Assembly: GCF_008727875.1 (NCBI RefSeq)
Contig: NZ_VTWS01000010.1
Location: 124,001 to 188,000 of the forward strand
DNA length: 64,000 bases
Direction: 5' to 3'
Source of the DNA: Larkinella humicola
GTDB lineage: Bacteria; Bacteroidota; Bacteroidia; Cytophagales; Spirosomataceae
Shown: positions 1-64,000 of the stretch, one piece after another
Position numbering within the stretch: position 1 is the first letter of the stretch
How the letters are laid out: every line of letters begins with the position of its first letter
The notes under the pieces: generated by a model
The model's input: the letters and a program-made list of their open reading frames with translations, nothing else
What the model was told of the DNA's origin: nothing
Database searches by the model: none
Program-made: the position numbers and the translations under genes

Positions 1-1
1 C

Positions 2-1897
2 CGCCTGAACACCGGGCGCAAAGACAGTGGGGGAGGGAGCCGCGGCAACTCGATGATTTCGGGGGCGATTTCGGCTCCGCCGACGCTGACACCCTACAAG
101 GATGACGGCACGTATCGCGTGTTGGCCACTTCGTATCCCTTTGTCGCAACGGATTTGATCAATCCGCTGAATTTTATCAACGAACAATCCGACCAGATCA
201 GGGCGAACCTGGCGCTGGTGAATGCGGCTTTGATTTTTCGCCCCATTCCCGATCTGACCATCAAGATTGCGGGCGGTATCGAAAACCGCGATGACCGCAC
301 GGATTCGTACCGCACCCGCAATTTTGTCAACTCGGCGGGTGTTGCCAATGTCAGTACGAATCAGATTACCAGCCTGTTGAGTGAAAATACGATCAGCTAC
401 ACCAAAAGCTTCCAAAAACATTCCGTGTCGGCCGTTGCCGGGTTTACCTATCAGGATTTTGTCAGTACGTCCCTGTCTGCGGGCGGGAACGGTTTTCTGA
501 GCGATATTTTTGGCACCTATGACCTGAGTGCCTCCATCACCCCGGGTATTCCCAATTCCGGGTATTCCAAGTCGGTTTTGCTCTCGTATCTGGCGCGCGT
601 CAATTACGGTTTCGATGGGAAGTATTTACTGACGGCCAGCTTTCGGCGCGATGGTTCGTCCAAATACAGCGAAGGCAACAAGTGGGGCTTTTTTCCGTCG
701 GCGGCTTTTGCCTGGCGTGTCTCCAACGAGGATTTCCTGAAAGAAAATACATTCATCTCGGACCTGAAATTCCGGGCGAGTTGGGGCCTGACCGGTAGCC
801 AGGCTATTGGGGCGTATGCCACACTAAACCAGCTTTCGTCGGGCAAAACCGTGTATGACAATGCGTTATACAACACGTTTGCGCCCGGCACGCGCCTGCC
901 AGGAAACCTGAAATGGGAAACGACGGAACAAAAAGACGTCGGAATCGATCTGGGGATTCTGAAAAACCGGGTGACGTTTACGCTCGATTACTACATTAAA
1001 AACACCCGAGATTTGCTCAATACTGTCGTCCTGCCGTCGTCGCTGGGCTTTACCAGCACGATTCAGAACGTGGGACAGGTGCAGAACAAGGGCTTCGAAC
1101 TGGGCGTCGATTCGCGGATTCTTACCGGGACGTTCAGGTGGGATCTGAATGCCAACTTTTCCCTGAACCGCAACAAAGTGGTGAAGTTGCAGGGGGGCGA
1201 GGACATTCTGGGCGGAACCGTCAGTGTTGTTGCGATCAACGATGTGACGAACATCCTGCGCGAAGGCCAACCCATCGGGCGGTACTGGGGCTATGTGGAA
1301 GAGGGCTACGATGACAAAGGCAAAATCAAGTTCAAGGATCTCGACGGTGACGGGGCCATCAGCATCAAGGACAAAACCTACATCGGCGACCCGAATCCCA
1401 CGTTTACGTTCGGCGTCAACTCGGCCATGAGCTACAAAAACTTCGATCTGACCATTTTCCTGCAAGGTGTTCAGGGCAACGACCTGTTCAACGCCAGCGC
1501 GATTGTCAATACGATGGACTACGGGTTTGGCCTCAACATGCCGAAGGAGGTTTTTTATAACCACTGGTCGCCCACCAATCCGAATGCAAAATACCCGATC
1601 ATCAGCAATTCCAGCCGGACGAGTGTGTCGAACCGCTACATCGAAGACGGTTCCTACCTGCGGCTGAAGACCATCCAACTCGCCTACAACCTGCCGCTGC
1701 AAACCTGGGGTGTCAACTGGATTCGGAACGCGCAATTGTATGCCAGCGGACAGAATTTGCTGACACTGACCAATTACTCGTGGTGGGACCCCGAAGTGAA
1801 CTCCAACGGCGGAGCCAACTCGACCAACCAGGGCTTTGATTTCAACAGTTATCCATCCTCAAAATCCGTCACCGTCGGCGTGCGGGTAGGGTTTTAA
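2..1897 (+). CDS. SusC/RagA-family TonB-linked outer-membrane transporter, 3' part
   Basis: C-terminal two thirds of a SusC-type TonB-dependent transporter. The frame is open from base 2 without a stop, so the gene starts upstream of the window; an internal ATG at 53 is not the true start. The visible part is outer-membrane beta-barrel: alternating aromatic/polar strands, a GKYLLTASFRRDGSSKY strand, a WGLTGSQAIGAYA segment, and the conserved SusC end with SNRYIEDGSYLRLKTIQLAYNL and the final strand VTVGVRVGF ending in Phe. Signal peptide, carboxypeptidase-like domain and plug lie outside. It is followed by its SusD partner at 2016. The family imports oligosaccharides or other nutrients captured by SusD; the substrate cannot be read here. 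Confidence 0.95.
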   Translation, partial: RLNTGRKDSGGGSRGNSMISGAISAPPTLTPYKDDGTYRVLATSYPFVATDLINPLNFINEQSDQIRANLALVNAALIFRPIPDLTIKIAGGIENRDDRTDSYRTRNFVNSAGVANVSTNQITSLLSENTISYTKSFQKHSVSAVAGFTYQDFVSTSLSAGGNGFLSDIFGTYDLSASITPGIPNSGYSKSVLLSYLARVNYGFDGKYLLTASFRRDGSSKYSEGNKWGFFPSAAFAWRVSNEDFLKENTFISDLKFRASWGLTGSQAIGAYATLNQLSSGKTVYDNALYNTFAPGTRLPGNLKWETTEQKDVGIDLGILKNRVTFTLDYYIKNTRDLLNTVVLPSSLGFTSTIQNVGQVQNKGFELGVDSRILTGTFRWDLNANFSLNRNKVVKLQGGEDILGGTVSVVAINDVTNILREGQPIGRYWGYVEEGYDDKGKIKFKDLDGDGAISIKDKTYIGDPNPTFTFGVNSAMSYKNFDLTIFLQGVQGNDLFNASAIVNTMDYGFGLNMPKEVFYNHWSPTNPNAKYPIISNSSRTSVSNRYIEDGSYLRLKTIQLAYNLPLQTWGVNWIRNAQLYASGQNLLTLTNYSWWDPEVNSNGGANSTNQGFDFNSYPSSKSVTVGVRVGF

Positions 1898-1901
1898 AAT
1901 T

Positions 1902-2002
1902 ATTGAGTGATTGAGCGAATGAGTAATTGAGTGAAAAGATCAGCACTATTGTTAGCCTCCAGGCTCGCCCAATTGTTTCACTCAATCACTCAATTACTCA
2001 AT
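1902..2002. repeat. Inverted repeat of degenerate TGAGTGAT words between susC and susD
   Basis: Left arm 1902-1936 is a run of near-repeats of an 8-mer (TGAGTGAT, TGAGCGAA, TGAGTAAT, TGAGTGAA). Right arm 1976-2002 is the imperfect reverse complement (about 23 of 27 positions pair). It fills the SusC-SusD gap and ends 13 nt before the SusD start. It belongs to the degenerate-word hairpin class seen at other junctions of the window. Confidence 0.75.
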
Positions 2003-2015
2003 CGCAATTGAAACT

Positions 2016-3452
2016 ATGAAAAAGATACTCCTTCTCCTCTCGATACCCCTGCTTCTGACGGCCTGCGAAGACGCGCTGGTGGAAGCCCCCAAATCCATTG
2101 TGGTCGAAACGTTTTTTAACACGGCCAGCGATGTTGAAACGGCGGTGAACGCCATTTTTTCACCCCTTCGGAGCACCATGTATTCCAATTACGAAGCGAC
2201 GCTCGAATGCCAGGCCGACTATGCCTCCGGGCGCGGAAGCTGGGCTCCGTTGCACGAATTTCAGGGCTTCAACGACGCCAACATTTCGCGGGTGTCCGGT
2301 TTCTGGAATTCGTTTTACCTCAGCATTCGGAACGCGAATCTGGTGATTAAAAATGCCCCCACCGGCACGGCGATCAGCAAAGCCGATGTGGATAAATTCG
2401 TCGCTGAAGCGAAGTTTCTGCGGGCGTTCAATTACTTCCAACTGGTACGCAACTGGGGCGGTGTTCCGATTCGGACGGAAGGCAACATGACCGATATCAA
2501 CCTGAAAAGAAGCACCGCCGATGAGGTGTATGCCTTGATTCTGAGTGATTTGAAAGAGGCTGAAACCAACCTGCCGGAAAAACCGGCGCAGGTGGGCCGA
2601 CCGACGAAGTGGGCGGCTAAAACGATGCTGGCGGATGTCAATCTGCAACTCGGGAAATTTGCCGAAGCCCGCGACAAAGCCGAAGAAGTGATGAAATCCA
2701 GCCTGTTTTCGCTGGTGCCGGTGGCCACCAAAAATGACTTCCAAACCAAGGTGTTTGGGCCGGATCTGGTGTCGACATCGGAGGAGATTTTTTATCTGAA
2801 ATACATGCGCCAGGTTGGCCAGGGGAATTACATGCTCTGGATCAGCAACCACCCGGATACAAAATTATTCAACTTCGGGGGCGCGTATGTGATTTATGTC
2901 GATGTGACCAGTGCCTATTACAAATCCTGGGATGCCGGTGATCTCCGCAAGAGTATGTGGGACCTGATCAACTTCGGTTTGGGGGCCAACACACTCGTGA
3001 GTTCGAAGTTTATCGACCAGGCTGCGGTGGGACAAAACGGAGCCGGAAACGATGATCCGGTGTATGGCTATTCGGACGTGCTGTTGATCTACGCCGAGGC
3101 TTCGGCCAAAGCGGGCAATGGTCCCACGGCCGCTGGCATGGAAGCCCTGAATCAGGTGCATCGCCGGGCGTTCGGCAAAGCCCCCGCCGTGGCGTCGACA
3201 GTGGATTTCAAACTGGCCGATTACAACGCTGCGACGTTCGTCGATCTGGTTTTAAAAGAGCGGAGTTATGAGTTCCAACTGGAAGGAAAACGCTGGCTGG
3301 ATCTCAAACGAACCGGAACCGCCAAAGCTGTGATTCTGGCGGCTAAAGGCAAAGTCGTCGCCGACAAACACTTGCTGTGGCCCATCCCGGTTTCGGAAAT
3401 GAATTACAACAAAGCCCTGAACCCGGCGACAGATCAGAATTTGGGGTATTGA
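2016..3452 (+). CDS. SusD/RagB-family nutrient-binding outer-membrane lipoprotein
   Basis: 478 aa surface lipoprotein that would cap the SusC barrel encoded upstream. The start gives a lipoprotein signal with lipobox LLTAC and acylated Cys17. SusD hallmarks are the helical TPR-like N-terminal half (AEAKFLRAFNYFQLVRNWGGVP), the conserved YSDVLLIYAEA segment, and the family C-terminus ERSYEFQLEGKRWLDLKRTG followed by LLWPIPVSEMNYN and NLGY. Length is somewhat short for the family (usually about 500-600 aa) but intact at both ends. The ligand is unknown. Confidence 0.95.
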   Translation: MKKILLLLSIPLLLTACEDALVEAPKSIVVETFFNTASDVETAVNAIFSPLRSTMYSNYEATLECQADYASGRGSWAPLHEFQGFNDANISRVSGFWNSFYLSIRNANLVIKNAPTGTAISKADVDKFVAEAKFLRAFNYFQLVRNWGGVPIRTEGNMTDINLKRSTADEVYALILSDLKEAETNLPEKPAQVGRPTKWAAKTMLADVNLQLGKFAEARDKAEEVMKSSLFSLVPVATKNDFQTKVFGPDLVSTSEEIFYLKYMRQVGQGNYMLWISNHPDTKLFNFGGAYVIYVDVTSAYYKSWDAGDLRKSMWDLINFGLGANTLVSSKFIDQAAVGQNGAGNDDPVYGYSDVLLIYAEASAKAGNGPTAAGMEALNQVHRRAFGKAPAVASTVDFKLADYNAATFVDLVLKERSYEFQLEGKRWLDLKRTGTAKAVILAAKGKVVADKHLLWPIPVSEMNYNKALNPATDQNLGY

Positions 3453-3458
3453 CAACCG

Positions 3459-3548
3459 GTTTTCGGTTTACGGTGGCTGACGCATGCTTGCTGACGCGTC
3501 TTGTTTGGTGCGTCAGCAAGCATGCGTCAGCCACCGTAAACCGAAAAC
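3459..3548. repeat. Perfect 39-bp hairpin, GGCTGACGC family copy 1
   Basis: Left arm 3459-3497 and right arm 3510-3548 are perfect reverse complements over 39 bp with a 12-nt loop (3498-3509). The arm contains the core CGGTGGCTGACGC followed by a second partial copy, CTGACGC. It lies between susD (stop at 3452) and the codirectional oxidoreductase starting at 3572, and the right arm continues into GAAAACCGTAAACTG-type words. Related to copies at 21251-21330 and 41162-41241. Confidence 0.9.
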
Positions 3549-3571
3549 TGAAAACCGTAAACTGTATAATT

Positions 3572-4954
3572 ATGGAAAAAATAAAAAGAAGATCGGCTTT
3601 AACCTCGCTCGGCGCACTGTCATTCGGGATGGCCGTACCGACCTTATCGAAAGGCGAACGGCTGAGCGAGCCTTACAAACTGGTTCAGCAGACGCTGAAA
3701 ACCGACATCCTGGTGATCGGGGGCGGCACGGCGGGCGTGGTGGCGGCCATTCAGGCGGCCCGGGCCGGACGCAAAACCATCCTGGTCGAAAACGGCAGTC
3801 AGTTGGGCGGCACAACGACCACCGGCGGGGTGAATTATCCGGGAATCTTTTTTGCCTGGGGCAAACAGGTCATCGGCGGCATCGGCTGGGAAATGGTGCA
3901 GGAAGCCGTCGCCCTGAACGACGATACCTTGCCGGATTTCTCGATTCCCCACGGCAAAAACCACCCCCGCCATCAGGTGCGGCTAAACGGGCAGTTATAT
4001 GCGATGTTGATCGAGGAAAAAGCCGTTGCCGCGGGTGTACAAATCCGGTTTTATGAAACCCCCACCAGCGCGACGTTTCAGAAAGGAAACTGGACCGTTC
4101 AAACCGTGGGGAAGGGAACCAGCACGCAAATCATTTGCAACCAGTTGATCGATTGCACCGGGAATGCCTACGCGGCTTCGCTGGCCGGTTTTCCGTTGCT
4201 ACGGGAATCGGTCACGCAGCCCGGAACGCTGATGTTCCGGCTGGAAGGCTATGATTTTAAATCGCTGGATTTAAAGCTGATCAAGGGCCGGTATGAAGAA
4301 GCGATCCAGAAGGGCGAACTCGTCAAAACCGACTTTCGGAACAACATTGTGGGCCTGTTGAAAAGTGCCGGGGACAACATCCAGCACGTGATGGGAGCCG
4401 ATTCCACGACTTCCGAAACCCATACCGTGGCGAATTTAAAAGGGCGATCGTCGCTGTTAACGACGCTGCGGTTTCTGCGAACGCTGCCCGGCTGTGAAAA
4501 AATCCGGCTGGCAGATGTGCAGAACGAAACTGCCGTGCGGGAAACCTACCGCATCGACGGCCATTACAAAATTACGCACGAAGATTACGTCACCGGGAAA
4601 GTATTCGATGATGCGGTTTCGTATTCGTATTATCCCATCGACGTCCACGACGAAAACGGCGTGGTTCCCGATCATTTAAAAGAAGGCGTGGTGCCGACGG
4701 TGCCGCTGCGGGCGCTGGTGCCGAAAAACAGCCGGAATTTTCTGGTGGCCGGGCGGATGGTGAGCAGCGACCGGCTGGCGAATTCGGCGCTACGGGTGCA
4801 GGCCTCCTGCATGGGCATGGGCCAGGCCGCTGGTGCCGCTGCGGTTTTGGCCAATTTGCAGAACAAAACGCCCCTGGAGGTGTCGATGAAAGACCTCCGG
4901 AAACTGCTTGAAGAACACGGCGGAATCGTGCCGGTTTCGGCTCAAAAAGGGTAG
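3572..4954 (+). CDS. FAD-dependent oxidoreductase (FAD_oxidored family), exported
   Basis: 460 aa flavoprotein. I start it at 3572 (MEKIKRRSALTSLG); the frame is open further upstream, but an earlier start would translate the hairpin at 3459-3548. The N-terminus has a Tat-like KRRS followed by a hydrophobic stretch, suggesting export. The dinucleotide-binding motif VIGGGTAGVVAAI sits near residue 50, followed by an acidic strand end (TILVE). The C-terminal FAD segment is FLVAGRMVSSDRLAN...GMGQAAGAAA. This is the PF12831-type family found beside sugar-utilisation genes; the substrate is unknown. A paralogue is at 24006. Confidence 0.85.
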   Translation: MEKIKRRSALTSLGALSFGMAVPTLSKGERLSEPYKLVQQTLKTDILVIGGGTAGVVAAIQAARAGRKTILVENGSQLGGTTTTGGVNYPGIFFAWGKQVIGGIGWEMVQEAVALNDDTLPDFSIPHGKNHPRHQVRLNGQLYAMLIEEKAVAAGVQIRFYETPTSATFQKGNWTVQTVGKGTSTQIICNQLIDCTGNAYAASLAGFPLLRESVTQPGTLMFRLEGYDFKSLDLKLIKGRYEEAIQKGELVKTDFRNNIVGLLKSAGDNIQHVMGADSTTSETHTVANLKGRSSLLTTLRFLRTLPGCEKIRLADVQNETAVRETYRIDGHYKITHEDYVTGKVFDDAVSYSYYPIDVHDENGVVPDHLKEGVVPTVPLRALVPKNSRNFLVAGRMVSSDRLANSALRVQASCMGMGQAAGAAAVLANLQNKTPLEVSMKDLRKLLEEHGGIVPVSAQKG

Positions 4955-5017
4955 TTTTAACGCGAACTATGGGATGATGCCCTTGCCTACCAGTTGTTTA
5001 AGTGCCAGCGGCACGTA

Positions 5018-5140
5018 ATGTTACTAGCAAACCGGTATTGTGAGCACTCCAGGCGTGCCGGAGGTACGCAACTAAGCCTATATCGCGTACCTCCGGTACG
5101 CCTGAATCTCTTAAAATAAATACCGATTTGCTAGTAACAT
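5018..5140. repeat. Two-tier imperfect hairpin upstream of the FMN/HEAT gene
   Basis: Outer arms 5018-5039 and 5119-5140 (ATGTTACTAGCAAA type) pair at 21 of 22 positions. Inner arms 5050-5069 and 5084-5103 (CAGGCGTGCCGGAGGTACGC type) pair at 19 of 20. It lies between codirectional genes and ends 47 nt before the start at 5188. An open frame extends back into the right arm but is not likely coding. Confidence 0.75.
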
Positions 5141-5187
5141 CGGACCCCTCCGGGGTCAATAATCTCACAGTTTACGTTAATTTTAGT

Positions 5188-6342
5188 ATGCGAGATTGGT
5201 TCAGCATTGGTTTACTCAACGCGGTTATTCTAACAATACTCCTGCTTTCGGCTTACCGGAAGCAGGACAAAATTCGCTATTTCCAGTCGCAAACGATTCA
5301 GCTAAAACCGGATACAATTCAGGCGTTTGTGAGTCAGTTTAAAGACGATGCGGGCAACGATACCCTGTTTCAGATTCGCTCAAAAGAAGGGTATCCGGTT
5401 TCGTATTTCCGGAAAATCAAAACGAGTGTCTGCTTCGATAACAAATGCCGGTTGCTGGACATTGTGCTCTACTGGAACGTCACCGGGCGGTATCTGGGCT
5501 ATGAATTGCCGGAAGGGGAATTTCTGAGCAAGACAGAACACGAACCGTTCAAACCCGCCGAATACGCCCGGTTGAACGACCTGCTGGCCGATCCGTTTTC
5601 GCCACTGGCCAACTTTTCGTACGAGGAACTGGTGCCTAAAGCCGATCTGGCGACTTCGGGACTGGATGCGGTTTCGTCGGCAACCTCGAAAAATGTGCTG
5701 GATTACGTGGTCGAAGGAGCCGTGTATACGACCTACAAAATGTGGCATTTTGTGTATGGTGCCGCGCAAAAGGAAGTGATTAAATTGACGGAAAAACGGC
5801 TGTCGCCCGGTTTTCTATTGAAGGTGCTGGAAAGCTCGGATTCCGGCGATAAAATCTGGGCACTGAACCACCTTCGCGGGCAGGTCGAGTTGACGCCCGC
5901 GCTCCGAACGACCGTCCTGAGTTTCATTGATAACAACCGGTTTAATCTCGCCGAACGCGCCATCAACGCCTTGAGTCCCGCCGAACTGAAATCGGATTCG
6001 TTGCAGCAATTGCTGTTTGAGAAATTTCCCAAGATAAATTACGCCCTTAAAAATCTGATCGTTACGAAACTCAAAGAAGCTCCGCATTTAAATGAAACCG
6101 TGAAAACCGCATTGGCGACCAATTTGAAATCGACCAACGGCGAGTTGCTGAGTAATATTCTGGATCTCTTTAAACAGCAAAAAGTAGCGGACCCGAAAAC
6201 CGGTCGGATCATTGCCAGCCTGCTGCAAAGTGACAATAATTTCCTGGCTCAAAAAGCGTTTATCTACCTGAAAAGTGCGAATATTGACGATCAACGCGTG
6301 ACGGAGCAACTGAATGCCTACAAAACGAAGCACCATTTATAG
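5188..6342 (+). CDS. Membrane-anchored FMN-binding-like protein with HEAT-like repeats, predicted ApbE substrate
   Basis: 384 aa. I start at 5188 (MRDWFSIG); the frame is open further back but would read through the hairpin. Residues 6-22 form one membrane anchor. Residues about 60-175 resemble an extracytosolic FMN-binding domain, ending in D160-A-V-S-S-A-T166, which fits the ApbE flavinylation consensus Dxx(S/T)(G/S)AT with Thr166 as acceptor. Residues about 205-384 are repeated amphipathic helices of HEAT type (EVIKLTEKRLSPGFLLKVLES and following). The next gene, 12 nt downstream, is ApbE, the enzyme that attaches FMN to this motif. I infer a flavinylated periplasmic electron carrier or sensor. 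The FMN_bind/HEAT combination is one I do not recognise as a named protein. Confidence 0.75.
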   Translation: MRDWFSIGLLNAVILTILLLSAYRKQDKIRYFQSQTIQLKPDTIQAFVSQFKDDAGNDTLFQIRSKEGYPVSYFRKIKTSVCFDNKCRLLDIVLYWNVTGRYLGYELPEGEFLSKTEHEPFKPAEYARLNDLLADPFSPLANFSYEELVPKADLATSGLDAVSSATSKNVLDYVVEGAVYTTYKMWHFVYGAAQKEVIKLTEKRLSPGFLLKVLESSDSGDKIWALNHLRGQVELTPALRTTVLSFIDNNRFNLAERAINALSPAELKSDSLQQLLFEKFPKINYALKNLIVTKLKEAPHLNETVKTALATNLKSTNGELLSNILDLFKQQKVADPKTGRIIASLLQSDNNFLAQKAFIYLKSANIDDQRVTEQLNAYKTKHHL

Positions 6343-6354
6343 TCGAAACAACGC

Positions 6355-7347
6355 ATGAAAGGACTGGTATGGCTGATCGTGCTGGTTCCGTTTTGGGGGA
6401 AATCGACTGATTTTCAGCGGTCTGCGGAGGTGCCGATGGTTAGTCTGGAAGGCGAAGCGCAGGGCACAACCTACCACATCAAATACCGCGATGAACGCCA
6501 GCGCAATTTTAAAAAACCGGTCGATTCGCTGCTCACCGAAATCGATCTTTGTCTCTCCACCTACCGCCCCGATTCGGAAATTTCGCAGTTCAACCACTCC
6601 GAGTCGCACCGGTTTCAGCGGCCTTATTTTTACCCGGTTCTCAAAAAATCCGACGACGTGTATCGGGCTACCCACGGTGCCTTCGATCCGACCGTAAAAC
6701 CGCTGGTGGAAGCTTATGAACAAGGCAAAAAGTCCCGCGAACCCTGGCTGCCCAATACCGATTCGCTGCTGGAATACGTTGGTTTTCAGTATATTTCGTA
6801 TGATACGGTTTCGGTCAAAAAACGCAAAAAGAACGTCCGGCTGGATTTCAACGCGCTGGCGCAGGGCTACACCGTTGATGTGCTGGCGGGTTTTCTGGAA
6901 TCAAACGGTATCGATCACTACCTGGTGGAAGTGGGCGGGGAGGTTCGCTGCCGGGGTGAACGCAGCGCCGGGCAATGGTGGAACGTCGGGATCGAAAGCC
7001 CGGTGAGGCCCGGCGGGCTGCAGTCGTCGGTTCAAATAGCCAACCGGGCGATGGCGACGTCTGGCAATTACCGCAATTTTTACCGCCAGAACGGTGAAAC
7101 CTTCGGTCACATCATCAACCCCAAAACCGGCTTTTCCAAACCCGACGCGCTGCTGAGTGCCACGGTTTTTGCCAACGACGCCATGACTGCCGACGCCTTT
7201 GCCACGGCTTTTCTGGTGCTGGGACTGGCCGAAACCCGGCGGTTTCTGGCCCAACACCGCGAACTGGATGCCTATCTCATTTACAAAGACGATGCGGGAA
7301 ATCTGAAAACCGTTGCCACGGACGGGATCAGGGAGTTTATCAAGTAA
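6355..7347 (+). CDS. apbE: FAD:protein FMN transferase (ApbE)
   Basis: 330 aa. Transfers FMN from FAD onto Thr/Ser of target proteins in the periplasm. An N-terminal hydrophobic signal (MKGLVWLIVLVPFWG) agrees with export. Family blocks in order: GTTYHIKY; STYRPDSEISQFN; HGAFDPTVKPLV; VRLDFNALAQGYTVD; YLVEVGGEVRCRG; MATSGNYRNF; HIINPKTG; and the C-terminal NDAMTADAFATAFLVLG with the metal-binding Asp/Thr region. It is complete in length. It follows the FMN-binding/HEAT gene by 12 nt and is probably cotranscribed, so that protein is its most likely substrate. Confidence 0.95.
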   Translation: MKGLVWLIVLVPFWGKSTDFQRSAEVPMVSLEGEAQGTTYHIKYRDERQRNFKKPVDSLLTEIDLCLSTYRPDSEISQFNHSESHRFQRPYFYPVLKKSDDVYRATHGAFDPTVKPLVEAYEQGKKSREPWLPNTDSLLEYVGFQYISYDTVSVKKRKKNVRLDFNALAQGYTVDVLAGFLESNGIDHYLVEVGGEVRCRGERSAGQWWNVGIESPVRPGGLQSSVQIANRAMATSGNYRNFYRQNGETFGHIINPKTGFSKPDALLSATVFANDAMTADAFATAFLVLGLAETRRFLAQHRELDAYLIYKDDAGNLKTVATDGIREFIK

Positions 7348-7412
7348 TAGTTGGGTTTTATTGCTACATTTACACGTTTTATTCCAACCCTCACAAACCT
7401 TACGGGGCGTTT

Positions 7413-10400
7413 ATGAACTCAACTCGTTATTCTTCTTTTTTCCGGTTGTCACGGCGGGCTTTGGCCTGGTCTACCGCCGGGCTGATCGTCGGGGGCGTCC
7501 TGGTCGGTGCCTGGCAAAACGACAACCTCAATCAGGCTTCCAGCGAATACCTCGACCGCTTATTTGCCGGATTATCAGACGACGATAAACACGATCCGAA
7601 ATATGCCGTAGGAAGTCTGAACGTGGCCCCGGGTCTGGAAGCAAAGCTTTTTGCTGCCGAACCGATGCTGACGAATCCGACCAACATCGACGTCGATGCC
7701 CGGGGCCGCGTCTGGGTTTGCGAAGCGTATAATTACCGCGCCAACATCAGCGGAAACCCCACCCGCCCCGAAGGCGACCGGATTCTGATTCTGGAAGATA
7801 CCAACGGCGATGGACAGGCCGATGTCACCAAAACGTTTTATCAAGGGCCGGAACTGGTTTCTCCACTGGGCGTTTGGGTGCAGGGCAACAAGGTGATTGT
7901 GTCGGATAGCCCGAATGTGTTTGTGTTTACGGACGAAAACGGCGACGATAAAGCCGATAAAAAAGAACTGCTGTTTACCGGACTGAGTGGTGCCGACCAC
8001 GACCACGGAATGCACTCCTTCGTTTTCGGACCCGATGGCAAGTGGTATTTCAATTTTGGGAACGAAGGCAAGCAAATCCGCGACAAAGACGGCAAAGCCA
8101 TTTTTGACCGCACGACCGGCAAGGAAATCGATACCAAAAATTACCGCCAGGGCATGGTTTTCCGGTGCAACCCGGATGGCAGTGAGATGGAAGTGCTGGG
8201 GCAGAACTTCCGGAACAACTTCGAAGTCGCGCTGGATTCCTACGGAACCATGTGGCAGTCGGACAATGACGACGACGGCAACAAGGGCGTTCGGATCAAT
8301 TACGTGATGGAGTATGGCAATTACGGCTATACTGACGAAATGACCGGCGCGGGCTGGCGCGTGAACCGCACCAACCTGGAAGCCACCATTCCGCTGCAAC
8401 ACTGGCACCTGAACGACCCCGGCGTGGTGCCGAATTTGCTGCAAACCGGCGCGGGTTCGCCCACCGGTATTATTCTGTATGAAGGAAAATTGCTGCCGGA
8501 AGTGTTTCAGGGTCAGATGATTCACTGCGACGCGGGGCCAAATATCGTTCGGTCGTATCCGGTCACGAAAGACGGCGCGGGCTACAAAGCCACCATCGTG
8601 CCGCTGCTGGAAGGCGTGCGTGACCAGTGGTTCCGGCCTTCGGATGTGTGCGTCGCACCCGACGGTTCGCTGCTCATTTCCGACTGGTATGATCCCGGTG
8701 TGGGTGGTCACCAGGCGGGGGATCAAAACCGGGGGCGGGTCTACCGCGTGGCCCCACCGAATACGCCGTACAAAATACCGAAAGTCGATCTGGCTACGAC
8801 GGCCGGCGCCGTTGAAGCGCTGCAAAGCCCGAACATGGCGATTCGTTATGCTGCCTGGAACAAACTCCACGATCTGGGTGTGAAAGCCGAAAAAGACCTG
8901 GCGAAACTCTACAAAACGTCACCCGATCCGCGTATGAAAGCCCGCGCCCTCTGGTTGCTGAGCAAGCTGGACGGTAAAGGCAAAAAATACATTGAAACCG
9001 CGCTGAAAGAAAGCGATCCGAATCTGCGCATCACCGGTTTGCGGGCGGCTCGTGAATTGAAAACCGACATTATTCCCTATGTGAAGCAGTTGGTGAATGA
9101 CATGGATCCGCAGGTTCGTCGGGAATGTGCCATTGCCCTGCGCCGGAACACATCGCCCGAAGCACCGGATTTGTGGGCGCAACTGGCGGCCAAGCATGAT
9201 GGCAAAGACCGCTGGTATCTGGAAGCGCTCGGCATTGGGGCTGATGGCCAGTGGGATACGTATTATGCCGCCTGGCTGAAACGGTCGGGCGCGAATCCGG
9301 TGGCTACCGATGCCGGAAAAGACATCGTCTGGCGGGCCCGCACCAAAGAATCCGTTCCGTTGCTGGCGAGTCTGGCGGGTGATTCGAAAACCGATCTGAC
9401 GAGCCGCTTGCGGTATTTCCGGGCTTTCGATTTCAATCCGGGAGCTACCGAAAAATCGACGGCTTTGCTGAGCATTCTGAAAAGCAACCCGAACGATGTA
9501 CAGATTACCAAACTGGCGTTGCGTCACCTCGACCAGAACTTCGTCAAAAACTCGCCGGAAGCGATGGCGTCGTTGACCAAATTGCTGGACGAAACCTACG
9601 GCAAGCCCGAATACATGGAAATGGTGAGCCGGTATGAACCCGTAGCCGAAAATCCGCGCTTGCTGGCTCTGAGTCAGAAACAGTTCAATGACATTGTGGG
9701 CCGTGATGCCACCCGCCAATTGCTGAAGCAGGGTGGTGGGAAGCAGGTTTGGGAAATTTTGAATGGCAGCAACCCGGAAGCCGCCATCAACATGGTGTCG
9801 GCTCTGCGCTGGGTGGGGACTAAGGAGTCGCTTGAGATGCTGAAAACCATTGCGTTGGACGAGAAACGCCCGACGCTGCTGCGGAAAGAGGCCACCCGCG
9901 CCATCGGCGGTAGCAACGACGGAGAAGAAATGATTCTGTCACTCCTGCGCTCCGGCCAGATTAAACCGGAATACAAAACGGCGGCCGTCCAGGGTGTTGC
10001 TAACACCTGGCGGAAGAAAGTCCGGACGGAAGCTGCCAGTTACCTCGACGGTGCCAAAGGCGCAGAAGGCAAGAAACTGCCCGCCATTCCGGATCTGCTG
10101 GCCATGACCGGCGACGCGGGTCGGGGGATGACGGTTTTCAAAACGAATTGCTCCATTTGCCACCAGATCAACAGCGAAGGCATGGATTTTGGCCCCAAAC
10201 TGTCCGAAATCGGGAGCAAGCTGCCGAAAGAAGGGCAATACCTTTCTATTTTGTATCCCGATGCGGGGGTTAGCTTTGGCTACGAGGGGTTTGAGGTCAA
10301 ATTCAAAGACGGCAGCACGGTTTCCGGGATCATTTCCAGCAAAACCGAAACCGACCTGCAAATGAAATTTCCGGGTGGCGTGGTGAGCGATTACAAAATG

Positions 10401-10523
10401 AGTGACGTCGTTTCCATGAAGCAAATGGATGCTTCGATGATGCCATCCGGTTTGCAGGAAAATATGTCTACGCAGGAACTGGTCGATTTAGTGGATTACT
10501 TATCGAGTTTAAAGAAAAAATAG
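7413..10523 (+). CDS. PVC-type membrane dehydrogenase with HEAT repeats and C-terminal cytochrome c
   Basis: 1036 aa. Residues about 15-34 are a signal anchor. Residues about 60-430 form a beta-propeller of the glucose/sorbosone-dehydrogenase kind seen in PVC-type dehydrogenases (VAPGLEAKLFAAEPMLTNPTNIDVDARGRVWV-like start, NFRNNFEVALD, VCVAPDGSLLISDWYDPGVGGH). Residues about 440-880 are HEAT repeats. The C-terminal heme domain has C913-S-I-C916-H917. The family is thought to oxidise carbohydrates or alcohols in the periplasm and pass electrons to c-type carriers; substrate unknown. It follows apbE by 65 nt, and the next gene starts 14 nt after its stop. Confidence 0.9.
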   Translation: MNSTRYSSFFRLSRRALAWSTAGLIVGGVLVGAWQNDNLNQASSEYLDRLFAGLSDDDKHDPKYAVGSLNVAPGLEAKLFAAEPMLTNPTNIDVDARGRVWVCEAYNYRANISGNPTRPEGDRILILEDTNGDGQADVTKTFYQGPELVSPLGVWVQGNKVIVSDSPNVFVFTDENGDDKADKKELLFTGLSGADHDHGMHSFVFGPDGKWYFNFGNEGKQIRDKDGKAIFDRTTGKEIDTKNYRQGMVFRCNPDGSEMEVLGQNFRNNFEVALDSYGTMWQSDNDDDGNKGVRINYVMEYGNYGYTDEMTGAGWRVNRTNLEATIPLQHWHLNDPGVVPNLLQTGAGSPTGIILYEGKLLPEVFQGQMIHCDAGPNIVRSYPVTKDGAGYKATIVPLLEGVRDQWFRPSDVCVAPDGSLLISDWYDPGVGGHQAGDQNRGRVYRVAPPNTPYKIPKVDLATTAGAVEALQSPNMAIRYAAWNKLHDLGVKAEKDLAKLYKTSPDPRMKARALWLLSKLDGKGKKYIETALKESDPNLRITGLRAARELKTDIIPYVKQLVNDMDPQVRRECAIALRRNTSPEAPDLWAQLAAKHDGKDRWYLEALGIGADGQWDTYYAAWLKRSGANPVATDAGKDIVWRARTKESVPLLASLAGDSKTDLTSRLRYFRAFDFNPGATEKSTALLSILKSNPNDVQITKLALRHLDQNFVKNSPEAMASLTKLLDETYGKPEYMEMVSRYEPVAENPRLLALSQKQFNDIVGRDATRQLLKQGGGKQVWEILNGSNPEAAINMVSALRWVGTKESLEMLKTIALDEKRPTLLRKEATRAIGGSNDGEEMILSLLRSGQIKPEYKTAAVQGVANTWRKKVRTEAASYLDGAKGAEGKKLPAIPDLLAMTGDAGRGMTVFKTNCSICHQINSEGMDFGPKLSEIGSKLPKEGQYLSILYPDAGVSFGYEGFEVKFKDGSTVSGIISSKTETDLQMKFPGGVVSDYKMSDVVSMKQMDASMMPSGLQENMSTQELVDLVDYLSSLKKK

Positions 10524-10537
10524 AACCTTCCTTTATC

Positions 10538-11476
10538 ATGATTCAACGACGCGATTTTGTCAAATCAACGTTAGGCCTTGTCGGTGCAACGCTTGCCGGC
10601 ACTGCCCTGGCGGGTACGAACGCTGTACAGCCGCAGACGGTGGTGAAAAACAAGTTCAAATTACAATATGCCCCCCACTTCGGGATGTTTACGAACAGTG
10701 CCGGGAAAGATGTGATCGACCAGCTAAAATTCATGGCCGACAACGGTTTTACGGCCCTGGAAGACAACGGCATGATGGGGCGTCCGGTGGAGGAGCAGGA
10801 GAAAATCGCGAAGGAAATGACCCGGCTGGGCATGAAAATGGGCGTTTTTGTGGTCGACAAAGGCGGGAACGGACAGAATACGCTCGCGGCTGGCAAACAG
10901 GAGTTCATCGACATTTTTCTGAATGGCTGCAAAAAAGCCGTCGAGGTGGCCAAACGCGTGAATGCGAAATTCATGACGGTGGTTCCCGGTGATTTCCAGC
11001 GCAATCTGCCCATCGGCATTCAAACCGGCCACGTGATCGACGCCCTGCGCCGGGGATCTGACATTCTGGCCCCCAACGGGTTGACGATGGTGCTGGAACC
11101 GCTGAGCGACACGCCAAACCTGTTTTTACGCACTTCCGATCAGACCTACGAGATTTGCCGCGCCGTCAACAGCCCGGCCTGCAAAATCCTGTTCGACGTC
11201 TACCACATGCAGAAAAACGAAGGGCACATCATTCCGCACATCGACTGGTGCTGGAGCGAAATCGGCTATTTCCAGATCGGCGACAATCCGGGCCGGAAGG
11301 AGCCAACGACGGGCGAAATCAATTACAAGAATGTTTTCAAACACGTGTACGAAAAAGGTAAAGCCGAAAACAAGGACTTTATCTGGGGCATGGAACACGG
11401 CAATGCCTTTCCGGGCAAAGAAGGCGAAACCGCTTTGATCAAAGCCTACGTCGAGTCAGATAGCTTTACGGTTTAG
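10538..11476 (+). CDS. Hydroxypyruvate-isomerase-like TIM-barrel protein, Tat-exported
   Basis: 312 aa with a Tat-type signal (MIQRRDFVKSTLGLVG...ALAG). The barrel carries Hyi-like blocks: a metal Glu in MVLEPLSDTP, ILFDVYHMQ, and FQIGDNPGRKEPTTGEINY, plus GMEHGN near the end. The nearest family pattern is hydroxypyruvate isomerase (Hyi) in the AP-endonuclease-2/xylose-isomerase-like superfamily. An exported member is unlikely to be a housekeeping isomerase. In this setting, 14 nt behind a periplasmic dehydrogenase, an isomerase, epimerase or lyase acting on an oxidised sugar is more plausible; that role is inference. Confidence 0.85.
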   Translation: MIQRRDFVKSTLGLVGATLAGTALAGTNAVQPQTVVKNKFKLQYAPHFGMFTNSAGKDVIDQLKFMADNGFTALEDNGMMGRPVEEQEKIAKEMTRLGMKMGVFVVDKGGNGQNTLAAGKQEFIDIFLNGCKKAVEVAKRVNAKFMTVVPGDFQRNLPIGIQTGHVIDALRRGSDILAPNGLTMVLEPLSDTPNLFLRTSDQTYEICRAVNSPACKILFDVYHMQKNEGHIIPHIDWCWSEIGYFQIGDNPGRKEPTTGEINYKNVFKHVYEKGKAENKDFIWGMEHGNAFPGKEGETALIKAYVESDSFTV

Positions 11477-11481
11477 TATTC

Positions 11482-11516
11482 ATGGCGTGCCAGTCGTCCA
11501 CCGACTGGCACGCCAT
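11482..11516. terminator. Bidirectional terminator hairpin
   Basis: Perfect 15-bp stem, 11482-11496 against 11502-11516 (ATGGCGTGCCAGTCG), with a 5-nt loop, between the convergent isomerase and sulfatase genes. There is no clear U-tract. Confidence 0.7.
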
Positions 11517-11528
11517 TCGATGGTTGAA

Positions 11529-12950
11529 TCACGGTTTCTTCCCCCAATCAGGCTGGCTGAGGTCCAGAAAATCGTGATACGTCTTCATTTCGCTGATCAG
11601 GCGGGTTTCCAGCATCTTCTTTTTTTGCGCAAAAACCGGGTTGTTCACCAGGTTGTTCACTTCGTAGGGGTCTTTGTTGAGGTCGAATAACTGCGTAGTT
11701 TCCTGCCGGTTGACGTTATATTTGATCAGTTTCCAGTTGTCGTGGGTTCGCACAGCCCGTTGAAAATCCCGGTAGGCGTAATAAACCGATTCCCGTCCCG
11801 GCTTTTTGGTTTCTTTGACAAAGGGGAGCAAACTCTGACTTTCAACCGTTGCCGGAACCGGGAGTCCGAGAAAATCCGTCACCGTTGGGAAAATATCAGC
11901 CAGATAGGCCAGCGCATCGACGCGTCTGTTTTGAGGTAGGGCCGGATGGCTCATAATCAGCGGTACGCGCATGCTGTGTTCATACAGATTCTGTTTGCCC
12001 AGCAACCCGTGACTGCCCACTGCCAGCCCGTTGTCGCCCGCAAAAACGATCAGTGTCGTTTCGAGTAAACCGTTCTTTTTCAGCACATCCAGAATCCGGC
12101 CAACCTGGGCATCTAACTCCGAAATCATGCCGTAATAGAGCGCAAGTTCCTCTTTCGCCTGCTCTTCAGTCAACGGGCGCGGCAGCAGTTTCTCATCGCG
12201 CACATTCAGTTCTCCATTGTCGAAAGGGTGCTGCGGGAGAAAATTAGCGGGCAATTTCATCCGTTCTTTCGGGTATAACTTCCGAAACGCTCCCGGCGGG
12301 GTGCGCGGGTCGTGGGGTGACGTGAAGGCAACGTAGCAGTAAAAAGGGCGGTTTTCCGGTGTTCGGTTGGTTAGAAAGTCAATGGCTTCGTTGGCATACA
12401 GTTCCGACGAATACAGATCGGCCTTTTTGTTAGGCTCCTTATATTGCCCGGAGGGATCAAAATTGACATACTGTGGATGCTCCTGACCGCCTTTTTCCGG
12501 GAGGTGCATGCCGCCGAAAAACAGGGCGGCACCCCCTTCATAGCTCCTCGAAAACGAAGCTTTGTCGTTGTGCCATTTGCCAATCGCGTAAGTTTGGTAT
12601 CCTTTCGTTCGGAGGTATTCGGGCAGCGTGGTGTGTTCTTTGGGAATCACATCGCCGGTTTTGTATAAACTGTGTAAGTAGCGGCCCGTGTGCAGCATCG
12701 CCCGGCTTGGGGCACAGAGCGCGCCGTGTAGTCCACCCATCGTCTGCGCCCGCGTAAAGGCGACGCCGTTTTTGACGAGTCGATCCAGATTGGGCGTCTG
12801 AATGGCGTCATTTCCCAAGGCATGGATCGTGTTGTACCGCTGATCGTCGGAATAAAGAACCAGCACATTCATCGGTTTTTTCTGCCCGAAAACCGGGTAT
12901 AAAAAACCACTTAAAAGGAAGAGGAGGACTCTGTTGACGTATTTCTTCAT
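11529..12950 (-). CDS. Secreted sulfatase (arylsulfatase family S1)
   Basis: 473 aa with a Sec signal peptide (MKKYVNRVLLFLLSGFLYPVFG). It hydrolyses sulfate esters, in Bacteroidota commonly on glycans. The N-terminal metal motif is VLYSDDQRYNTI. The sulfatase signature is C79-A-P-S-R with downstream LHTGR, where Cys79 would be converted to formylglycine by a maturase not seen in this window. GKWHND and FAGDNGLAVGSHGLLGKQNLYEHSMRVPLI are the later metal and substrate blocks. The gene is monocistronic, convergent with the + strand run and terminated by the hairpin at 11482. Substrate unknown. Confidence 0.93.
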   Translation of the reverse strand: MKKYVNRVLLFLLSGFLYPVFGQKKPMNVLVLYSDDQRYNTIHALGNDAIQTPNLDRLVKNGVAFTRAQTMGGLHGALCAPSRAMLHTGRYLHSLYKTGDVIPKEHTTLPEYLRTKGYQTYAIGKWHNDKASFSRSYEGGAALFFGGMHLPEKGGQEHPQYVNFDPSGQYKEPNKKADLYSSELYANEAIDFLTNRTPENRPFYCYVAFTSPHDPRTPPGAFRKLYPKERMKLPANFLPQHPFDNGELNVRDEKLLPRPLTEEQAKEELALYYGMISELDAQVGRILDVLKKNGLLETTLIVFAGDNGLAVGSHGLLGKQNLYEHSMRVPLIMSHPALPQNRRVDALAYLADIFPTVTDFLGLPVPATVESQSLLPFVKETKKPGRESVYYAYRDFQRAVRTHDNWKLIKYNVNRQETTQLFDLNKDPYEVNNLVNNPVFAQKKKMLETRLISEMKTYHDFLDLSQPDWGKKP

Positions 12951-13024
12951 GCTCGGGCCAAGGTTCGTTGTGGCTGACTACTGCTACCAAAACCCAAAAC
13001 TACGGTCAGATCCCTGATAAACAA

Positions 13025-13052
13025 GATAGCCCGACCGGGAGATCAGGCTATC
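13025..13052. terminator. Weak hairpin between the CBM48-like gene and the sulfatase gene
   Basis: GATAGCC at 13025 pairs with GGCTATC ending at 13052, extended by partly complementary bases inside. It lies after the stop of the 13089-13400 gene (minus strand) and could terminate it. No U-tract is visible. Confidence 0.4.
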
Positions 13053-13088
13053 ACACGCATCCGACTGTGGACACGAAATGGAAATCAA

Positions 13089-13400
13089 TTACAAAGCAAC
13101 CACCGAGTTCTCGTCAGCAGAAACTCCGCTGCTAATGTACTTATCGGCTTCCGAATCGTTCAACCAGGTTTCACCATCGATCAGATAGCGGAACTGCGTT
13201 TCCTGACCCACCGGAAGTTCAACCGTTGTTTTGTATGAACCGTCTTTTTGTTTCTTCAGAGCCGTAGCCGACGCATCCCAGCCGTTAAAATCACCAACCA
13301 AAGCAACCGCTTTCGCACCATTAACGGCGTCAGCAGGCAGCGTAAACGTTACTTTGCAAATTGTAGGCTTGCTTTTTACATACTGTTTTGCAAGTGCCAT
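13089..13400 (-). CDS. Stand-alone AMPK/CBM48-like glycogen-recognition domain protein
   Basis: 103 aa, cytoplasmic (no signal). Almost the whole protein is one isoamylase early-set/AMPK-type carbohydrate-binding domain: VALVGDFNGWDASATALKK, DGSYKTTVELPVG and FRYLIDGETWLND are the classical blocks (GDFNGW and the loop aromatics that contact alpha-glucans). The first about 15 residues are basic. Small single-domain members occur widely in Bacteroidota. A role in sensing or attaching to glycogen is family-based; no enzyme domain is present. Confidence 0.85.
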   Translation of the reverse strand: MALAKQYVKSKPTICKVTFTLPADAVNGAKAVALVGDFNGWDASATALKKQKDGSYKTTVELPVGQETQFRYLIDGETWLNDSEADKYISSGVSADENSVVAL

Positions 13401-13647
13401 ATAGAGTAGAGTGTTTGGTTTACGGTTGTAAATTTATATGGAAAAATGAGTAATGCAATGGTTATCAAATCATTAAAACTGAGCTTTCTTGTTATTGTTC
13501 TATTATTCGATACAATAATTTAAAAAGCCAGCGATTGAAATAGAATTTTTCCAATAAAACGATCCGGCCCGTTAAATTGTTTGAACCGCTTGGGTTCAGT
13601 GGCAAGGACAGGATCAAACCGTCAATCGTTGCACAGCGCAACCGTCC
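13401..13647. other. AT-rich intergenic region
   Basis: 247 nt upstream of the CBM48-like gene and downstream of the TonB receptor, both on the minus strand. It is clearly more AT-rich than the flanking genes and should hold the promoter of the CBM48-like gene. I see no long hairpin and no reading frame worth calling. Confidence 0.5.
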
Positions 13648-15945
13648 CTAGCGCACCGTGTAACGAATGCCCAGAAAACCGCGGATGCCCTGGTTAGGGG
13701 CAAAAACGTAGTTTGGGTCGAAGGTCAGCCGGTACGGATTGTCGGGCGTTGCCACCACCTGCCCGTTCCGATCGAACACGACGCGCTTGTCGAACGGGTC
13801 GTTGGCGCGGGCAATGCTGTTGGCCGGGGGCGTAAAATTCAGCAGGTTTTTAATGCCGCCGTAAATCTCGAAACCACTGTTGAATTTTTTGGTCAACTGA
13901 ATGTTCTGAATGCTCCAGGTCGGCGAATTCAGAGCCCGCGGATCGTCGGAGCTCAGCAGTGGCAGCCGCATCGGGCCGTAGAGATTCCCGGTGTAATCCG
14001 TCGAAAAACCGCGTCCGAAATCATACGAAACCGTCCAGGTACCCGTAATGCGTTCGGTTAGCAGCTGGCGTGTTTTAACAGCCTGGCCGTCGGCATCGTC
14101 TTCCACCTTATACACGTCCATGAGCGTAAAACCGGCGTTGACTTTCAGCGGGAACGCAAAATTGGCGTCAAAATTTACACTGACGCCCTTGGAGGTCGAA
14201 TGACCGTTCAGGTTGTCGAAGAAAATCTTGTTGGGATCGGTTTCGTAATCGGCAATGATCCGGTTGGTAAAATAGGTGTAAAACAGCGAGGCATCGATGC
14301 CCAGAAAACCGCTTCCGAATACAATCTGTTTGGTGTAGTTCAGGTTCACATTCCAGCTTCGTTCGGGTTTGAGTTCATCCTGCACCACTACCTGCCGGGC
14401 GCCGGTCAGGGCTGCGTGGTCCTCAGTAAACAGGTTGACAACCCGGTACCCCGTTCCGGCATTCAGCCGGATGATGTTGTCGCGGTTGGGTGCCCATTTG
14501 TACGAAAACCGGGGCGTCAGGATGTTGCCGTGCCGCGAATTGTAGTCGTAGCGCAAACCCAGCAACAGTTTATGTTTTTCGTTGAACGTAAACTCCGGCT
14601 GCACGAAAACGCCGGGTAAAACCGTCCGGTCGGGCTGGTTGGTAGGGCGCAGCGAATCGGCTGAGCGGGTGGCTGGCGTGTTGTCGTCGTAGAAGGTGTA
14701 ACGGAAGGGTGTTCCGACCAGCAGGCTAACCCGGCTGTTAAATTCCTTTGTCCACAGCAACTGGGCAAAAAAGATCCGTTGGGTCGCGTTGAAGGAGGTC
14801 GTGCCGTAATACGAATTCTGGTTGTGGCTGTTGAACGACGACTGGAGCGTGATGTTTTCCGTCGTCGGGAGTTGGTAAGAACCAATCAGTTCCAGTCGTT
14901 TTGTGTAAATGCTTTCGGCATAGAGGCTGTCGGTACCGCGGAATTCGGGCGTCCAGTTGGTTTGCCCGCCCCAGCGGTTTTCATAAAAATACCGTCCGGC
15001 AATGCTGGCCTGACGGTTTTCTTTCCGTTCGAATTGCCACTTGTTGAACACCGAAATCCGGTGTTGCAGCGTCACGTCCGTAAACCCGTCGTGGTTCTTG
15101 TCGTAGGGGTTCTGGTAATTGTAATAGTTCAGACCGATCAGCGAATTGGCTTTGCCAACCCGGTACTTCACGCCCAGATCGGCATTGTATTCCTGCCAGC
15201 TCGTCCCGAAGACATCCGCCGTCACGGTCGGTGCTTTCAGCGGATTTTTCGTGATGATGTTGATCAAACCGGCCACGGCTTCCGAACCGTAGAGCGTCGA
15301 CGCCGGGCCTTTCACCACCTCGACCCGCTCCACCAGCGAATTTGGAATGCCGGATAAACCGTAGACCGTCGACAGCGAACTCACAATCGGCATCCCGTCG
15401 AGCAGCACCATCGTATACGGCCCTTCCAGCCCGTTGATGTGAATGTCGCCGGTGTTGCAGACATTGCAGTTCAACTGGGGCCGAACGCCGTTAATGGTCT
15501 GCAGGGCGTCGTAGATGTTAGGGGTAGGGTTTTTCTGGAAAAATTTCGGCGTGTAAATCTCCACCGGAACGGGGCTTTCTAGCTTGGAAACTTCTTTCAT
15601 CGTTCCCGTAATCACGACCTCCCCCAGCGTATTGGCGGCTTCGCGCAGGTCGACCGTTTGGCGAATGGTCTGGCCCGCCGTGACATTGACGGTTCGCTGG
15701 TAACTGTCAAATCCCACCAGCGAAACCACCAGTTGGTAGCGACCCGCCGGAATGCCGGTCAGACGGAATACCCCCGCCGTGTCGGTCAGAACGCCGAACC
15801 GGGTGCCTTTGAGCGCCACCGTGGCCAGTTCGACCGGTTTCTGTTTGGAAATTACTTTGCCTTCGACGGTGGCCGTCGACTGGGCATGGGCAAGAAAGGT
15901 ACTGCCTAAAATAAACAGAACCGATAGGTATATCGTTTTGAGCAT
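13648..15945 (-). CDS. TonB-dependent receptor, probable metal uptake
   Basis: 765 aa outer-membrane receptor, not of SusC type. Order: signal peptide (about 1-22), carboxypeptidase-regulatory-like domain (about 26-100), TonB-box-like LGEVVITGTM (about 108-117), plug (about 125-235) and 22-strand-type barrel ending GIRGFLGIRYTVR. The plug has an uncommon Cys pair, C160-N-V-C163, before NTGDIHINGLEG, then VLLDGMPIVSSLSTVYGL and VEVVKGPASTLYGSEAVAG. It lies behind the His-rich protein at 16090-16455 (144 nt gap), and a DtxR-like palindrome stands upstream of both. I infer uptake of a transition metal or metal chelate; the metal is not determined. Confidence 0.9.
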   Translation of the reverse strand: MLKTIYLSVLFILGSTFLAHAQSTATVEGKVISKQKPVELATVALKGTRFGVLTDTAGVFRLTGIPAGRYQLVVSLVGFDSYQRTVNVTAGQTIRQTVDLREAANTLGEVVITGTMKEVSKLESPVPVEIYTPKFFQKNPTPNIYDALQTINGVRPQLNCNVCNTGDIHINGLEGPYTMVLLDGMPIVSSLSTVYGLSGIPNSLVERVEVVKGPASTLYGSEAVAGLINIITKNPLKAPTVTADVFGTSWQEYNADLGVKYRVGKANSLIGLNYYNYQNPYDKNHDGFTDVTLQHRISVFNKWQFERKENRQASIAGRYFYENRWGGQTNWTPEFRGTDSLYAESIYTKRLELIGSYQLPTTENITLQSSFNSHNQNSYYGTTSFNATQRIFFAQLLWTKEFNSRVSLLVGTPFRYTFYDDNTPATRSADSLRPTNQPDRTVLPGVFVQPEFTFNEKHKLLLGLRYDYNSRHGNILTPRFSYKWAPNRDNIIRLNAGTGYRVVNLFTEDHAALTGARQVVVQDELKPERSWNVNLNYTKQIVFGSGFLGIDASLFYTYFTNRIIADYETDPNKIFFDNLNGHSTSKGVSVNFDANFAFPLKVNAGFTLMDVYKVEDDADGQAVKTRQLLTERITGTWTVSYDFGRGFSTDYTGNLYGPMRLPLLSSDDPRALNSPTWSIQNIQLTKKFNSGFEIYGGIKNLLNFTPPANSIARANDPFDKRVVFDRNGQVVATPDNPYRLTFDPNYVFAPNQGIRGFLGIRYTVR

Positions 15946-16089
15946 GGGTGTATGGGATCGATCAGAAGGAGTGAAGGCCCGAATGCCGTCAATGCGCGAT
16001 GATTCAACCGGTTATAAACCGGCACACACCGACGCTACTGGCAGCAGGGCATTGAAAAGAATCGCCGGGAGCGATTCAGCAGGAAACGA

Positions 16090-16455
16090 TCATCCAACAA
16101 CCGGCGGACCCCGGTGGGAAAAGTAAGGGAAGACGTACGCGCTCTGAAACGAATAAACCGACCCAAACCGCTGGATGGCCGGTGCGCTCAGAACGACACA
16201 GGCAAACACGAACGGCGTCAGGCCGTCATACAGAACGTTGGTAAAGTTTTCGAGCCAGACTAACTCATTGGTCGTGTGCGTATTGGGCTGGTAAGGACTG
16301 TCGCCAACGGGTTTGAAAGGGTGGGCATGAACGATAATCCGCCCGCTGGCCAGTTTGTGCGCGTGCCGGAAAACCACCGAATTGACCATCATCAGGCTGA
16401 AGAGGATCAGCAGGACGCGGGCAATTTTTCGTCGATAAACCGGCAACCAGTACAT
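16090..16455 (-). CDS. Small His-rich membrane protein associated with a TonB receptor
   Basis: 121 aa, no named family. A hydrophobic segment (about 12-28) is followed by two His pairs, H31-A-H33 and H43-A-H45, in an external loop, and a second hydrophobic segment lies near 76-95. The tail ends in FSHRGPPVVG. Paired HxH motifs between membrane segments suggest metal binding. It precedes the Cys-pair TonB receptor on the same strand, so a joint operon for metal acquisition is plausible. Both the product and the role are inferred from sequence pattern only. Confidence 0.7.
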   Translation of the reverse strand: MYWLPVYRRKIARVLLILFSLMMVNSVVFRHAHKLASGRIIVHAHPFKPVGDSPYQPNTHTTNELVWLENFTNVLYDGLTPFVFACVVLSAPAIQRFGSVYSFQSAYVFPYFSHRGPPVVG

Positions 16456-16473
16456 GGCTCTTTATAATAAGTT
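16456..16473. promoter_or_regulatory. Weak match to the TTATTATAATAAGT palindrome
   Basis: TTTATAATAAGTT here matches the right half of the 18-bp palindrome at 20241-20258 completely and the left half at 5 of 9 positions. It directly abuts the start codon of the minus-strand His-rich gene and lies upstream of the + strand oxidoreductase at 16577. This could be a half-strength operator or chance in AT-rich DNA. Confidence 0.35.
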
Positions 16474-16515
16474 GTAGATTGCGTCTGTAACCATTTTAAC
16501 AAATATAGAGAATAG

Positions 16516-16533
16516 ATTTAGACTTGTCTAAAT
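16516..16533. promoter_or_regulatory. DtxR/MntR-like operator palindrome
   Basis: ATTTAGACTTGTCTAAAT is a perfect 8-2-8 inverted repeat in the divergent region between the His-rich/TonB-receptor genes (minus) and the Gfo/Idh/MocA gene (+). Its layout (TTTAGAC, 2-nt centre, GTCTAAA) resembles operators of DtxR-family metalloregulators. The link to metal control is inference, supported by the metal-type genes on one side. Confidence 0.55.
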
Positions 16534-16576
16534 TTTTTACAGGATTGAATTTATTCGCTTAAATTTCCTTCGACAC

Positions 16577-17770
16577 ATGCGAAAAATTGCCATGCTGGGT
16601 TCCGGCTTTATTGGCCGGTTTTATGCCGAATCGATCCACGGTCAACGCGGACGTGACCGGGTGGTTGCCATCTACGCCCGCCGGGAAGAAAGTGCTAAAA
16701 AATTTGCCAACGACTACGGCTGTTCCATCTGGGGAACGGATATGGAGGCAGTGATTGCCAATCCGGAAGTCGATATGGTGTGCATTGCGTTGCCTAACAA
16801 CATCCACGAAGCGGCCGTCATGCTGTGTGCCAAACACAAAAAAGCGGTGGTCAGCACCAAACCGCTGGGCCGTAATGCCGACGAGGCTTTGCGGATGATG
16901 AAGGCCGTGGAAGAAGCCGGTATTTTTGCCGGGTATCTGGAAGACCTCTGCTACACACCCAAATTCCTGAAAGCGCTGGAGAGTGTGAAGAATGGGGCAC
17001 TGGGCCGGATTCTCTGGGCCAAATCCCGCGAAACGCATCCGGGGCCACACAGCGACTGGTTTTGGGACAAGGAGCAGGCTGGTGGCGGTTGCATGCTCGA
17101 CCTCGGTTGCCATTGCGTCGAGATTGCCCGGAATTTTATCGGCAAGGACGTTCGACCCGTTGAGGTAATGTGCTGGGCGGCCACGCAGGTGAAACCCATT
17201 GATGCCGAGGACCACGCGATTGCGCTGGTGAAATACGAGAATGGTGCCATCGGGCAGTTTGAAGTAAGCTGGACGTTCCGGGGGGGCATGGACCTGCGCG
17301 ACGAAGTGATGGGCACCGAAGGCACCATCTGGATCAACAACTTCCTGCGCACCGGTTTTGAGATGTTCACGACCGGAAAAGGGGCCGATTACGTGGCCGA
17401 AAAAGCCGAAAGCACCACCGGCTGGCTGTTCCCGGTCGGCGACGAAGTGAACGATCTGGGGTATAATCACATGTTCACGGACATGTTCAATGCGGCCGAC
17501 CAGGGGCGCGAACCGGCGGAAACGTTTTACGATGGCTACGTGGTGAACGCCATTCTGGATGCCGCCTATCGATCCGCCGAAACCAAACAGTGGGAGCCAG
17601 TGAATCTGCCGGTTTGGCGCGGTCGCGAAGGGCTGACGCAGGAATCGACCCTGGTGGATTACGACGAAGAATTTTACCTCATCAAAGAAGAGGTTACGCA
17701 CGATGGCCGTCATAAGGTGATCCTGAAGGACAAGCAAACCGGACGGATTTCGGAACGCGACCTGACCTAG
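16577..17770 (+). CDS. Gfo/Idh/MocA-family oxidoreductase
   Basis: 397 aa, apparently cytoplasmic (no signal). The N-terminal Rossmann fold starts at residue 1 with [16 protein letters not shown]. The usual EKP motif is VSTKPLGRN here, so the Lys and Pro are kept but Glu is Thr. The C-terminal substrate domain has the [19 protein letters not shown] helix with the conserved Asp/His. The family oxidises or reduces sugars and inositols with NAD(P). It is followed by a histidine kinase gene only 28 nt away. Substrate unknown; one of three family members in the window and the only one without a leader. Confidence 0.9.
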
Positions 17771-17798
17771 AGAATCGGTACTTTCTAACACCACTACC

Positions 17799-19457
17799 TT
17801 GTCGGTACCTTTCAATAGCCTGAAATCCGGTTCCGATGAACTGGATTTCGAATACCTGCCCGGTTTTGCCCAATTCCTCCTGGAACATCACCTCGAAGAA
17901 TTGGCGGCCGAGTTTATTCGCCTTTTCCGGGAAGTCGATCTTCCGATGCTGGCTTTTTATAAGTCCCTGTCGGAAGATCAGCTTCTTGCGCTGTCGGTGA
18001 AAACGACCACGCAATTGTTGACTGCGTTCATCGAGAACCGGACGGTTGCCAACATCAACGCGACCGTAGTGCGCTGGGCGCAGGATCAGCTACCGATGAT
18101 TGGCCGGAACCAGGTGGCCAGCAGCGATATGGGCCTCATCAGTTACGTTCGGAAACAGGCTCTGACGTTTTTTTTGCCGCGCTATACCACCGATTTGTCG
18201 GTATTTATTCAGATTATCCGGGAACTGGACCGGTATGCGTTCGAACTGCAAAGCCGGATGATGGCGCAGTATATCAGTTTGTTAAATACCAGTATTAACG
18301 AACAGCTCCATTTTAATACGAAAATAACCGACACCGCTCCGGCGATTATTGCGACGTACAACATCCATACCGGGAAGTATCTGTTTATCAGTCAGGGATT
18401 TGAACTATTGCTGGGCTATTCGTCCCGGCAGGTGCTGGAGGAAGGTGCCGGTTTCTTAATGACCATTCTTCATCCCGACGACCTGCCCAAATTGGTGGAA
18501 GACAATAACCGGGCGTTGGAAAAAGCCAATCGGCCGTCCGGAAAACGGGGCGAAAGTGAACAGATAGCGGAGTTTACCTACCGGATGCGTCACCGGAATG
18601 GACACTACCGGTGGTTTCAGACGTACGGTACCATTTTCGACCGCAATGGCGAAGGGAACGTTGAGCACGTGCTGAACATCTCGCTGGATATAACGGACAA
18701 AGTGGAAGCCGAGCGGCAGGCGCAGGAGAAAAACCGCCGACTCGAACAGTCGAACGCCAGTTTGCAGGAATTTGCCTACATCGCCAGCCACGATCTGAAA
18801 GAGCCGTTGCGGAAAATAACGACTTTTGGCGAGCGGCTGCTGATGAGTCAGTCAACGCAGCTCAGCGAAGAGGGGCAAATGTATTTGTCGAAAATCATTG
18901 ACGCGGCCCAACGTATGCACGAACTGATTGGTGATGTGTTGTCGGTATCCCTGATCGCGTCCGATCAGACGTTCGAAAAACAGAGTTTACAACGGCTGCT
19001 GGAGGAAGTTCTTCAGTCGCTGGAATACCAGATCGAGCAGGCAAATGCCAGCATTGAATCCGATGCGCTGCCGGTCGTTACCGTGGTGGCGGCCCAGTTC
19101 CGGCAGGTATTTCAGAACCTGCTGACAAACGCCCTGAAGTTTGCCCGGAAAGACACGCCCCCGCTGATTCGAATTTCACACCGGTTTTTATCCTCCAATG
19201 AGATTTCGATACCGGGTCTGACAAAAGCCCGGCGGTATCTGGAGCTGAATGTTTCGGACAACGGCATTGGCTTCGATAACCGGTACGCCACGAAAATCTT
19301 CGCCATTTTTCAGCGGCTACACGCCAAAAAAGACTTTGAAGGAACCGGAATCGGGTTGGCGATCTGCAAAAAAATAGTGGAAAACCACGGCGGCATCATT
19401 ATGGCGGACAGTGCGCCCGATAAAGGGGCTACGTTCACAATCGTCATGCCAGCCTGA
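17799..19457 (+). CDS. PAS-domain sensor histidine kinase
   Basis: 552 aa with a TTG start at 17799; the next in-frame Met would remove about 49 residues of regular sequence, so TTG is preferred. Residues 1-165 are an all-helical input region I cannot name (RsbR-N-like or globin-like folds are possible). PAS occupies about 178-300 (LLGYSSRQVLEEG...HPDDLPKL, and WFQTYGTIFDRNGEG). HisKA follows with H331 in YIASHDLKEPLRKI. The ATPase domain has QNLLTNALKFARK, DNGIGF and GTGIGLAICKKIVENHGG. No transmembrane segment is present, so it senses a cytoplasmic signal. No response regulator is adjacent. Confidence 0.88.
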   Translation: MSVPFNSLKSGSDELDFEYLPGFAQFLLEHHLEELAAEFIRLFREVDLPMLAFYKSLSEDQLLALSVKTTTQLLTAFIENRTVANINATVVRWAQDQLPMIGRNQVASSDMGLISYVRKQALTFFLPRYTTDLSVFIQIIRELDRYAFELQSRMMAQYISLLNTSINEQLHFNTKITDTAPAIIATYNIHTGKYLFISQGFELLLGYSSRQVLEEGAGFLMTILHPDDLPKLVEDNNRALEKANRPSGKRGESEQIAEFTYRMRHRNGHYRWFQTYGTIFDRNGEGNVEHVLNISLDITDKVEAERQAQEKNRRLEQSNASLQEFAYIASHDLKEPLRKITTFGERLLMSQSTQLSEEGQMYLSKIIDAAQRMHELIGDVLSVSLIASDQTFEKQSLQRLLEEVLQSLEYQIEQANASIESDALPVVTVVAAQFRQVFQNLLTNALKFARKDTPPLIRISHRFLSSNEISIPGLTKARRYLELNVSDNGIGFDNRYATKIFAIFQRLHAKKDFEGTGIGLAICKKIVENHGGIIMADSAPDKGATFTIVMPA

Positions 19458-19460
19458 CGT

Positions 19461-20192
19461 TCAGAACCTTCCGTGCAGAATATACCGATCCGTTCGGGCG
19501 TATAACGAAGAATAAAAACTGAAATCGGGCCGGTTGGTGTCGAGCCGTTTGTCGAGCCGCAAAACCGGGTTGCCGATCGGAACGCTTAACAATCGCGCCA
19601 GATCGCCATCAGCCGCCACGGCCAGCACCTTCTGCTCTCCGCCTTTCACCAGCAAACCGTATTTGGCGCGAAGAAGATCGAACAGGGAGCGGTTTTCCAG
19701 CCGCTGGCGCGAAAAACCGGGTAAATAGCGGTTCGGCAGAATGATCTTCTCAAAAAAGACCGGTTCTTCCTCCACGGCCCGCAGTCGTTCCAGAAAATAA
19801 AATCCGGCTTTCGTATCGTCTTCGGTGGGGGTAAACAGAAAATCGTCCGGGAAAGGATGAAGCTTTGGTTTGGTTAGAATGGCGGTGGTCATCCGCTCGG
19901 TGCGGCTCGCGTTGGCGGTATTGGCCAGCCGCCCAACAATCGACATCACGCCCAAACCGATGGGCAGGGGCTGCACAATGCTGCCTTTACCCTGGTGCTT
20001 GCGGATGTAGCCATCTTGCACCAACAGCCCCAGCGCCTGCCGGATGGTGGGCTGGGTCAGACGAAACTGGTTCTGGAGGTCTTTTTCAGAAGGCAACAGA
20101 TCACCCGATTTGAAATCACCCCGGATAATCTGCTGGCGTAAGGATTCATAGAGGTACTGATACTGGGGAATGCGGGTGGGCCGATCGTTCAT
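19461..20192 (-). CDS. GntR-family (HutC/UTRA) transcriptional regulator
   Basis: 243 aa. The winged HTH spans about residues 10-72 (LRQQIIRGDFKSGDLLPSEKDL, then TQPTIRQALGLLVQDGYI, GKGSIV). The C-terminal UTRA effector domain spans about 95-238 (FYFLERLRAVEEEPVFFEKIILPNRYLPGF, VLRLDKRL, YSSLYARTDRY). UTRA regulators usually bind a sugar, sugar phosphate or amino acid derivative and act as local repressors. It is divergent from the SDR-led catabolic cluster, and a perfect 18-bp palindrome lies in the shared upstream region, so control of that cluster and of itself is likely. Confidence 0.92.
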   Translation of the reverse strand: MNDRPTRIPQYQYLYESLRQQIIRGDFKSGDLLPSEKDLQNQFRLTQPTIRQALGLLVQDGYIRKHQGKGSIVQPLPIGLGVMSIVGRLANTANASRTERMTTAILTKPKLHPFPDDFLFTPTEDDTKAGFYFLERLRAVEEEPVFFEKIILPNRYLPGFSRQRLENRSLFDLLRAKYGLLVKGGEQKVLAVAADGDLARLLSVPIGNPVLRLDKRLDTNRPDFSFYSSLYARTDRYILHGRF

Positions 20193-20240
20193 AGAGAAAG
20201 GTTGTTGGTGAACAAGTATACGAAAATCTGCTTAATCTGA

Positions 20241-20258
20241 AACTTATTATAATAAGTT
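20241..20258. promoter_or_regulatory. Perfect 18-bp palindrome, candidate GntR operator
   Basis: AACTTATTATAATAAGTT is a perfect palindrome between the divergent GntR gene and the SDR-led cluster. It directly abuts the -33 element of the putative + strand promoter at 20260-20290. A near copy (one mismatched pair) is at 42690-42707. Confidence 0.6.
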
Positions 20259-20259
20259 A

Positions 20260-20290
20260 TTGCAATACTAAAATTGCCTTTATACCTTCG
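20260..20290 (+). promoter_or_regulatory. Bacteroidota-type promoter for the SDR-led cluster
   Basis: TTG at 20260-20262 and TACCTTCG at 20283-20290 fit the Bacteroidota -33 (TTTG/TTG) and -7 (TAnnTTTG) elements with a 20-nt spacer; one base of the -7 box departs from consensus. It would start transcription near 20297, upstream of the hairpin at 20324-20420 and the SDR start at 20449. Confidence 0.5.
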
Positions 20291-20323
20291 TCGTTCGTAA
20301 TTTGATTTTTCGTATCAACGCCC

Positions 20324-20420
20324 TAACGCCCCGTTCCCCTAAAGGCCGGGCGGCCGGAGCCGGACTTTTTGCATCTGGATGCTGCTGTGTCCAAGTCCCC
20401 TTTAGGGGAACGGGGCGTTA
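20324..20420. repeat. Perfect 22-bp hairpin in the leader of the SDR gene
   Basis: Left arm 20324-20345 (TAACGCCCCGTTCCCCTAAAGG begins it) and right arm 20399-20420 are perfect reverse complements. An inner pair, GGACTT 20362-20367 with AAGTCC 20394-20399, adds a second tier. It lies downstream of the putative promoter and 28 nt before the SDR start, so it would be in the 5' leader. Confidence 0.85.
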
Positions 20421-20448
20421 CAGGATTTTAACCGTTTATTTTTTCAGG

Positions 20449-21240
20449 ATGGATCAACTCTGGCTGGCCAACAAGCGGATTGTGGTCATTGGTGGAACAA
20501 CGGGTTTGGGGCTGTCGGCGGCCCACGCCTTTGTCGGACAGGGCGCACGGGTTGTCGTGGTGGGCCGGAATGAGGAAAGCTGCAAAGCGGCCGAAGCCCA
20601 GTTGGGCGGTTACGGTTTTGCGCTGAACGGCGACGCCACCGATCCGGCCACGGCCCTTTCGGCCATCGCGCTTTGTCAGGGTGAGTTTGGCGGTTTCGAC
20701 GGGCTTTACCACGTTGCGGGCGGCAGTGGCCGACGGTTTGGCGACGGTCCGCTGCATCAGCTAACGCTCGAAGGCTGGAACAAAACTTTCGAACTGAATC
20801 TGACCTCGCTGATGCTGTCGAACCAGGCGGCTATCCGCGCATTTCAGGAACAGAATACCGGCGGAACGATCCTGAACATGGGGTCGGTGCTGGGCTATTC
20901 GCCGTCACCGAAATACTTTTCGACCCACGCCTATGCCGCCACCAAAGCTGCCATCATCGGTTTTACGAAATCGATTGCCGCCTATTACGCGCCCCACGAC
21001 ATTCGGGTAAACGTGCTGGCGCCCGGTTTGGTCGAAACGCCCATGGCGCAGCGAGCGGCCACCGACGAAACCATTTTGAAGTTTGTCGCCACCAAACAAC
21101 CCCTGGACTGCGGTCGCATCGGCCAGCCCACGGATTTAGACGGGGCGGCTATTTATTTCATGTCGGATTATTCCCGCTATACAACGGGTCAGGTGCTGTC
21201 CGTCGACGGCGGCTGGAGCGTCAGCGAGGGTCAATACTGA
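20449..21240 (+). CDS. Short-chain dehydrogenase/reductase (SDR)
   Basis: 263 aa. I start at 20449 (MDQLWLANK); an upstream extension would translate the hairpin. The cofactor motif is VIGGTTGLGLSAA, a GGTTGLG variant of TGxxxGxG. The structural NAG-like motif is HVAGGSG. The catalytic Ser is in LNMGSVLGY and the YxxxK motif is YAATKAAI. C-terminal GQVLSVDGGW is typical. It is a classical NAD(P)-dependent sugar or alcohol dehydrogenase, first gene of the cluster divergent from the GntR regulator. Confidence 0.92.
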   Translation: MDQLWLANKRIVVIGGTTGLGLSAAHAFVGQGARVVVVGRNEESCKAAEAQLGGYGFALNGDATDPATALSAIALCQGEFGGFDGLYHVAGGSGRRFGDGPLHQLTLEGWNKTFELNLTSLMLSNQAAIRAFQEQNTGGTILNMGSVLGYSPSPKYFSTHAYAATKAAIIGFTKSIAAYYAPHDIRVNVLAPGLVETPMAQRAATDETILKFVATKQPLDCGRIGQPTDLDGAAIYFMSDYSRYTTGQVLSVDGGWSVSEGQY

Positions 21241-21250
21241 GGACGGTTTA

Positions 21251-21330
21251 CGGTTTACAGTATTCGGTTTACGGTGGCTGACGCGAGAATATGGATGCGC
21301 CAGCCCCCGTAAACCGGATACCGTAAACCG
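21251..21330. repeat. Hairpin, GGCTGACGC family copy 2
   Basis: Left arm 21251-21284 and right arm 21297-21330 pair at 30 of 34 positions around a 12-nt loop (21285-21296). The left arm differs from that of copy 3 (41162) at only 3 of 34 positions and ends in the same CGGTGGCTGACGC core. It sits between the SDR and ROK genes, both +. Confidence 0.85.
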
Positions 21331-21377
21331 AATACCGTAAACTGAATACCATAAACCGAATCACCGAATACCGTAAA
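21307..21377 (+). repeat. Tandem 14-nt repeat CCGTAAACCGAATA
   Basis: Units at 21307, 21321, 21335 and 21349 (CCGTAAACCGGATA, CCGTAAACCGAATA, CCGTAAACTGAATA, then a 15-nt CCATAAACC variant), followed by truncated units up to 21377. It extends the right arm of hairpin copy 2 and reaches to 3 nt before the ROK start codon, leaving no room for a normal ribosome-binding site. Confidence 0.85.
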
Positions 21378-21380
21378 AAA

Positions 21381-22259
21381 ATGAACGCAATCGGCATCGA
21401 CATTGGCGGTACCCGCATCAAAGGTGTTTTGATCGACGTCGAAACCGGTGAAGTGTTACACCGCGTGGTCTGCCCGACCAATGATGGGCAGGACGGACAA
21501 TGGAAACAGGCCGTTGCTGATACCTACCACCAACTGAAAACCGCTACTCCCGAACCGGTAACGGGCGTGGGCTTGTCGGCACCCGGTCTGCCCACCCCGG
21601 CCAACGACGCCATTGCCTGTATGCCGGGCCGACTGCCGGGACTGGAAGGCTTCGTCTGGTCAGCGTTTCTGGGCGTTCCCGTGCGGGTGTTGAACGACGC
21701 CCACGCGGCCCTGATGGCGGAAGCCCGGTATGGGGCCGCCAAAGGCATTCGGAATGCCCTGATGCTCACGTTGGGAACGGGCGTTGGTGGCGGGTTGCTG
21801 ATCGACGGAAATCTGTACCAAGGCTATTACCAGATGGCGGGTCATTTGGGTCATGTGTCGGTCAATGCCGATAGTAACCAGTTGGATATCACCCAGATAC
21901 CGGCTAGTCTGGAAGATGCGATCGGCAACGCGACGGTTTTCCGCCGGTCGTACGGCACGTACCAGACCACGCAGGAACTGGTTGATGCGTACCGGCAACA
22001 GGAACCGCTGGCCACGCTGGTCTGGCTGACGTCGGTTCGGCAACTGGCTGTCACCATTGCCGGTTTTGCGAATGCTTTTTCGCCGGAAGTGGTCGTGTTG
22101 GGCGGGGGAATCACGCAGGCCGGGGAGGCTTTGTTCAGTCCGCTGGAGGCCTTTCTGGCGGTGTTTGAATGGCGACCGGCCGGTAAGAAAACCGCCATCC
22201 GTAAAGCGCATTTTGAAGATTGGGCCGGGGCCATCGGGGCTGCCGGTTTTGCAATATAA
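21381..22259 (+). CDS. ROK-family sugar kinase-like protein
   Basis: 292 aa. ATP/sugar-binding blocks are present: IGIDIGGTRIKGVLID at the N-terminus, VRVLNDAHAALMAE with the catalytic Asp, LTLGTGVGGGLLIDG, and GHLGHVSV with the His that normally ligates zinc. The following region (about 168-180) lacks the CxCGxxGC zinc motif of most ROK kinases and reads DSNQLDITQIPASLED instead. The start follows the tandem repeat by 3 nt. The SIS gene begins 28 nt downstream. It could phosphorylate an amino sugar or other hexose, but the missing Cys cluster makes specificity uncertain. Confidence 0.88.
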   Translation: MNAIGIDIGGTRIKGVLIDVETGEVLHRVVCPTNDGQDGQWKQAVADTYHQLKTATPEPVTGVGLSAPGLPTPANDAIACMPGRLPGLEGFVWSAFLGVPVRVLNDAHAALMAEARYGAAKGIRNALMLTLGTGVGGGLLIDGNLYQGYYQMAGHLGHVSVNADSNQLDITQIPASLEDAIGNATVFRRSYGTYQTTQELVDAYRQQEPLATLVWLTSVRQLAVTIAGFANAFSPEVVVLGGGITQAGEALFSPLEAFLAVFEWRPAGKKTAIRKAHFEDWAGAIGAAGFAI

Positions 22260-22287
22260 TGAGTTTGGAGATCCACCAAAAGTTTGT

Positions 22288-23076
22288 ATGATAACAACGT
22301 ATTTAGAAAAATGCCGCCAACTGATCGATACGGTTGAGCAGCAAAAAGCACAACTGCAACAGGCCGCCCAGTGGTTTGCCGAAACGATTCTGGCGGGTCG
22401 GATGGTGCATGTCTTTGGCTCGGGACACAGCCGGATCATGGTCGAGGAAATGTGGCCGCGCTACGGTTCGTTTCCGGGTTTCAATCCCATTGTCGAATTG
22501 TCGCTTACGTTTCACAACCTGGTCGTGGGGGCCAACGGCCAGCGTCAGGCGATGTTTCTGGAGAATGTTTCCGGGCTGGCTGAGCGGATTTTGCGCAATT
22601 ACGATCTTTCAGAACTGGATACGGCGTTGATCATTTCGTCGAGCGGCTGCAACGTCGTTCCGATCGAGATGGCGGAGGAGTTTCAGAAACGGGGCGTAAA
22701 AGTGGTGGCGCTCATCACCAAAGAACATTCGGATCAGAGCACCAGCAAACGCAAAGACGGCCTGAAACTGAGCGATTTCGCCGACCTGATTCTGGACACC
22801 GGCGCACCCGTTGGCGATGCGATGGTGACGGTTCCGGGACTGGAAACACCGGTTGCGCCCGGAAGTACGGTCGGAGGGGCCTTGATCGTGAACAGCATCA
22901 AAGCCGAACTGGCCCGCTTGCTGACCGAAGCCGGTCAACCACCCAAAGTGCTGACGGCCACCGCGCTGGTAGGTGCTGAACGAGCCATCGAACTGTTTGA
23001 ATCCGCCTATGACGAACACGCGCACCGGCTGGCGAAGCTGTATGCCGAGGTTGGCAAAAAGACCGTTGTTCGCTAA
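22288..23076 (+). CDS. SIS-domain protein (UPF0309-like sugar isomerase/phosphosugar-binding)
   Basis: 262 aa. I start at 22288 (MITTYLEKCRQL). An open frame upstream overlaps the ROK gene and is discounted. The SIS fold is seen in HVFGSGHSRIMVEEMWPRYGS, ALIISSSGCNVVPIEMAEEFQKRGVKVVALIT, and a following SKRKDGLKLSDFADLILDTG. This matches the UPF0309 group of SIS proteins that bind phosphosugars. Together with the ROK protein 28 nt upstream it suggests handling of a phosphorylated (amino) sugar. Reaction unknown. Confidence 0.88.
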   Translation: MITTYLEKCRQLIDTVEQQKAQLQQAAQWFAETILAGRMVHVFGSGHSRIMVEEMWPRYGSFPGFNPIVELSLTFHNLVVGANGQRQAMFLENVSGLAERILRNYDLSELDTALIISSSGCNVVPIEMAEEFQKRGVKVVALITKEHSDQSTSKRKDGLKLSDFADLILDTGAPVGDAMVTVPGLETPVAPGSTVGGALIVNSIKAELARLLTEAGQPPKVLTATALVGAERAIELFESAYDEHAHRLAKLYAEVGKKTVVR

Positions 23077-23107
23077 AAAGTACGTCAAAAACCTTGAATG
23101 GAGCCCT

Positions 23108-23986
23108 ATGAACCGTCGTGACTTTCTTGCTTCCAGCACCCTGGCGCTGGCCAGACCGGATGTTTTTTCCACCGTCGATCGCAAACCCGTCGTTGGCCTG
23201 CACGTTTGGATTTATTCATCGGACAAGCCCGCTTACGATTGCTTTCCGGTTTTGGACCAGGTGTTTTCGGACGCAAAATATGCCGGAATTGAAGCCGTCG
23301 AGTTGATGGAAGTCAATCTGCGGCACGATGACGCCGTCGACCGGATTGGCGACAGTTCCCGCAAGAGCGGGGTTGCTGTCATTGGGGCTTCGTATAGCCA
23401 GCCGATGTGGGATCAAAGCAAACAGACGGAGATTCTGGACGATGCCGAAAAGGTGGTCGAGCGGTTAGGTAAACTGGGTGGCCGAACGCTGGGCATCTCG
23501 GTTGGTAGCACCCCGAAAAAGAAAACGCCCGAGCAGTTCGATGTTCAGGCCGATACCCTGAAAAAAATTCAGGAAATTTGCCGAAAGAACAAGGTCGTTC
23601 CCAATCTGCACAACCACATTTACGAAGTAGCCGATGATTTATATGACCTGCAAAACACCTTGCAGCGCGTACCCGACATCGCTCTGGGTCCCGATCTGGA
23701 CTGGTTGTTTCAGGCCAAAGTGGACGTACTGACTTTCCTGCAAAAATTTTCGGATAAAATCGTTTACCTCCACCTGCGGGACCACCTTTGGACGGGAACC
23801 CGGTCGGAAGCTCTGGGCGAAGGCATCGCCGACTGGGGAGCGGTGGCCCGACAATTGAAGAAAAACCGGTTTGCGGGCGATATCACCGTTGAACTGGCTT
23901 TTCCCCCCGGTTTTAAACCAACCCGGCCCATTCGGGACAGTCTGAAAATGAGTCGTGACGTCATCCGTCAGAAATTTGGAGTCTAA
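23108..23986 (+). CDS. Sugar phosphate isomerase/epimerase-like TIM barrel, exported
   Basis: 292 aa starting MNRRDFLASSTLALARP, a short Tat-like leader, so export is possible though the hydrophobic part is brief. Barrel blocks: IEAVELMEVN, VVPNLHNHIYEV with a metal His, DIALGPDLDWLFQ, IVYLHLRDHLW and ITVELAFPP. This is the AP-endonuclease-2/xylose-isomerase-like superfamily, divergent from the Hyi-like protein at 10538. It lies between the SIS gene (31 nt) and an FAD oxidoreductase (19 nt) in the cluster. Isomerase, epimerase or keto-glycoside lyase activity are all compatible. Confidence 0.83.
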   Translation: MNRRDFLASSTLALARPDVFSTVDRKPVVGLHVWIYSSDKPAYDCFPVLDQVFSDAKYAGIEAVELMEVNLRHDDAVDRIGDSSRKSGVAVIGASYSQPMWDQSKQTEILDDAEKVVERLGKLGGRTLGISVGSTPKKKTPEQFDVQADTLKKIQEICRKNKVVPNLHNHIYEVADDLYDLQNTLQRVPDIALGPDLDWLFQAKVDVLTFLQKFSDKIVYLHLRDHLWTGTRSEALGEGIADWGAVARQLKKNRFAGDITVELAFPPGFKPTRPIRDSLKMSRDVIRQKFGV

Positions 23987-24005
23987 TCATCCGAGAAGCC
24001 TTCAC

Positions 24006-25370
24006 ATGCATCCATTTTTAAACCATACCCAACTACCGTTGCTGGCCGAAACCGACATCCTGGTCATTGGGGCCGGGTCGGCGGGATGCGTGGCGGCTTT
24101 GGCGGCTGCCGAAACAAGGCGGTTTTCGGTGATGCTGGTGGAACGCTACGGTTTTCCGGGCGGAACCTCCACGCAGATGCTGGACACGTTTTACGGTTTT
24201 TTTACACCCGGTTCCACACCCCGCAAGGTGGTTGGTGGCTGGCCCGACCGCGTCGTGAATGAACTCGACAAAGCCGGTGCGGTCTTTCTGCGCCCCAATA
24301 CCTACGGAGCCGGAACGGGCGTTAATTACAACCCAGAACGGTTGAAACTCGTCTGGGATCAGTTGATTTTGCAAAGCGGCATCCGGTATTGGCTGCACAC
24401 GACTTTGGTGGATGTGAGTCAGGAAGGAGAACGCTATGCCTGTATCTTCTGGAACAAAGCCGGTTTTGGCAAGGTGTTGGCAAAACGGGTCATCGATGCC
24501 TCGGGTGATGCGGATTTCTGTCACCTGGCGGGTTTTGCCTACGAAACGGCGGGCGAACACGAACCGGCTCAAAGCATGACTACTACGTTTCGGATGAGCA
24601 ATGTCGATTTGGAACGGTACGAACGCGAAGGCGGTAAGAAAAGGCTGGCGGAGCAAATGCGGATGGCCGTCGAAACCGGTCAGCATCGTTTACCCCGCAA
24701 GGAAGGTTCGGCGCACGAAATGAATGCGAAAGGCTGCATTTCGACGGTGGCCGTGAAAGTGAGCGGTTTATCCGCCCTGAAAACGGACGAACTGACGCAG
24801 GCCGAGATCGAAGGGCGACAGCAGGCGTTTGTCTACGAAGCTTTTTTCCGGGATGCCGTACCCGGTTTTGAACAGTCGAACATCATCGGGTTGTCGCACC
24901 AGATTGGCGTTCGCGAAACCCGGCGCGTCTACGGTGAACACCGCCTGACCAAAGAAGAATGTTTGTCGGGTAAGCTGCCGAATGACCGGATTTTTCTCTG
25001 CGGAGCGCCCATCGAGGACCACCGGCAGGGCCTCAACGGAGAAGACGAAACACACTGGGAGTACATTCCCGGCGATGGTGTTTATGGGGTTCCTTACGGT
25101 ACGATTGTGCCGAAAGGCAGCCAGTCGGCCTGGGCGGTGGGGCGGTGTTTTTCGGCCACGCATGATGCCCACGCGTCGTGTCGGTCGATGGCGCAGACTA
25201 TGTCGATGGGCCAGGCTGCGGGTCTGGCGGCTGTGCAGTCACTGGCTTATGACGAAGCGGCTAATCAGATTGCTGTCAGTTTGTTGCAGGAGAAATTATA
25301 CGATATTGGGGCAGTTTTAGAACTGCCGGATGCGGTGGCTGATACTTCGCGAAATGGCTGGAAACGATGA
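24006..25370 (+). CDS. FAD-dependent oxidoreductase (FAD_oxidored family)
   Basis: 454 aa. I start at 24006 (MHPFLNHTQ), 19 nt after the previous stop. N-terminal VIGAGSAGCVAALAAAE binds the FAD ADP moiety and VERYGFPGGTSTQ follows. The C-terminal FAD block includes GRCFSATHDAHASCRSMAQTMSMGQAAGLAA. It is related to the exported protein at 3572 but has no leader, so it is probably cytoplasmic. The last 4 bases overlap the next start (ATGA), implying translational coupling with the lactonase gene. Substrate unknown. Confidence 0.87.
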   Translation: MHPFLNHTQLPLLAETDILVIGAGSAGCVAALAAAETRRFSVMLVERYGFPGGTSTQMLDTFYGFFTPGSTPRKVVGGWPDRVVNELDKAGAVFLRPNTYGAGTGVNYNPERLKLVWDQLILQSGIRYWLHTTLVDVSQEGERYACIFWNKAGFGKVLAKRVIDASGDADFCHLAGFAYETAGEHEPAQSMTTTFRMSNVDLERYEREGGKKRLAEQMRMAVETGQHRLPRKEGSAHEMNAKGCISTVAVKVSGLSALKTDELTQAEIEGRQQAFVYEAFFRDAVPGFEQSNIIGLSHQIGVRETRRVYGEHRLTKEECLSGKLPNDRIFLCGAPIEDHRQGLNGEDETHWEYIPGDGVYGVPYGTIVPKGSQSAWAVGRCFSATHDAHASCRSMAQTMSMGQAAGLAAVQSLAYDEAANQIAVSLLQEKLYDIGAVLELPDAVADTSRNGWKR

Positions 25371-26365
25371 GCTTTGTCAGAACGGTTTTGGGGGATATTA
25401 ATCCGGAGCAACTGGGAATCACGTATTCGCACGAGCATGTGGTGATCGACGAAAGCTTTCCGACGCGCGGCAACCCGGATTTTTTGCTGAATGATCTTGC
25501 TAAAATTTCGGAGGAGGTGCAGCGGGTGTATGACGCCGGAGGCCGGACGATGGTCGACGCGATGCCCGCCAACTGTGGCCGCAATGTGCTGAAACTGGCG
25601 GAGGTATCGCGCCGAACCGGTATGCAGATCCTGGCACCGACCGGGCTTCATCTGGAAATGTATTACCCGCCCGACCATTGGCGCTACCGGTATTCGGAAG
25701 ATCAGTTGACGCGTCTGTTTATGGCCGATATCGAAGAAGGCATCGACGCGTTTGACTACAGCAGGCCGGTCATCGAACGAACCCCGCACAAAGCCGGGTT
25801 GATCAAACTGGCCACGGGTGACGAACCGTTTACGAAGCACCAGGAGACGGTTTTTCGGGCGGTGGTCAACGCGCATCGGGAAACCGGAATTCCCATTTTG
25901 ACGCATACGAACGAAGGCAAACACGCCCTCGCCCAGGCGGAATTATTCGATAAACTGGGAGCGGATTTGCAGCATGTGGTACTCTCGCACGTCGATCGGT
26001 ACAAAGACATTGCCTACAATCGGGCGGTTTTGCAAACCGGCGTTCGGGTCGAATACGACAGCGGTTTTCGCTGGAAACCGGAACAGCAAAATTGGACGTA
26101 TACGCTGTTGCAAGCACTGCTGCCCGAATTTCCGGACCAGATCACCGTGGGCATGGATGCTGCCCGAAACACCTACTGGCAGTCGTACGGCGGAAAACCG
26201 GGTCTGACGTGGCTTCTGACCACCTTCCGCGATGACCTGCACCGACTGGATTTAGCCGATTATTTTCAACATTTATTCATCGATACGCCTAAACAGCTTT
26301 ATTCATGCAACCCAACCCCATCCGCACCACCGTCATCGGCAGCTACCCGTTTCCGGGCTGGCTAG
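25367..26365 (+). CDS. Phosphotriesterase-family hydrolase (lactonase-like)
   Basis: 332 aa amidohydrolase. All binuclear metal ligands are visible: H22-E-H24 (YSHEH), carboxylated-Lys candidate K147 (GLIKLATG), H180 (LTHTNEG), H208 (LSHVD) and D264 (VGMDAARN). The barrel is complete through FRDDL; the family usually ends shortly after an NPxRxF-like motif. Here the corresponding TPKQLYS is followed by a Ser/Pro/Ala-rich tail of about 25 residues that overlaps the start of the next gene by 61 nt. Members are lactonases or esterases. Coupled by ATGA to the FAD oxidoreductase, it could open a lactone made by that enzyme. Confidence 0.9.
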   Translation: MSFVRTVLGDINPEQLGITYSHEHVVIDESFPTRGNPDFLLNDLAKISEEVQRVYDAGGRTMVDAMPANCGRNVLKLAEVSRRTGMQILAPTGLHLEMYYPPDHWRYRYSEDQLTRLFMADIEEGIDAFDYSRPVIERTPHKAGLIKLATGDEPFTKHQETVFRAVVNAHRETGIPILTHTNEGKHALAQAELFDKLGADLQHVVLSHVDRYKDIAYNRAVLQTGVRVEYDSGFRWKPEQQNWTYTLLQALLPEFPDQITVGMDAARNTYWQSYGGKPGLTWLLTTFRDDLHRLDLADYFQHLFIDTPKQLYSCNPTPSAPPSSAATRFRAG

Positions 26366-27330
26366 AATTTGCGTCCCAGAACCTCGACCAGTTTGGTCAG
26401 GCCGACATTGAGGAAATGATTGAAGATGCCGTGGTGGCGGCTGTTCACGACCAGACCACCGCCGGTTTGGACGTCATTACCGACGGCGAGCAAACCCGGC
26501 TGGACTTCAATCTGTCGTTTTATGGCTACATCAAAGGCCTGCAACCCAACCATTCGGAGACGCGCAAATTTGGCCCACCCGCCCACGACCAGCGCGGCAA
26601 ACATTCCATCGTGGAAGAATTGACCGCGCCGAAAGGACTGGGAGCCGTCCGGGAATTCGAACGATTGAAGAAACTGGCTCCGGCTGGGCCTACGCTAAAG
26701 GCTTCGATTCCAGGTCCGTATACGCTCAGTGGCCGGATGTTGCCGAATGACCGCTACAAAGATCGCTACGACATCACGGAAGCGCTATTGCCTTTTGTTC
26801 GGAAGGAACTGGAAGACCTGGTGGCGGCTGGCTGTACGGAAATCACCGTCGATGAGCCGTCGATGTCGTGTTATGCCTACAAGGAAGATACAAAGCGGTT
26901 TGTCGATATTTTTAACCGGACGGTCGCGCCGGTGGTGGGGAAATGCCGCCTGTCGACGCACCTCTGTTTCGGGAATTTCAAAGGGCGACCGGTGGGGTAC
27001 CGGAAAATCCACCCGATGTTGCCGGATTTTCTGGATCTGGCCGTTGATGAAGTGCACGTTGAAATGGCCAACCGCGAGTTTGACGAAATTGAACTGATAG
27101 CGGAATTTGCCAAAAAAATGGACGTGGCCGTCGGCATCATCGACGTGAAGAATTACTACATCGAAACCGTCAAAGACGTAATCGAGCGCATCGAGCGGTG
27201 TCTGAAATACATTCCCGCCGAAAAACTGGCCGTTGCTCCCGATTGTGGTCTGAGCCAGACCGCCCGCTGGGCCGCCCGCCAGAAACTGACGAATATGGTG
27301 GCTGGCGCGAAAAAAGTGCGGTTGGGGTAA
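26305..27330 (+). CDS. Cobalamin-independent methionine synthase C-terminal-like protein (MetE-like)
   Basis: 341 aa. It corresponds to the zinc- and homocysteine-binding half of MetE only. Start blocks: TTVIGSYPFP, DVITDGEQTR, PGPYTLSGRM, ITVDEPSM. Zinc ligands H219-L-C221 (STHLCFGN) and C314 (VAPDCGLSQ) are kept, so methyl or alkyl transfer to a thiol is feasible. MetE-like half proteins have been recruited to several side reactions, including methionine synthesis from other methyl donors. In a sugar-catabolic cluster a role in demethylation or thiol-adduct handling is speculation. It overlaps the preceding gene by 61 nt. Confidence 0.88.
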   Translation: MQPNPIRTTVIGSYPFPGWLEFASQNLDQFGQADIEEMIEDAVVAAVHDQTTAGLDVITDGEQTRLDFNLSFYGYIKGLQPNHSETRKFGPPAHDQRGKHSIVEELTAPKGLGAVREFERLKKLAPAGPTLKASIPGPYTLSGRMLPNDRYKDRYDITEALLPFVRKELEDLVAAGCTEITVDEPSMSCYAYKEDTKRFVDIFNRTVAPVVGKCRLSTHLCFGNFKGRPVGYRKIHPMLPDFLDLAVDEVHVEMANREFDEIELIAEFAKKMDVAVGIIDVKNYYIETVKDVIERIERCLKYIPAEKLAVAPDCGLSQTARWAARQKLTNMVAGAKKVRLG

Positions 27331-27377
27331 ATATTCAATAATTCGGTATTGAACGCCGAGTTCGCCAGTTTGATCTG

Positions 27378-27404
27378 AAAACCGTTGCCGTGAAGGGCGG
27401 TTTT
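27378..27404 (+). terminator. Possible terminator or attenuator hairpin
   Basis: AAAACCG (27378-27384) pairs with CGGTTTT (27398-27404) around a 13-nt loop in the 105-nt gap before the MBL-fold gene. The short stem ends in a T-run, which suits a weak intrinsic terminator on the + strand. Confidence 0.35.
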
Positions 27405-27435
27405 ATGCGCGTAATTTTGATTGAAAACCCATTGT

Positions 27436-28290
27436 ATGAACGATTTGATTGCTGCTTTTCAAAAAGACCAGACCTTTCTTTCGGATCTGAAAACCGCCCG
27501 TTCCCAACCCGATCACCTGCACTTCTGGTGGTTGGGGCAGAGCGGTTTTTTGCTGCAATGGCAGGGTCGACGGCTGTTGTTCGATCCATATTTATCCGAT
27601 TCGCTGTCGGTTAAATACGCCCAAACCGACAAGCCGCACGTTCGGATGTCGGAACGGGTTGTTGATCCGGGGCTACTCACCGGGATCAATGTCGTTACGT
27701 CGAGTCATAACCATACTGATCATCTGGACGCGGAAACCTTGATCCCGTTGTTCAATGCCAATCCGGAAATTCAATTCGTCATTCCGGAAGCCAACCGGTT
27801 TTTTGTGGCCGATCGAACCAAACGCGATCCCGGTTTTCCCATCGGCCTGAACGACGGCGAAACCACTGAAGTGGCTGGTTTTACGTTTCACGGCGTTCCG
27901 GCGGCTCATAACAGTCTGGAGCGCGACGATCAGGGGCGTTGCAAATTCATGGGGTTTGTAGTGCAGGCCGGACCGTGGACGGTGTATCACAGCGGGGATA
28001 CCCTTTGGTATGACGGGATGGTCGAAACGCTGAAACCGTTTCAAATCGATGTGGCCTTTCTGCCGATCAATGGCAACAAACCCGAACGGCGCGTGGCCGG
28101 AAACCTGAATCACGAAGAAGCTGCCCGCCTGGGAAAGGAAATCGGTGCCGGTCTGGTAATTCCGCATCATTACCACCTGTTTGAATTCAATACCGAAGAC
28201 CCCGCCCAGTTTGTTCATGAAGCGGAACGACAGCAGACGCCCTATAAAGTGCTGCGATTGGGCGAGCGCTGGAGCGGAAAAAAGGAATAG
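27436..28290 (+). CDS. MBL-fold hydrolase, UlaG-like (L-ascorbate-6-phosphate lactonase family)
   Basis: 284 aa. I use the ATG at 27436; an in-frame TTG 15 nt earlier is less likely. The N-terminal WWLGQSGFLLQWQGRRLLFDPYLSD block is typical of UlaG-like metal-dependent hydrolases. The metal motif is H91-N-H93-T-D95-H96, followed by GVPAAHNS, a YHSGDTLWYDGM block with the bridging Asp, and IPHHYHLFEFN near the C-terminus. It is the last gene of the cluster, 105 nt downstream of the MetE-like gene. A second lactonase-type enzyme in one cluster suggests that aldonolactones or ascorbate-like compounds are intermediates. Confidence 0.88.
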   Translation: MNDLIAAFQKDQTFLSDLKTARSQPDHLHFWWLGQSGFLLQWQGRRLLFDPYLSDSLSVKYAQTDKPHVRMSERVVDPGLLTGINVVTSSHNHTDHLDAETLIPLFNANPEIQFVIPEANRFFVADRTKRDPGFPIGLNDGETTEVAGFTFHGVPAAHNSLERDDQGRCKFMGFVVQAGPWTVYHSGDTLWYDGMVETLKPFQIDVAFLPINGNKPERRVAGNLNHEEAARLGKEIGAGLVIPHHYHLFEFNTEDPAQFVHEAERQQTPYKVLRLGERWSGKKE

Positions 28291-28367
28291 GCCGGAACTG
28301 TTGATTATTGCCGGGTGAATGCCGAATATTGGAGAAAGGTCTATCTACGAACCTTGCCTTTCTTCCC

Positions 28368-29552
28368 ATGAAAAAAATAGCTGCATTTTTTCTGCTTGCC
28401 GGGCCGCTCTACGCCCAAAATCCTACTTTCAAGATTCAGGTAGTTGATAATCAGATTGATATTGGCTATGGTCTGGCCATCGGTGACGTCGACGGCGACA
28501 AAAAACCGGATATTCTGATGGCCGACCAGAAAGAAATTGTCTGGTACCGAAACCCGGGAAAACCGTCCGACGCCTGGCAGCGGCACATCATGGCGCAGAA
28601 TCTGACCCCGCAGGATAACGTCTGTATTGCCGCCCGCGACATCGACGGCGATGGCAAAGTGGAAGTGGCGGTCGGAGCGGGCTGGAACCCGTCCGAAACG
28701 AATGATTCCACCACATCCGGGGCGGTTTTTTACCTGATTCGCCCGAACGATCCGACCCAAATCTGGGAAGCTGTTCGGCTGCACCACGAAGTGACGACCC
28801 ACCGGATGCGCTGGGCTAAAGTGGCACCAAACCGGTATCAATTGATTGTGGTGCCGCTGCACGGGCTGGGGAACAAAAATGGTGAGGGGCGGGGTGTGCG
28901 GATTCTGGGGTATGAAAAACCGAAAAATCCCCGCGATCCGTGGCGGATGCAACTGGTCGATTCAACGATGCACCTGACGCACAATTTCGAAATCTGGGAG
29001 GATGGTTCCGAAACCCGGATGCTGATTGGCAGTAAAGAAGGCGGAAAAACGGTGGCCTATCGCAGTGGAAAATGGACGCCGGTGGATCGCTGGATTGGTG
29101 CCGGAAACGGCATGGGGGAGGTGCGCCGGGGGGTTCAGACTGCCAAAATGCCGTTCGTGGCCGCCGTCGAACCCATGCACGGCAACAAGCTCGTGGTGTA
29201 TAAAAACGGCCCGATTGCCGATGCGCCGGATAAGCTGATGTACGGTGTTCAGCAAACACTGACGGAGCAGTTGAGTCAGGGCCACGCGCTCGCTTGTGGT
29301 GACTTCCTGAAACTCGGCGTTGACCAGATTGCCGTCGGCTGGCGCAATCCCAATGCCGAAAAGAAAGTGGGTGTGCGGCTTTTTGTACCCGATAAAACAC
29401 TGCATACCTGGCAGGAACACGTTCTGGACGATAGCGTGATGATGGCGGCCGAAGACCTGCAGGTCGCCGATTTGGATGGTGACGGCGATCTGGATCTGAT
29501 TGCATCCGGTCGGGCTACGCTGAATTTGCTGATTTACTGGAATCAGCGTTAG
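28368..29552 (+). CDS. Secreted FG-GAP/VCBS-repeat protein
   Basis: 394 aa with a Sec signal (MKKIAAFFLLAGPLYAQ); the start is at 28368. Calcium-loop repeats of FG-GAP/VCBS type occur at IGDVDGDKKPDILMAD, ARDIDGDGKVEVAVG and VADLDGDGDLDLIASG, and the remaining strands complete a beta-propeller. No catalytic motif is recognised. Such proteins are common beside Bacteroidota and Planctomycetota sugar genes; function unknown, probably periplasmic or surface carbohydrate binding. It ends 58 nt before the nested hairpin element. Confidence 0.85.
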   Translation: MKKIAAFFLLAGPLYAQNPTFKIQVVDNQIDIGYGLAIGDVDGDKKPDILMADQKEIVWYRNPGKPSDAWQRHIMAQNLTPQDNVCIAARDIDGDGKVEVAVGAGWNPSETNDSTTSGAVFYLIRPNDPTQIWEAVRLHHEVTTHRMRWAKVAPNRYQLIVVPLHGLGNKNGEGRGVRILGYEKPKNPRDPWRMQLVDSTMHLTHNFEIWEDGSETRMLIGSKEGGKTVAYRSGKWTPVDRWIGAGNGMGEVRRGVQTAKMPFVAAVEPMHGNKLVVYKNGPIADAPDKLMYGVQQTLTEQLSQGHALACGDFLKLGVDQIAVGWRNPNAEKKVGVRLFVPDKTLHTWQEHVLDDSVMMAAEDLQVADLDGDGDLDLIASGRATLNLLIYWNQR

Positions 29553-29610
29553 GGATAGGGCGGGCGGTGCCAGTATACGAGGGGTTGGACCGGGGGGGCT
29601 ACACCGGTGG

Positions 29611-29755
29611 CTGGCCACTGACCGGGGACCGGGGGTTCTACCCCCGGTTATCCATAAATAACCCGTTGGGTTTATCCGTAAGACTACCCAAACACCGAAG
29701 GTGTTGCACACGGATAACCGGGGGTAGAACCCCCGGTCCCCCGGTCAGTGGCTAG
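29611..29755. repeat. Large nested hairpin element between convergent genes
   Basis: Left arm 29611-29653 and right arm 29712-29755 pair over about 43 bp with one mismatch and one 1-nt indel. Each arm itself contains a palindrome (ACCGGGGGTTCTACCCCCGGT lies in both orientations), and the loop has a further small hairpin, ACACCGAAGGTGT. The right arm ends one base before the stop codon of the minus-strand gene at 29756. It could work as a bidirectional terminator; as DNA it could form a cruciform. Confidence 0.9.
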
Positions 29756-30121
29756 TCACGAAAGCTGAATGGCCAGGTTGCGCAAGGCCGCAGCAAGCGC
29801 TTCCAGTTGAGGAGGAAGTTCACCTTCAGGCCCCACTTGGGTTGCGAATTCGGTTGTATCGTCGGCAATTTCATTCAGGAGACGCTGGGTCGTAGCCTGA
29901 TCAGGCGATTGAGTGGTCAGTGCGTCGCTTAGTTCCGACAATTTTTCACCCAGGGGCTGCGTATTTTCGTTCTGTTTCAGGATGTCGATCCATTTCTGAA
30001 GCAAGTTGGTGTCGGCCTGGCCGCCATCCACAGCAACGCCGTTGGTCAGGGTGTCGATCGTTGTGTCAAGCAATTCGCTTGTGTCGGGAAGGCTGTCTAA
30101 AAAATCGTTTTGGGGTTCCAT
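29756..30121 (-). CDS. Small acidic hypothetical protein
   Basis: 121 aa, no recognised family. I start at 30121 (MEPQNDFLDSLPD); an earlier in-frame ATG would run into the ArfB gene region. It is rich in Asp, Glu, Gln, Thr and Leu, with predicted helices (KWIDILKQNENTQPLGEKLSELSDAL and PPQLEALAAALRNLAIQLS) and no signal or membrane segment. Divergent from arfB with an 85-nt gap. No function can be assigned. Confidence 0.6.
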   Translation of the reverse strand: MEPQNDFLDSLPDTSELLDTTIDTLTNGVAVDGGQADTNLLQKWIDILKQNENTQPLGEKLSELSDALTTQSPDQATTQRLLNEIADDTTEFATQVGPEGELPPQLEALAAALRNLAIQLS

Positions 30122-30206
30122 TTTGCTCGAATGCTCTATCGTATTCCTGTAAACTGAACCGTTGGTATCGGGGATTGTTTGTAGCTTTGTCAAGTTTTTA
30201 CAGAAC

Positions 30207-30611
30207 ATGGACCCAACCCGACTATACCCCGAATTACAGTTCCAGTTTGCCCGCAGTGGGGGCAAAGGCGGTCAGAATGTGAACAAGGTAGCAACAAAAG
30301 CGGAATTATACTTCGACATTCCCCACTCGGTGGTGTTGACGGAAGAAGAAAAAGCCGTTTTGCTCGAAAAACTCGTCAACAAAATCACGACCGAAGGCGT
30401 GTTGGTGCTCTACCACCAGACCGAACGAACCCAACTGGGCAACCGCGACAAGGTCACCGAGAAGTTCTACCAGTTGATCCGTAAGGCTTTTGAGAAAGAA
30501 AAGCCCCGAAAAGCCACCCGGCCGACGAAGGCATCGCGGGAAGAGAAACTGGTGGCGAAGAAAAAAAGGGGTGAGATCAAGGAACGTAGAAAGAAGGTTG
30601 ATTTCGACTAA
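30207..30611 (+). CDS. arfB: Alternative ribosome-rescue factor ArfB (peptidyl-tRNA hydrolase)
   Basis: 134 aa. Releases peptides from ribosomes stalled on messages lacking a stop codon. The start at 30207 (MDPTRLYPELQFQF) gives the family length. The catalytic GGQ is at residues 21-23 in SGGKGGQNVNKV. The C-terminal tail (about 100-134) is strongly basic with many Lys/Arg, as needed to occupy the empty mRNA channel. The codon-recognition domains of RF1/RF2 are absent. The following oxidase gene starts 6 nt after the stop. Confidence 0.93.
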   Translation: MDPTRLYPELQFQFARSGGKGGQNVNKVATKAELYFDIPHSVVLTEEEKAVLLEKLVNKITTEGVLVLYHQTERTQLGNRDKVTEKFYQLIRKAFEKEKPRKATRPTKASREEKLVAKKKRGEIKERRKKVDFD

Positions 30612-30617
30612 AACCGC

Positions 30618-32000
30618 ATGGACGATCTGCTCAGACAAAGCGTTTCCACGGCACTACAGGCTCTTTTGGGTGACCGGGTAACGGACCAGCTGGAAATCCG
30701 GAAGCAACACGGGGCCGGGTTTAGTTACCACCCCTGCCAGCCACCGGATTGGGTGGTTTATCCTCAAACCACGGAAGAAATTGCCACGATCGTCCGACTT
30801 TGCCAGGAACATCAGCTTCCCATCATTCCGTTCGGAGCCGGAACCTCGTTGGAAGGTCACATTCTGGCACTGAAAGGGGGCGTCTGCGTCGATCTGCGGT
30901 TGATGAATCAAATTCTGGAAGTCGATACGGCCAATCGGTGCGCCACGGTCCAGGCGGGAGTGACTCGGAATCAACTGGATGCCTGGCTGGAAGGCAGCGG
31001 TTTCTTTTTTCCGATCGGCCCCGGCGTCAATGCCACGCTGGGTGGTATGGCCAGCACCCGGGCATCCGGGACGAATGCGGTTCGCTACGGGACCATGAAA
31101 GACAATGTGCTGTCGCTGAAAGTGGTATTGCCGGACGGCCAGGTGATCAAAACGGGGAGTAAGGCCCGGAAATCCTCGACCGGTTATGACCTCACCCGGC
31201 TCTACATCGGTTCGGAAGGAACCCTGGGGATTCTGGCAGAACTGACCCTGAAACTGCATAGCTACCCCGAGGCCATTTATGCGGCCGTTTGCTCCTTCCC
31301 GGATGTGAAAGCTGCGGTCAATACCGCCATCCAAACGGTTCAGGCCGGGGTGGCAATTGCTAAAATTGAGTTGCTGGATGCGCTGATGATGCAGGCCGTC
31401 AACCGGTATTCAGGTCTCGGTTATCCTGAAAAACCGACGTTATTTCTGGAATTTCACGGGTCACCGGCCGAAATCGAAGGGCAGATCCAGCGCGTACAGG
31501 CTTTTGCGAGTCGGTTTGGGGGGACTGATTTGATCTGGGAACAGGAAGAAACCGCCCGCCTGAAATTATGGCGGGCCCGGACGGATGCCGCCCCGGCCGC
31601 CCTGGCGATGGTGCCCGGTTCCAGTATGATGTCGACCGATGTATGCGTACCGATTTCGCGGCTGGCTCAGTGCATCGTCGATACGCAGGCTGATCTGGCC
31701 GAAACCGGACTTTTTGCCCCCATTCTCGGACACGTGGGCGACGGCAATTTTCACCTCACCATCCCCATCGATCCTGCAACTCCCGGCCAGTTTGAAAAAG
31801 CCAAAGCCCTGAACGAGCGGCTGGTGCATCGGGCGCTGGCGTTGGAAGGAACCTGTTCGGGGGAACACGGGATTGGCGTCGGAAAACTGGCGTATCTGGC
31901 TCAGGAACACGGCGAAGCCCTCGGCGTGATGCGGGCTATCAAACAGGCTCTCGACCCCAACAACCTCATGAACCCCGGAAAATTGCTGCCGCCCGCATAG
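30618..32000 (+). CDS. FAD-binding oxidase, GlcD / D-lactate dehydrogenase type
   Basis: 460 aa. PCMH-type FAD-binding domain in the N-terminal half: QPPDWVVYPQTTEEIATIV, IPFGAGTSLEGH with the pyrophosphate loop, GVNATLGGMASTRASGTNAVRYG and TGYDLTRLYIGSEGTLGIL. The FAD-oxidase C-terminal domain has LGHVGDGNFHL with metal/carboxylate His and CSGEHGIGVGKLAYL. Substrates in this family are 2-hydroxyacids such as D-lactate or glycolate. No iron-sulfur partner gene is adjacent. It starts 6 nt after arfB, probably an accidental operon. Confidence 0.92.
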   Translation: MDDLLRQSVSTALQALLGDRVTDQLEIRKQHGAGFSYHPCQPPDWVVYPQTTEEIATIVRLCQEHQLPIIPFGAGTSLEGHILALKGGVCVDLRLMNQILEVDTANRCATVQAGVTRNQLDAWLEGSGFFFPIGPGVNATLGGMASTRASGTNAVRYGTMKDNVLSLKVVLPDGQVIKTGSKARKSSTGYDLTRLYIGSEGTLGILAELTLKLHSYPEAIYAAVCSFPDVKAAVNTAIQTVQAGVAIAKIELLDALMMQAVNRYSGLGYPEKPTLFLEFHGSPAEIEGQIQRVQAFASRFGGTDLIWEQEETARLKLWRARTDAAPAALAMVPGSSMMSTDVCVPISRLAQCIVDTQADLAETGLFAPILGHVGDGNFHLTIPIDPATPGQFEKAKALNERLVHRALALEGTCSGEHGIGVGKLAYLAQEHGEALGVMRAIKQALDPNNLMNPGKLLPPA

Positions 32001-32020
32001 CGGAACGCTGGTACGCTGTC

Positions 32021-33055
32021 TTATTTGTGCTGCGATTTGTAATGTTCTGCCAGCACATCCTCACCAAAATCGCTGGTTAAATCCCGCACCACAGTATGGG
32101 TGTGGTTCGCCTGATTCTGCGCATTGTCGTATTCAATGAGCAGCGTGGGGCCGTGAATGCGGTAATACTGGCCTTTGCCGGGACCAAAACCGGGTTGCCG
32201 GTCGCCCGCCCAAGCAAACACCAGTTTGTCCAGACCGATTTTTTTCAGCTTGTCCATCTGCTGATTTTTCAGCGTCACGTGGTAGTTGTTCAGGTAGGTA
32301 TCCAGCAAGGTCAGAAAGGTTTTCTGCTGGCTTTCTGTCAGTTTCGGAAACGGAATGCCCTCCATTTTTTCGATGGATACTTTCCGAACGTTGGTGGAGA
32401 AAATTTCCTGCGGAGAGGTTTCGTTCAGGAGGGCCATCTTCAACTGATCGCTGTTCAGTGAATTCACCAGCGCCAGCCCCAATTCGGCTTCCTGTTTCAG
32501 AATTTGCTTGCCTTTTTGGGGCACATCGACCCGAACGATGTCCGGATTGCTGCCGAGGAACGTGGGCGTCATGCCCGATATTTTGCCCGTCAGCGACGAA
32601 AATTGCCACAATAAATGGTGTCCATTGAGCCGCCAACCCCAGGGTTCCTTGCTGTTGGGCTCGCCAAAGAACGTGAAAAAGTAGTTGACCGGATCGCGGT
32701 GGGTGTCGTTCGGCGGGCGGTTTTCCTGAACGCGCAGCACATTTTCCATGTCCATGATGGCCGTTGTCTTCTCATAGCCCTGCTCACTCATGGCCAGTTT
32801 CAGCAGCGCCATGGCGGCTTTCTGTTGTTCGGGCGTCATTTTTTTCATCGACAGCCCTTTGCGCGGAACCGGCGTATAATACCACACAAAACGCTCGTCA
32901 TCATTGAACGGAAACATCGCCACTTTGCGCTGCTCTTCATCGAGGGTTTTCAGGAAAGAGGTCACGGCGGCTGCCATTTCCTTGCCGATGGGTTCGCGGG
33001 AAGGGGCCGTGAAGGCCAGCAAAAAACCGGTCAGGAGAATAAAGTACTTTTTCAT
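32021..33055 (-). CDS. DUF3500-family secreted protein
   Basis: 344 aa with a Sec signal (MKKYFILLTGFLLAFTAPS). It matches my recollection of DUF3500: a first helical block (FLKTLDEEQRKVAMFPFNDDERFVWYY-like), KGLSMKKMTPEQQKAAMALLK, DPVNYFFTFFGEP followed by WGWRLNGHHL, and the C-terminal GPTLLIEYDNAQNQANHTHTVVRDLTSDFG. The His/Asn/Asp pattern in HTHTVVRDLTSDFG is conserved in the family, and its reaction is not known to me. Convergent with the GlcD-like oxidase. Confidence 0.87.
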   Translation of the reverse strand: MKKYFILLTGFLLAFTAPSREPIGKEMAAAVTSFLKTLDEEQRKVAMFPFNDDERFVWYYTPVPRKGLSMKKMTPEQQKAAMALLKLAMSEQGYEKTTAIMDMENVLRVQENRPPNDTHRDPVNYFFTFFGEPNSKEPWGWRLNGHHLLWQFSSLTGKISGMTPTFLGSNPDIVRVDVPQKGKQILKQEAELGLALVNSLNSDQLKMALLNETSPQEIFSTNVRKVSIEKMEGIPFPKLTESQQKTFLTLLDTYLNNYHVTLKNQQMDKLKKIGLDKLVFAWAGDRQPGFGPGKGQYYRIHGPTLLIEYDNAQNQANHTHTVVRDLTSDFGEDVLAEHYKSQHK

Positions 33056-33346
33056 GAAGGCTTAGGAATTTTGGGGGGAAGATACGGAATTTTACGGTTT
33101 ATGGTGCTGTCTTTTGTTTTTCAGAACCGACCCAGTGAACCGGGGTCACATCCGTCCTTTTTTTCATCCGCTGCAAACCCCCGTTTGAATAATAGAAAGT
33201 CCAGTTCAGCCATTTCTGCTTAATCCAGGGCTTCTAGATTCTGTATTTTGTCTGATAAATAACCGGATCAATCCTTTTTTGACCCTTTGTCCGGACGTTC
33301 AGTATAACAACAAAACAAGTCCACTATTCACTTATCATCTACCACC
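33056..33346. other. Divergent intergenic region before the GH44 gene
   Basis: 291 nt between the DUF3500 gene (minus) and the GH44 gene (+), holding both promoters. AT-rich stretches lie near 33230-33330. I do not see a convincing operator, long hairpin or missed gene. Confidence 0.4.
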
Positions 33347-36300
33347 GTGCCACAACCTGTAAACAACACCCGGTTTCGGAGCTTCCGACTTCCGAAATGG
33401 CGGTTTTTCCGGAGGTCTTCCCTGTTAAGCCTAATGCTCATTCTGTTGAGTCGCTACGCCTACAGCCAGATCCAGGTCAGCTTCAACATCAATCCACAAA
33501 ACTCCCGCAAGCCGATCAGCCCGCTGATTTACGGCACCAACGATCAGTATCCTTATGCGACCGCCAAACGGCTGGGCGGCAACCGCATTACGAACTACAA
33601 CTGGGAAAACAATGCGTCGAACGCCGGTTTCGACTGGTTTCACGAAAGCGATAATTACGTCCCCGGACAGCAAAATGTGCCTGAAAATCAGTACGATGTT
33701 CCGGGAGCCGCCCTGTCGACATTCCACCAGCGGTCGCTGAACCAGAACGCCTACTCGCTGGTGACGCTTCCCATGGCGAAATACGTGACGAAGGATAAAA
33801 ACGGGGCGGTTACGCCGGAGCAGGCGGCTCCGTCGAGCCGTTGGGCGGCTGTCAACTACCGCAAACCCAGTCCGTTCACCTTGCTGCCGGATGTCAACGA
33901 TGGCGAGGTGTACGTGGACGAGGAACTGAATTACCTGCAACATCACTTTGGCCGGAGCAACACCGCGCGGGGTGTTCGGGGCTATGCGCTGGACAACGAA
34001 CCGGGCTTGTGGGCCAGCTCCCACAGCCGGATGTGGGGCACAACGCCGGTCAGCGTTCGCTACCTGATGGACAACTCCTTTGCACTGGCCCAGCGCATCA
34101 AGGAAATGGACCCCACGGCCGAAGTTTTTGGCCCCGCGTCGTTTGGGATCTCGGAGTTTGAAAACCTGCAATTTGCGCCTGACTGGGACCAGGAAAAGGG
34201 CAATTATCCCATTTTTCTGGATCTGTACCTGGGGAAGATGCGGGAAAAAGAACAACAGGGCGGAAAGCGGTTGCTCGACGTGCTGGACGTACACTGGTAT
34301 CCGGAACGGCGAAATGACGGCCTTCGTCCGACCGACAACCGGACCGACTACGCCAACAATGCCGCCCGCATGGCCATGACCCGTTCGTTGTGGGACCCGA
34401 CGTATAGTGAGGGGACGTTCGTGAGCGATGATCCGGTCAAACGGCAACTGTTTTTGCCCTTTTTGCCCAAAATGCACCAGCACATCGGGCAGTATTATCC
34501 GGGAACGAAACTGGCCATTACCGAATACAGCTACATGGGTCTGACGCATGCTTCCGGCGGAATTGCCCAGGCCGACGCGCTGGGAATCTTTGGCAAGCAG
34601 GGCGTTTACCTGGCTACCTACTGGGGTGGCGTCGTGGATTTTATCAAATCGGGGTTTGACCTGTACCGGAACTACGACGGGCAGGGTGGTCATTTTGGCG
34701 ATACTTCGGTGGAATCAAGTACGGTTGATCTGGTCAATACCTCGGTTTTTGCGTCCATCAACGGCAGTGACGATTCGAAACTGCACGTCGTGGCCCTCAG
34801 CAAAAACCAGGATGGTCCCATAACCGCCACGTTTACCATCGGCGGCAGCCGACAATACAAAAGTGCGACGGTTTGGGCGTTCGACAATTCCAGCCCGGTG
34901 CTGAAACAGTTGAAAAGCGTTCGAACCATCAACAACAATACCTTCCAATACGTCCTGCCAGCGCTGACAGCCTGCCATTTCGTTTTGTCGGAAGAAAACA
35001 TTGCCATTTATCCCGACATCACCGAAACGACGATCAATCCGTCGGCGGGCTATTCCGACGGGACGGCAACGTTTGAGCTGACGGCCAAAGTAGCCGACGG
35101 CGACAACGACCTTGCCGGTGTAACGGCCGATCTGAGTCCGCTGGGCGGGGGTGCTGCCGTAGCGTTTACGGCCAGTGCGACGGCAGCGGGGTTGTATCGC
35201 CTGTCGGTTCAGGTGCCCGCCGGAACCGCGGCCGGATCGAAATCCATTAAAATTACTGCGAAAGATGCCGCCAATCACACGGCCGAAGCCGCCGTTTCAT
35301 ACCGGGTTATCAAGCGAACGGCGGAAACCGTGATCTGGGATGGCGACGAAATCAAGCGGGGCACCGGGGGTTCTTACTACGATCCGAGTGATACGCAGGC
35401 GCGAAATGCAAAAATAGAACGGCGCGAAACCGGTGGCCAGCACCAGCCGGGTAGTCTGTTCATGCACTTCGAACACGCCAATAACCGCTACAACACGATG
35501 ACCTGGCGGCTTTCCGACAACGACAACCCCGCCGACGCCCGGGACATCCGGGATTTCGGAGCCCTGGAGTTCTACCTCAAATCCAATGCGCCCGAAAATT
35601 CCGATATCGAAGTAAGTCTGCGGGACGCTACGGCGCAACTGCACACCTCCAACACCGTGTGGTTGAAGCAGGGCGGCTACCTCGGTTCGCTGAATTCCAG
35701 TGGCTACACGCGGGTTAAAATTCCGCTGTCGGCCTTCACGACCGACTCGCCAATTGATCTCGGACAGATCTGGCAGTTGAATTTTAACTGCAACACGGCC
35801 CAGAAACCGTTCGATGTCTGGATTGACGACGTGCGGGTACTGCCGTATTCCAACCCGGTTTTGCAACCTGTTATCCGCGAAACGGGCGTTACGCCGACCG
35901 CCGGATACGCCGATGGAAAAACGACCGTTACGATTTTTGCCCAGGTAGACGATCCGGACAACAACCTGCGGACGGTAACCGTCGATCTGGCTCCGCTGGG
36001 GCTTGCCAATAAACAGGCCATGACGCTCGAAAATGGCCGTTATGCGGCTACGGTAACGGTTCCGACGGGTGTTGTCAAAGGCGCGAAGCAACTCAACATT
36101 GCGGCTGTGGATGCTGAGGGGAACTCCGGCGATGCGTCCGTTCAGTTCACGGTGAATGAACCAGCCAGCTCCGTGGTTCTTTGGGATGGCGATGTGGTGA
36201 ATACCGGAAAACCTACCACGCTCAACGCGGTGACGACCTGCGTGGTCGATGAAGCCAACGGCAACAAGGCTCCCAAAAGCATGAAAATGCACTTCGATAT

Positions 36301-38266
36301 GGCCGACAACGGTTTTGCCGCGATGGTCTGGGACTGGAACGAAAACACCAACGACGAAGCCATCAAAGACTTGAGCACCAAGGGTTACCTAACGTTTTAC
36401 GTGAAAGTCAGCAATCCCGGAGAAAACTTCGATTTTCAGGTGTTTCTGAAAGATCGTTCTGCCGCAAGCACCTCACCCGTACCAGTGCGCGGAGGGGGGT
36501 ATGTGACTACTTTCTCCGGTGATTACCAGCGGGTTCGGGTTCCGATGAGCGCGCTGCTGGCGGGTGATAAAATTGATACGAAACAGGTGACGCGGATCGG
36601 TTTTCTGTCGACCGGACTGGACAAGGCCTACGATTTCTGGGTCGATGACATCGAAGCGGGGGGCAGCAATGTCGCTGATGTCAAACTGACGACGCAAAAT
36701 GCGGCCTGCGGTTCTACCGGAGCCATCCGGGTGGTTTCCATCAACGGCAGCGAAGCGGTTTCGAACTATTCATTTTACCTGAACAACGTGGTCAATCCGG
36801 CCGGGGAGCATGTGGCGGTTTTCAGCAATCTGGCCCCCGGAAAATACGATTTGCGGATCGAGGGGAACGACGGTTTTCTGTATTACGAAAATGTGCCCGT
36901 TGGTGGGGGCACCAATCCGCTGTCGGCTGCCATTGTGCAGAACCAGACGATGCTGGATTTAACCGTTTTGGGCGGCAGCGGTTCCTACAGCTATCGTTGG
37001 TCGAATGGCGGCACGACGGAAGATTTGACCAACATAACGCCCGGGACGTATCGCGTCACGGTGACTGATCAGGTGAGCGGTTGTACCATCGAAGCATCCA
37101 TAATCGCAACAGGCGGAACCGCTAGCGCGGACTTCGTGGTGACCGACGCGACGTGTAAACCCAATGGCCGGATCGAGGTACAAAATCTTACAGGCTCGGG
37201 AGGTAACACGAAGTATGCCATCAATGGAAAACCGAATCCGGCGGGGGCCGACCAGCCGGTTTTCAGCGATCTGGCTGCGGGCGATTACGAGATTGTCATT
37301 ACGGGCGACGGCGATTTTCGGTTTGCCAAAACCGTTTCCGTGCAGGACAAGGGTGAAAAACCGGTCGTTCAGGCGGAGGTCAGTATCGAAAATGAAAAAG
37401 CGTACATCAATCTGAATGTTACCGGTGGCAGCGGAATTTACATCTACAAATGGTCGGAAGGGTCGGAATCCCAAAATCTGTGGGAAGTTCTCGACGGAAC
37501 GTACCAGGTGAAGGTGACCGATGCGGCTACGGGCTGTAGCGCCACAGCGTCCTACACCATCGTCATTCCCGGAATCGAACTGACGTCTGAGAACCCCAGT
37601 TGTGCGCCCAATGGCAAAATCCGGGTAACCGCCGTGAAGGGTTCGGGTGGTAACAATAGGTACTTCATCAACGGCGAGCCGAATCCGGCCGGGATCAACA
37701 ATCCCGAATTTGGGGGGCTGGTGCCGGGGACCTTTCGCATCAAATTGGAAGGCGACGGCGGTTTTCAGATTGAAAAAGAGGTGACGCTGGAAGGGTCCGG
37801 TTCGGCACCAGACGTCACGGCCAACGTCAGCTACCTGAACGGCAAGGGTTATATCAACCTGAACGTTACGGGCGGAAGTGGCATCTATACGTACGACTGG
37901 TCCAATGGCGCCACCACCCTGAACATCTGGGAAGTTCCGGCGGGGACGTACTCCGTGGTGGTCACCGACCTCGTCAGCCAATGCAAAACCACCTATTCGG
38001 CGACGTTGAGTGACGCCAGTGAAAGTATTATGATTTACCCCAACCCGGCTGTGGGGCAGGAACAGGTGCTGGTTCGCTATAATTTCGTAGATACCCAGGT
38101 TCGGAAAGTAATGCTGAAAGATCACGTTGGCGTGGTGGTGTATACCGCCGATGTGGCCGAACATGCCACGGAAATAACCGTGCCGGTTCGGAATCTGCGG
38201 AGTGGTACGTATCTGGTGATTCTGGAAGGGAAATCGCTGATAACGAAGCACTTGATTGTTCAGTAG
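33347..38266 (+). CDS. Secreted GH44 endo-glucanase/xyloglucanase with repeat modules and T9SS signal
   Basis: 1639 aa with a GTG start and a long signal peptide ending near YAYSQ (about residue 41). The GH44 catalytic domain spans about 45-555: hallmark RLGGNRITNYNWENN, putative acid/base E218 in YALDNEPGLW, DVLDVHWYPE, and putative nucleophile E393 in AITEYSYMG. Two copies of a linker/CBM-like unit follow (about 560-845 and 850-1108), each with a WDGD start and a WIDDV/WVDDI end. Three SprB-like repeats then occur (about 1110-1565), with C-x6-13-G starts, GGSGxYxYxWS and TxGTYxVxVTD blocks. The last about 75 residues (MIYPNPAVG to KHLIVQ) are a type A T9SS C-terminal sorting domain. It should be exported by T9SS and act on beta-1,4-glucan or xyloglucan. 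Confidence 0.92.
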   Translation: MPQPVNNTRFRSFRLPKWRFFRRSSLLSLMLILLSRYAYSQIQVSFNINPQNSRKPISPLIYGTNDQYPYATAKRLGGNRITNYNWENNASNAGFDWFHESDNYVPGQQNVPENQYDVPGAALSTFHQRSLNQNAYSLVTLPMAKYVTKDKNGAVTPEQAAPSSRWAAVNYRKPSPFTLLPDVNDGEVYVDEELNYLQHHFGRSNTARGVRGYALDNEPGLWASSHSRMWGTTPVSVRYLMDNSFALAQRIKEMDPTAEVFGPASFGISEFENLQFAPDWDQEKGNYPIFLDLYLGKMREKEQQGGKRLLDVLDVHWYPERRNDGLRPTDNRTDYANNAARMAMTRSLWDPTYSEGTFVSDDPVKRQLFLPFLPKMHQHIGQYYPGTKLAITEYSYMGLTHASGGIAQADALGIFGKQGVYLATYWGGVVDFIKSGFDLYRNYDGQGGHFGDTSVESSTVDLVNTSVFASINGSDDSKLHVVALSKNQDGPITATFTIGGSRQYKSATVWAFDNSSPVLKQLKSVRTINNNTFQYVLPALTACHFVLSEENIAIYPDITETTINPSAGYSDGTATFELTAKVADGDNDLAGVTADLSPLGGGAAVAFTASATAAGLYRLSVQVPAGTAAGSKSIKITAKDAANHTAEAAVSYRVIKRTAETVIWDGDEIKRGTGGSYYDPSDTQARNAKIERRETGGQHQPGSLFMHFEHANNRYNTMTWRLSDNDNPADARDIRDFGALEFYLKSNAPENSDIEVSLRDATAQLHTSNTVWLKQGGYLGSLNSSGYTRVKIPLSAFTTDSPIDLGQIWQLNFNCNTAQKPFDVWIDDVRVLPYSNPVLQPVIRETGVTPTAGYADGKTTVTIFAQVDDPDNNLRTVTVDLAPLGLANKQAMTLENGRYAATVTVPTGVVKGAKQLNIAAVDAEGNSGDASVQFTVNEPASSVVLWDGDVVNTGKPTTLNAVTTCVVDEANGNKAPKSMKMHFDMADNGFAAMVWDWNENTNDEAIKDLSTKGYLTFYVKVSNPGENFDFQVFLKDRSAASTSPVPVRGGGYVTTFSGDYQRVRVPMSALLAGDKIDTKQVTRIGFLSTGLDKAYDFWVDDIEAGGSNVADVKLTTQNAACGSTGAIRVVSINGSEAVSNYSFYLNNVVNPAGEHVAVFSNLAPGKYDLRIEGNDGFLYYENVPVGGGTNPLSAAIVQNQTMLDLTVLGGSGSYSYRWSNGGTTEDLTNITPGTYRVTVTDQVSGCTIEASIIATGGTASADFVVTDATCKPNGRIEVQNLTGSGGNTKYAINGKPNPAGADQPVFSDLAAGDYEIVITGDGDFRFAKTVSVQDKGEKPVVQAEVSIENEKAYINLNVTGGSGIYIYKWSEGSESQNLWEVLDGTYQVKVTDAATGCSATASYTIVIPGIELTSENPSCAPNGKIRVTAVKGSGGNNRYFINGEPNPAGINNPEFGGLVPGTFRIKLEGDGGFQIEKEVTLEGSGSAPDVTANVSYLNGKGYINLNVTGGSGIYTYDWSNGATTLNIWEVPAGTYSVVVTDLVSQCKTTYSATLSDASESIMIYPNPAVGQEQVLVRYNFVDTQVRKVMLKDHVGVVVYTADVAEHATEITVPVRNLRSGTYLVILEGKSLITKHLIVQ

Positions 38267-38287
38267 TGCAGGTGTTCTACCCGGTTT

Positions 38288-38317
38288 TACACGGCAGTCC
38301 GCGCGGGCTGCCGTGTA
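38288..38317 (+). terminator. Terminator hairpin after the GH44 gene
   Basis: TACACGGCAG (38288-38297) pairs with CTGCCGTGTA (38308-38317) around a GC-rich loop, 22 nt after the GH44 stop and followed by a T-rich run (TTTGTTTGG). Confidence 0.7.
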
Positions 38318-38407
38318 TTTGTTTGGAAGAAAGGGAGGAGTGGAAGAAAAATTGCTTTGTCATTGGAGAGAGTCGCCGGAACCCGATTATCGTCGTTCTG
38401 TTCACAC

Positions 38408-39610
38408 ATGAAATCCGCCATCGATCGCTTGTTGCAGACTTCGGGTCTGCCGCTGACCGTCCGCCAGTTCTGGTGGTACAGTTTTTTCTATTGGAGTTTT
38501 TTTTCGCTGATCTGGTATGGTCAGGCCATTATGGTCTGGCTGCTCACGCCCAACGCCCGGCTGTATTTCACCGATACGCTCTACTGGCTCATCGAGTTAT
38601 TGTACTGGTGGGGTGCAACGCCCCTGGTCATTTTCTGCGCCCAGCGGTTTTCGCTCCTCAAAACCCAGCGCGCCAGCCGGTTTGTCACCCAGGTGCTGAC
38701 GCACCTGCTGATTGCTGCGGTGTTGTATGGGGTGGAACTGGTGGTGGAACACCTGCTGCTGGGAGCCGCCATTGCCCACGAGCAGGGGAAGGCGATCACT
38801 GTCCGGCGGGTGATGACGGTTTTTTTTCTGAGTTTTGGCAACGCCTTTGCCCAGTACATGCTGCTGGTGGTTTGTTATAATGTGTTGACGCACGTCTACC
38901 AACTGCAATCGCTGAAACAGCAACATTTGCAGGCCGAACTGGTCAACGAACAGCTCAAGAGCCAGTTGGCCAATGCGCAGTTGCAGGCGTTGAAAATGCA
39001 GTTAAATCCTCATTTTCTGTTCAATACGCTTCATACGGTGGTCAGTTTAATGTTGCGAAACCAGACCCGCCGGGCCGCCCTGATGGTGACCACGCTGAGC
39101 GACCTGCTCCGGAGTGTGCTGGTTCGTCAGCAGGCCAACTTCATTTCGGTGCGCGACGAGATGACCCTGACCCGGCAGTACCTGTCGATCCAGCAAATTC
39201 GCTTCGAAGACCGTTTGATGGTCGACTACGAGATTGCGCCCGAAGCGGAAGAATGCCTGCTGCCGCAGTTGATTCTGCAACCCATCGTCGAAAACGCCAT
39301 CACCCACGGCATTGCCGACCTCACCGAAGGCGCGCTAATTCGCATCACGGCGCAACGGCTTGGCGAAACCGTCGTGATTCAGGTGTTCGACAATGGGTTG
39401 GGTCAGGAACAACTGCACGATACGTCCGGGATGGGTTTGGGCCTGTCCAACACCCTTTCGCGGCTGGAAAAAGCTTACGGCGAACAGGCGACGATGCAGT
39501 TCGATCAGCCACCGGGGGGCACCACCACCGTCAGCCTGCGGATTCCTTGCCAGTGTTCCTTGTTAACTTCAACGGTATCCCATGAATCCGTATCACACGC
39601 TCATCATTGA
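38408..39610 (+). CDS. LytS/YehU-type sensor histidine kinase
   Basis: 400 aa. I start at 38408 (MKSAIDRLLQ). Four hydrophobic segments (about 20-40, 55-75, 95-120 and 135-160) form the membrane sensor, followed by a coiled-coil linker rich in Gln/Leu. The His-kinase domain has the phospho-acceptor His in MQLNPHFLFNTLHTVVSLM. The ATPase part has LPQLILQPIVENAITHGI, DNGLG and GMGLGLSNTLSRLEKAYG. Its 3' end overlaps the response regulator by 29 nt, so the two are translationally coupled. It senses an unknown membrane or periplasmic signal. Confidence 0.93.
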   Translation: MKSAIDRLLQTSGLPLTVRQFWWYSFFYWSFFSLIWYGQAIMVWLLTPNARLYFTDTLYWLIELLYWWGATPLVIFCAQRFSLLKTQRASRFVTQVLTHLLIAAVLYGVELVVEHLLLGAAIAHEQGKAITVRRVMTVFFLSFGNAFAQYMLLVVCYNVLTHVYQLQSLKQQHLQAELVNEQLKSQLANAQLQALKMQLNPHFLFNTLHTVVSLMLRNQTRRAALMVTTLSDLLRSVLVRQQANFISVRDEMTLTRQYLSIQQIRFEDRLMVDYEIAPEAEECLLPQLILQPIVENAITHGIADLTEGALIRITAQRLGETVVIQVFDNGLGQEQLHDTSGMGLGLSNTLSRLEKAYGEQATMQFDQPPGGTTTVSLRIPCQCSLLTSTVSHESVSHAHH

Positions 39611-40349
39611 CGACGAACTGGCGGCCCGTGAGGTGATCCGGACGTTGCTGGCCGACACGCCCCTGCTCCGGGTGGTCGACGAAGCGGCCAATGGTCTGGA
39701 AGCGGTGCAGAAAATTCTGCTTCACCGCCCGCACCTGATTTTTCTCGACATTCAGATGCCCCGGCTCGACGGCTTCAGCGTGCTGCGGAAAGTCTGGCCC
39801 GATCACCAGCCAACGGTGGTGTTCACGACGGCCTACGATCAGTATGCCCTCCAGGCTTTCGAAGTCAACGCCATCGATTATTTGCTCAAGCCTTTTGACG
39901 AAATTCGATTCGGGCAGGCGCTGGGCCGGGCCATCGAGCGGCTCAACAACCAGAACCAGCCCAAAATTGAGGCCCTGCTGGCCCAATTGCTCAGTGCGCA
40001 TACGCCCGCACCCCCGCGCGAGTACCTGTCGCGGGTGCTGGTGAAGGAGCAGGGCCGGATGTATTTCGTGAATCTGAACGATGTGCAGTATCTGGATGCG
40101 GATGGTAATTACATCACCCTGCACACCGCCACCGGCAAACACATCGTGTACGACAGCCTGACGAAGCTCGAAACCCGGCTCGATCCAAACCAGTTTGTGC
40201 GGATGCACCGCTCACACATTGTCAATCTGGCCTACGTTCAGGAAGTGGAAACCCATTTCAACGGCGATTACATCGTTCACCTCAAGCTGGGGCAGACGCT
40301 GAAATGGACCCGCAATTACCGGGATAAAATTCAGGCGTTTCTGGGGTAA
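39582..40349 (+). CDS. LytTR-family response regulator
   Basis: 255 aa. The receiver domain (1-120) has the acidic pair D10/D11, phospho-acceptor D56 (IFLDIQMP), the switch Thr in VVFTTAYDQYA, and Lys in DYLLKPFDE. The DNA-binding LytTR domain (about 150-253) has YLDADGNYITLHT, KLETRLDPNQFVRMHRSHIVNL and the C-terminal LKWTRNYRDKI. Partner of the overlapping LytS-type kinase. Target genes cannot be told from the window; the adjacent GH44 gene is a reasonable first candidate. Confidence 0.95.
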   Translation: MNPYHTLIIDDELAAREVIRTLLADTPLLRVVDEAANGLEAVQKILLHRPHLIFLDIQMPRLDGFSVLRKVWPDHQPTVVFTTAYDQYALQAFEVNAIDYLLKPFDEIRFGQALGRAIERLNNQNQPKIEALLAQLLSAHTPAPPREYLSRVLVKEQGRMYFVNLNDVQYLDADGNYITLHTATGKHIVYDSLTKLETRLDPNQFVRMHRSHIVNLAYVQEVETHFNGDYIVHLKLGQTLKWTRNYRDKIQAFLG

Positions 40350-40371
40350 ATGCCCTTTTGGTGTAATAAAA

Positions 40372-40422
40372 AACGGGTCGTTGCCGGGGCAGTTTCAAAA
40401 ACCGTCCCGGCAACGACCCGTT
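40372..40422. terminator. Bidirectional intrinsic terminator
   Basis: Perfect 17-bp stem, 40372-40388 (AACGGGTCGTTGCCGGG) with 40406-40422. It is preceded by TAATAAAAA, a U-tract for minus-strand transcripts. It separates the convergent LytTR and DUF1080 genes. Confidence 0.85.
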
Positions 40423-40440
40423 AACCAAATCTTCTAAATT

Positions 40441-41139
40441 CTACAATTCCCGAATCCGGATGTTTTTATACCAGACCACCTCTTTCGGGCTGTGGTTTTG
40501 CAGCGCGATTTTGCCTTTGGTATGGGCTTTGGCGTAATTCCAGTCTTTGAACTTGCTGCCGGCCACCATCTTCTGCCATTCGTCCCCGCCGTAGTGGTAT
40601 TCCACCACTTTCTTGCCGTTCAGGTAATGCTCGACGTGGTTGTTGTTCACCACAATCCGGCCTTTGTTCCACTGACCGGCGGGTTTGTTGATGGTCAAGT
40701 CACTGGGTGCGATCATGTCGTAGTTGGCACCGGTCAACTGGCTGCCTTTCAGCTTGGCACCGTCGCCCAACTGGTAGCCGGTATCGTCGATCACCTGGTA
40801 TTCGGGGCCGGACCAGTACGTGGCCTTGTTCGCCGGATCTTCGATCACTTTGTAAACCACTCCGCTGTTGCTTTTGGGTGGCAGTTTGAACTCAAATTCC
40901 AGCTCGAAGTTCTCGTATTCCTTGTCCGTCACGAGGTCACCGCCGGTGCCGTCGGGCGTCAAGGTTCCGTCTTCGATGTTCCAGCCAATGGCCTTGTCTT
41001 TCAGGTAACTGTGCCAGCCTTTCGTGGATTTTCCGTCGAACAGCGACACCCATTTGCCGGGTTTTGAGCCAGCATTCGAAAGGCTCATGAGGGTAATGAC
41101 GCCCGCCAGCAGGGCCAGGGCAAAGGTTGCTTTTTTCAT
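40441..41139 (-). CDS. DUF1080 (3-keto-disaccharide hydrolase family) secreted protein
   Basis: 232 aa with a Sec signal (MKKATFALALLAGVITLMSLSNAG). I start at 41139; the open frame upstream lies within the hairpin leader. The family fold (concanavalin-like jelly roll) begins WVSLFDGKSTKGWHSY and continues with LVTDKEYENFELEFEFKLPP, NSGVVYKV, GPEYQVIDD, WNKGRIVVNNNHVEHYLNG and ends IALQNHSPKEVVWYKNIRIREL. Members act in periplasmic cleavage of 3-keto-glycosides. It is downstream of a Tat-exported Gfo/Idh/MocA enzyme on the same strand, separated by hairpin copy 3. Confidence 0.92.
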   Translation of the reverse strand: MKKATFALALLAGVITLMSLSNAGSKPGKWVSLFDGKSTKGWHSYLKDKAIGWNIEDGTLTPDGTGGDLVTDKEYENFELEFEFKLPPKSNSGVVYKVIEDPANKATYWSGPEYQVIDDTGYQLGDGAKLKGSQLTGANYDMIAPSDLTINKPAGQWNKGRIVVNNNHVEHYLNGKKVVEYHYGGDEWQKMVAGSKFKDWNYAKAHTKGKIALQNHSPKEVVWYKNIRIREL

Positions 41140-41161
41140 GGTTTTGTAGGGTTGTGGTTTG

Positions 41162-41241
41162 CGGTTTTCAGTATACGGTTTTCGGTGGCTGACGCGTTCC
41201 AAATCATGCGTCAGCCACCGAAAACCGTATACTGAAAACCG
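41162..41241. repeat. Perfect 34-bp hairpin, GGCTGACGC family copy 3
   Basis: Left arm 41162-41195 and right arm 41208-41241 are perfect reverse complements with a 12-nt loop (41196-41207). The arm shares the CGGTGGCTGACGC end with copies 1 and 2 and differs from the copy 2 left arm at 3 of 34 positions. It lies between two codirectional minus-strand genes, 22 nt upstream of the DUF1080 start. Confidence 0.9.
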
Positions 41242-41247
41242 TAAAAC

Positions 41248-42651
41248 CTATACAGCATTTAGAATTTTCATGGCATTCGGATCCCAGTTGACGATCTGCT
41301 TTTTGAACAGACTGATGTTGCCGCACTGCGTCGGCCCACACGCCCGAAGCCCGAAGGTTGCATCTTCGGCCACCGGTTTCTGGTTGCGAACCGAATCGAA
41401 GAAGTTGACAAAGTGTTCGTAACGGTCGCCTTTGTAATCTTTCGGCGTCTTATAGACCATTTCGCGCGGACCTTCCATTTCGGGACGCTCGGGATACATT
41501 TTTTTGTATTCCTTCAGGTACGCTTCCTGCTGGTCTTTCGGGAAATTGCTGATCGACAGACCGGGCGCTTTGGGCAGTTTGTGGTGCCGAACCGTCAGGC
41601 TATCCCAGCCAACCGACAGATCGCCTTCCGTACCGACCAGCCGAACCAGATAACCGCCACCGCCACCATCGACGAAATTGCTCCGCGTCGTCAGGTTAAA
41701 TTCCGGATGCTCGGCGGTTTTCGGGTAATCAAAAATAGCGAGGTGAATATCGGGAACATCACGACCATCTTTCCAGAACCGCAGCCCACCGCTGGCATAC
41801 ACCCGGTTGGGGCCTTTGGAACCCGTGATGGTATGGAGCGTCGTCAGCAGGTGAACGTAGAGGTCACCGGCCACCCCCGTTCCGTAGTCCTGGTAATTTC
41901 TCCATCTGAAAAACCGCTTCGGGTCCCACTCACGCTTTTTAGCGGTTCCCAAATAGGTGTCCCAGTCGACGGTTTGGGGCGATGCATCCGGCGGAATGGA
42001 ATATTGCCAGGCACCCATGGCACTATGGCGGTCATATTGGGCTTCAGCAAAAACCAGTTCGCCAATGTCACCGGCTTTCAGCAGTTCCTTGGCTTTGGCG
42101 ATGATGATGGAACTGGCAAACTGGCTGCCCACCTGAAACACTTTACCGGTTTCTTTCTGAACCTTGATCAGCGTATGGCCATCTTCAACCTTCTGCACCA
42201 TCGGCTTTTCACAATAGACGTGCTTGCCTTTGCGCATGGCGTCGGTCGAAATTTTTTCGTGCCAGTGGTCGGTGGTTCCGTTGATAATGACATCGACGTC
42301 CGACCGTTCGAGCACCTGGCGGTAGTCGCGGGTGGTGAACAAACCGTCGCCCCACAACTCTTTGGCCCGGCGCAGACGGCCGTCGTAGAGGTCACAGGCG
42401 GCAATGATTTCGGTTCCTTCGACCATCAGTGCGGTCTCCGTATCCCCAATGCCCATACCGCCCGTTCCGATCAGCCCGATGCGGACTTTATCGTTAGCGG
42501 CTGTGCTGCTGTGACTTTTCACTAAATTCAGGTACATTGGAGCCGCACCGGCTTGAGCCAGCGAAGCGGGAACGGCTGCGGCTGCGGTTCCGGCCAGTCC
42601 CAATGTTTTTAGAAAGGACCGACGAGAAGGAACCTGTTCAGGGTTTTCCAT
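41248..42651 (-). CDS. Gfo/Idh/MocA oxidoreductase, Tat-exported
   Basis: 467 aa. Tat signal: RRSFLKTLGLAGTAAAAVPASLA. The Rossmann motif is IGLIGTGGMGIGDT, the catalytic motif VYCEKPMVQK, and the C-terminal domain runs through FRWRNYQDYGTGVAGDLYVHLL and VDGGGGGYLVRLVGTEGDL. The family includes exported glycoside 3-oxidoreductases with tightly held NAD. The DUF1080 protein immediately downstream makes glycoside 3-oxidation a good guess. A GntR-operator-like palindrome lies 39 nt upstream of its start. Confidence 0.92.
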   Translation of the reverse strand: MENPEQVPSRRSFLKTLGLAGTAAAAVPASLAQAGAAPMYLNLVKSHSSTAANDKVRIGLIGTGGMGIGDTETALMVEGTEIIAACDLYDGRLRRAKELWGDGLFTTRDYRQVLERSDVDVIINGTTDHWHEKISTDAMRKGKHVYCEKPMVQKVEDGHTLIKVQKETGKVFQVGSQFASSIIIAKAKELLKAGDIGELVFAEAQYDRHSAMGAWQYSIPPDASPQTVDWDTYLGTAKKREWDPKRFFRWRNYQDYGTGVAGDLYVHLLTTLHTITGSKGPNRVYASGGLRFWKDGRDVPDIHLAIFDYPKTAEHPEFNLTTRSNFVDGGGGGYLVRLVGTEGDLSVGWDSLTVRHHKLPKAPGLSISNFPKDQQEAYLKEYKKMYPERPEMEGPREMVYKTPKDYKGDRYEHFVNFFDSVRNQKPVAEDATFGLRACGPTQCGNISLFKKQIVNWDPNAMKILNAV

Positions 42652-42689
42652 AAAGTTAAATTAGGCGTTTACAGGAAGCCGTAATTTAC

Positions 42690-42707
42690 GACTTTTTATA
42701 ATAAGTC
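42690..42707. promoter_or_regulatory. Near copy of the GntR-region palindrome
   Basis: GACTTTTTATAATAAGTC is an 18-bp palindrome with one mismatched pair. It shares CTT, TTATAATAAGT and the centre with the perfect site at 20241-20258. It stands 39 nt upstream of the minus-strand Gfo/Idh/MocA gene, suggesting control by the GntR regulator at 19461. Confidence 0.5.
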
Positions 42708-42818
42708 CGGAAAAAGGCGTCGTGAAATAGGCGGATTGGGCGCGTAGTGGTCTTATTCAGGAGAAAAGTAGTAGTATTGTAAATCCACCCGAAAATGCAG
42801 ATTTAGACCGTATTTTCA

Positions 42819-42938
42819 CCCCTTCGTTATTCGTTATTCAGTGTTCGATATTCGTTTTTTAGTATTCGTTATTTGGTTCTAAAAAATACAAATAGTGAAT
42901 AATGAATATTGAACACTGAATACCGAATAGCGAAGGGG
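42819..42938. repeat. Long hairpin of degenerate TTATTCG words
   Basis: The left part (42819-42875) is a chain of 7-mers of TTATTCG/TCAGTGT/TCGATAT type. The right arm (42890-42938) is its imperfect complement; the outer about 30 bp pair with only a few mismatches. It occupies most of the divergent gap and ends 23 nt before the start at 42962. The rest of the 310-nt gap (42652-42961) holds the palindrome at 42690 and no gene. Confidence 0.8.
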
Positions 42939-42961
42939 ACTGACTATAACAAACTGACGAG

Positions 42962-44233
42962 ATGGCAGTAAAAAAAATCCCTTCAAGACGTACCTTTCTC
43001 AAAAACTCGCTGGGAACCCTGGCGGCATTTTCCATCGTTCCGCGCCATGTGCTGGGGAAAGGCTATCTGGCGCCCAGCGACCAGCTTTCCAAAGGCATTA
43101 TCGGCGTTGGTGGCATGGGCCGGGGACACATTCCCTACGCCGGAACGCGCGTGGCGGCCATTTGCGACGTCGATACGCGGCACCTGGAACTGGCTAAAGG
43201 GATCATCAAAGACCCCGCGCTCAAAACCTTCGGGGATTTTCGGGAATTGATTCAACTGCCCGAAGTCGATATTGTCCACATTGCCACCCCGCCCCACTGG
43301 CACGGCATCATGGCGGCCGAAGCAGCCCGCGCCGGAAAAGACATCTGGTGCGAAAAACCGATGACCACCACCATTGGCGAAGGCAAACGGGTGATGGAAG
43401 CCGTGCAGCAACACGGCCGGATTTTTCGGCTCAACACCTGGTTTCGGTTTGAATCCAATTTCTACGGCATGGGAACGCCCGTCAAACCCATCAAGAAGCT
43501 GGTCGACAGCGGTTTGCTGGGCTGGCCCCTGAAAGTAACCGTGAGCAAACACACCGGTTTCGACTGGAAGTTTTACTGGGTCGGGAAAACCGACCTGGAC
43601 CCCATGCCCGTGCCGCCCGAGCTGGATTACGAAACCTGGCTGGGGCCGGCGCCCTACAAACCGTATAACGAACACCGGGTTCACAACACCTTCCGGGGCT
43701 ACTGGGATTACGATGGGGGCGGTTTGGGCGATATGGGACAACATTATCTAGACCCCATTCAGTATTTTCTGGGCAAAGACGACACCAGCCCGATTTCGGT
43801 CGAAATCGACGCACCCCAGCAACATCCCGACGCCGTTGGCACCTGGCGACGCATCGAGTATACCTACGCCGATGGCTGTAAAATCATTCTGGATGGTGAG
43901 GGCAAAGATGTCAACATGCCGTATATCGAAGGGCCGAAAGGGAAATTGTACCAAGGTTTCAAGTCCGACATTCCGGAGTTGCAAAAGAAACTGGCCGCTT
44001 TTCCCGAACCGTTGCCGCAGCAAACCGACTTTGTGGATGCCGTTCGGGGGCGCAAGCGGTTTGCGCTCAACGAAGCCAATGGTTACCGGTCCTGCACCCT
44101 CATCAACATGGGGAAGATCGCCCTGCAACTGGGCCGATCACTGAAATTTGATCCGGTCAATCAGGTATTTGTCAACGACGAGGGCGCCAATCGGCTGATT
44201 GACCAGCCCATGCGCGCACCCTGGATTCTGTAA
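42962..44233 (+). CDS. Gfo/Idh/MocA oxidoreductase, Tat-exported
   Basis: 423 aa. Tat signal SRRTFLKNSLGTLAAFSIVP with cleavage near HVLG. The Rossmann motif is GIIGVGGMGRGHIPYAG, slightly displaced by SKG; the catalytic motif is IWCEKPMTTT. The C-terminal part has the WDYDGGGLGDMGQHYLDPIQYFLG block. Divergent from the similar enzyme at 41248 and followed 37 nt later by the HEAT/double-DUF1080 protein, so a second oxidase-hydrolase pair is formed. The preferred glycoside is unknown. Confidence 0.92.
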   Translation: MAVKKIPSRRTFLKNSLGTLAAFSIVPRHVLGKGYLAPSDQLSKGIIGVGGMGRGHIPYAGTRVAAICDVDTRHLELAKGIIKDPALKTFGDFRELIQLPEVDIVHIATPPHWHGIMAAEAARAGKDIWCEKPMTTTIGEGKRVMEAVQQHGRIFRLNTWFRFESNFYGMGTPVKPIKKLVDSGLLGWPLKVTVSKHTGFDWKFYWVGKTDLDPMPVPPELDYETWLGPAPYKPYNEHRVHNTFRGYWDYDGGGLGDMGQHYLDPIQYFLGKDDTSPISVEIDAPQQHPDAVGTWRRIEYTYADGCKIILDGEGKDVNMPYIEGPKGKLYQGFKSDIPELQKKLAAFPEPLPQQTDFVDAVRGRKRFALNEANGYRSCTLINMGKIALQLGRSLKFDPVNQVFVNDEGANRLIDQPMRAPWIL

Positions 44234-44270
44234 TAACTGCCGTTGGCCCTTTTAACCTCGTTATCCTGTC

Positions 44271-47200
44271 ATGAAATTCCCTCAGATGGCCTTTGCGGGC
44301 CTGTTTTTACTCACTACAACCAGTTGGGCGCAACCCAAACCCGATCCGCGCCCCCTCGAAAACCGGGTCGCTGACGAGCTGGCGCAATTACCCGCTTTAG
44401 ACAGTAAGCAGTTGATCGCCAGCATGGACGCGATGGCCGCTTTGGGGTCGCCCGGCCTTCAGGAAATGGTAACCCGGCTGGTGGCACCCGGCAAAGGCGA
44501 CAACACAGCTCTGGAATACGCGCTGGGCGGTTATTCCTATTACGTTACCAAACCGGGCAAGGAAGCACAACGGGCGGTGGCGGTGCGGGCCTACGGGCAG
44601 TCGCTGGAAAAACTAACCGACCCGGAAAATAAGGCGTTTATCCTCAGTCAATTGCAGATTGTCGGAAAAGACGACGCCGTTGTGTTTCTGAAACCCTATC
44701 TGACCGACGAACGGCTTTGCGCCCCGGCGGTTCGGGCGCTGGTCAAGATCAACACACCCTCGGCTCAGAAAGCGGTGTTGCAAGCCCTGGCCGAATCGCA
44801 GGGAGCGATCCGCCTGTCTCTGGTGAAAGCCCTGGGCGACACGCGCTACCTGGCCGCAGCTCCGGCGCTGCTGCCGTTGGTGGAGCAGGGCGATCCGAAA
44901 CTCAGCAAGGTGGCAATGTATGCCCTGGCTCGACTGGCGGCTCCGACTGCCGGACCGGTTTTGGCCAAAGCCGCCGAACAAAGCGGTTTTACGTACGATG
45001 CAACGGAAGCCACGGCCAGTTACCTCGATTATATCAAACAACTCTCGGCGTCGGGCAAAAAACTGCAGGCCGACGCCCTGGCCCGGAAACTACTGGAACA
45101 GTGCACGGATGCGAAACAGGTTCATACGCGCTCGGCCGCGCTGAAAATTCTGGTCGATAACAACCGGGAAAAAAGCCTGCCCCTACTCACCACGGCGGTG
45201 CAGGACCCATTGGGCGAATACCGGGTTGCGGCCCTGAAACTGGCGACGGGTTTGAAGAACAAACTGCTCAATCTGCAACTAGCCAAACTGATTGCCAAAA
45301 CCACCGGCGACGTGCAGGCGGATTTGATTACCCAACTGGGACTAACCGGCGATGCGGCTCTGACACCGGTTTTGTTAGCGGGCCTCAAAAGTGACGATCA
45401 GGCGGTTCGGTTGGCGACTATTTCGGCTCTGGCCCGCACAGGTCAGCAAAAGGCGTTGCCGGATTTGCTGGCGTTGCTGAAGCGGGGTACGTCGCAGGAG
45501 ATTAGCGCGATCCGGGATGCGGTGTTGACCCTGAAAGGCCCGGACGTTGTGGCCCAGATCACCCACGCGCTGCCGAGCATGCCCGCCGAAGCCCGGGCGG
45601 CTTTGCTGTCGGTGCTCGGTGCCCGCGCTGCCGGATCGAGCGTGCAACAGGTACTGGCTCAGGCGCAGGACAGCGACACCACCATCAGTCAGGCGGCTGC
45701 GGCTGCGTTACCGTTTCTGGTCGGATCGGAGCAACTTCCGCAACTGGTGACTTTATTAACCAACGCAACACAACCCAAGGCCATTCGCTCGTTGCAACAG
45801 GCGCTGGCAGCCGCGACGGTTTCGGTGGGCGACTCGCTCCAGCGGACGGACTTGTTACTCAGCACAATGCAACAAGCATCAACGGCAGCCCAACCGCGTT
45901 TTCTGGGGGCTTTTGCCGGCATCGGCGGGCCGAAAGCGTTACAAATTGTGCAGGAATCGTTCGGGAAAGGTGAAGGCATTGCCCAGCCTGCTGCCGTAGC
46001 GGCTCTGTCGGAGTGGTCGACGCCCGAAGCGGCTCCGGCTTTGCTGGCGATTGCGCGGCAGACCAGTGTGGTGTCCGAATCGGCTTTGAGCGATTATCTC
46101 AAACTGATCGATCGGTCGACTTTTCCGGCCGACCAGCGGCTGCTGCTGCTCCGGGATGCGATGGAAGTAGCCCGAACTCCGCAGCAAAAAAACGAAATCC
46201 TGAAATCGGTCAGCCGGTGCCGGACGTTTTTGGCGCTGGTTTTTACCGGAAACTATCTGGACGATCCGGCGGTTCAACAACAGGCGGCCGCGACGGTTTT
46301 AACAGTGGCCTCATCCAGCCGGGATTTTACGGGGGATGTGGTGCGGAAGTTGCTGGAAAAAGCCAGCCAGGTCATCACCGGTCCCGACAGCGACGCCCAG
46401 CGACAGGCCATCCAGCGACGCTTGCAAACCCTGCCAGCTGGCGACGGTTTTGTGGCGATCTTCAACGGAAAAGATCTTTCGGGCTGGAAAGGGCTGGTAG
46501 AAAACCCGGTCAAACGAAGCAAAATGAGCGCCGATTCGCTGGCGTTGAAACAGCAGAATGCCGATGAACTCATGCGGGCAGGCTGGTCGGTGAAAGACGG
46601 GTTGCTGGTTTTCAACGGACATGGAAACAACATCTGCACGACAAAACCGTACCAGGATTTCGAGATGCTGGTCGATTGGAAAATTACCAAAGAAGGCGAC
46701 GCCGGTATTTACCTGCGAGGCACCCCGCAGGTGCAGATCTGGGACCCGGCGCGGACGAATGTGGGCGCACAGGTTGGCTCGGGCGGATTGTATAACAACC
46801 AGAAGTTTGCCAGCAAACCGCTGAAACGGGCCGATAACCCGGTGGGCGAGTGGAACACGTTCCGGATCATCATGAAAGGCGAACGCGTGACGGTTTATCT
46901 GAATGGCGAACTGGTAACGGACAATACGGTGCTGGAAAATTACTGGGATCGCAGCCAGCCTATTTTTCCGTCGGAACAGATTGAACTCCAGGCGCATGGT
47001 ACTTACGTGGCCTACCGGAATATCTACATCAAAGAATTACCCCAACCCAAACCGTATCAAGTGACCGAAGCCGAAAAACAGGACGGTTTTCAGGCGTTGT
47101 TCAACGGCAGTGATTTCAGCCAGTGGACCGGCAATACGAAGGATTATGTGGCCGAAGATGGCGATATCGTCTGGTACAACAACGGGGGGAAAGGTAATCT

Positions 47201-47654
47201 GTACACGAAAAAAGAATACGCGGATTTTGTATTCCGGTTCGAGTTTCAGCTAACTCCCGGAGCGAACAATGGCTTGGGCATCCGCGCTCCGCTGGAAGGT
47301 GATGCCGCTTATGTGGGTATGGAACTCCAGATTCTGGATAATGACGCAGATATTTACAAAAAGCTGGAGGTATATCAGTACCACGGCTCGGTCTACGGCG
47401 TGATTCCGGCGAAACGCGGGGCGCTCAAACCGCTGGGTGAGTGGAACGAACAGGAAGTAACTGTAAAAGGCACTCAGGTAAAAGTGGTATTAAACGGGGT
47501 TCAGATTTTGAACGGTGATATTGCCGAAGCCAGCAAAAACGGGACTCTCGACCATAAAGAACATCCCGGTTTGCAACGCACCAAAGGCCACATCGGTTTT
47601 CTGGGCCACGGTTCCGTGCTGCGGTTTCGGAACATTCGGGTGAAGGAACTGTGA
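44271..47654 (+). CDS. HEAT-repeat protein with two C-terminal DUF1080 domains
   Basis: 1127 aa with a Sec signal (MKFPQMAFAGLFLLTTTSWAQ). Residues about 30-715 are HEAT repeats (for example VRALVKINTPSAQKAVLQAL, AVRLATISALARTGQQKALPDLLALL). DUF1080 domain 1 starts near 726 (FVAIFNGKDLSGWKG) and includes FEMLVDWKI, GDAGIYLRG and IELQAHGTYVAYRNIYIKEL. Domain 2 starts near 938 (FQALFNGSDFSQWTG), with FVFRFEFQLTPGANNGLGIRAP and LRFRNIRVKEL. The catalytic jelly-roll fold is thus duplicated on a protein-binding solenoid. It follows a Tat-exported Gfo/Idh/MocA gene. Periplasmic keto-glycoside cleavage is inferred. Confidence 0.9.
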   Translation: MKFPQMAFAGLFLLTTTSWAQPKPDPRPLENRVADELAQLPALDSKQLIASMDAMAALGSPGLQEMVTRLVAPGKGDNTALEYALGGYSYYVTKPGKEAQRAVAVRAYGQSLEKLTDPENKAFILSQLQIVGKDDAVVFLKPYLTDERLCAPAVRALVKINTPSAQKAVLQALAESQGAIRLSLVKALGDTRYLAAAPALLPLVEQGDPKLSKVAMYALARLAAPTAGPVLAKAAEQSGFTYDATEATASYLDYIKQLSASGKKLQADALARKLLEQCTDAKQVHTRSAALKILVDNNREKSLPLLTTAVQDPLGEYRVAALKLATGLKNKLLNLQLAKLIAKTTGDVQADLITQLGLTGDAALTPVLLAGLKSDDQAVRLATISALARTGQQKALPDLLALLKRGTSQEISAIRDAVLTLKGPDVVAQITHALPSMPAEARAALLSVLGARAAGSSVQQVLAQAQDSDTTISQAAAAALPFLVGSEQLPQLVTLLTNATQPKAIRSLQQALAAATVSVGDSLQRTDLLLSTMQQASTAAQPRFLGAFAGIGGPKALQIVQESFGKGEGIAQPAAVAALSEWSTPEAAPALLAIARQTSVVSESALSDYLKLIDRSTFPADQRLLLLRDAMEVARTPQQKNEILKSVSRCRTFLALVFTGNYLDDPAVQQQAAATVLTVASSSRDFTGDVVRKLLEKASQVITGPDSDAQRQAIQRRLQTLPAGDGFVAIFNGKDLSGWKGLVENPVKRSKMSADSLALKQQNADELMRAGWSVKDGLLVFNGHGNNICTTKPYQDFEMLVDWKITKEGDAGIYLRGTPQVQIWDPARTNVGAQVGSGGLYNNQKFASKPLKRADNPVGEWNTFRIIMKGERVTVYLNGELVTDNTVLENYWDRSQPIFPSEQIELQAHGTYVAYRNIYIKELPQPKPYQVTEAEKQDGFQALFNGSDFSQWTGNTKDYVAEDGDIVWYNNGGKGNLYTKKEYADFVFRFEFQLTPGANNGLGIRAPLEGDAAYVGMELQILDNDADIYKKLEVYQYHGSVYGVIPAKRGALKPLGEWNEQEVTVKGTQVKVVLNGVQILNGDIAEASKNGTLDHKEHPGLQRTKGHIGFLGHGSVLRFRNIRVKEL

Positions 47655-47679
47655 AATGAAACTTCAAATTATAAATGTA

Positions 47680-47746
47680 AAATGCTAAATGTTGAATGTA
47701 AAAGTGTTCCCCACGCGGGTACTTTTACATTCAACATTTAGCATTT
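47680..47746. repeat. Perfect 26-bp hairpin of AAATGTT words
   Basis: Left arm 47680-47705 and right arm 47721-47746 are perfect reverse complements with a 15-nt loop. The arms consist of near-repeats of a 7-mer (AAATGTA, AAATGCT, AAATGTT, GAATGTA). It lies between convergent genes and may double as a terminator. Confidence 0.85.
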
Positions 47747-47766
47747 ATTATTTTACATTCTTTTTA

Positions 47767-48684
47767 TTATACCACATCTTCCCGTGCCGCAGCCGGATCG
47801 TTGTATTTTCGATCCAGTTGATCGGTCGACTTCAGCTCCGATGCAGCCTGAGCGGATGATTCCTGCATTGGCTGTTTTTTGATCGCGCTTTCGTCTAGCG
47901 TTTCCTTCGGCTGATCCAGCATCTGGGCGGTTTCTTCCGGGCGTTCGGCGGATTGATACGGTTCCTTGTCTTTTTCGTTGACGTCGTAGGGATGTTCCGA
48001 GGAGCCCGTATCCGGGTTTTCGGTCATGCCTTCGTCGGTTTTGGGCTTGATGTAATTGGCCGGGCCGGGGCCCTGGTTGGCGTCGGAGTCGACCAGATCC
48101 GGGGCTTTTTCTTTTTCTCCGGGGTGCTGGCTTTGCGTCGGCACATCCGCGCCAGGCATGGTATCCGCCAGTCCGCTGGTGGGCGTATCTTTTGTGTTGC
48201 CTTCGTTGGAAATCTGGCCATCGGCGTTCCCGGAGTTGTTCACTTCGTGCGACCGCCCGGGTTCACTGGGTTCCGTAATTTCGGGTTTGTCCGGTTTCGG
48301 GGTCGACGGAAAATCCGGGATTTCGGGGCCGGGAGTGTGTGGCGTCGGCGGATTGGGTGAATCAGGCGACGACGGAATCGGATTGTTCGGGTTGGGAGTC
48401 GACGGGAGTTCCGGAATCATATCCGCCTGAGGATGATCCGATTTGATATCGACTACATCATACGTCCGTTGGTTGGGCGAGTTCAGACCGCGCTCCACAT
48501 CGTCGGTATACCGATCGCTGAGGTCGTCGGTTACTTCTGTTTCGAGATGGGCCGTCGGCACTAATTTCCCATTGACTAATTTGACCATATGTGTATCGGC
48601 CTGATCCTGACCGTATTTTGTATCAGCATTTTCGTTGGATACGAGGTCCGCCTGTTGCGAATCATGAAACACATTCGATTCCAT
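47767..48684 (-). CDS. Low-complexity, probably disordered Pro/Asp/Glu-rich protein
   Basis: 305 aa, no recognised domain. It starts MESNVFHDSQQ and lacks a signal or membrane segment. Residues about 90-145 are a Pro/Ser/Thr/Asn-rich stretch of short repeats (PSTPNPNNP, SPDSPNPPTP, PSTPKPDKP), and the rest is rich in Glu, Asp, Gln, Ser, Gly and Lys with almost no aromatic or long hydrophobic runs. An early block (YGQDQADTHMVKLVNGKLVPT) looks more ordered. It may be a stress or desiccation-type disordered protein, but this is only a composition argument. No operon partners. Confidence 0.65.
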   Translation of the reverse strand: MESNVFHDSQQADLVSNENADTKYGQDQADTHMVKLVNGKLVPTAHLETEVTDDLSDRYTDDVERGLNSPNQRTYDVVDIKSDHPQADMIPELPSTPNPNNPIPSSPDSPNPPTPHTPGPEIPDFPSTPKPDKPEITEPSEPGRSHEVNNSGNADGQISNEGNTKDTPTSGLADTMPGADVPTQSQHPGEKEKAPDLVDSDANQGPGPANYIKPKTDEGMTENPDTGSSEHPYDVNEKDKEPYQSAERPEETAQMLDQPKETLDESAIKKQPMQESSAQAASELKSTDQLDRKYNDPAAAREDVV

Positions 48685-48826
48685 ACCGTTTGTTACGAGT
48701 TAGTGAATAGAAATTCTTCCAAAACTGCGGTTACCAAAAACCGTAGTAATGTCTTTATAACTTCCGGTATAGCAAAAGGTTTTTGATTAAATCAGATAAA
48801 AAAATCCCGGAAGGATTCTACTGGCT

Positions 48827-49255
48827 TTACCGATAAAAGCGGCTGGAAGGGGTGGAGGCTACGCGCAACCAGAAGTTGCAGAGGTCTTCGACCACAGATT
48901 TGTAGTCATTGAACGAATCCGGTTTTTTGACGTACGAATTGGCTCCCAGTTCATACGCCCGGTCGATGTCGGGCTGGGCATTCGACGTACTGAAAATCAG
49001 CACCGGCATCAGGTTGTAGCGGGGATCGGCGCGCAGTTTTCCCAGCACCTCAAAACCGCTCATCAAGGGCATGTTGAGGTCGAGCAGCAAAAAAGAAGGT
49101 AAAGTCTTTACGGTTTCCAGCCGTGACAACAAATCCATTCCACTGGTTGCAATCAATACTTTCTCCTCGTTCAAACACACTTTGAAGGCTTCCTGTATCA
49201 AAAATAGATCATCATCGTCGTCGTCTACGACGGCTATAATCTGTTTGTTTTTCAT
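48827..49255 (-). CDS. Single-domain response regulator (Rcp1/CheY type)
   Basis: 142 aa receiver domain only. An unusual run of six acidic residues (D11-D16) includes the metal-binding pair. The phospho-acceptor is D59 in LLLDLNMPLMSG, the switch Ser/Thr is in LIFSTSNAQ, and the Lys is in SYVKKPDS. The C-terminal FWLRV helix is as in Rcp1-type regulators that partner PAS/phytochrome-like kinases. The possible degenerate relative at 49306 is 50 nt upstream on the same strand. The cognate kinase is unknown; the orphan kinase at 17799 is one option. Confidence 0.92.
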   Translation of the reverse strand: MKNKQIIAVVDDDDDDLFLIQEAFKVCLNEEKVLIATSGMDLLSRLETVKTLPSFLLLDLNMPLMSGFEVLGKLRADPRYNLMPVLIFSTSNAQPDIDRAYELGANSYVKKPDSFNDYKSVVEDLCNFWLRVASTPSSRFYR

Positions 49256-49305
49256 ATGCTATTGACCAACCAACCGCCAGCTATTGGCAGACCCGGTCGG
49301 GACCA

Positions 49306-49782
49306 TCAGGCCCAACGCCTGCGGTTGTGCTGATTCGAATTTTGGGTTGATGATAAACTGTCTTCTGCCTTGATAGTGGGCAGGGCAACGCGTTTTTTCC
49401 AGTAGGAGCAAAAATGCGCCATCGATGCTTGCCAGTTTTCCGGCCTGGGCATGTAACAGGTTGCGCCCCACCGGTAGGCCAGCCTGACCTGCTCCGGATC
49501 ATTGCCGCTCCCGTAAACAATTACCGGAATCCGCCGAAGCACCGGATGCTGTTTCAACAGTTCCAGTATTTTCGCCGGTTTGCCGGTGTCCCGGTCCAGC
49601 ATAATCAGGGTCGGAACAAACAGCGCATCCGCCAAACCCTTCTGAAAATAGGCATTCAGGGTAACGTCTTCCTGGGCCGACAGATACCGGTGTGGAACGC
49701 CATAGCTCCGAAAAGCGTCAGCCAGCGCCTGGCGGTCAGGGGTGTCGGAGCCGATGAGTAAGATCGATAAGGGGCCGGTCAT
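49306..49782 (-). CDS. Degenerate receiver-domain protein
   Basis: 158 aa from the preferred start at 49782 (MTGPLSILLIGSDTPDR); an alternative Met 39 nt earlier is possible. It follows the receiver fold and aligns with its neighbour at 48827. The acidic pair is reduced (GSDTPD), the Asp in LIMLDRDTGKP may be the acceptor, the switch position is YGSGND, and the conserved Lys region reads CYMPRPEN without Lys. HFCSYWKKRV matches the last helix of Rcp1-type proteins. It probably cannot switch by normal phosphorylation and may act as a decoy or partner of the neighbour. Confidence 0.75.
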   Translation of the reverse strand: MTGPLSILLIGSDTPDRQALADAFRSYGVPHRYLSAQEDVTLNAYFQKGLADALFVPTLIMLDRDTGKPAKILELLKQHPVLRRIPVIVYGSGNDPEQVRLAYRWGATCYMPRPENWQASMAHFCSYWKKRVALPTIKAEDSLSSTQNSNQHNRRRWA

Positions 49783-49891
49783 GGTTTCAAAAAATGAAAT
49801 GTAATTCAGGCCATTAATCAAAAATAAAACGAGCCAATGGAAAAAAAGTTAGCCTAAACCGCCTAAAATACAATACTTAAAGCATTAATGA

Positions 49892-50461
49892 CTAGCCTAA
49901 TCTTCTAATAATTAAACTATTAACGAGGTCGAAGAAGGCGGCTGGCTTCAAGGTACGCCAGTTGTCGATCTCATCCAGTGTACCGCCAAAATTCATGTAG
50001 TAATCGAGCCGAAAGCGTTTCCATTCGCTCTCGACAAAGTCCCGGAAATTGACGGCGGCAATCCAGCCGTCCTCCACATCTTCAAACCACTCTTCGTAGT
50101 AGCTGTCGTCGGAACCGTGGAAATTCAGGATGTTTTCGCCCACCAGAATGAATTTGTTGATCTGTTCATTCACCAGCGGATCGATCACCTGCCGTTTCAG
50201 GTACATGATGTCGTTGTGCAGTGTGTCGTTCCACTCGCCGAAGAGTTCGATCACCACAAACCGGCGGTCATAATCGGCAAAGAGAATTTTGCAGTACAGC
50301 GTCTCCGACCCGATTTCGTCCCAGAGGGGGTGAATGTAATACCCATAAATCGTATTGGTGTATTGGGTCATGTTGTAGACGCGGCCAAAAAACGGCGAAT
50401 TCGGATCTTCCGACGCGTTATACCACTTCTCCCAATTGTAAAAAGGCTCAATCTCGTGCAT
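49892..50461 (-). CDS. Conserved-looking hypothetical protein
   Basis: 189 aa from 50461 (MHEIEPFYNWEKWY); an extended start would add 20 hydrophobic residues. It is rich in Tyr, Trp, Phe, Asp and Glu, with a beta-strand pattern (YCKILFADYDRRFVVIELFGEW) and a long alpha part (NDIMYLKRQVIDPLVNEQINKFILVGENILNFHG). The dense aromatic/acidic pattern speaks for a folded cytoplasmic protein. I do not recognise the family and see no catalytic motif. No operon partners. Confidence 0.7.
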   Translation of the reverse strand: MHEIEPFYNWEKWYNASEDPNSPFFGRVYNMTQYTNTIYGYYIHPLWDEIGSETLYCKILFADYDRRFVVIELFGEWNDTLHNDIMYLKRQVIDPLVNEQINKFILVGENILNFHGSDDSYYEEWFEDVEDGWIAAVNFRDFVESEWKRFRLDYYMNFGGTLDEIDNWRTLKPAAFFDLVNSLIIRRLG

Positions 50462-50772
50462 AGAAAACCGGCGGATTACGGGAAGACCGGCTATAACAAA
50501 GATAACAAAAGTATTTCGCACGAAGGGTCAGAAAAACGAACCGTCTGCCAACGAAAAAGTCCAGTAGCTGAGCCTCTGGACTTTCTGTCGGAAACGTGTA
50601 TGGCTGATGAAGCGCGCTACCTCCATAGTACTCTTCATCGCGTGTCCAATACCTACGAACGACCCCGCTGTTTAGATTGCGGAGATTTGAAAAAAGTTAA
50701 AAAAAATTATTCTGTGTGAAATTATTTTTGTTAACCAATTGATAGTTAGGGTAATAGATCGAAAAACTTTTT
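50462..50772. other. Intergenic region with small hairpins and an AT-rich stretch
   Basis: 311 nt. Hairpin AAAGTCCAG (50556-50564) with CTGGACTTT (50576-50584) has an 11-nt loop and could end + or minus transcripts. A second weak pair, GATGAAG/CTTCATC, lies around 50605-50640. From about 50690 to 50770 the DNA is very AT-rich. No gene is seen. Confidence 0.5.
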
Positions 50773-53259
50773 TTACTTGTACTGAAAAAAAGCCGTAGCC
50801 TCGCAATCTTTGTTGCTTTTGAACCGAATCCAGCGGGCCTGAAAACCTTTCGGAAAGGTGTGGCTGAACGTCTGACCGGGTTTAACCGTCACTTCCTGGT
50901 ACGTCATCCAGGGGCCATTGCCCACCGGATCGACTTCAATGGTGAACGTAACGGGGGACGTTGCTTTGTGGGAAAGTTGCAGACTACGCTGGTCGTAAAA
51001 ACCGATGAGGTACGGGTCGGAGGAGTCATTGGCTTTCACGGTGGCGTTTTTCCACGGACCGCCATGGCCGGTCGGTTTTCCCAGTTTCCAGAGATCATCG
51101 ATGGCACCGGCCCAGACGGCGGCTTTTTTGTCATCCGAAACCACAATGTGGTCGTTCTGTGTGGCCAAATTAGGATCTAAACCGGTCATAATCAGCAGTC
51201 CCCGGTACGATGCGTAATCGTTGATGCGGAGGTTGTGCGACGAAACCGGGCGGATTTTAGCGTACCCGTCGGCATTTTCGGCGGGCAGTTCGTAGAAGGT
51301 ACCATGCGCATTGAACAAATCACGCTCCGTGGCCACTTCCCGGCAAATCCGCAGAGCCCCCTGGTTGGTCAGGTTGGTATAGGCGTCGTTTCCGAGCGGT
51401 AGCCGCCAGCGTCGGCCCTTGCCATCGACCACCAATACTGACGATTCTTCGACGGTCACGGCCTGTTGCGGAATGGCAAACTTGCTTTGGATAAACGCCA
51501 TGGCTTTCTTATCTTCCTTGCGAACCAGTTTCATGTCGCCGTCCAGTTCGTAGTAGCCCACTTCGGTGGCTTTTCCGCCCGTGTAGTCCAGCGCGGCCAT
51601 GCCCAGCGCGCGCCGGTTATCGCCCAAACCGTAGATCAACCCACCGGAGGTGTTGGCGGCTATTACGCTGCTTAAACCGGCAAAAATGGAATTTTGACTG
51701 GTCGAACGGGTGTCGTTTGCCGAATAGAAAAAGTGCGCCGATGCGTTGGTTCCCTGACTCGGTTTGATCCGAATCCATTCGCCGGGATCGTTGGCTGTAA
51801 ACTCCAGATTGACGGCTTTTTTAGCACCAACCGCTACGGTTTTCAGGGTCGTCCAGGAACCGTTGCCGGTTTTGTCCACCTCAAAAACAAAGCTCACGTT
51901 AGCGTCGCCGTGGTTCTGAATCCAGGCCGAGCGGTTGGGCCAGCCCGCAAACAGAAACGGCTCCGAGGTCTCTCCGGTTTTGACGGCTTCATTGAGCCAG
52001 ACGGCCCCTTCGGCGGTGTTCGGGCCGAGTTGATCGGGCAGACTGGTGGACGTAAACCACAGGTTGGAATTCGACTGGCCGGGACCTTCGATGTCGCCTT
52101 TTGCCTTTCGTTTGTTCAAAAACTCTTTTTGCGCCGAATCGTCGCAGCCAAAAACCAGTTGGTCGTTCCAGCGGGTGTAGTCGCCAATCACTTTCAGATA
52201 GGCCGACCGGGGCCGGATGCCAGCGGTGCTTCTGGAGGTGAAATTGCCGGGAAACCGCCAGAACAGGCCGTGCATCGTCATGAGATAATCCGGTTGCTGG
52301 GCGGTTCCGACGTCCCGGATGCGGGGCCATTCGGTGTTCCAGCCGTGGGCACCGTCGTAGCTGTGGCTCGCTTTCGGCAGTCGGAAAAAGCTCCATTTAC
52401 CGGCATCACGAACGCCCATCAAAACCGATTTATGATCCCAGCCCGTGGCCCAGATTGGATCGGTGGCCGGGTTTTTGTTGCCGTAAATACCGCCCGGGCC
52501 TGTTACTTCCACAAACTGATTCCGGCGCACTACTTTCCAGTCTTTACCATCCCACTCCGACAGTGAACCGGCTTCAATGTCGAATTGCTTGAGTGCCTGG
52601 GGGCCGGGTTCGCCGTTGTTGGAATACACCAGAACGCCCTGACCGGAATATAGCCCCTTGCCGTGCGCACCGGGGAGCAGTGCCCCCGCGTGGTTGTTCG
52701 ATTCGTCGGCTCCCTTTTTGGTTTTGACGTTGCCGTCTTCGTAGAGCAGGGTGGGGGTCAGGGTTTTGACATCGACTTCATAAAACCCTTCTTCCATCGT
52801 GCCGTAATAGATTTTGCCTTTCGGATCGGTCAGGTGCCGGGCGTTGCCGGTATGGCGTCCCGGCATGGCGGTGTATGGAATGACCCGCAATTTTCCCTGT
52901 GCATCGATGGCGTAGGGACCGATGAAAAGCTGGTTGCTTTCCGGGTGGATCATCCGGTTGGCCGGGGTGCCGCCTGTACTTTCGGCGTGGATAATTTGCT
53001 TCAGATCCGGCGTTATTTCGTAGAGTTTATCCGACGAGCCAAAGGGCAAATGCGGGCCGTAAGTCACGGCCCAGAGCTTGCCGGCCCAGGGCACCACTGC
53101 GCCCGTGCCACACTCGCCTTCGTTGTTGTACATGGCCAGATGCGGGTAAATACCGCTATAGGATTTCCCGGTTTTGGATTGGGCGTTTGCCGGACTAAAA
53201 TTGACCGTTCCGGCGATTAACGTGCCGATGAGGTATGCGGAAAGAATGTTTTTTTTCAT
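50773..53259 (-). CDS. Large secreted propeller-like protein of unknown function
   Basis: 828 aa with a signal peptide (about 1-26, ending SPANAQ). The N-terminal half has repeated strand patterns with short Gly turns (GKLWAVTYGPHLPFGSSDKLYEITPDLK, GKIYYGTMEEGFYEVDVKTL), consistent with a beta-propeller. Two Ig-like segments are related to one another: about 465-520 (GNGSWTTLKTVAVG...EWIRIKPS...ASAHFFYS) and the C-terminal 55 residues (GNGPWMTYQEVTVKPG...RWIRFKSN...ATAFFQYK). No catalytic motif is recognised. The gene follows a SusD/SusC locus on the same strand, so a glycan-related role is possible. Confidence 0.75.
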   Translation of the reverse strand: MKKNILSAYLIGTLIAGTVNFSPANAQSKTGKSYSGIYPHLAMYNNEGECGTGAVVPWAGKLWAVTYGPHLPFGSSDKLYEITPDLKQIIHAESTGGTPANRMIHPESNQLFIGPYAIDAQGKLRVIPYTAMPGRHTGNARHLTDPKGKIYYGTMEEGFYEVDVKTLTPTLLYEDGNVKTKKGADESNNHAGALLPGAHGKGLYSGQGVLVYSNNGEPGPQALKQFDIEAGSLSEWDGKDWKVVRRNQFVEVTGPGGIYGNKNPATDPIWATGWDHKSVLMGVRDAGKWSFFRLPKASHSYDGAHGWNTEWPRIRDVGTAQQPDYLMTMHGLFWRFPGNFTSRSTAGIRPRSAYLKVIGDYTRWNDQLVFGCDDSAQKEFLNKRKAKGDIEGPGQSNSNLWFTSTSLPDQLGPNTAEGAVWLNEAVKTGETSEPFLFAGWPNRSAWIQNHGDANVSFVFEVDKTGNGSWTTLKTVAVGAKKAVNLEFTANDPGEWIRIKPSQGTNASAHFFYSANDTRSTSQNSIFAGLSSVIAANTSGGLIYGLGDNRRALGMAALDYTGGKATEVGYYELDGDMKLVRKEDKKAMAFIQSKFAIPQQAVTVEESSVLVVDGKGRRWRLPLGNDAYTNLTNQGALRICREVATERDLFNAHGTFYELPAENADGYAKIRPVSSHNLRINDYASYRGLLIMTGLDPNLATQNDHIVVSDDKKAAVWAGAIDDLWKLGKPTGHGGPWKNATVKANDSSDPYLIGFYDQRSLQLSHKATSPVTFTIEVDPVGNGPWMTYQEVTVKPGQTFSHTFPKGFQARWIRFKSNKDCEATAFFQYK

Positions 53260-53297
53260 CCTTGAAGGAATAGATTGTTGTAATCGTTAAGCTGTTT

Positions 53298-53385
53298 ATA
53301 GGAACACGGATCAGACGGATTGAACGGATCAAAACGGATTTTAATCGGTGTAAATCCGTTCAATCCGTCTGATCCGTGTTCCTAT
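53298..53385. repeat. Perfect 32-bp hairpin of ACGGAT words
   Basis: Left arm 53298-53329 and right arm 53354-53385 are perfect reverse complements. Arms and loop together are made of CGGATCAGA, CGGATTGAA, CGGATCAAA and CGGATTTTA words of about 9-10 nt. The right arm overlaps the last base of the SusD stop codon. It separates two codirectional minus-strand genes. Confidence 0.9.
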
Positions 53386-55070
53386 CAATAACCGGGATTT
53401 TGAACCAGGCCACTGGTCAGGACTTCTTTCGATGGAATGGGCCAGAGGTATTGCCGGGTGGCGTCGAACTTCCGGATGGTCAGTTGTTTGATCAGTCCGG
53501 CGCTGAACATAGGCGAGAAATCCGCCACGCCGTCGTCGTCGATCTGCGGTACCTGCGGGAAAAACCACAGACCCGGTTTGACCACTTTCGTCCGCAGATC
53601 AGCCGGGTCGAGCAGGCCGTAATTGAGCTTGTTCAGCACTTTTTCGGCGAGTTTCCAGCGAATCAAATCCATGTAGCGGATGCCTTCCAGGGCAAATTCC
53701 ATGCGCCGTTCCGTCCGCAGGATTTTGCGTAAGGCCGCCTGTGTACCGGTTTTTACCGCCGGATACGTCGTTGCCGTTGCACTGACGCCATAGGCCCGCG
53801 CCCGAACCGCATTGATGGCGTCCGGCACAGACTGGTCAATTTCGTTCAGTTCAATTTTGGCTTCAGCATACATCAGCAACACGTCGGCGTAGCGGATGAG
53901 GATTTTGTCGGGCTCGGCGGTCCAGGAGTTCAGCAGCCAGTCGGCATCGATGCCTTTTTTCCAGATCAGCCCATTGAACGACGCAAACTGCGCAATCGAC
54001 CGGGTGTCGTTGTTGTTGACCAAGGTATTGTTGCTGGTTCTCAGAACCTTGACCGAATCCGGGTGCGGTTGAAAAATAAAACCGAGGTGAGGTGTCTGGA
54101 ATTCAACAATGGTGGCCGTGCAGCGCGGATCGCGGTTCAGGAACGGTTTCCGCGGATCGAACAGCGGGGATTCGTCGATGGGCAAACCGTCTTTGCAGAG
54201 GAACGCACAGAACAGATCCCACGAAGGATCTTTGGCCGCATAACCGCCCGCGTTCCGGGGAACGTAATCCTGGAGTCCGCCCAGGGTCACTTTCAGCGCC
54301 ACCGAGCGGGGCAGGCCGAAAATGGTTTCCGGCGAATTCTTGGTTTTCGATAAAAACAGATTGTCAAAACTGTCGTGAAGCCGGTACACCTTCAGATCCA
54401 TGCAGGCTTTGGCGGCATCACGTGCGGTTTTCCAGTCGCTCATCTGCAACGCAATCCGGGCTTTCATGGCGTAGGCACCGCCGGCCGTCGCCCGTTTGAG
54501 TTCCGAGGTGCTGTAGGTGGTTTTCAGGTTGGCGGCCGCAAAATCGAAGTCGGCGTAGATTTTTTGCAAAACCGTCTCCTTGGGCGTCTGTTTCAGGGCC
54601 AGCGCTTCGTCGATGGTGAGCGTACTTTCCGTATAGACGATATTGCCATAATGCGAAAGCAGCCGCGAATACTGACACGCCCGAATAAACCGGGCTTCGG
54701 CGGCATAGCGGTCGATTTGTTCCTTCGACAAAACGGCGGCCGCCCGGTCCACGCTCTGAATCACGAGGTTGGCCCTGGCAATGGCCTTGTAGGTATTGGT
54801 CCACCAGGTGCCGACAAAGTCGGTTTCGCCGTTGAGGGTGGCGCCGGTAATGGCCGTGGTGGCATCCCGGTACGTCCAGTCGTCGGTCCACTCGTCGGAG
54901 TCCTGCATCCAGAACGCATCTTTGTACAAACCGTTTAACGACATCTCGATTTCCTCGGCGTTGGCATTCCAGGTTTCACCGGAGCCGTCGGACAACGGAT
55001 TCAGGTCCAGGCTATCACAGGCGGTTATGAAAAACAGCCCGAAAAGGAAAATCAATACATTTAGTTTCAT
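53385..55070 (-). CDS. SusD/RagB-family outer-membrane lipoprotein
   Basis: 561 aa. I start at 55070 (MKLNVLIFLF), giving a lipoprotein signal with lipobox FITAC and Cys18; the frame is open further upstream into the SusC gene. SusD features are AEARFIRACQYSRLLSHYGNIVY, RYADVLLMYAEAKIE, TERRMEFALEGIRYMDLIRWK, the YLWPIPSKEV block and the terminal NPGY. It starts 11 nt after the SusC stop. Binds the ligand imported by the SusC protein at 55082; ligand unknown. Confidence 0.95.
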   Translation of the reverse strand: MKLNVLIFLFGLFFITACDSLDLNPLSDGSGETWNANAEEIEMSLNGLYKDAFWMQDSDEWTDDWTYRDATTAITGATLNGETDFVGTWWTNTYKAIARANLVIQSVDRAAAVLSKEQIDRYAAEARFIRACQYSRLLSHYGNIVYTESTLTIDEALALKQTPKETVLQKIYADFDFAAANLKTTYSTSELKRATAGGAYAMKARIALQMSDWKTARDAAKACMDLKVYRLHDSFDNLFLSKTKNSPETIFGLPRSVALKVTLGGLQDYVPRNAGGYAAKDPSWDLFCAFLCKDGLPIDESPLFDPRKPFLNRDPRCTATIVEFQTPHLGFIFQPHPDSVKVLRTSNNTLVNNNDTRSIAQFASFNGLIWKKGIDADWLLNSWTAEPDKILIRYADVLLMYAEAKIELNEIDQSVPDAINAVRARAYGVSATATTYPAVKTGTQAALRKILRTERRMEFALEGIRYMDLIRWKLAEKVLNKLNYGLLDPADLRTKVVKPGLWFFPQVPQIDDDGVADFSPMFSAGLIKQLTIRKFDATRQYLWPIPSKEVLTSGLVQNPGY

Positions 55071-55081
55071 GGCGGATCGGG

Positions 55082-58000
55082 TTAGAATTTGACAGAAGCT
55101 CCAAAGACAAAGGACGTGGTGATGGGATAGCCCAGCGACGTCATTTCGGGGTCCCAGCCTTTGGGAAACTTGCTGATGGACAGCAGGTCGGTCACGGAAC
55201 TGTAAACACGAATGCTCTGCATTTTCAGTTTCTGGGTGAATCCTTTCGGAATGTTGTAGCCCAGGCTGATGTTTTTGAGCCGGAAATAACCGCCGTTGAT
55301 CAGCCAATAGTCGGAGAGGGCGTAGTTGTTGCCCGCCGAGGTGTTCGAATACCGGGGGTATTGCGCCTGCAAATTCTGGTCAGCGGTGTTATAAGTGCTC
55401 CAGGCGTTGCCGTCCAGAATGGCGGGAAAGGTGCCGAAATTTTCGCGCAGGGGCTGAACAATGTCCGCGCCCAGCCGGGAATTTTGTTTGGCCACGCCCT
55501 GAAGCACCAGCCCGAAATCCCAGTTTTTGTAGCCCACATTGAAGTTGGCCCCGTAGGTGAGCCGGGGCAGCGAGCCGCCCAACAGCACGCGGTCATACTC
55601 GGGTGAAATCCGACCGTCCGGTACGCCGTTGGGGCCGCTGATGTCGCGGTAACGCACATCGCCCGGTTTGACGTTGGCGTTCAGTTTGGGCGAGTTGGCC
55701 ACCTCGTCGGCGGTTTGAAAAAGGCCGTCGGAGACATACCCATACCATTCCTTGAACTGGCTGCCTTGCCGGATAATCTGGTCGCCGGTGAAGACGGTTC
55801 CGCCCAGATCGCCCATAACGGACTTAAAATCAGAGAGGTTGACCGACGCACTGTAGGTCAGATCACCGGCGCGGTCGTTCCAGCTTGCCTGCATGTCCCA
55901 GCCCGTTGTGTGCATTTTTCCGGTATTCTGATACGGGTTATCAAAGCCGACGTAATCGGGGATTTCCAGTTCCAGCAGCATATCCCGGGTGGTTTTTTTG
56001 AAATAATCCGCCGTAACCCGCAGCCGGTCGCGGAAGAAATTGACGTCCAGACCGAGGTTGTAGGACGAGGTCGTTTCCCAGGTAATATCCCGAATCGCAT
56101 ACTGAAACTGGGCTGCCGACTGTGCCGAAACCACCGTGTTGCCCTGATAGAACAGGGAGGAGTTTTCAAAATTCAGAATGGCCTGGTACGGATAGAAGTT
56201 ACTGCCGATCCGTTCGTTCCCCAGCGTACCCCAAGAGGCCCGGAATTTCAGAAACGACAGCCAGGAGGCACTGGTTTTTAGAAACGGTTCTTCCGAAATT
56301 ACCCAACCCGCCGAAACCGAAGGGAAAGAACCCCAGCGATAGGCCGAAGCAAACCGCGAGGAGGCATCGTAGCGGATGTTGGCCTGGAGCAGATACTTGT
56401 CCTTGTAGCCGTACATCACCCGCCCGAACCACGAGCGATACGCATTTTCACTGGCACTGCCGCTGTTGTCGCGGAAGTCGAGCGGGCCGAGGTTCAAGTA
56501 GGGATAGGAATTCAGAATATATTGTCCGCGCGACGCACCCAGGGACTCGTTGAACGCGTAGAAATATTCGTAACCGCCCAGTAGATTCAGGTTGTGATCA
56601 CCGAACTGGCGGGTGTAGTTGGCCAGTGCCTGGGTGGTGTAGCGGTAACTGTCGTTGCGGCTTTCGTCCAGCCGGGTTTGCGATTGCCCTTCAATGTACC
56701 CGGCGATGGTGTTCGGGCTGTTCCAGAGCGTATACGGAACCTTCTTTGTAAAGACCTTGACCTTGTCGAAATTGAAGAAGGGCGACAGCACACCGGTGAT
56801 TTTCAGTCCTTTAATCGGGGTAAAATCCAGGCTGATCTTGCCGCCGACCTGATTATACCAGGCGTTGTTGAAACCGCCGTTTTTCAGCCGGGCGTAAATG
56901 TTGGCGCCGTCTTTCCCGGAACCGATGCGCCCATCCGAAAACGTCGCGGCATACACCGGGGGCATGATGCCCATTTTGTAAAACGGGTAAGAGCCGCTTC
57001 GGTCGTCGGTGATGGGCTGGGGTGAAAACGCCCGCCGGAAGTTGAAATCAACGCTGGCTGAGAGGTATTTCGTGATGGTGAGGTCGTTGTTGACCCGGGC
57101 CGTAATCCGCTCGTAACTCCGGCCGTCATACAACGCATCGGTTTTGTCGTAGCCCAGCGAAACCCGCGACCGCAGTGATTTGCCGGAACCGGAAATGCTG
57201 AGCAAATGGGTGCGCCGGGGCGCATACTCGTTCAGCATCAGACTGCGCCAGTCGGTATTGGGATATTGGTCGGGGTCCTGCGCGTGCAGGTTGTCGTAGT
57301 TATCGATCAGGTCTTTGGGGTAGGTTGGGTAGGCATTGGCGTTGTTGCCATTGTCGTTCCACCGAAGCTCGTTGGTGAGCTGCATATACCGTTTGGCATT
57401 CACGTAGTCCGGCAGTCGCGTTGCTTTTTCAAAACCGTATTCTGCCGTGTAATCGAGGCTGAGCTGACCGGTTTTGGCTCGTTTGGTGGTGATCAGAATG
57501 ACCCCTGCAGCCGCCCGGGAACCGTAGATCGAAGCCGACGCGGCATCTTTCAGAACCGAAATATTATCGACATCGTTGGGGTTGATCGAATTGATATCAT
57601 CGATCGGAACGCCGTCGAGGATGTAAAGTGGGTTGGCCCCTGCGTCATTGATCGTCGTGATGCCCCGAACCCGGATGGTGGCGGTGGCACCGGGGGCGCT
57701 GTTGTTGCGCGTCACGGTGACACCCGGTACGGCCCCCTGCAACGCCTGGGAAATCTGGGTGGTTTTGCGGGTGGTGATCGCATCGCCCTGAATCGACGCA
57801 ACAGCCCCGGTCAGGTCTTTTTTCTGCATGGTTCCGTAGCCCACCACGACGACTTCTTCCAGCGTTTTCAGGTCCGGAACCAGTTGGATCGCGAAAGTCG
57901 ACTGGTTGCCAACGACAACTTCCTGATTCTCATATCCCACGAAAGAGAACACCAGCGTAGCCCCTCCGTCCGGTATCGACAGCCGAAATTTGCCATCCAT

Positions 58001-58525
58001 GTCGGTCGAGGTGCCGCGTGTCGTGTTTTTGATCACCACACTAACGCCCGGCAACCCTTCGTCATTTTCGGCAGTGACGGTTCCGGTAATCGTCCGGTCG
58101 ACCGCTTCCGGAACACCGTCAGTATTCAGGTAGGCATTCGATTCGGAAGCCGGTAAAGCCGTTGGCGGAAGCTGAATGACGATCTGGCCACTGATGACCT
58201 GATAGGTCAGGCCCAGCGGTTTCAGGAGCGATTCGAGCACGGCGGCCAGTTTCTGATTCTGGGCATTCAGCGACACTTTCCGGGCCGCCGGAATGGTGTT
58301 GGGGCTATACACGAAATCGACCTTAGCAAGCCGTTCCAGCCGGGTAAGAATGTTCTTCAGGGCCACCTCATCCGCCTTGATCGAGATCGGGCGCTGAAGC
58401 ATATCCTGCGCCTTGCTGTCGTAGGCCAGAGTCGATCCGGCCAGCAGCAGGCTGAGGAAAATAGGGAATAACGAGATTTTCATGACGGTTAGAAGGGTCA
58501 AACCGAGCATTCGACAAAATTTCAT
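55082..58525 (-). CDS. SusC/RagA TonB-linked transporter with STN signalling domain
   Basis: About 1147 aa using the start at 58525 (MKFCRMLGL); starts at 58585 or 58483 are possible. After the signal peptide an STN domain (about 40-110: RPISIKADEVALKNILTRLERLAKVDFVYS) precedes the carboxypeptidase-like domain (ITGTVTAENDEGLPGVSVVIKNTTRGTSTD), the TonB-box-like EEVVVVGYGTMQKKDLTGAVASI, the plug (ITTINDAGANPLYILDGVPI, ILITTKRAKTG) and the barrel ending TTSFVFGASVKF. STN domains talk to FecR anti-sigma factors, and FecR is the next gene upstream (58698). Substrate-induced self-regulation is therefore expected. Confidence 0.95.
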   Translation of the reverse strand: MKFCRMLGLTLLTVMKISLFPIFLSLLLAGSTLAYDSKAQDMLQRPISIKADEVALKNILTRLERLAKVDFVYSPNTIPAARKVSLNAQNQKLAAVLESLLKPLGLTYQVISGQIVIQLPPTALPASESNAYLNTDGVPEAVDRTITGTVTAENDEGLPGVSVVIKNTTRGTSTDMDGKFRLSIPDGGATLVFSFVGYENQEVVVGNQSTFAIQLVPDLKTLEEVVVVGYGTMQKKDLTGAVASIQGDAITTRKTTQISQALQGAVPGVTVTRNNSAPGATATIRVRGITTINDAGANPLYILDGVPIDDINSINPNDVDNISVLKDAASASIYGSRAAAGVILITTKRAKTGQLSLDYTAEYGFEKATRLPDYVNAKRYMQLTNELRWNDNGNNANAYPTYPKDLIDNYDNLHAQDPDQYPNTDWRSLMLNEYAPRRTHLLSISGSGKSLRSRVSLGYDKTDALYDGRSYERITARVNNDLTITKYLSASVDFNFRRAFSPQPITDDRSGSYPFYKMGIMPPVYAATFSDGRIGSGKDGANIYARLKNGGFNNAWYNQVGGKISLDFTPIKGLKITGVLSPFFNFDKVKVFTKKVPYTLWNSPNTIAGYIEGQSQTRLDESRNDSYRYTTQALANYTRQFGDHNLNLLGGYEYFYAFNESLGASRGQYILNSYPYLNLGPLDFRDNSGSASENAYRSWFGRVMYGYKDKYLLQANIRYDASSRFASAYRWGSFPSVSAGWVISEEPFLKTSASWLSFLKFRASWGTLGNERIGSNFYPYQAILNFENSSLFYQGNTVVSAQSAAQFQYAIRDITWETTSSYNLGLDVNFFRDRLRVTADYFKKTTRDMLLELEIPDYVGFDNPYQNTGKMHTTGWDMQASWNDRAGDLTYSASVNLSDFKSVMGDLGGTVFTGDQIIRQGSQFKEWYGYVSDGLFQTADEVANSPKLNANVKPGDVRYRDISGPNGVPDGRISPEYDRVLLGGSLPRLTYGANFNVGYKNWDFGLVLQGVAKQNSRLGADIVQPLRENFGTFPAILDGNAWSTYNTADQNLQAQYPRYSNTSAGNNYALSDYWLINGGYFRLKNISLGYNIPKGFTQKLKMQSIRVYSSVTDLLSISKFPKGWDPEMTSLGYPITTSFVFGASVKF

Positions 58526-58626
58526 ACTTTTGTATGTTTTGTTGGGAGAAAATGAATGAATTCGACAAAACAAATCCCTGTTCATCCTGGCAGATGAATG
58601 ATGATGCGCATCAAGGGAAAATTCCG

Positions 58627-58654
58627 GGCCGACTGTGTAGCCGCACTTTCGGCC
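58627..58654. terminator. Small hairpin between fecR-like and susC genes
   Basis: GGCCGA (58627-58632) pairs with TCGGCC (58649-58654), followed on the + strand by seven T. It lies in the 172-nt gap between the two minus-strand genes; on the minus strand the A-run precedes the stem. It could limit read-through or be a processing site. Confidence 0.35.
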
Positions 58655-58697
58655 TTTTTTTGGTAGCTGTTGGTTACTTCATAGGGTTCAAGGTGGG

Positions 58698-59780
58698 TTA
58701 AAGTGGGTCAAAAGAGGATGGGTCGCAGCCGACACCTGTGATGAGAATGCGGTTTCCCTGCACTTCATACTGCGCATTGATCGCCCGGCAGAGCAGTTCC
58801 AGTTTGCTGTAGAGCGGCTGGTGGGTGATCTTCCCCGTAAACCGGCAATGGGTCAGGGAGTCGTTGCCGATCACCATCTCAATACCGTACGTTTTTTCGA
58901 GTTGCTTCAGCACGTCTGGCAACGTGCTGTTTTCGAAGGCAAACGTGGCCGGTTCGGGGCGGATGGCCGTCTGAATCGGTTCGGGCTGATCGATTAAACC
59001 GCGGGTCAGGCGGTTTTCATCCAGAAAAATGGTTACTTTCTGATTGGGCGTCAACACCACCGACGCTTCCCGGACGTCGGCGTTTTCCGTTTTTGGCGTG
59101 GACTGCTGATTCTTTTTAAACACCGCCACTTTGCCGGTATGAACCGCCACTTCCACGGTTGGGGCGTTGGTGGGGGCCGTGATCCAGAAACTCGTACCCA
59201 AAACGCGGGTCACGATGGCACCGCTGTAGACCAGAAACGGACGGCTGGCGTCTTTGTGAATCCGGAAAAAGGCCTTCCCGTTGAGCCAGATTTCCCGTTT
59301 GTGGGGAAGTGTCTGGGTGGCATAGCGGATCGTACTTTGCGGTTGCAGGTGAACGATGCTGCCGTCTTCTAGTTCGATGATCAGGGGTTTAGCGGTTTTA
59401 TTGGCTTGTTCGACAAAACCATCCCCGGCAGCAACCGGACGGTTTTCTATCGTTCCACGTACTGACTGATACCGGTAGAAAATTAGAGAGCCAAAACCGA
59501 TGAGCGCGACCACGGCCGCAGCCGCAACCCACCGCCGGAACCACGGCCACCGGAGTACGTTCTCTTCTGCATTTGTAGACGCTGCAAGATCATCATTCGT
59601 TTGTAAATCAATCTGATGCCAAAGTTTTTTCTTTAACTTCTGCCGGTCTTCTTCGCTCAACGCCAGTGCGCTGCCGGTTCCCAATTGATCGTACCACCGA
59701 TCGATCAGCCGGATTTCCGCGTCCGTGCAGTGACCGGCGTTGTATTTCGTAAGCAATCGGGCGAATTCTTCTTTTTGCAT
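58698..59780 (-). CDS. FecR-family anti-sigma factor
   Basis: 360 aa. The N-terminal cytoplasmic helical domain (1-75) is followed by one membrane segment (about 84-105, WVAAAAVVALIGFGSLIFY). The periplasmic FecR domain spans about 125-240 (IELEDGSIVHLQPQSTIRYA, REIWLNGKAFFRIHKDASRPFLVYSG, TRVLGTSFWI, VEVAVHTGKVAVF). The C-terminal DUF4974-type domain spans about 280-350 (FENSTLPDVLKQLEKTYGIEMVI and LCRAINAQYEV). It would receive the STN-domain signal from the SusC at 55082 and control the divergently encoded sigma factor at 60019. Confidence 0.94.
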   Translation of the reverse strand: MQKEEFARLLTKYNAGHCTDAEIRLIDRWYDQLGTGSALALSEEDRQKLKKKLWHQIDLQTNDDLAASTNAEENVLRWPWFRRWVAAAAVVALIGFGSLIFYRYQSVRGTIENRPVAAGDGFVEQANKTAKPLIIELEDGSIVHLQPQSTIRYATQTLPHKREIWLNGKAFFRIHKDASRPFLVYSGAIVTRVLGTSFWITAPTNAPTVEVAVHTGKVAVFKKNQQSTPKTENADVREASVVLTPNQKVTIFLDENRLTRGLIDQPEPIQTAIRPEPATFAFENSTLPDVLKQLEKTYGIEMVIGNDSLTHCRFTGKITHQPLYSKLELLCRAINAQYEVQGNRILITGVGCDPSSFDPL

Positions 59781-60018
59781 GGGCCGTTGACGCTGTCATG
59801 TACTGCCTATGTCGATCAAGGCCCCGGTTTACCCTAAATGTTTTTATAAAATAGGGGATTGTTTATAGAAATAAGCCCAATTTGGCGATATATTATTTCT
59901 TTAGTTCAATTGGCCGGGCTATTGCAAAGCCGTATCCTTCAGGGCGGTTAAACTCCTTTGGCACTATTTTGTAAAAAAATGGTAATTTGGTCTTTCTTTA
60001 ATCGACGCGGGTGCACAC

Positions 60019-60618
60019 ATGTCGGCAGATTTACGACTTTCTTCGCTGAAAGAGTGGGATGATGAGCAGGTACTAAGGGCGTTAACCGATGGCAATCGGC
60101 TGGCACTGGCGGAACTGTACGAGCGGTATTGGTATGCCCTCTACCGGGTGGCTTTTCAAAAAACAAAATCGCCGGAAATGGCCGAAGAACTGGTGCAGGA
60201 TTTATTCGTTCAGCTTTGGCAGAAACGGGAATCGCTGGCCGTTCGCCGGGTCGATTATTATTTGTTCGGGGCCTTGAAATATTCGATCATCGATGCCATC
60301 AAAAGCCGCATCGTTCACGAGAAATTTCAGGAATACCAGCAGTTCTTCGCCCCACAGGCCGATTTTTCGACCGAAGACCAACTGTCGTATAATGACTTGC
60401 TGGGAACGATCGAAACCGAGTTGCTGAAACTCCCGCCCAAAACGCAGGAAGTGTTCCGGATGAGCCGCTTCGAGGGGCGGACCATCCCGGAAATTTCGCG
60501 AAAACTCGCCCTAACCGACAAAGCCGTCGAATACCACCTTTCGAAGGCCCTCAAACTGCTCCGGACGCAACTGCGGGATTATAGTTTTGTGCTTTTTTTG
60601 ATGATGGTTTGCCGGTAG
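60019..60618 (+). CDS. ECF-type RNA polymerase sigma factor
   Basis: 199 aa, Bacteroidota FecI-like group. Region 2 spans about 25-95 (ALAELYERYWYALYRVAF, ELVQDLFVQLWQKRESL). Region 4 spans about 130-185 (LPPKTQEVFRMSRFEGRTIPEISRKLALTDKAVEYHLSKALKLL), and the C-terminus is hydrophobic. Divergent from fecR with a 238-nt AT-rich shared upstream region (59781-60018) that contains a near -7 box, GGTAATTTGG. It should drive the SusC/SusD operon when released by FecR. Confidence 0.93.
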   Translation: MSADLRLSSLKEWDDEQVLRALTDGNRLALAELYERYWYALYRVAFQKTKSPEMAEELVQDLFVQLWQKRESLAVRRVDYYLFGALKYSIIDAIKSRIVHEKFQEYQQFFAPQADFSTEDQLSYNDLLGTIETELLKLPPKTQEVFRMSRFEGRTIPEISRKLALTDKAVEYHLSKALKLLRTQLRDYSFVLFLMMVCR

Positions 60619-60639
60619 GGTTGTCTCCTCTCCCCGACA

Positions 60640-60712
60640 TAACCCCGCATTCCCCCCGTATTCCCGTTCATTCCGGCATATCCCCGCATTCCCCGGATTT
60701 CATCCGGGGCTA
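60640..60712. repeat. Degenerate CCCCGCATT word array ending in a hairpin
   Basis: About six near-repeats of a 9-11 nt word (CCCCGCATT, CCCCCCGTATT, CCCGTTCATT, CCGGCATAT, CCCCGCATT, CCCCGGATT). The last forms the perfect 8-bp hairpin CCCCGGAT-TTC-ATCCGGGG (60691-60709), a likely terminator between the convergent sigma-factor and ChaN-like genes. Unlike the other word arrays it has no long complementary arm. Confidence 0.7.
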
Positions 60713-60786
60713 TTGATTGAATCCTTTCAGGCTTGGTTTTTTGGGGTGTTCCGGGGGATTTGGGGCTGCTGAGTGGATGGGGTGAC

Positions 60787-61671
60787 TTAATACGTCTTCG
60801 TCATATCGGCTGGAATGTGCAGGATAAAACTCGCCAGATTCTGGTTGGCTTTGTCGGGTTTTGCCACATCCGGTACTTCGACCGACGCGATGGTCACGAT
60901 TTTGAGATCCGGCTGTTTCTGGCGCAGGTACCAGATAATCCCTTCGAAATTGTTGGAATGGTAGGAACCGTTAAAATGCAGAAAAGTGGAGCCGGGTTTG
61001 CGGTTTTGCAGGATAAAATGGGCCATCGTCGCGTCTTTGATGGCCTGCGCACGGGCAAAATTAGCAGCCTGGTCGGAGGGGCCTTTGCTGGCGGAGGGCG
61101 AAACCGCATCGCCGTGCATCATGTCCAGCATGGCTTTGTAACCGGGCAGGGTCAGATCGACGGTTAGGGGCAGGGGGGCCATCCAGGCTTTTTGGGCCGT
61201 CGGAACCGTATCGAGCGACGCCAGTCCGTGCCGCGCGACGGCACTGGCATACCGGCGGGGGACGTTCGTTGCCACCACCGATAGCTTGTGTTCCCGCGCA
61301 AAATCGACCAGCGGGCGGTAATCGGTTTTGTAATTGTTCCAGAGCCGCGCCTGTTTGGGGAATTCCTTGTCCGTCGTTTTGCCGGAGACATAATCCGATA
61401 AAGCTGTCTGGTTATCTGCTTCAAACATTTCGGCACCCAGGATCAAGTGTTCTTTTCTCTGCTCGTATAAATCCTTCGTCAACTGCAATTCCAGCCAGTG
61501 GCAGATCGGATTGTTGTGCAATTCACCAAAAAAGACAACATCGGCTCCGGCCGCTTCTTTCAGAACTTTCTGATAACTCGTGGTTTTTAGTTTCTGGTTG
61601 TAAAACTGGTAAGCCGGTTTATCGCTGGTAAAGGCAAAACAGGGAAGGAGGAACAGGAGCAGGTATCTCAT
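60787..61671 (-). CDS. ChaN-family (Tiki-like) heme-uptake-type protein
   Basis: 294 aa from 61671 (MRYLLLFLLPC), with an 11-aa longer alternative. The leader is hydrophobic and a Cys at 11 makes a lipoprotein possible, though the lipobox is not canonical. ChaN-family blocks: VVFFGELHNNPICHWLELQL, LILGAEMFEADNQTALSDY, FAREHKLSVVATNVPRRY, and FLHFNGSYHSNNFEGIIWYL with His residues that could bind heme or metal. ChaN of Campylobacter is an iron-regulated, heme-binding lipoprotein; other members are uncharacterised. No iron-regulatory site is evident nearby. Confidence 0.88.
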   Translation of the reverse strand: MRYLLLFLLPCFAFTSDKPAYQFYNQKLKTTSYQKVLKEAAGADVVFFGELHNNPICHWLELQLTKDLYEQRKEHLILGAEMFEADNQTALSDYVSGKTTDKEFPKQARLWNNYKTDYRPLVDFAREHKLSVVATNVPRRYASAVARHGLASLDTVPTAQKAWMAPLPLTVDLTLPGYKAMLDMMHGDAVSPSASKGPSDQAANFARAQAIKDATMAHFILQNRKPGSTFLHFNGSYHSNNFEGIIWYLRQKQPDLKIVTIASVEVPDVAKPDKANQNLASFILHIPADMTKTY

Positions 61672-61724
61672 CGTCTGGTGTTTATTTAGACGCAATATAA
61701 ACAAGGTTGGCCGAGGTATGGCAA

Positions 61725-61835
61725 TAAAAAAGGGTTATTTCGCAGAGTTGAGCGGAGGACATCAGAGTCAATCAGAGAAAAACTCTGCGTAACTCCTTTT
61801 AACTCTGCTTAACTCTGCGAAATAACCCCTTTTTA
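61725..61835. repeat. Hairpin of degenerate AACTCTGCG words
   Basis: Left arm 61726-61757 and right arm 61803-61834 pair with two mismatches and one 1-nt indel. The right side is a chain of 10-mers (AACTCTGCGT, AACTCCTTTT, AACTCTGCTT, AACTCTGCGA). It lies between two codirectional minus-strand genes: 11 nt after the DUF1080 stop and 54 nt before the ChaN-like start. Confidence 0.8.
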
Positions 61836-61846
61836 ACTCTAAAAGA

Positions 61847-62638
61847 TTACAACTCCCGAATCCAGATGTTCCGGTAGCCCACTGGATTGCCGTGATCCTG
61901 CAACAGGAGCGGTCCTTTGCCGTGGGGTTGCAGTTTCGGATACCCGATGTATTCCGTCGTGCCTTTAATGTTGGTATTGTTCTGCACCAGAATACCGTTC
62001 ATCAAAACCGTCACTTTGCCCTGTTCCAGCATCATGCCGTCTTTGTTGAACCGGGGCGCAAAATAGATGATGTCGTAGGTCTGCCACTCCCCCGGTTTCC
62101 GGCTGGGGTTGACCAGCGGAATCGCCTGTTTGTAGATGGAACCCACCATCCCGTTCGAATACGTCGGGTTGTTGTAGCCGTCGAGGACCTGCAACTCGTA
62201 GCGGCCCTGGAGGAAAATACCGCTGTTGCCGCGTCCCTGTCCGCTGCCTTCCACTTTGTCCGGCGTCCGGAATTCGATGTGAAGCTGGAAATCCTGGAAC
62301 TCCTGTTTGGTCCGAAGGGAAGCCCCTTTGGCCGAATACATGGCTCCATCCCGGATCGGCCAGGGATTGGACCCTTCCGTAACGCCGTTCCAGCTACTCG
62401 CGCTGTACCCATTAACAGACACCCATTTGCTGCCGTCCTTGCCGTCGAATAACACGATGGCGTCGGAAGGAGCCGTGGTGCCGGAAGCCGTAGCGGGCGA
62501 CAAAACACCCGGTGTGACCACACGCGGAACCGGTTCCCAGATTTCAGACGACTCCGGATTTTGTTTGGGTTTCTCCTGAGCTACTGCCCATTGGGCCAGC
62601 CCCAGAAGCAGGGCAAAGGCTAAAGTACTTTTTTTCAT
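61847..62638 (-). CDS. DUF1080 (3-keto-disaccharide hydrolase family) secreted protein
   Basis: 263 aa with a Sec signal (MKKSTLAFALLLGLAQWAVAQ); start at 62638. A Pro/Glu-rich linker precedes the jelly-roll domain, which begins AIVLFDGKDGSKWVSVNG and contains LRTKQEFQDFQLHIEFRTP, GRGNSGIFLQGRYELQVLDGY, GEWQTYDIIYFAPRF and VGYRNIWIREL. The NSGIFLQGRYE block marks the subgroup shared with the protein at 63142. Divergent from that gene. Periplasmic keto-glycoside cleavage is a family-based guess. Confidence 0.92.
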   Translation of the reverse strand: MKKSTLAFALLLGLAQWAVAQEKPKQNPESSEIWEPVPRVVTPGVLSPATASGTTAPSDAIVLFDGKDGSKWVSVNGYSASSWNGVTEGSNPWPIRDGAMYSAKGASLRTKQEFQDFQLHIEFRTPDKVEGSGQGRGNSGIFLQGRYELQVLDGYNNPTYSNGMVGSIYKQAIPLVNPSRKPGEWQTYDIIYFAPRFNKDGMMLEQGKVTVLMNGILVQNNTNIKGTTEYIGYPKLQPHGKGPLLLQDHGNPVGYRNIWIREL

Positions 62639-63141
62639 TCGTAAAAATAGGATTGTGTGAACAATGATTTGCACGAAATACCGCCTTCAAAGATAGCGAA
62701 ATGTCACCGCATTGCTCGTTTTACCTCCATAACTTGCTTGCCATTGTTACTGATTTCAGAAGGAGAGTAAATTCGACAACTCATCCCGTGTTCAAAATCA
62801 ATTCAAGTGTGTTCAAAACCGTAGGAAGGTCATTGCCACGGTTTTAGGAGGGAAGATGGTACTCTTTTAAAAAACCGGTTCTGAAAAACAGGTTGTTCGT
62901 TCTGCCCCCACCCCCCTGAAGGGGGCTTAAAAATGGCAAAGCTAAGCCCCCTTCAGGGGGGTGGGGGCAGAACAGAACAGGGCAATTGTTATTTTCAGAT
63001 AGATTCTTAAAAATTGTGATTGAAATTCGCGGTGCCGGTAATGTAAAATTGTATATTGAAAAAATACTGTTTCACTGGGGAGGGAATCTATTTTTTAAAA
63101 AATTTAAAATATGGTAACTTTCCGACTCAAAATAAAATCCA
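62639..63141. other. 503-nt divergent intergenic region
   Basis: Holds the promoters of two divergent DUF1080 genes, the nested hairpin at 62899-62973, and AT-rich DNA from about 63000. TAACTTTC at 63115-63122, 20 nt before the + strand start, is one base from the Bacteroidota -7 box, but no clear -33 box lies at the right distance. No missed gene is seen. Confidence 0.5.
62899..62973. repeat. Perfect 31-bp nested GC-rich hairpin
   Basis: Left arm 62899-62929 and right arm 62943-62973 are perfect reverse complements with a 13-nt loop. Each arm contains its own palindrome (CCCCCTGAAGGGGG type), as in the element at 29611-29755. Unusually it lies between divergent genes, so it does not end a transcript of either gene. 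Confidence 0.9.
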
Positions 63142-64000
63142 ATGAAGTCAAACTCTATGAACACAACGTTCGCCCGTTTGGTAATGGGGGTCGGGTGGGT
63201 CTTTAGCGCCGGACTGGTGATGGCCCAGCCGAAAGCCGACCAGCCAGCGGCTCTTCCGCTCAACGATTTAAGTGCATTTCAAAAACCGGGCGACAACTGG
63301 CGGATCGTCGGTGATGTAACGGCTGATCTCAACCAGAAGAATGTTCTGAAAAGCACGCCAGGAACCGGCATTCTGGCTAATCTGCCCGCCAAAGACGGGA
63401 ACATCGATCTGGTGTCGAATTTTCAACACGGCGATGTGGATCTGGATCTGGATTTTCTGATTGCGAAAGGATCGAACTCCGGCATTTATTTGCAGGGTCG
63501 CTACGAGATTCAACTGCTCGATAGCTGGGGAACCAAAAATCCCAAAGCGGGCGATAACGGCGGTATCTACGAACGCTGGGATGATGCCAAACCCGACGGC
63601 CAGAAAGGCTACGAAGGCCACCCGCCCCGCCAGAACGCCAGCCGCGCACCCGGTTTGTGGCAGCACCTCAAAGTGTCGTTTCAGGCACCGCGTTTCGACG
63701 CCAGCGGTAAGAAAATCGAGAACGCCCGCATGTTGCTCGTCGAACTGAACGGCGTAGCGATTCACGAAAACGTGGAGCTCTCCGGCCCCACCCGGGGAGC
63801 GCTCGGCAAAGATGAAGTAGCCAGCGGCCCCCTGCGGATTCAGGGCGATCACGGGCCGGTAGCGATTCGGAATATCATTGTGAAGAATTACGACAAACCG
63901 CGTCCGGAACTGATGAACCTGAAGTATGCGGTTTACAAAGGACGGTTTGACAAAGAACCGGATTTTAGCAAACTGCCGCCCGAAGCGCAGGGGTCGTCGG
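63142..64000 (+). CDS. DUF1080-family secreted protein, 5' part
   Basis: At least 286 codons, open to the window end. The leader is MKSNSMNTTFARLVMGVGWVFSAGLVMAQ; the Met at codon 6 is an alternative start. The jelly-roll domain (about 40-255) has LSAFQKPGDNWRIVGDV, a weak form of the usual LFNGKDL-x-GW start, then DLDLDFLIAKGSNSGIYLQGRYEIQLLDSWG, GIYERWDD, GLWQHLKVSFQAPRFD and GPVAIRNIIVKNYDKP. After that the protein continues (KYAVYKGRFDKEPDFSKLPPEAQGSS), so a further domain, perhaps a cytochrome or PA14 unit as in some relatives, lies outside the window. Confidence 0.9.
   Translation, partial: MKSNSMNTTFARLVMGVGWVFSAGLVMAQPKADQPAALPLNDLSAFQKPGDNWRIVGDVTADLNQKNVLKSTPGTGILANLPAKDGNIDLVSNFQHGDVDLDLDFLIAKGSNSGIYLQGRYEIQLLDSWGTKNPKAGDNGGIYERWDDAKPDGQKGYEGHPPRQNASRAPGLWQHLKVSFQAPRFDASGKKIENARMLLVELNGVAIHENVELSGPTRGALGKDEVASGPLRIQGDHGPVAIRNIIVKNYDKPRPELMNLKYAVYKGRFDKEPDFSKLPPEAQGSS

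Follow-up and report, generated by a model that had tools for sequence, protein, structure and literature searches.

Palindromes behind stop codons in Larkinella humicola and its relatives: a dispersed family probably kept in shape by template switching

Dispersed palindromes are as such a known kind of repeat, and the REPs are described as short intergenic palindromes near gene 3' ends, placed between convergent or unidirectional genes and probably transcribed (excerpts of PMC3733652). They measure 20-40 bp, the CGTC types having stems of 8-9 bp with a one-sided tetranucleotide tag and the GTAG types being linked to RAYT transposases (PMC3733652, same excerpts). Template switching is described as a cause of arm homogenization and spacer inversion in inverted repeats (excerpts of PMC8604942; PMC8794818), and for ten yeast genes, where the arms measured 10-16 bp, inversion of whole spacers was reported (PMC8604942). 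Compensatory switches have been published for terminators (excerpts of PMC5381666). TAACTGA heptamer repeats of Beggiatoaceae, some Cyanobacteria and Bacteroidetes are direct repeats lying mostly just before starts (excerpts of PMC4679880), and mitochondrial palindromic microsatellite or double-hairpin elements are built from repeats, optional between species and argued to be mobile (excerpts of PMC7218506).

Here we describe a family of palindromes represented by three hairpins in the window, that is, the whole 64,000-nt stretch of Larkinella humicola DNA that was analyzed. Copy 1 (3459..3548, no strand assigned) has perfect 39-bp arms (3459-3497 and 3510-3548) around a loop at 3498-3509 and follows a SusD-like gene (2016-3452); its left arm carries the outer core CGGTGGCTGACGC (3471..3483, plus strand, partner 3524-3536) and, further in along the same arm, a second GCTGACGC at 3490-3497. 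Copy 2 (21243..21338, no strand assigned) has 42-nt arms, 86% paired, around the loop GAGAATATGGAT (21285..21296, plus strand), and lies between a short-chain dehydrogenase gene (20302-21240) and a ROK gene at 21381. Copy 3 (41158..41245, no strand assigned) has 38-nt arms, 97% paired with 34 bp perfect, around a loop at 41196-41207; its tip (41183..41220, no strand assigned) reads CGGTGGCTGACGC, 12-nt loop, GCGTCAGCCACCG, and its neighbors on the minus strand are an upstream GFO/IDH/MocA family gene (41248-42651) and a downstream 3-keto-disaccharide hydrolase gene starting at 41139. The pairing given in the preliminary description (39 bp perfect in copy 1, 30 of 34 pairs in copy 2, 34 of 34 in copy 3) was reproduced, and an inverted-repeat search of the window left 12 nt between the arms of all three. 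Every left arm carries the core CGGTGGCTGACGC exactly, as does every right arm except that of copy 2, where it has 2 mismatches; allowing up to 2 mismatches the core is found nine times in the window against 2.35 expected, a number reached by none of 100 shuffles. The predicted RNA folds of copies 1, 2 and 3 have energies of -81.9, -56.9 and -65.5 kcal/mol (z -17.4, -8.9 and -15.7), and Rfam covariance models had no match in the window at the gathering score.

The window hairpins are three copies of a dispersed family, as had been proposed. What its copies share is the tip GCTGACGC-loop-GCGTCAGC, which in Larkinella mostly takes the form GGTGGCTGACGC. A strict pattern (GGTGGCTGACGC-N0..30-GCGTCAGCCACC) has 22 copies in the own genome and none when reversed; copy 3 is the only window copy that it matches (G000:C1:165184-165219). 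The tip pattern has 52 matches there, two of them within copy 1 (C1:127476 and C1:127490), and its backwards control has none. Among 150 genomes sampled from the host's family (Larkinella, Spirosoma, Fibrella) the tip is present in 36, with a maximum of 137 matches, although this is an upper count, since single matches in genus g46 (e.g., G071, G138, G148) are alike and may be coding; the backwards control gives 9 matches in 6 of the 150 genomes. Numbers per genome are 0, 0, 1, 9, 22, 26, 33, 51 and 52 in nine Larkinella and 2, 16, 45, 91 and 137 in g9. The outer arms, with a median extent of 33 and a maximum of 68 (mismatches allowed, tip included), are arrays of degenerate 7-nt tandem units that vary from copy to copy and genus to genus. 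In this they resemble the TAACTGA repeats, which are likewise intergenic tandem 7-mers present in some Bacteroidetes, but the heptads of the tip family are degenerate, form inverted arms and stand just behind stops, unlike those direct repeats as far as they are described in the excerpts cited. The mitochondrial double-hairpin elements are also palindromes built from repeats; they differ, in the excerpted account, by mononucleotide arms and by having no conserved tip. A literature search, mostly of freely available papers, gave no description of such hairpins in Larkinella, Spirosoma or Fibrella.

As reported in the preliminary description, every window copy sits between codirectional genes and shortly before a start; from arm to start we measured 23, 42 and 18 nt for copies 1, 2 and 3 (arm ends of the inverted-repeat search; the starts at 3572 and 41139, after copies 1 and 3, were read from the sequence). 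That account left unmentioned the upstream stop codons (3452, 21240 and, on the minus strand, 41248), which lie 6, 2 and 2 nt from the arms, and it is the preceding stop codon, not the next start, to which the hairpin is most closely set. The wider position sample holds 94 distinct tip copies, orthologous copies from several species being counted separately and genes being called with a home-made codon-score caller; 14 have no gene call on one side, one is genic and 79 could be classified, 47 as codirectional, 29 as convergent and 3 as divergent. The own contigs C11 and C1 alone contribute 6, 5 and 1, respectively. For the 47 codirectional copies the median distance to the upstream stop is 11 nt, with 32 of them within 15 nt, and that to the next start 79 nt, with 4 within 15 nt. 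Between convergent genes, 20 of 29 copies are no more than 20 nt from both stops, and the hairpin often spans the gap from stop to stop. A survey of long palindromes of every family over 1.2 Mb of C11 counted 62 in 143 convergent gaps, 79 in 530 codirectional gaps, 17 in 161 divergent gaps and 4 within genes. The tip copies thus resemble REPs in the broad sense, being dispersed in many intergenic copies with a common sequence and placed behind genes, between convergent or unidirectional ones. They differ from REPs in their long arms of tandem 7-mers, their site-specific loops and a RAYT link that is weak at best, and from the GTAG and CGTC types in that pairing usually extends past the tip into arms on either side, with no one-sided tag seen by reading. 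CGTC does occur within the paired tip.

The loop is less regular than the window copies had suggested. A fixed length of 12 nt had been claimed, and departure from it named beforehand as grounds for refutation; 12 nt is the commonest length in a range of 9-31 nt, but just 6 of 22 strict own-genome copies (range 9-28 nt) have it, as have 25 among 98 distinct tip copies, a set in which orthologous copies of one site are counted apart and which includes two copies from unrelated MAGs (one with a 12-nt and one with a 5-nt loop). Stretches from unrelated MAGs (L020, L031, L032, L042), taken as chance, were left out of the position count and kept in the loop count. Nor is the loop sequence unconserved, as had been stated, since in the common orientation 30 of 95 loops begin with NTT[CA] and end with GCNN, compared with a mean of 0.4 and a maximum of 3 after shuffling. 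A polarity fixed relative to the gene is ruled out, 9 of 24 orientable tip copies having the same and 15 the opposite orientation.

The claim that the arms change in concert is supported. Over 21 nt outside the tip, the arms of 17 own-genome tip copies are 92% identical within a hairpin (perfect in 9 of 17), whereas identity between hairpins is 75%, with 1.1% perfect. Across species we compared 17 orthologous palindrome pairs with a shared loop, from 15 sites and all families; only two pairs have the tip, so that most of the co-change and flip statistics come from the 15 of 17 pairs that belong to other palindrome families. Their 489 paired positions comprise 435 unchanged, 26 single changes, 23 double complementary changes and 5 other double changes, where independence at the observed per-base rate predicts about 3 double changes, although pairs were retained only if both sides were still hairpins, which biases the set toward compensated changes. 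Loops are inverted in 7 of the 17 pairs, five with at most 6% edits and two exactly (C11:649912 and C1:177260). Within the tip family, the 16-nt loop of L001 is exactly inverted in L047 beside flanks 94% identical, and the loop of copy 2 is the reverse complement, with one change, of that in its G002 orthologue. Loops in the same orientation are also seen in tip copies (C11:280477, C11:293353, L021/L049), and an automatic rule, which misfiled copy 2, placed 41 of 59 hairpin pairs in neither orientation. Misassembly could explain loop flips between arms that pair without a mismatch over 28-50 bp, as those of L001 do; copy 2 speaks against this explanation, since in G000 perfect pairing beside its loop extends for no more than 3 bp. 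Finally, the GC block GCCGGGCCGTCGCTACG is found in one arm of L021 and in both arms of its orthologue L049, with flanks 92.5% identical. Arm homogenization and spacer inversion in close relatives, by which template switching at inverted repeats is judged, are thus both found, in the all-family set and in the tip family.

The pattern of turnover, in which the fold outlasts the sequence, looks unusual for a repeat of this kind. Beside genes 80-98% identical, an orthologous junction may carry an unrelated hairpin or none, and 17 of 59 site-by-species pairs in which both carry a palindrome have no common 8-mer. In G002 and G006 the copy 3 junction holds an ATTCGTT-type hairpin instead (flank identity 96%), and hairpin-free sister junctions with a gap of just 10-13 nt are found in G007 for copy 3, G003 for copy 1 and G006 for copy 2. 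Sorting by words left 76 of 194 palindromes outside any family, so that counts for families other than the tip are rough. Between G000 and G002 on C11, codirectional junctions are occupied in both at 4, in one only at 12 and 6, and in neither at 163 (Fisher p 0.006); for convergent junctions the numbers are 6, 6 and 3, and 22 (p 0.036). In this comparison, which did not include gap length as a covariate, a junction occupied in one genome tends to be occupied in the other as well, including by a hairpin unrelated to the first.

The reading that we favor, and consider probable from these sequence comparisons, is that the hairpins are REP-like palindromes, located at the 3' ends of mRNAs, whose arms replication template switching keeps perfect in the DNA itself. 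During replication the nascent strand would fold back or switch strand at the palindrome, so that one arm, or the loop, is copied from the other; arms would stay perfect and loops would flip. Slippage could generate the tandem 7-nt units, and palindrome deletion with new gain could account for turnover between species. In the mRNA 3' region a hairpin of such high stability may do no harm or be of slight use, possible uses being a transcript 3' boundary, mRNA stabilization or the shielding of convergent genes. Concerted arm change is better explained at the DNA level given the exact loop inversions, the GC block present in one arm or both and the unrelated hairpins at one junction. The likeness to quasipalindrome correction, or template switching of inverted repeats, lies in arm homogenization and whole-spacer inversion; unlike the yeast case, these are natural bacterial intergenic palindromes whose loops, about 12-27 nt long, are inverted over the divergence between sister species. 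One tip at 52 to 137 places requires dispersal, however, which template switching at fixed sites does not supply. A more speculative extension, which we hold only tentatively, is that a gene end demands or breeds a hairpin and not a particular sequence: perhaps a dozen unrelated palindrome families of tandem 7- to 10-mers would alternate at the same stop-codon sites, while every palindrome would repeatedly renew one arm from the other and invert its tip, the sequence being neutral and the fold kept by the mutation process, with the GCTGACGC tip spread by some element or enzyme.

Several other explanations deserve consideration. The strongest of these, though we think it unlikely, is that the hairpins are transcription terminators, bidirectional between convergent genes, with arms kept paired by compensatory selection on RNA. 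Like intrinsic terminators they are very stable predicted folds at gene ends, placed behind stops and enriched between convergent genes, and the junction occupancy shared by G000 and G002 agrees with this, although that test is uncorrected for gap length. Unlike them, the tip family has long stems and no U-tract: the 9 nt past the stem hold a mean of 2.5 T (n = 22, two with six or more) against a background of 2.57, and positions 3300-3700 of the window have no terminator-like site, with 0.5 in shuffles. Another palindrome family, B, is richer in T over the same 9 nt (mean 4.0; 11 of 49 with six or more). In close relatives the hairpins are also absent from some junctions or exchanged for unrelated ones, and compensation by point changes would not invert a whole loop or copy a block.

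That REPs are here moved by RAYT (Y1) transposases appears less plausible still. The intergenic placement behind stops matches that published for REPs (excerpts of PMC3733652), and numbers in sister genomes are very uneven, ranging from 0 to 52 across Larkinella and from 2 to 137 across g9. Y1_Tnp genes were counted in the own genome and in 20 genomes, and 35 loci were read together with flanking sequence, at most about 1.5 kb long; none bears the exact tip hairpin, and at one, L248 of G012, a hairpin with a GCTGGCGC-variant tip and GGTTTAC-like arms lies slightly beyond the gene (2017-2079). Several of these loci bear other palindromes, of CTACAAACATT or GCGTAGCGACC type. Tip matches number 45 in G098, where Y1_Tnp has none, and in G001 and G004 Y1_Tnp is matched but the tip is absent.

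The preliminary description had itself favored RNA elements acting at operon junctions in processing, attenuation or initiation control, and all three window copies, lying between codirectional genes a short distance before a start, fit that idea; we regard it as improbable in view of the 29 of 79 copies that are convergent with no start following, the tight stop and loose start distances, the mixed loop polarity and the hairpin-free sister junctions. What that account observed is thus partly confirmed and its interpretation partly supported. In Neisseria and Haemophilus, uptake signals gather in gene-end inverted repeats, and the tip is a conserved 12-mer within inverted repeats behind genes, but a DNA uptake signal collecting there is hardly credible for this family, as GGCTGACGC shows no excess in C11 coding DNA (10 found, 14.4 expected).

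That an RNA fold is functional is usually proved by covariation at its paired bases. If replication template switching maintains these palindromes, both paired-base covariation and loop inversion can be produced by DNA copying alone, and the palindromes would offer a natural warning and test case of covariation without RNA selection. Rates of quasipalindrome correction and loop inversion have so far come mostly from reporter genes, and the family would provide many natural sites at which to read them from strain collections. Should the recurrent occupation of junctions hold after control for gap length, gene ends in these bacteria would appear to be selected for structure and not for sequence.

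The three hairpins singled out in the preliminary description were recovered by an inverted-repeat search of the window sequence at 3459-3548, 21243-21338 and 41158-41245 (copies 1, 2 and 3), with pairing as described there: the 39-nt arms of copy 1 are paired throughout, copy 2 pairs at 30 of 34 positions and copy 3 at 34 of 34. The constant part of the family is the tip, formed by the conserved inner arm ends and the loop. A strict pattern, GGTGGCTGACGC-N0..30-GCGTCAGCCACC, occurs 22 times in the L. humicola genome (G000; 7.86 Mb, 20 contigs) and not once when read backwards; among the window's three hairpins it takes in copy 3 only, because the tip of copy 1 is doubled and copy 2 is mismatched. 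With the shorter tip GCTGACGC-N4..34-GCGTCAGC this genome gives 52 matches, copy 1 being counted twice. Loops, initially taken as fixed at 12 nt, span 9-31 nt, with 12 nt the commonest length (25 of 98 distinct copies) and 15 nt next (15 of 98); the single 5-nt loop among the 98 is from an unrelated MAG. Once all are oriented alike, NTT[CA] at the start and GCNN at the end occur together in 30 of the 95 different loops; with shuffled loops this combination averages 0.4 and never exceeds 3. The outer arms are built of tandem units: in 34 arms (17 copies of the own genome), a base and the one 7 positions further along are identical in 69% of cases, compared with 10-40% at the other distances from 3 to 12. 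Larkinella units include GGTTTAC, GGTATTC, AGTTTAC and similar, and Fibrella loci carry the common tip on purine units or AAGTCTA units. At loci L021 and L049 a GC-rich block, GCCGGGCCGTCGCTACG, separates the tip from the outer arm on one side or both, as does ACGGGGCCGCCCGAGCG at L033 (5736-5890).

A search of public genomes yielded 62 stretches, mostly from Larkinella (knui, rosea, punicea, terrae and sp. C7), with others from Spirosoma luteum, S. terrae, S. telluris, one Spirosoma MAG and two Fibrella species; the four that come from other MAGs look like chance. Within the Spirosomataceae the tip was found in 36 of 150 genomes and 7 of 36 genera, the backwards control giving nine matches in six of the 150 genomes, and some single matches, such as those in genus g46, may reflect chance or coding sequence. 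Numbers are highly uneven among sister species, at 0, 0, 1, 9, 22, 26, 33, 51 and 52 per genome in nine Larkinella and 2, 16, 45, 91 and 137 in genus g9, which we take for Fibrella since a loop in its genome G016 is common to a named Fibrella locus. Long palindromes of other kinds abound: 58 were found in the first 400 kb of contig C11 (none in one 400-kb first-order Markov control) and 162 in 1.2 Mb. Over all families, 131 arms reach 24 nt or more; 37 of these are clearly periodic (shuffles predict 0.6), period 7 accounting for 30 of the 37, and the other 94 are not clearly so. The inverted-repeat search of the window adds palindromes with GATTGAGT-type (1909-2003), ATTCGTT-type (42819-42938), CTCTGCTTAA-type (61725-61835) and CCCCCTTCAGGGGG-type arms (62899-62973), which belong to one landscape with the tip hairpins.

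Comparison of orthologous gene gaps (G000 against G002, 310 on C11 and 78 on contig C1; G006, 68; G005, 50) yielded 59 site-by-species pairs with a palindrome on both sides. The loop is the same in 10, very short and the same in one and inverted in seven, and by an automatic rule it fits neither orientation in 41. In 17 shared-loop pairs, drawn from all palindrome families and with the tip present in two, 23 of 489 paired positions show double complementary changes, 26 one-side changes and five double non-complementary changes. Loop inversion is exact at C11:649912 and C1:177260; at C11:625437 the two species have identical arms, and their 17-nt loops are reverse complements of each other but for one change. 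In the tip family, locus L001 (own genome) and L047 (Larkinella sp. C7), with flanks 94% identical, have the same 16-nt loop in exactly opposite orientations, and the copy 2 loop, GAGAATATGGAT, has one mismatch to the reverse complement of ATCCGTATTCTC in G002 (chance for a random 12-mer about 2e-6). Orientation is retained at C11:280477, C11:293353 and L021/L049, the GC-rich block occupying one arm of L021 and both arms of its orthologue L049. At window 47655-47766, a hairpin of AATGTAA-type units between convergent genes, the loop is inverted in G002 and not in G006, and both arms of G006 carry a GC-rich block that G000 and G002 do not have. A further hairpin, of 9-nt ACGGATTGA units at 53295-53388, has its loop exactly inverted in G002, where several paired positions of the arms are different, and in G006 a GC block is confined to one arm. 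We read such changes as footprints of arm-to-arm copying, not of single-base compensation.

Hairpins are also replaced at the same junction. At that of copy 3, G005 and G008 carry a hairpin of the same family, G002, G006 and G003 an unrelated ATTCGTT-type hairpin, G004 and G001 decayed forms, and G007 no hairpin, with 10 nt from stop to start. At the copy 1 junction other palindromes lie between apparent remnants of family arms in G006 and G008, and G003 has no hairpin between genes 13 nt apart; the copy 2 gap in G006 measures only 13 nt. No 8-mer is common to both hairpins in 17 of the 59 pairs, with flanks 80-98% identical (at least 91% in 16 of 17); 85% of random hairpin pairs from different sites lack any. 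Between C11 and G002, with gap length uncontrolled, unrelated hairpins co-occupy gaps above independent placement (Fisher p 0.006 codirectional, 0.036 convergent). Two types of hairpin occupy the convergent gap G000:C1:204355-204474, whose flanks are 94-98% identical: G000 and G005 have one with the GCTGACGC tip, and G002 and G006 have one of AATGTAA type, the loop of which, TGGCTGATGCGTCC or TGGCTGGCGCGTCC, is tip-like.

Template switching in replication homogenizes inverted-repeat arms and inverts spacers, according to two studies (PMC8604942; PMC8794818). It would account at once for the perfect pairing of the arms, the double changes, the copied blocks and the flipped loops, with tandem units arising via slippage and losses via palindrome deletion, a chain we infer from comparison of genomes. 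This chain does not account for one tip at 52 or 137 places, which requires some between-site copying of the tip. The exact tip hairpin was found at none of 35 loci of Y1_Tnp (RAYT-type transposase) genes, and one genome with 45 tip matches had no Y1_Tnp match. Among the 35 loci the sole related case is in L248 of genome G012, where a GCTGGCGC-variant tip hairpin (2017-2079), its arms GGTTTAC-like, lies close to the Y1_Tnp gene. Other palindromes, of the type CTACAAACATT...GCTACGCGAC or GCGTAGCGACC, stand repeatedly next to RAYT-like genes (L242, L254, L255, L081; similar at L241 and L243), and one similar to these lies within the copy 1 junction of G006; they are perhaps the true RAYT-linked REPs of the clade. 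The hairpin family resembles REPs, as described in PMC3733652, in place and dispersal, but judged by the marks of the GTAG/CGTC families (tag, short stem, RAYT link) it falls outside them, as tested.

The hairpins, first described as lying shortly before the next start codon, sit close behind stop codons, with a stop 2-6 nt before each window copy. From 94 distinct tip copies (14 without a gene call on one side, one within a gene call), 79 were classified: 47 codirectional, 29 convergent and three divergent, orthologous copies from different species being entered separately; C11 and C1 of the own genome alone give six, five and one. Codirectional copies follow the upstream stop at a median of 11 nt (15 nt or less in 32 of 47) and precede the next start by a median of 79 nt (15 nt or less in four of 47), and a convergent copy lies within 20 nt of both stops in 20 of 29 cases. 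Individual assignments may be wrong, since gene calling relied on a simple codon-score script. A required terminator is ruled out, as no U-tract was found after the stem of tip hairpins and some sister species have no hairpin at the same junction. Real terminator function, which their place behind stop codons could suggest, we consider improbable though worth keeping in mind. In a transcript the hairpins would form very stable 3' structures; that they are tolerated, or of mild use, at the 3' ends of mRNAs is the reading we favour most. Inverted repeats enriched behind bacterial stop codons generally, mostly with 4-5 nt spacers, are reported in a 2026 survey (PMC13155455); in contrast, the present hairpins have long arms and loops mostly of at least 12 nt. 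The family is noteworthy for how extensively arms appear copied, loops inverted and one hairpin family replaced by another.
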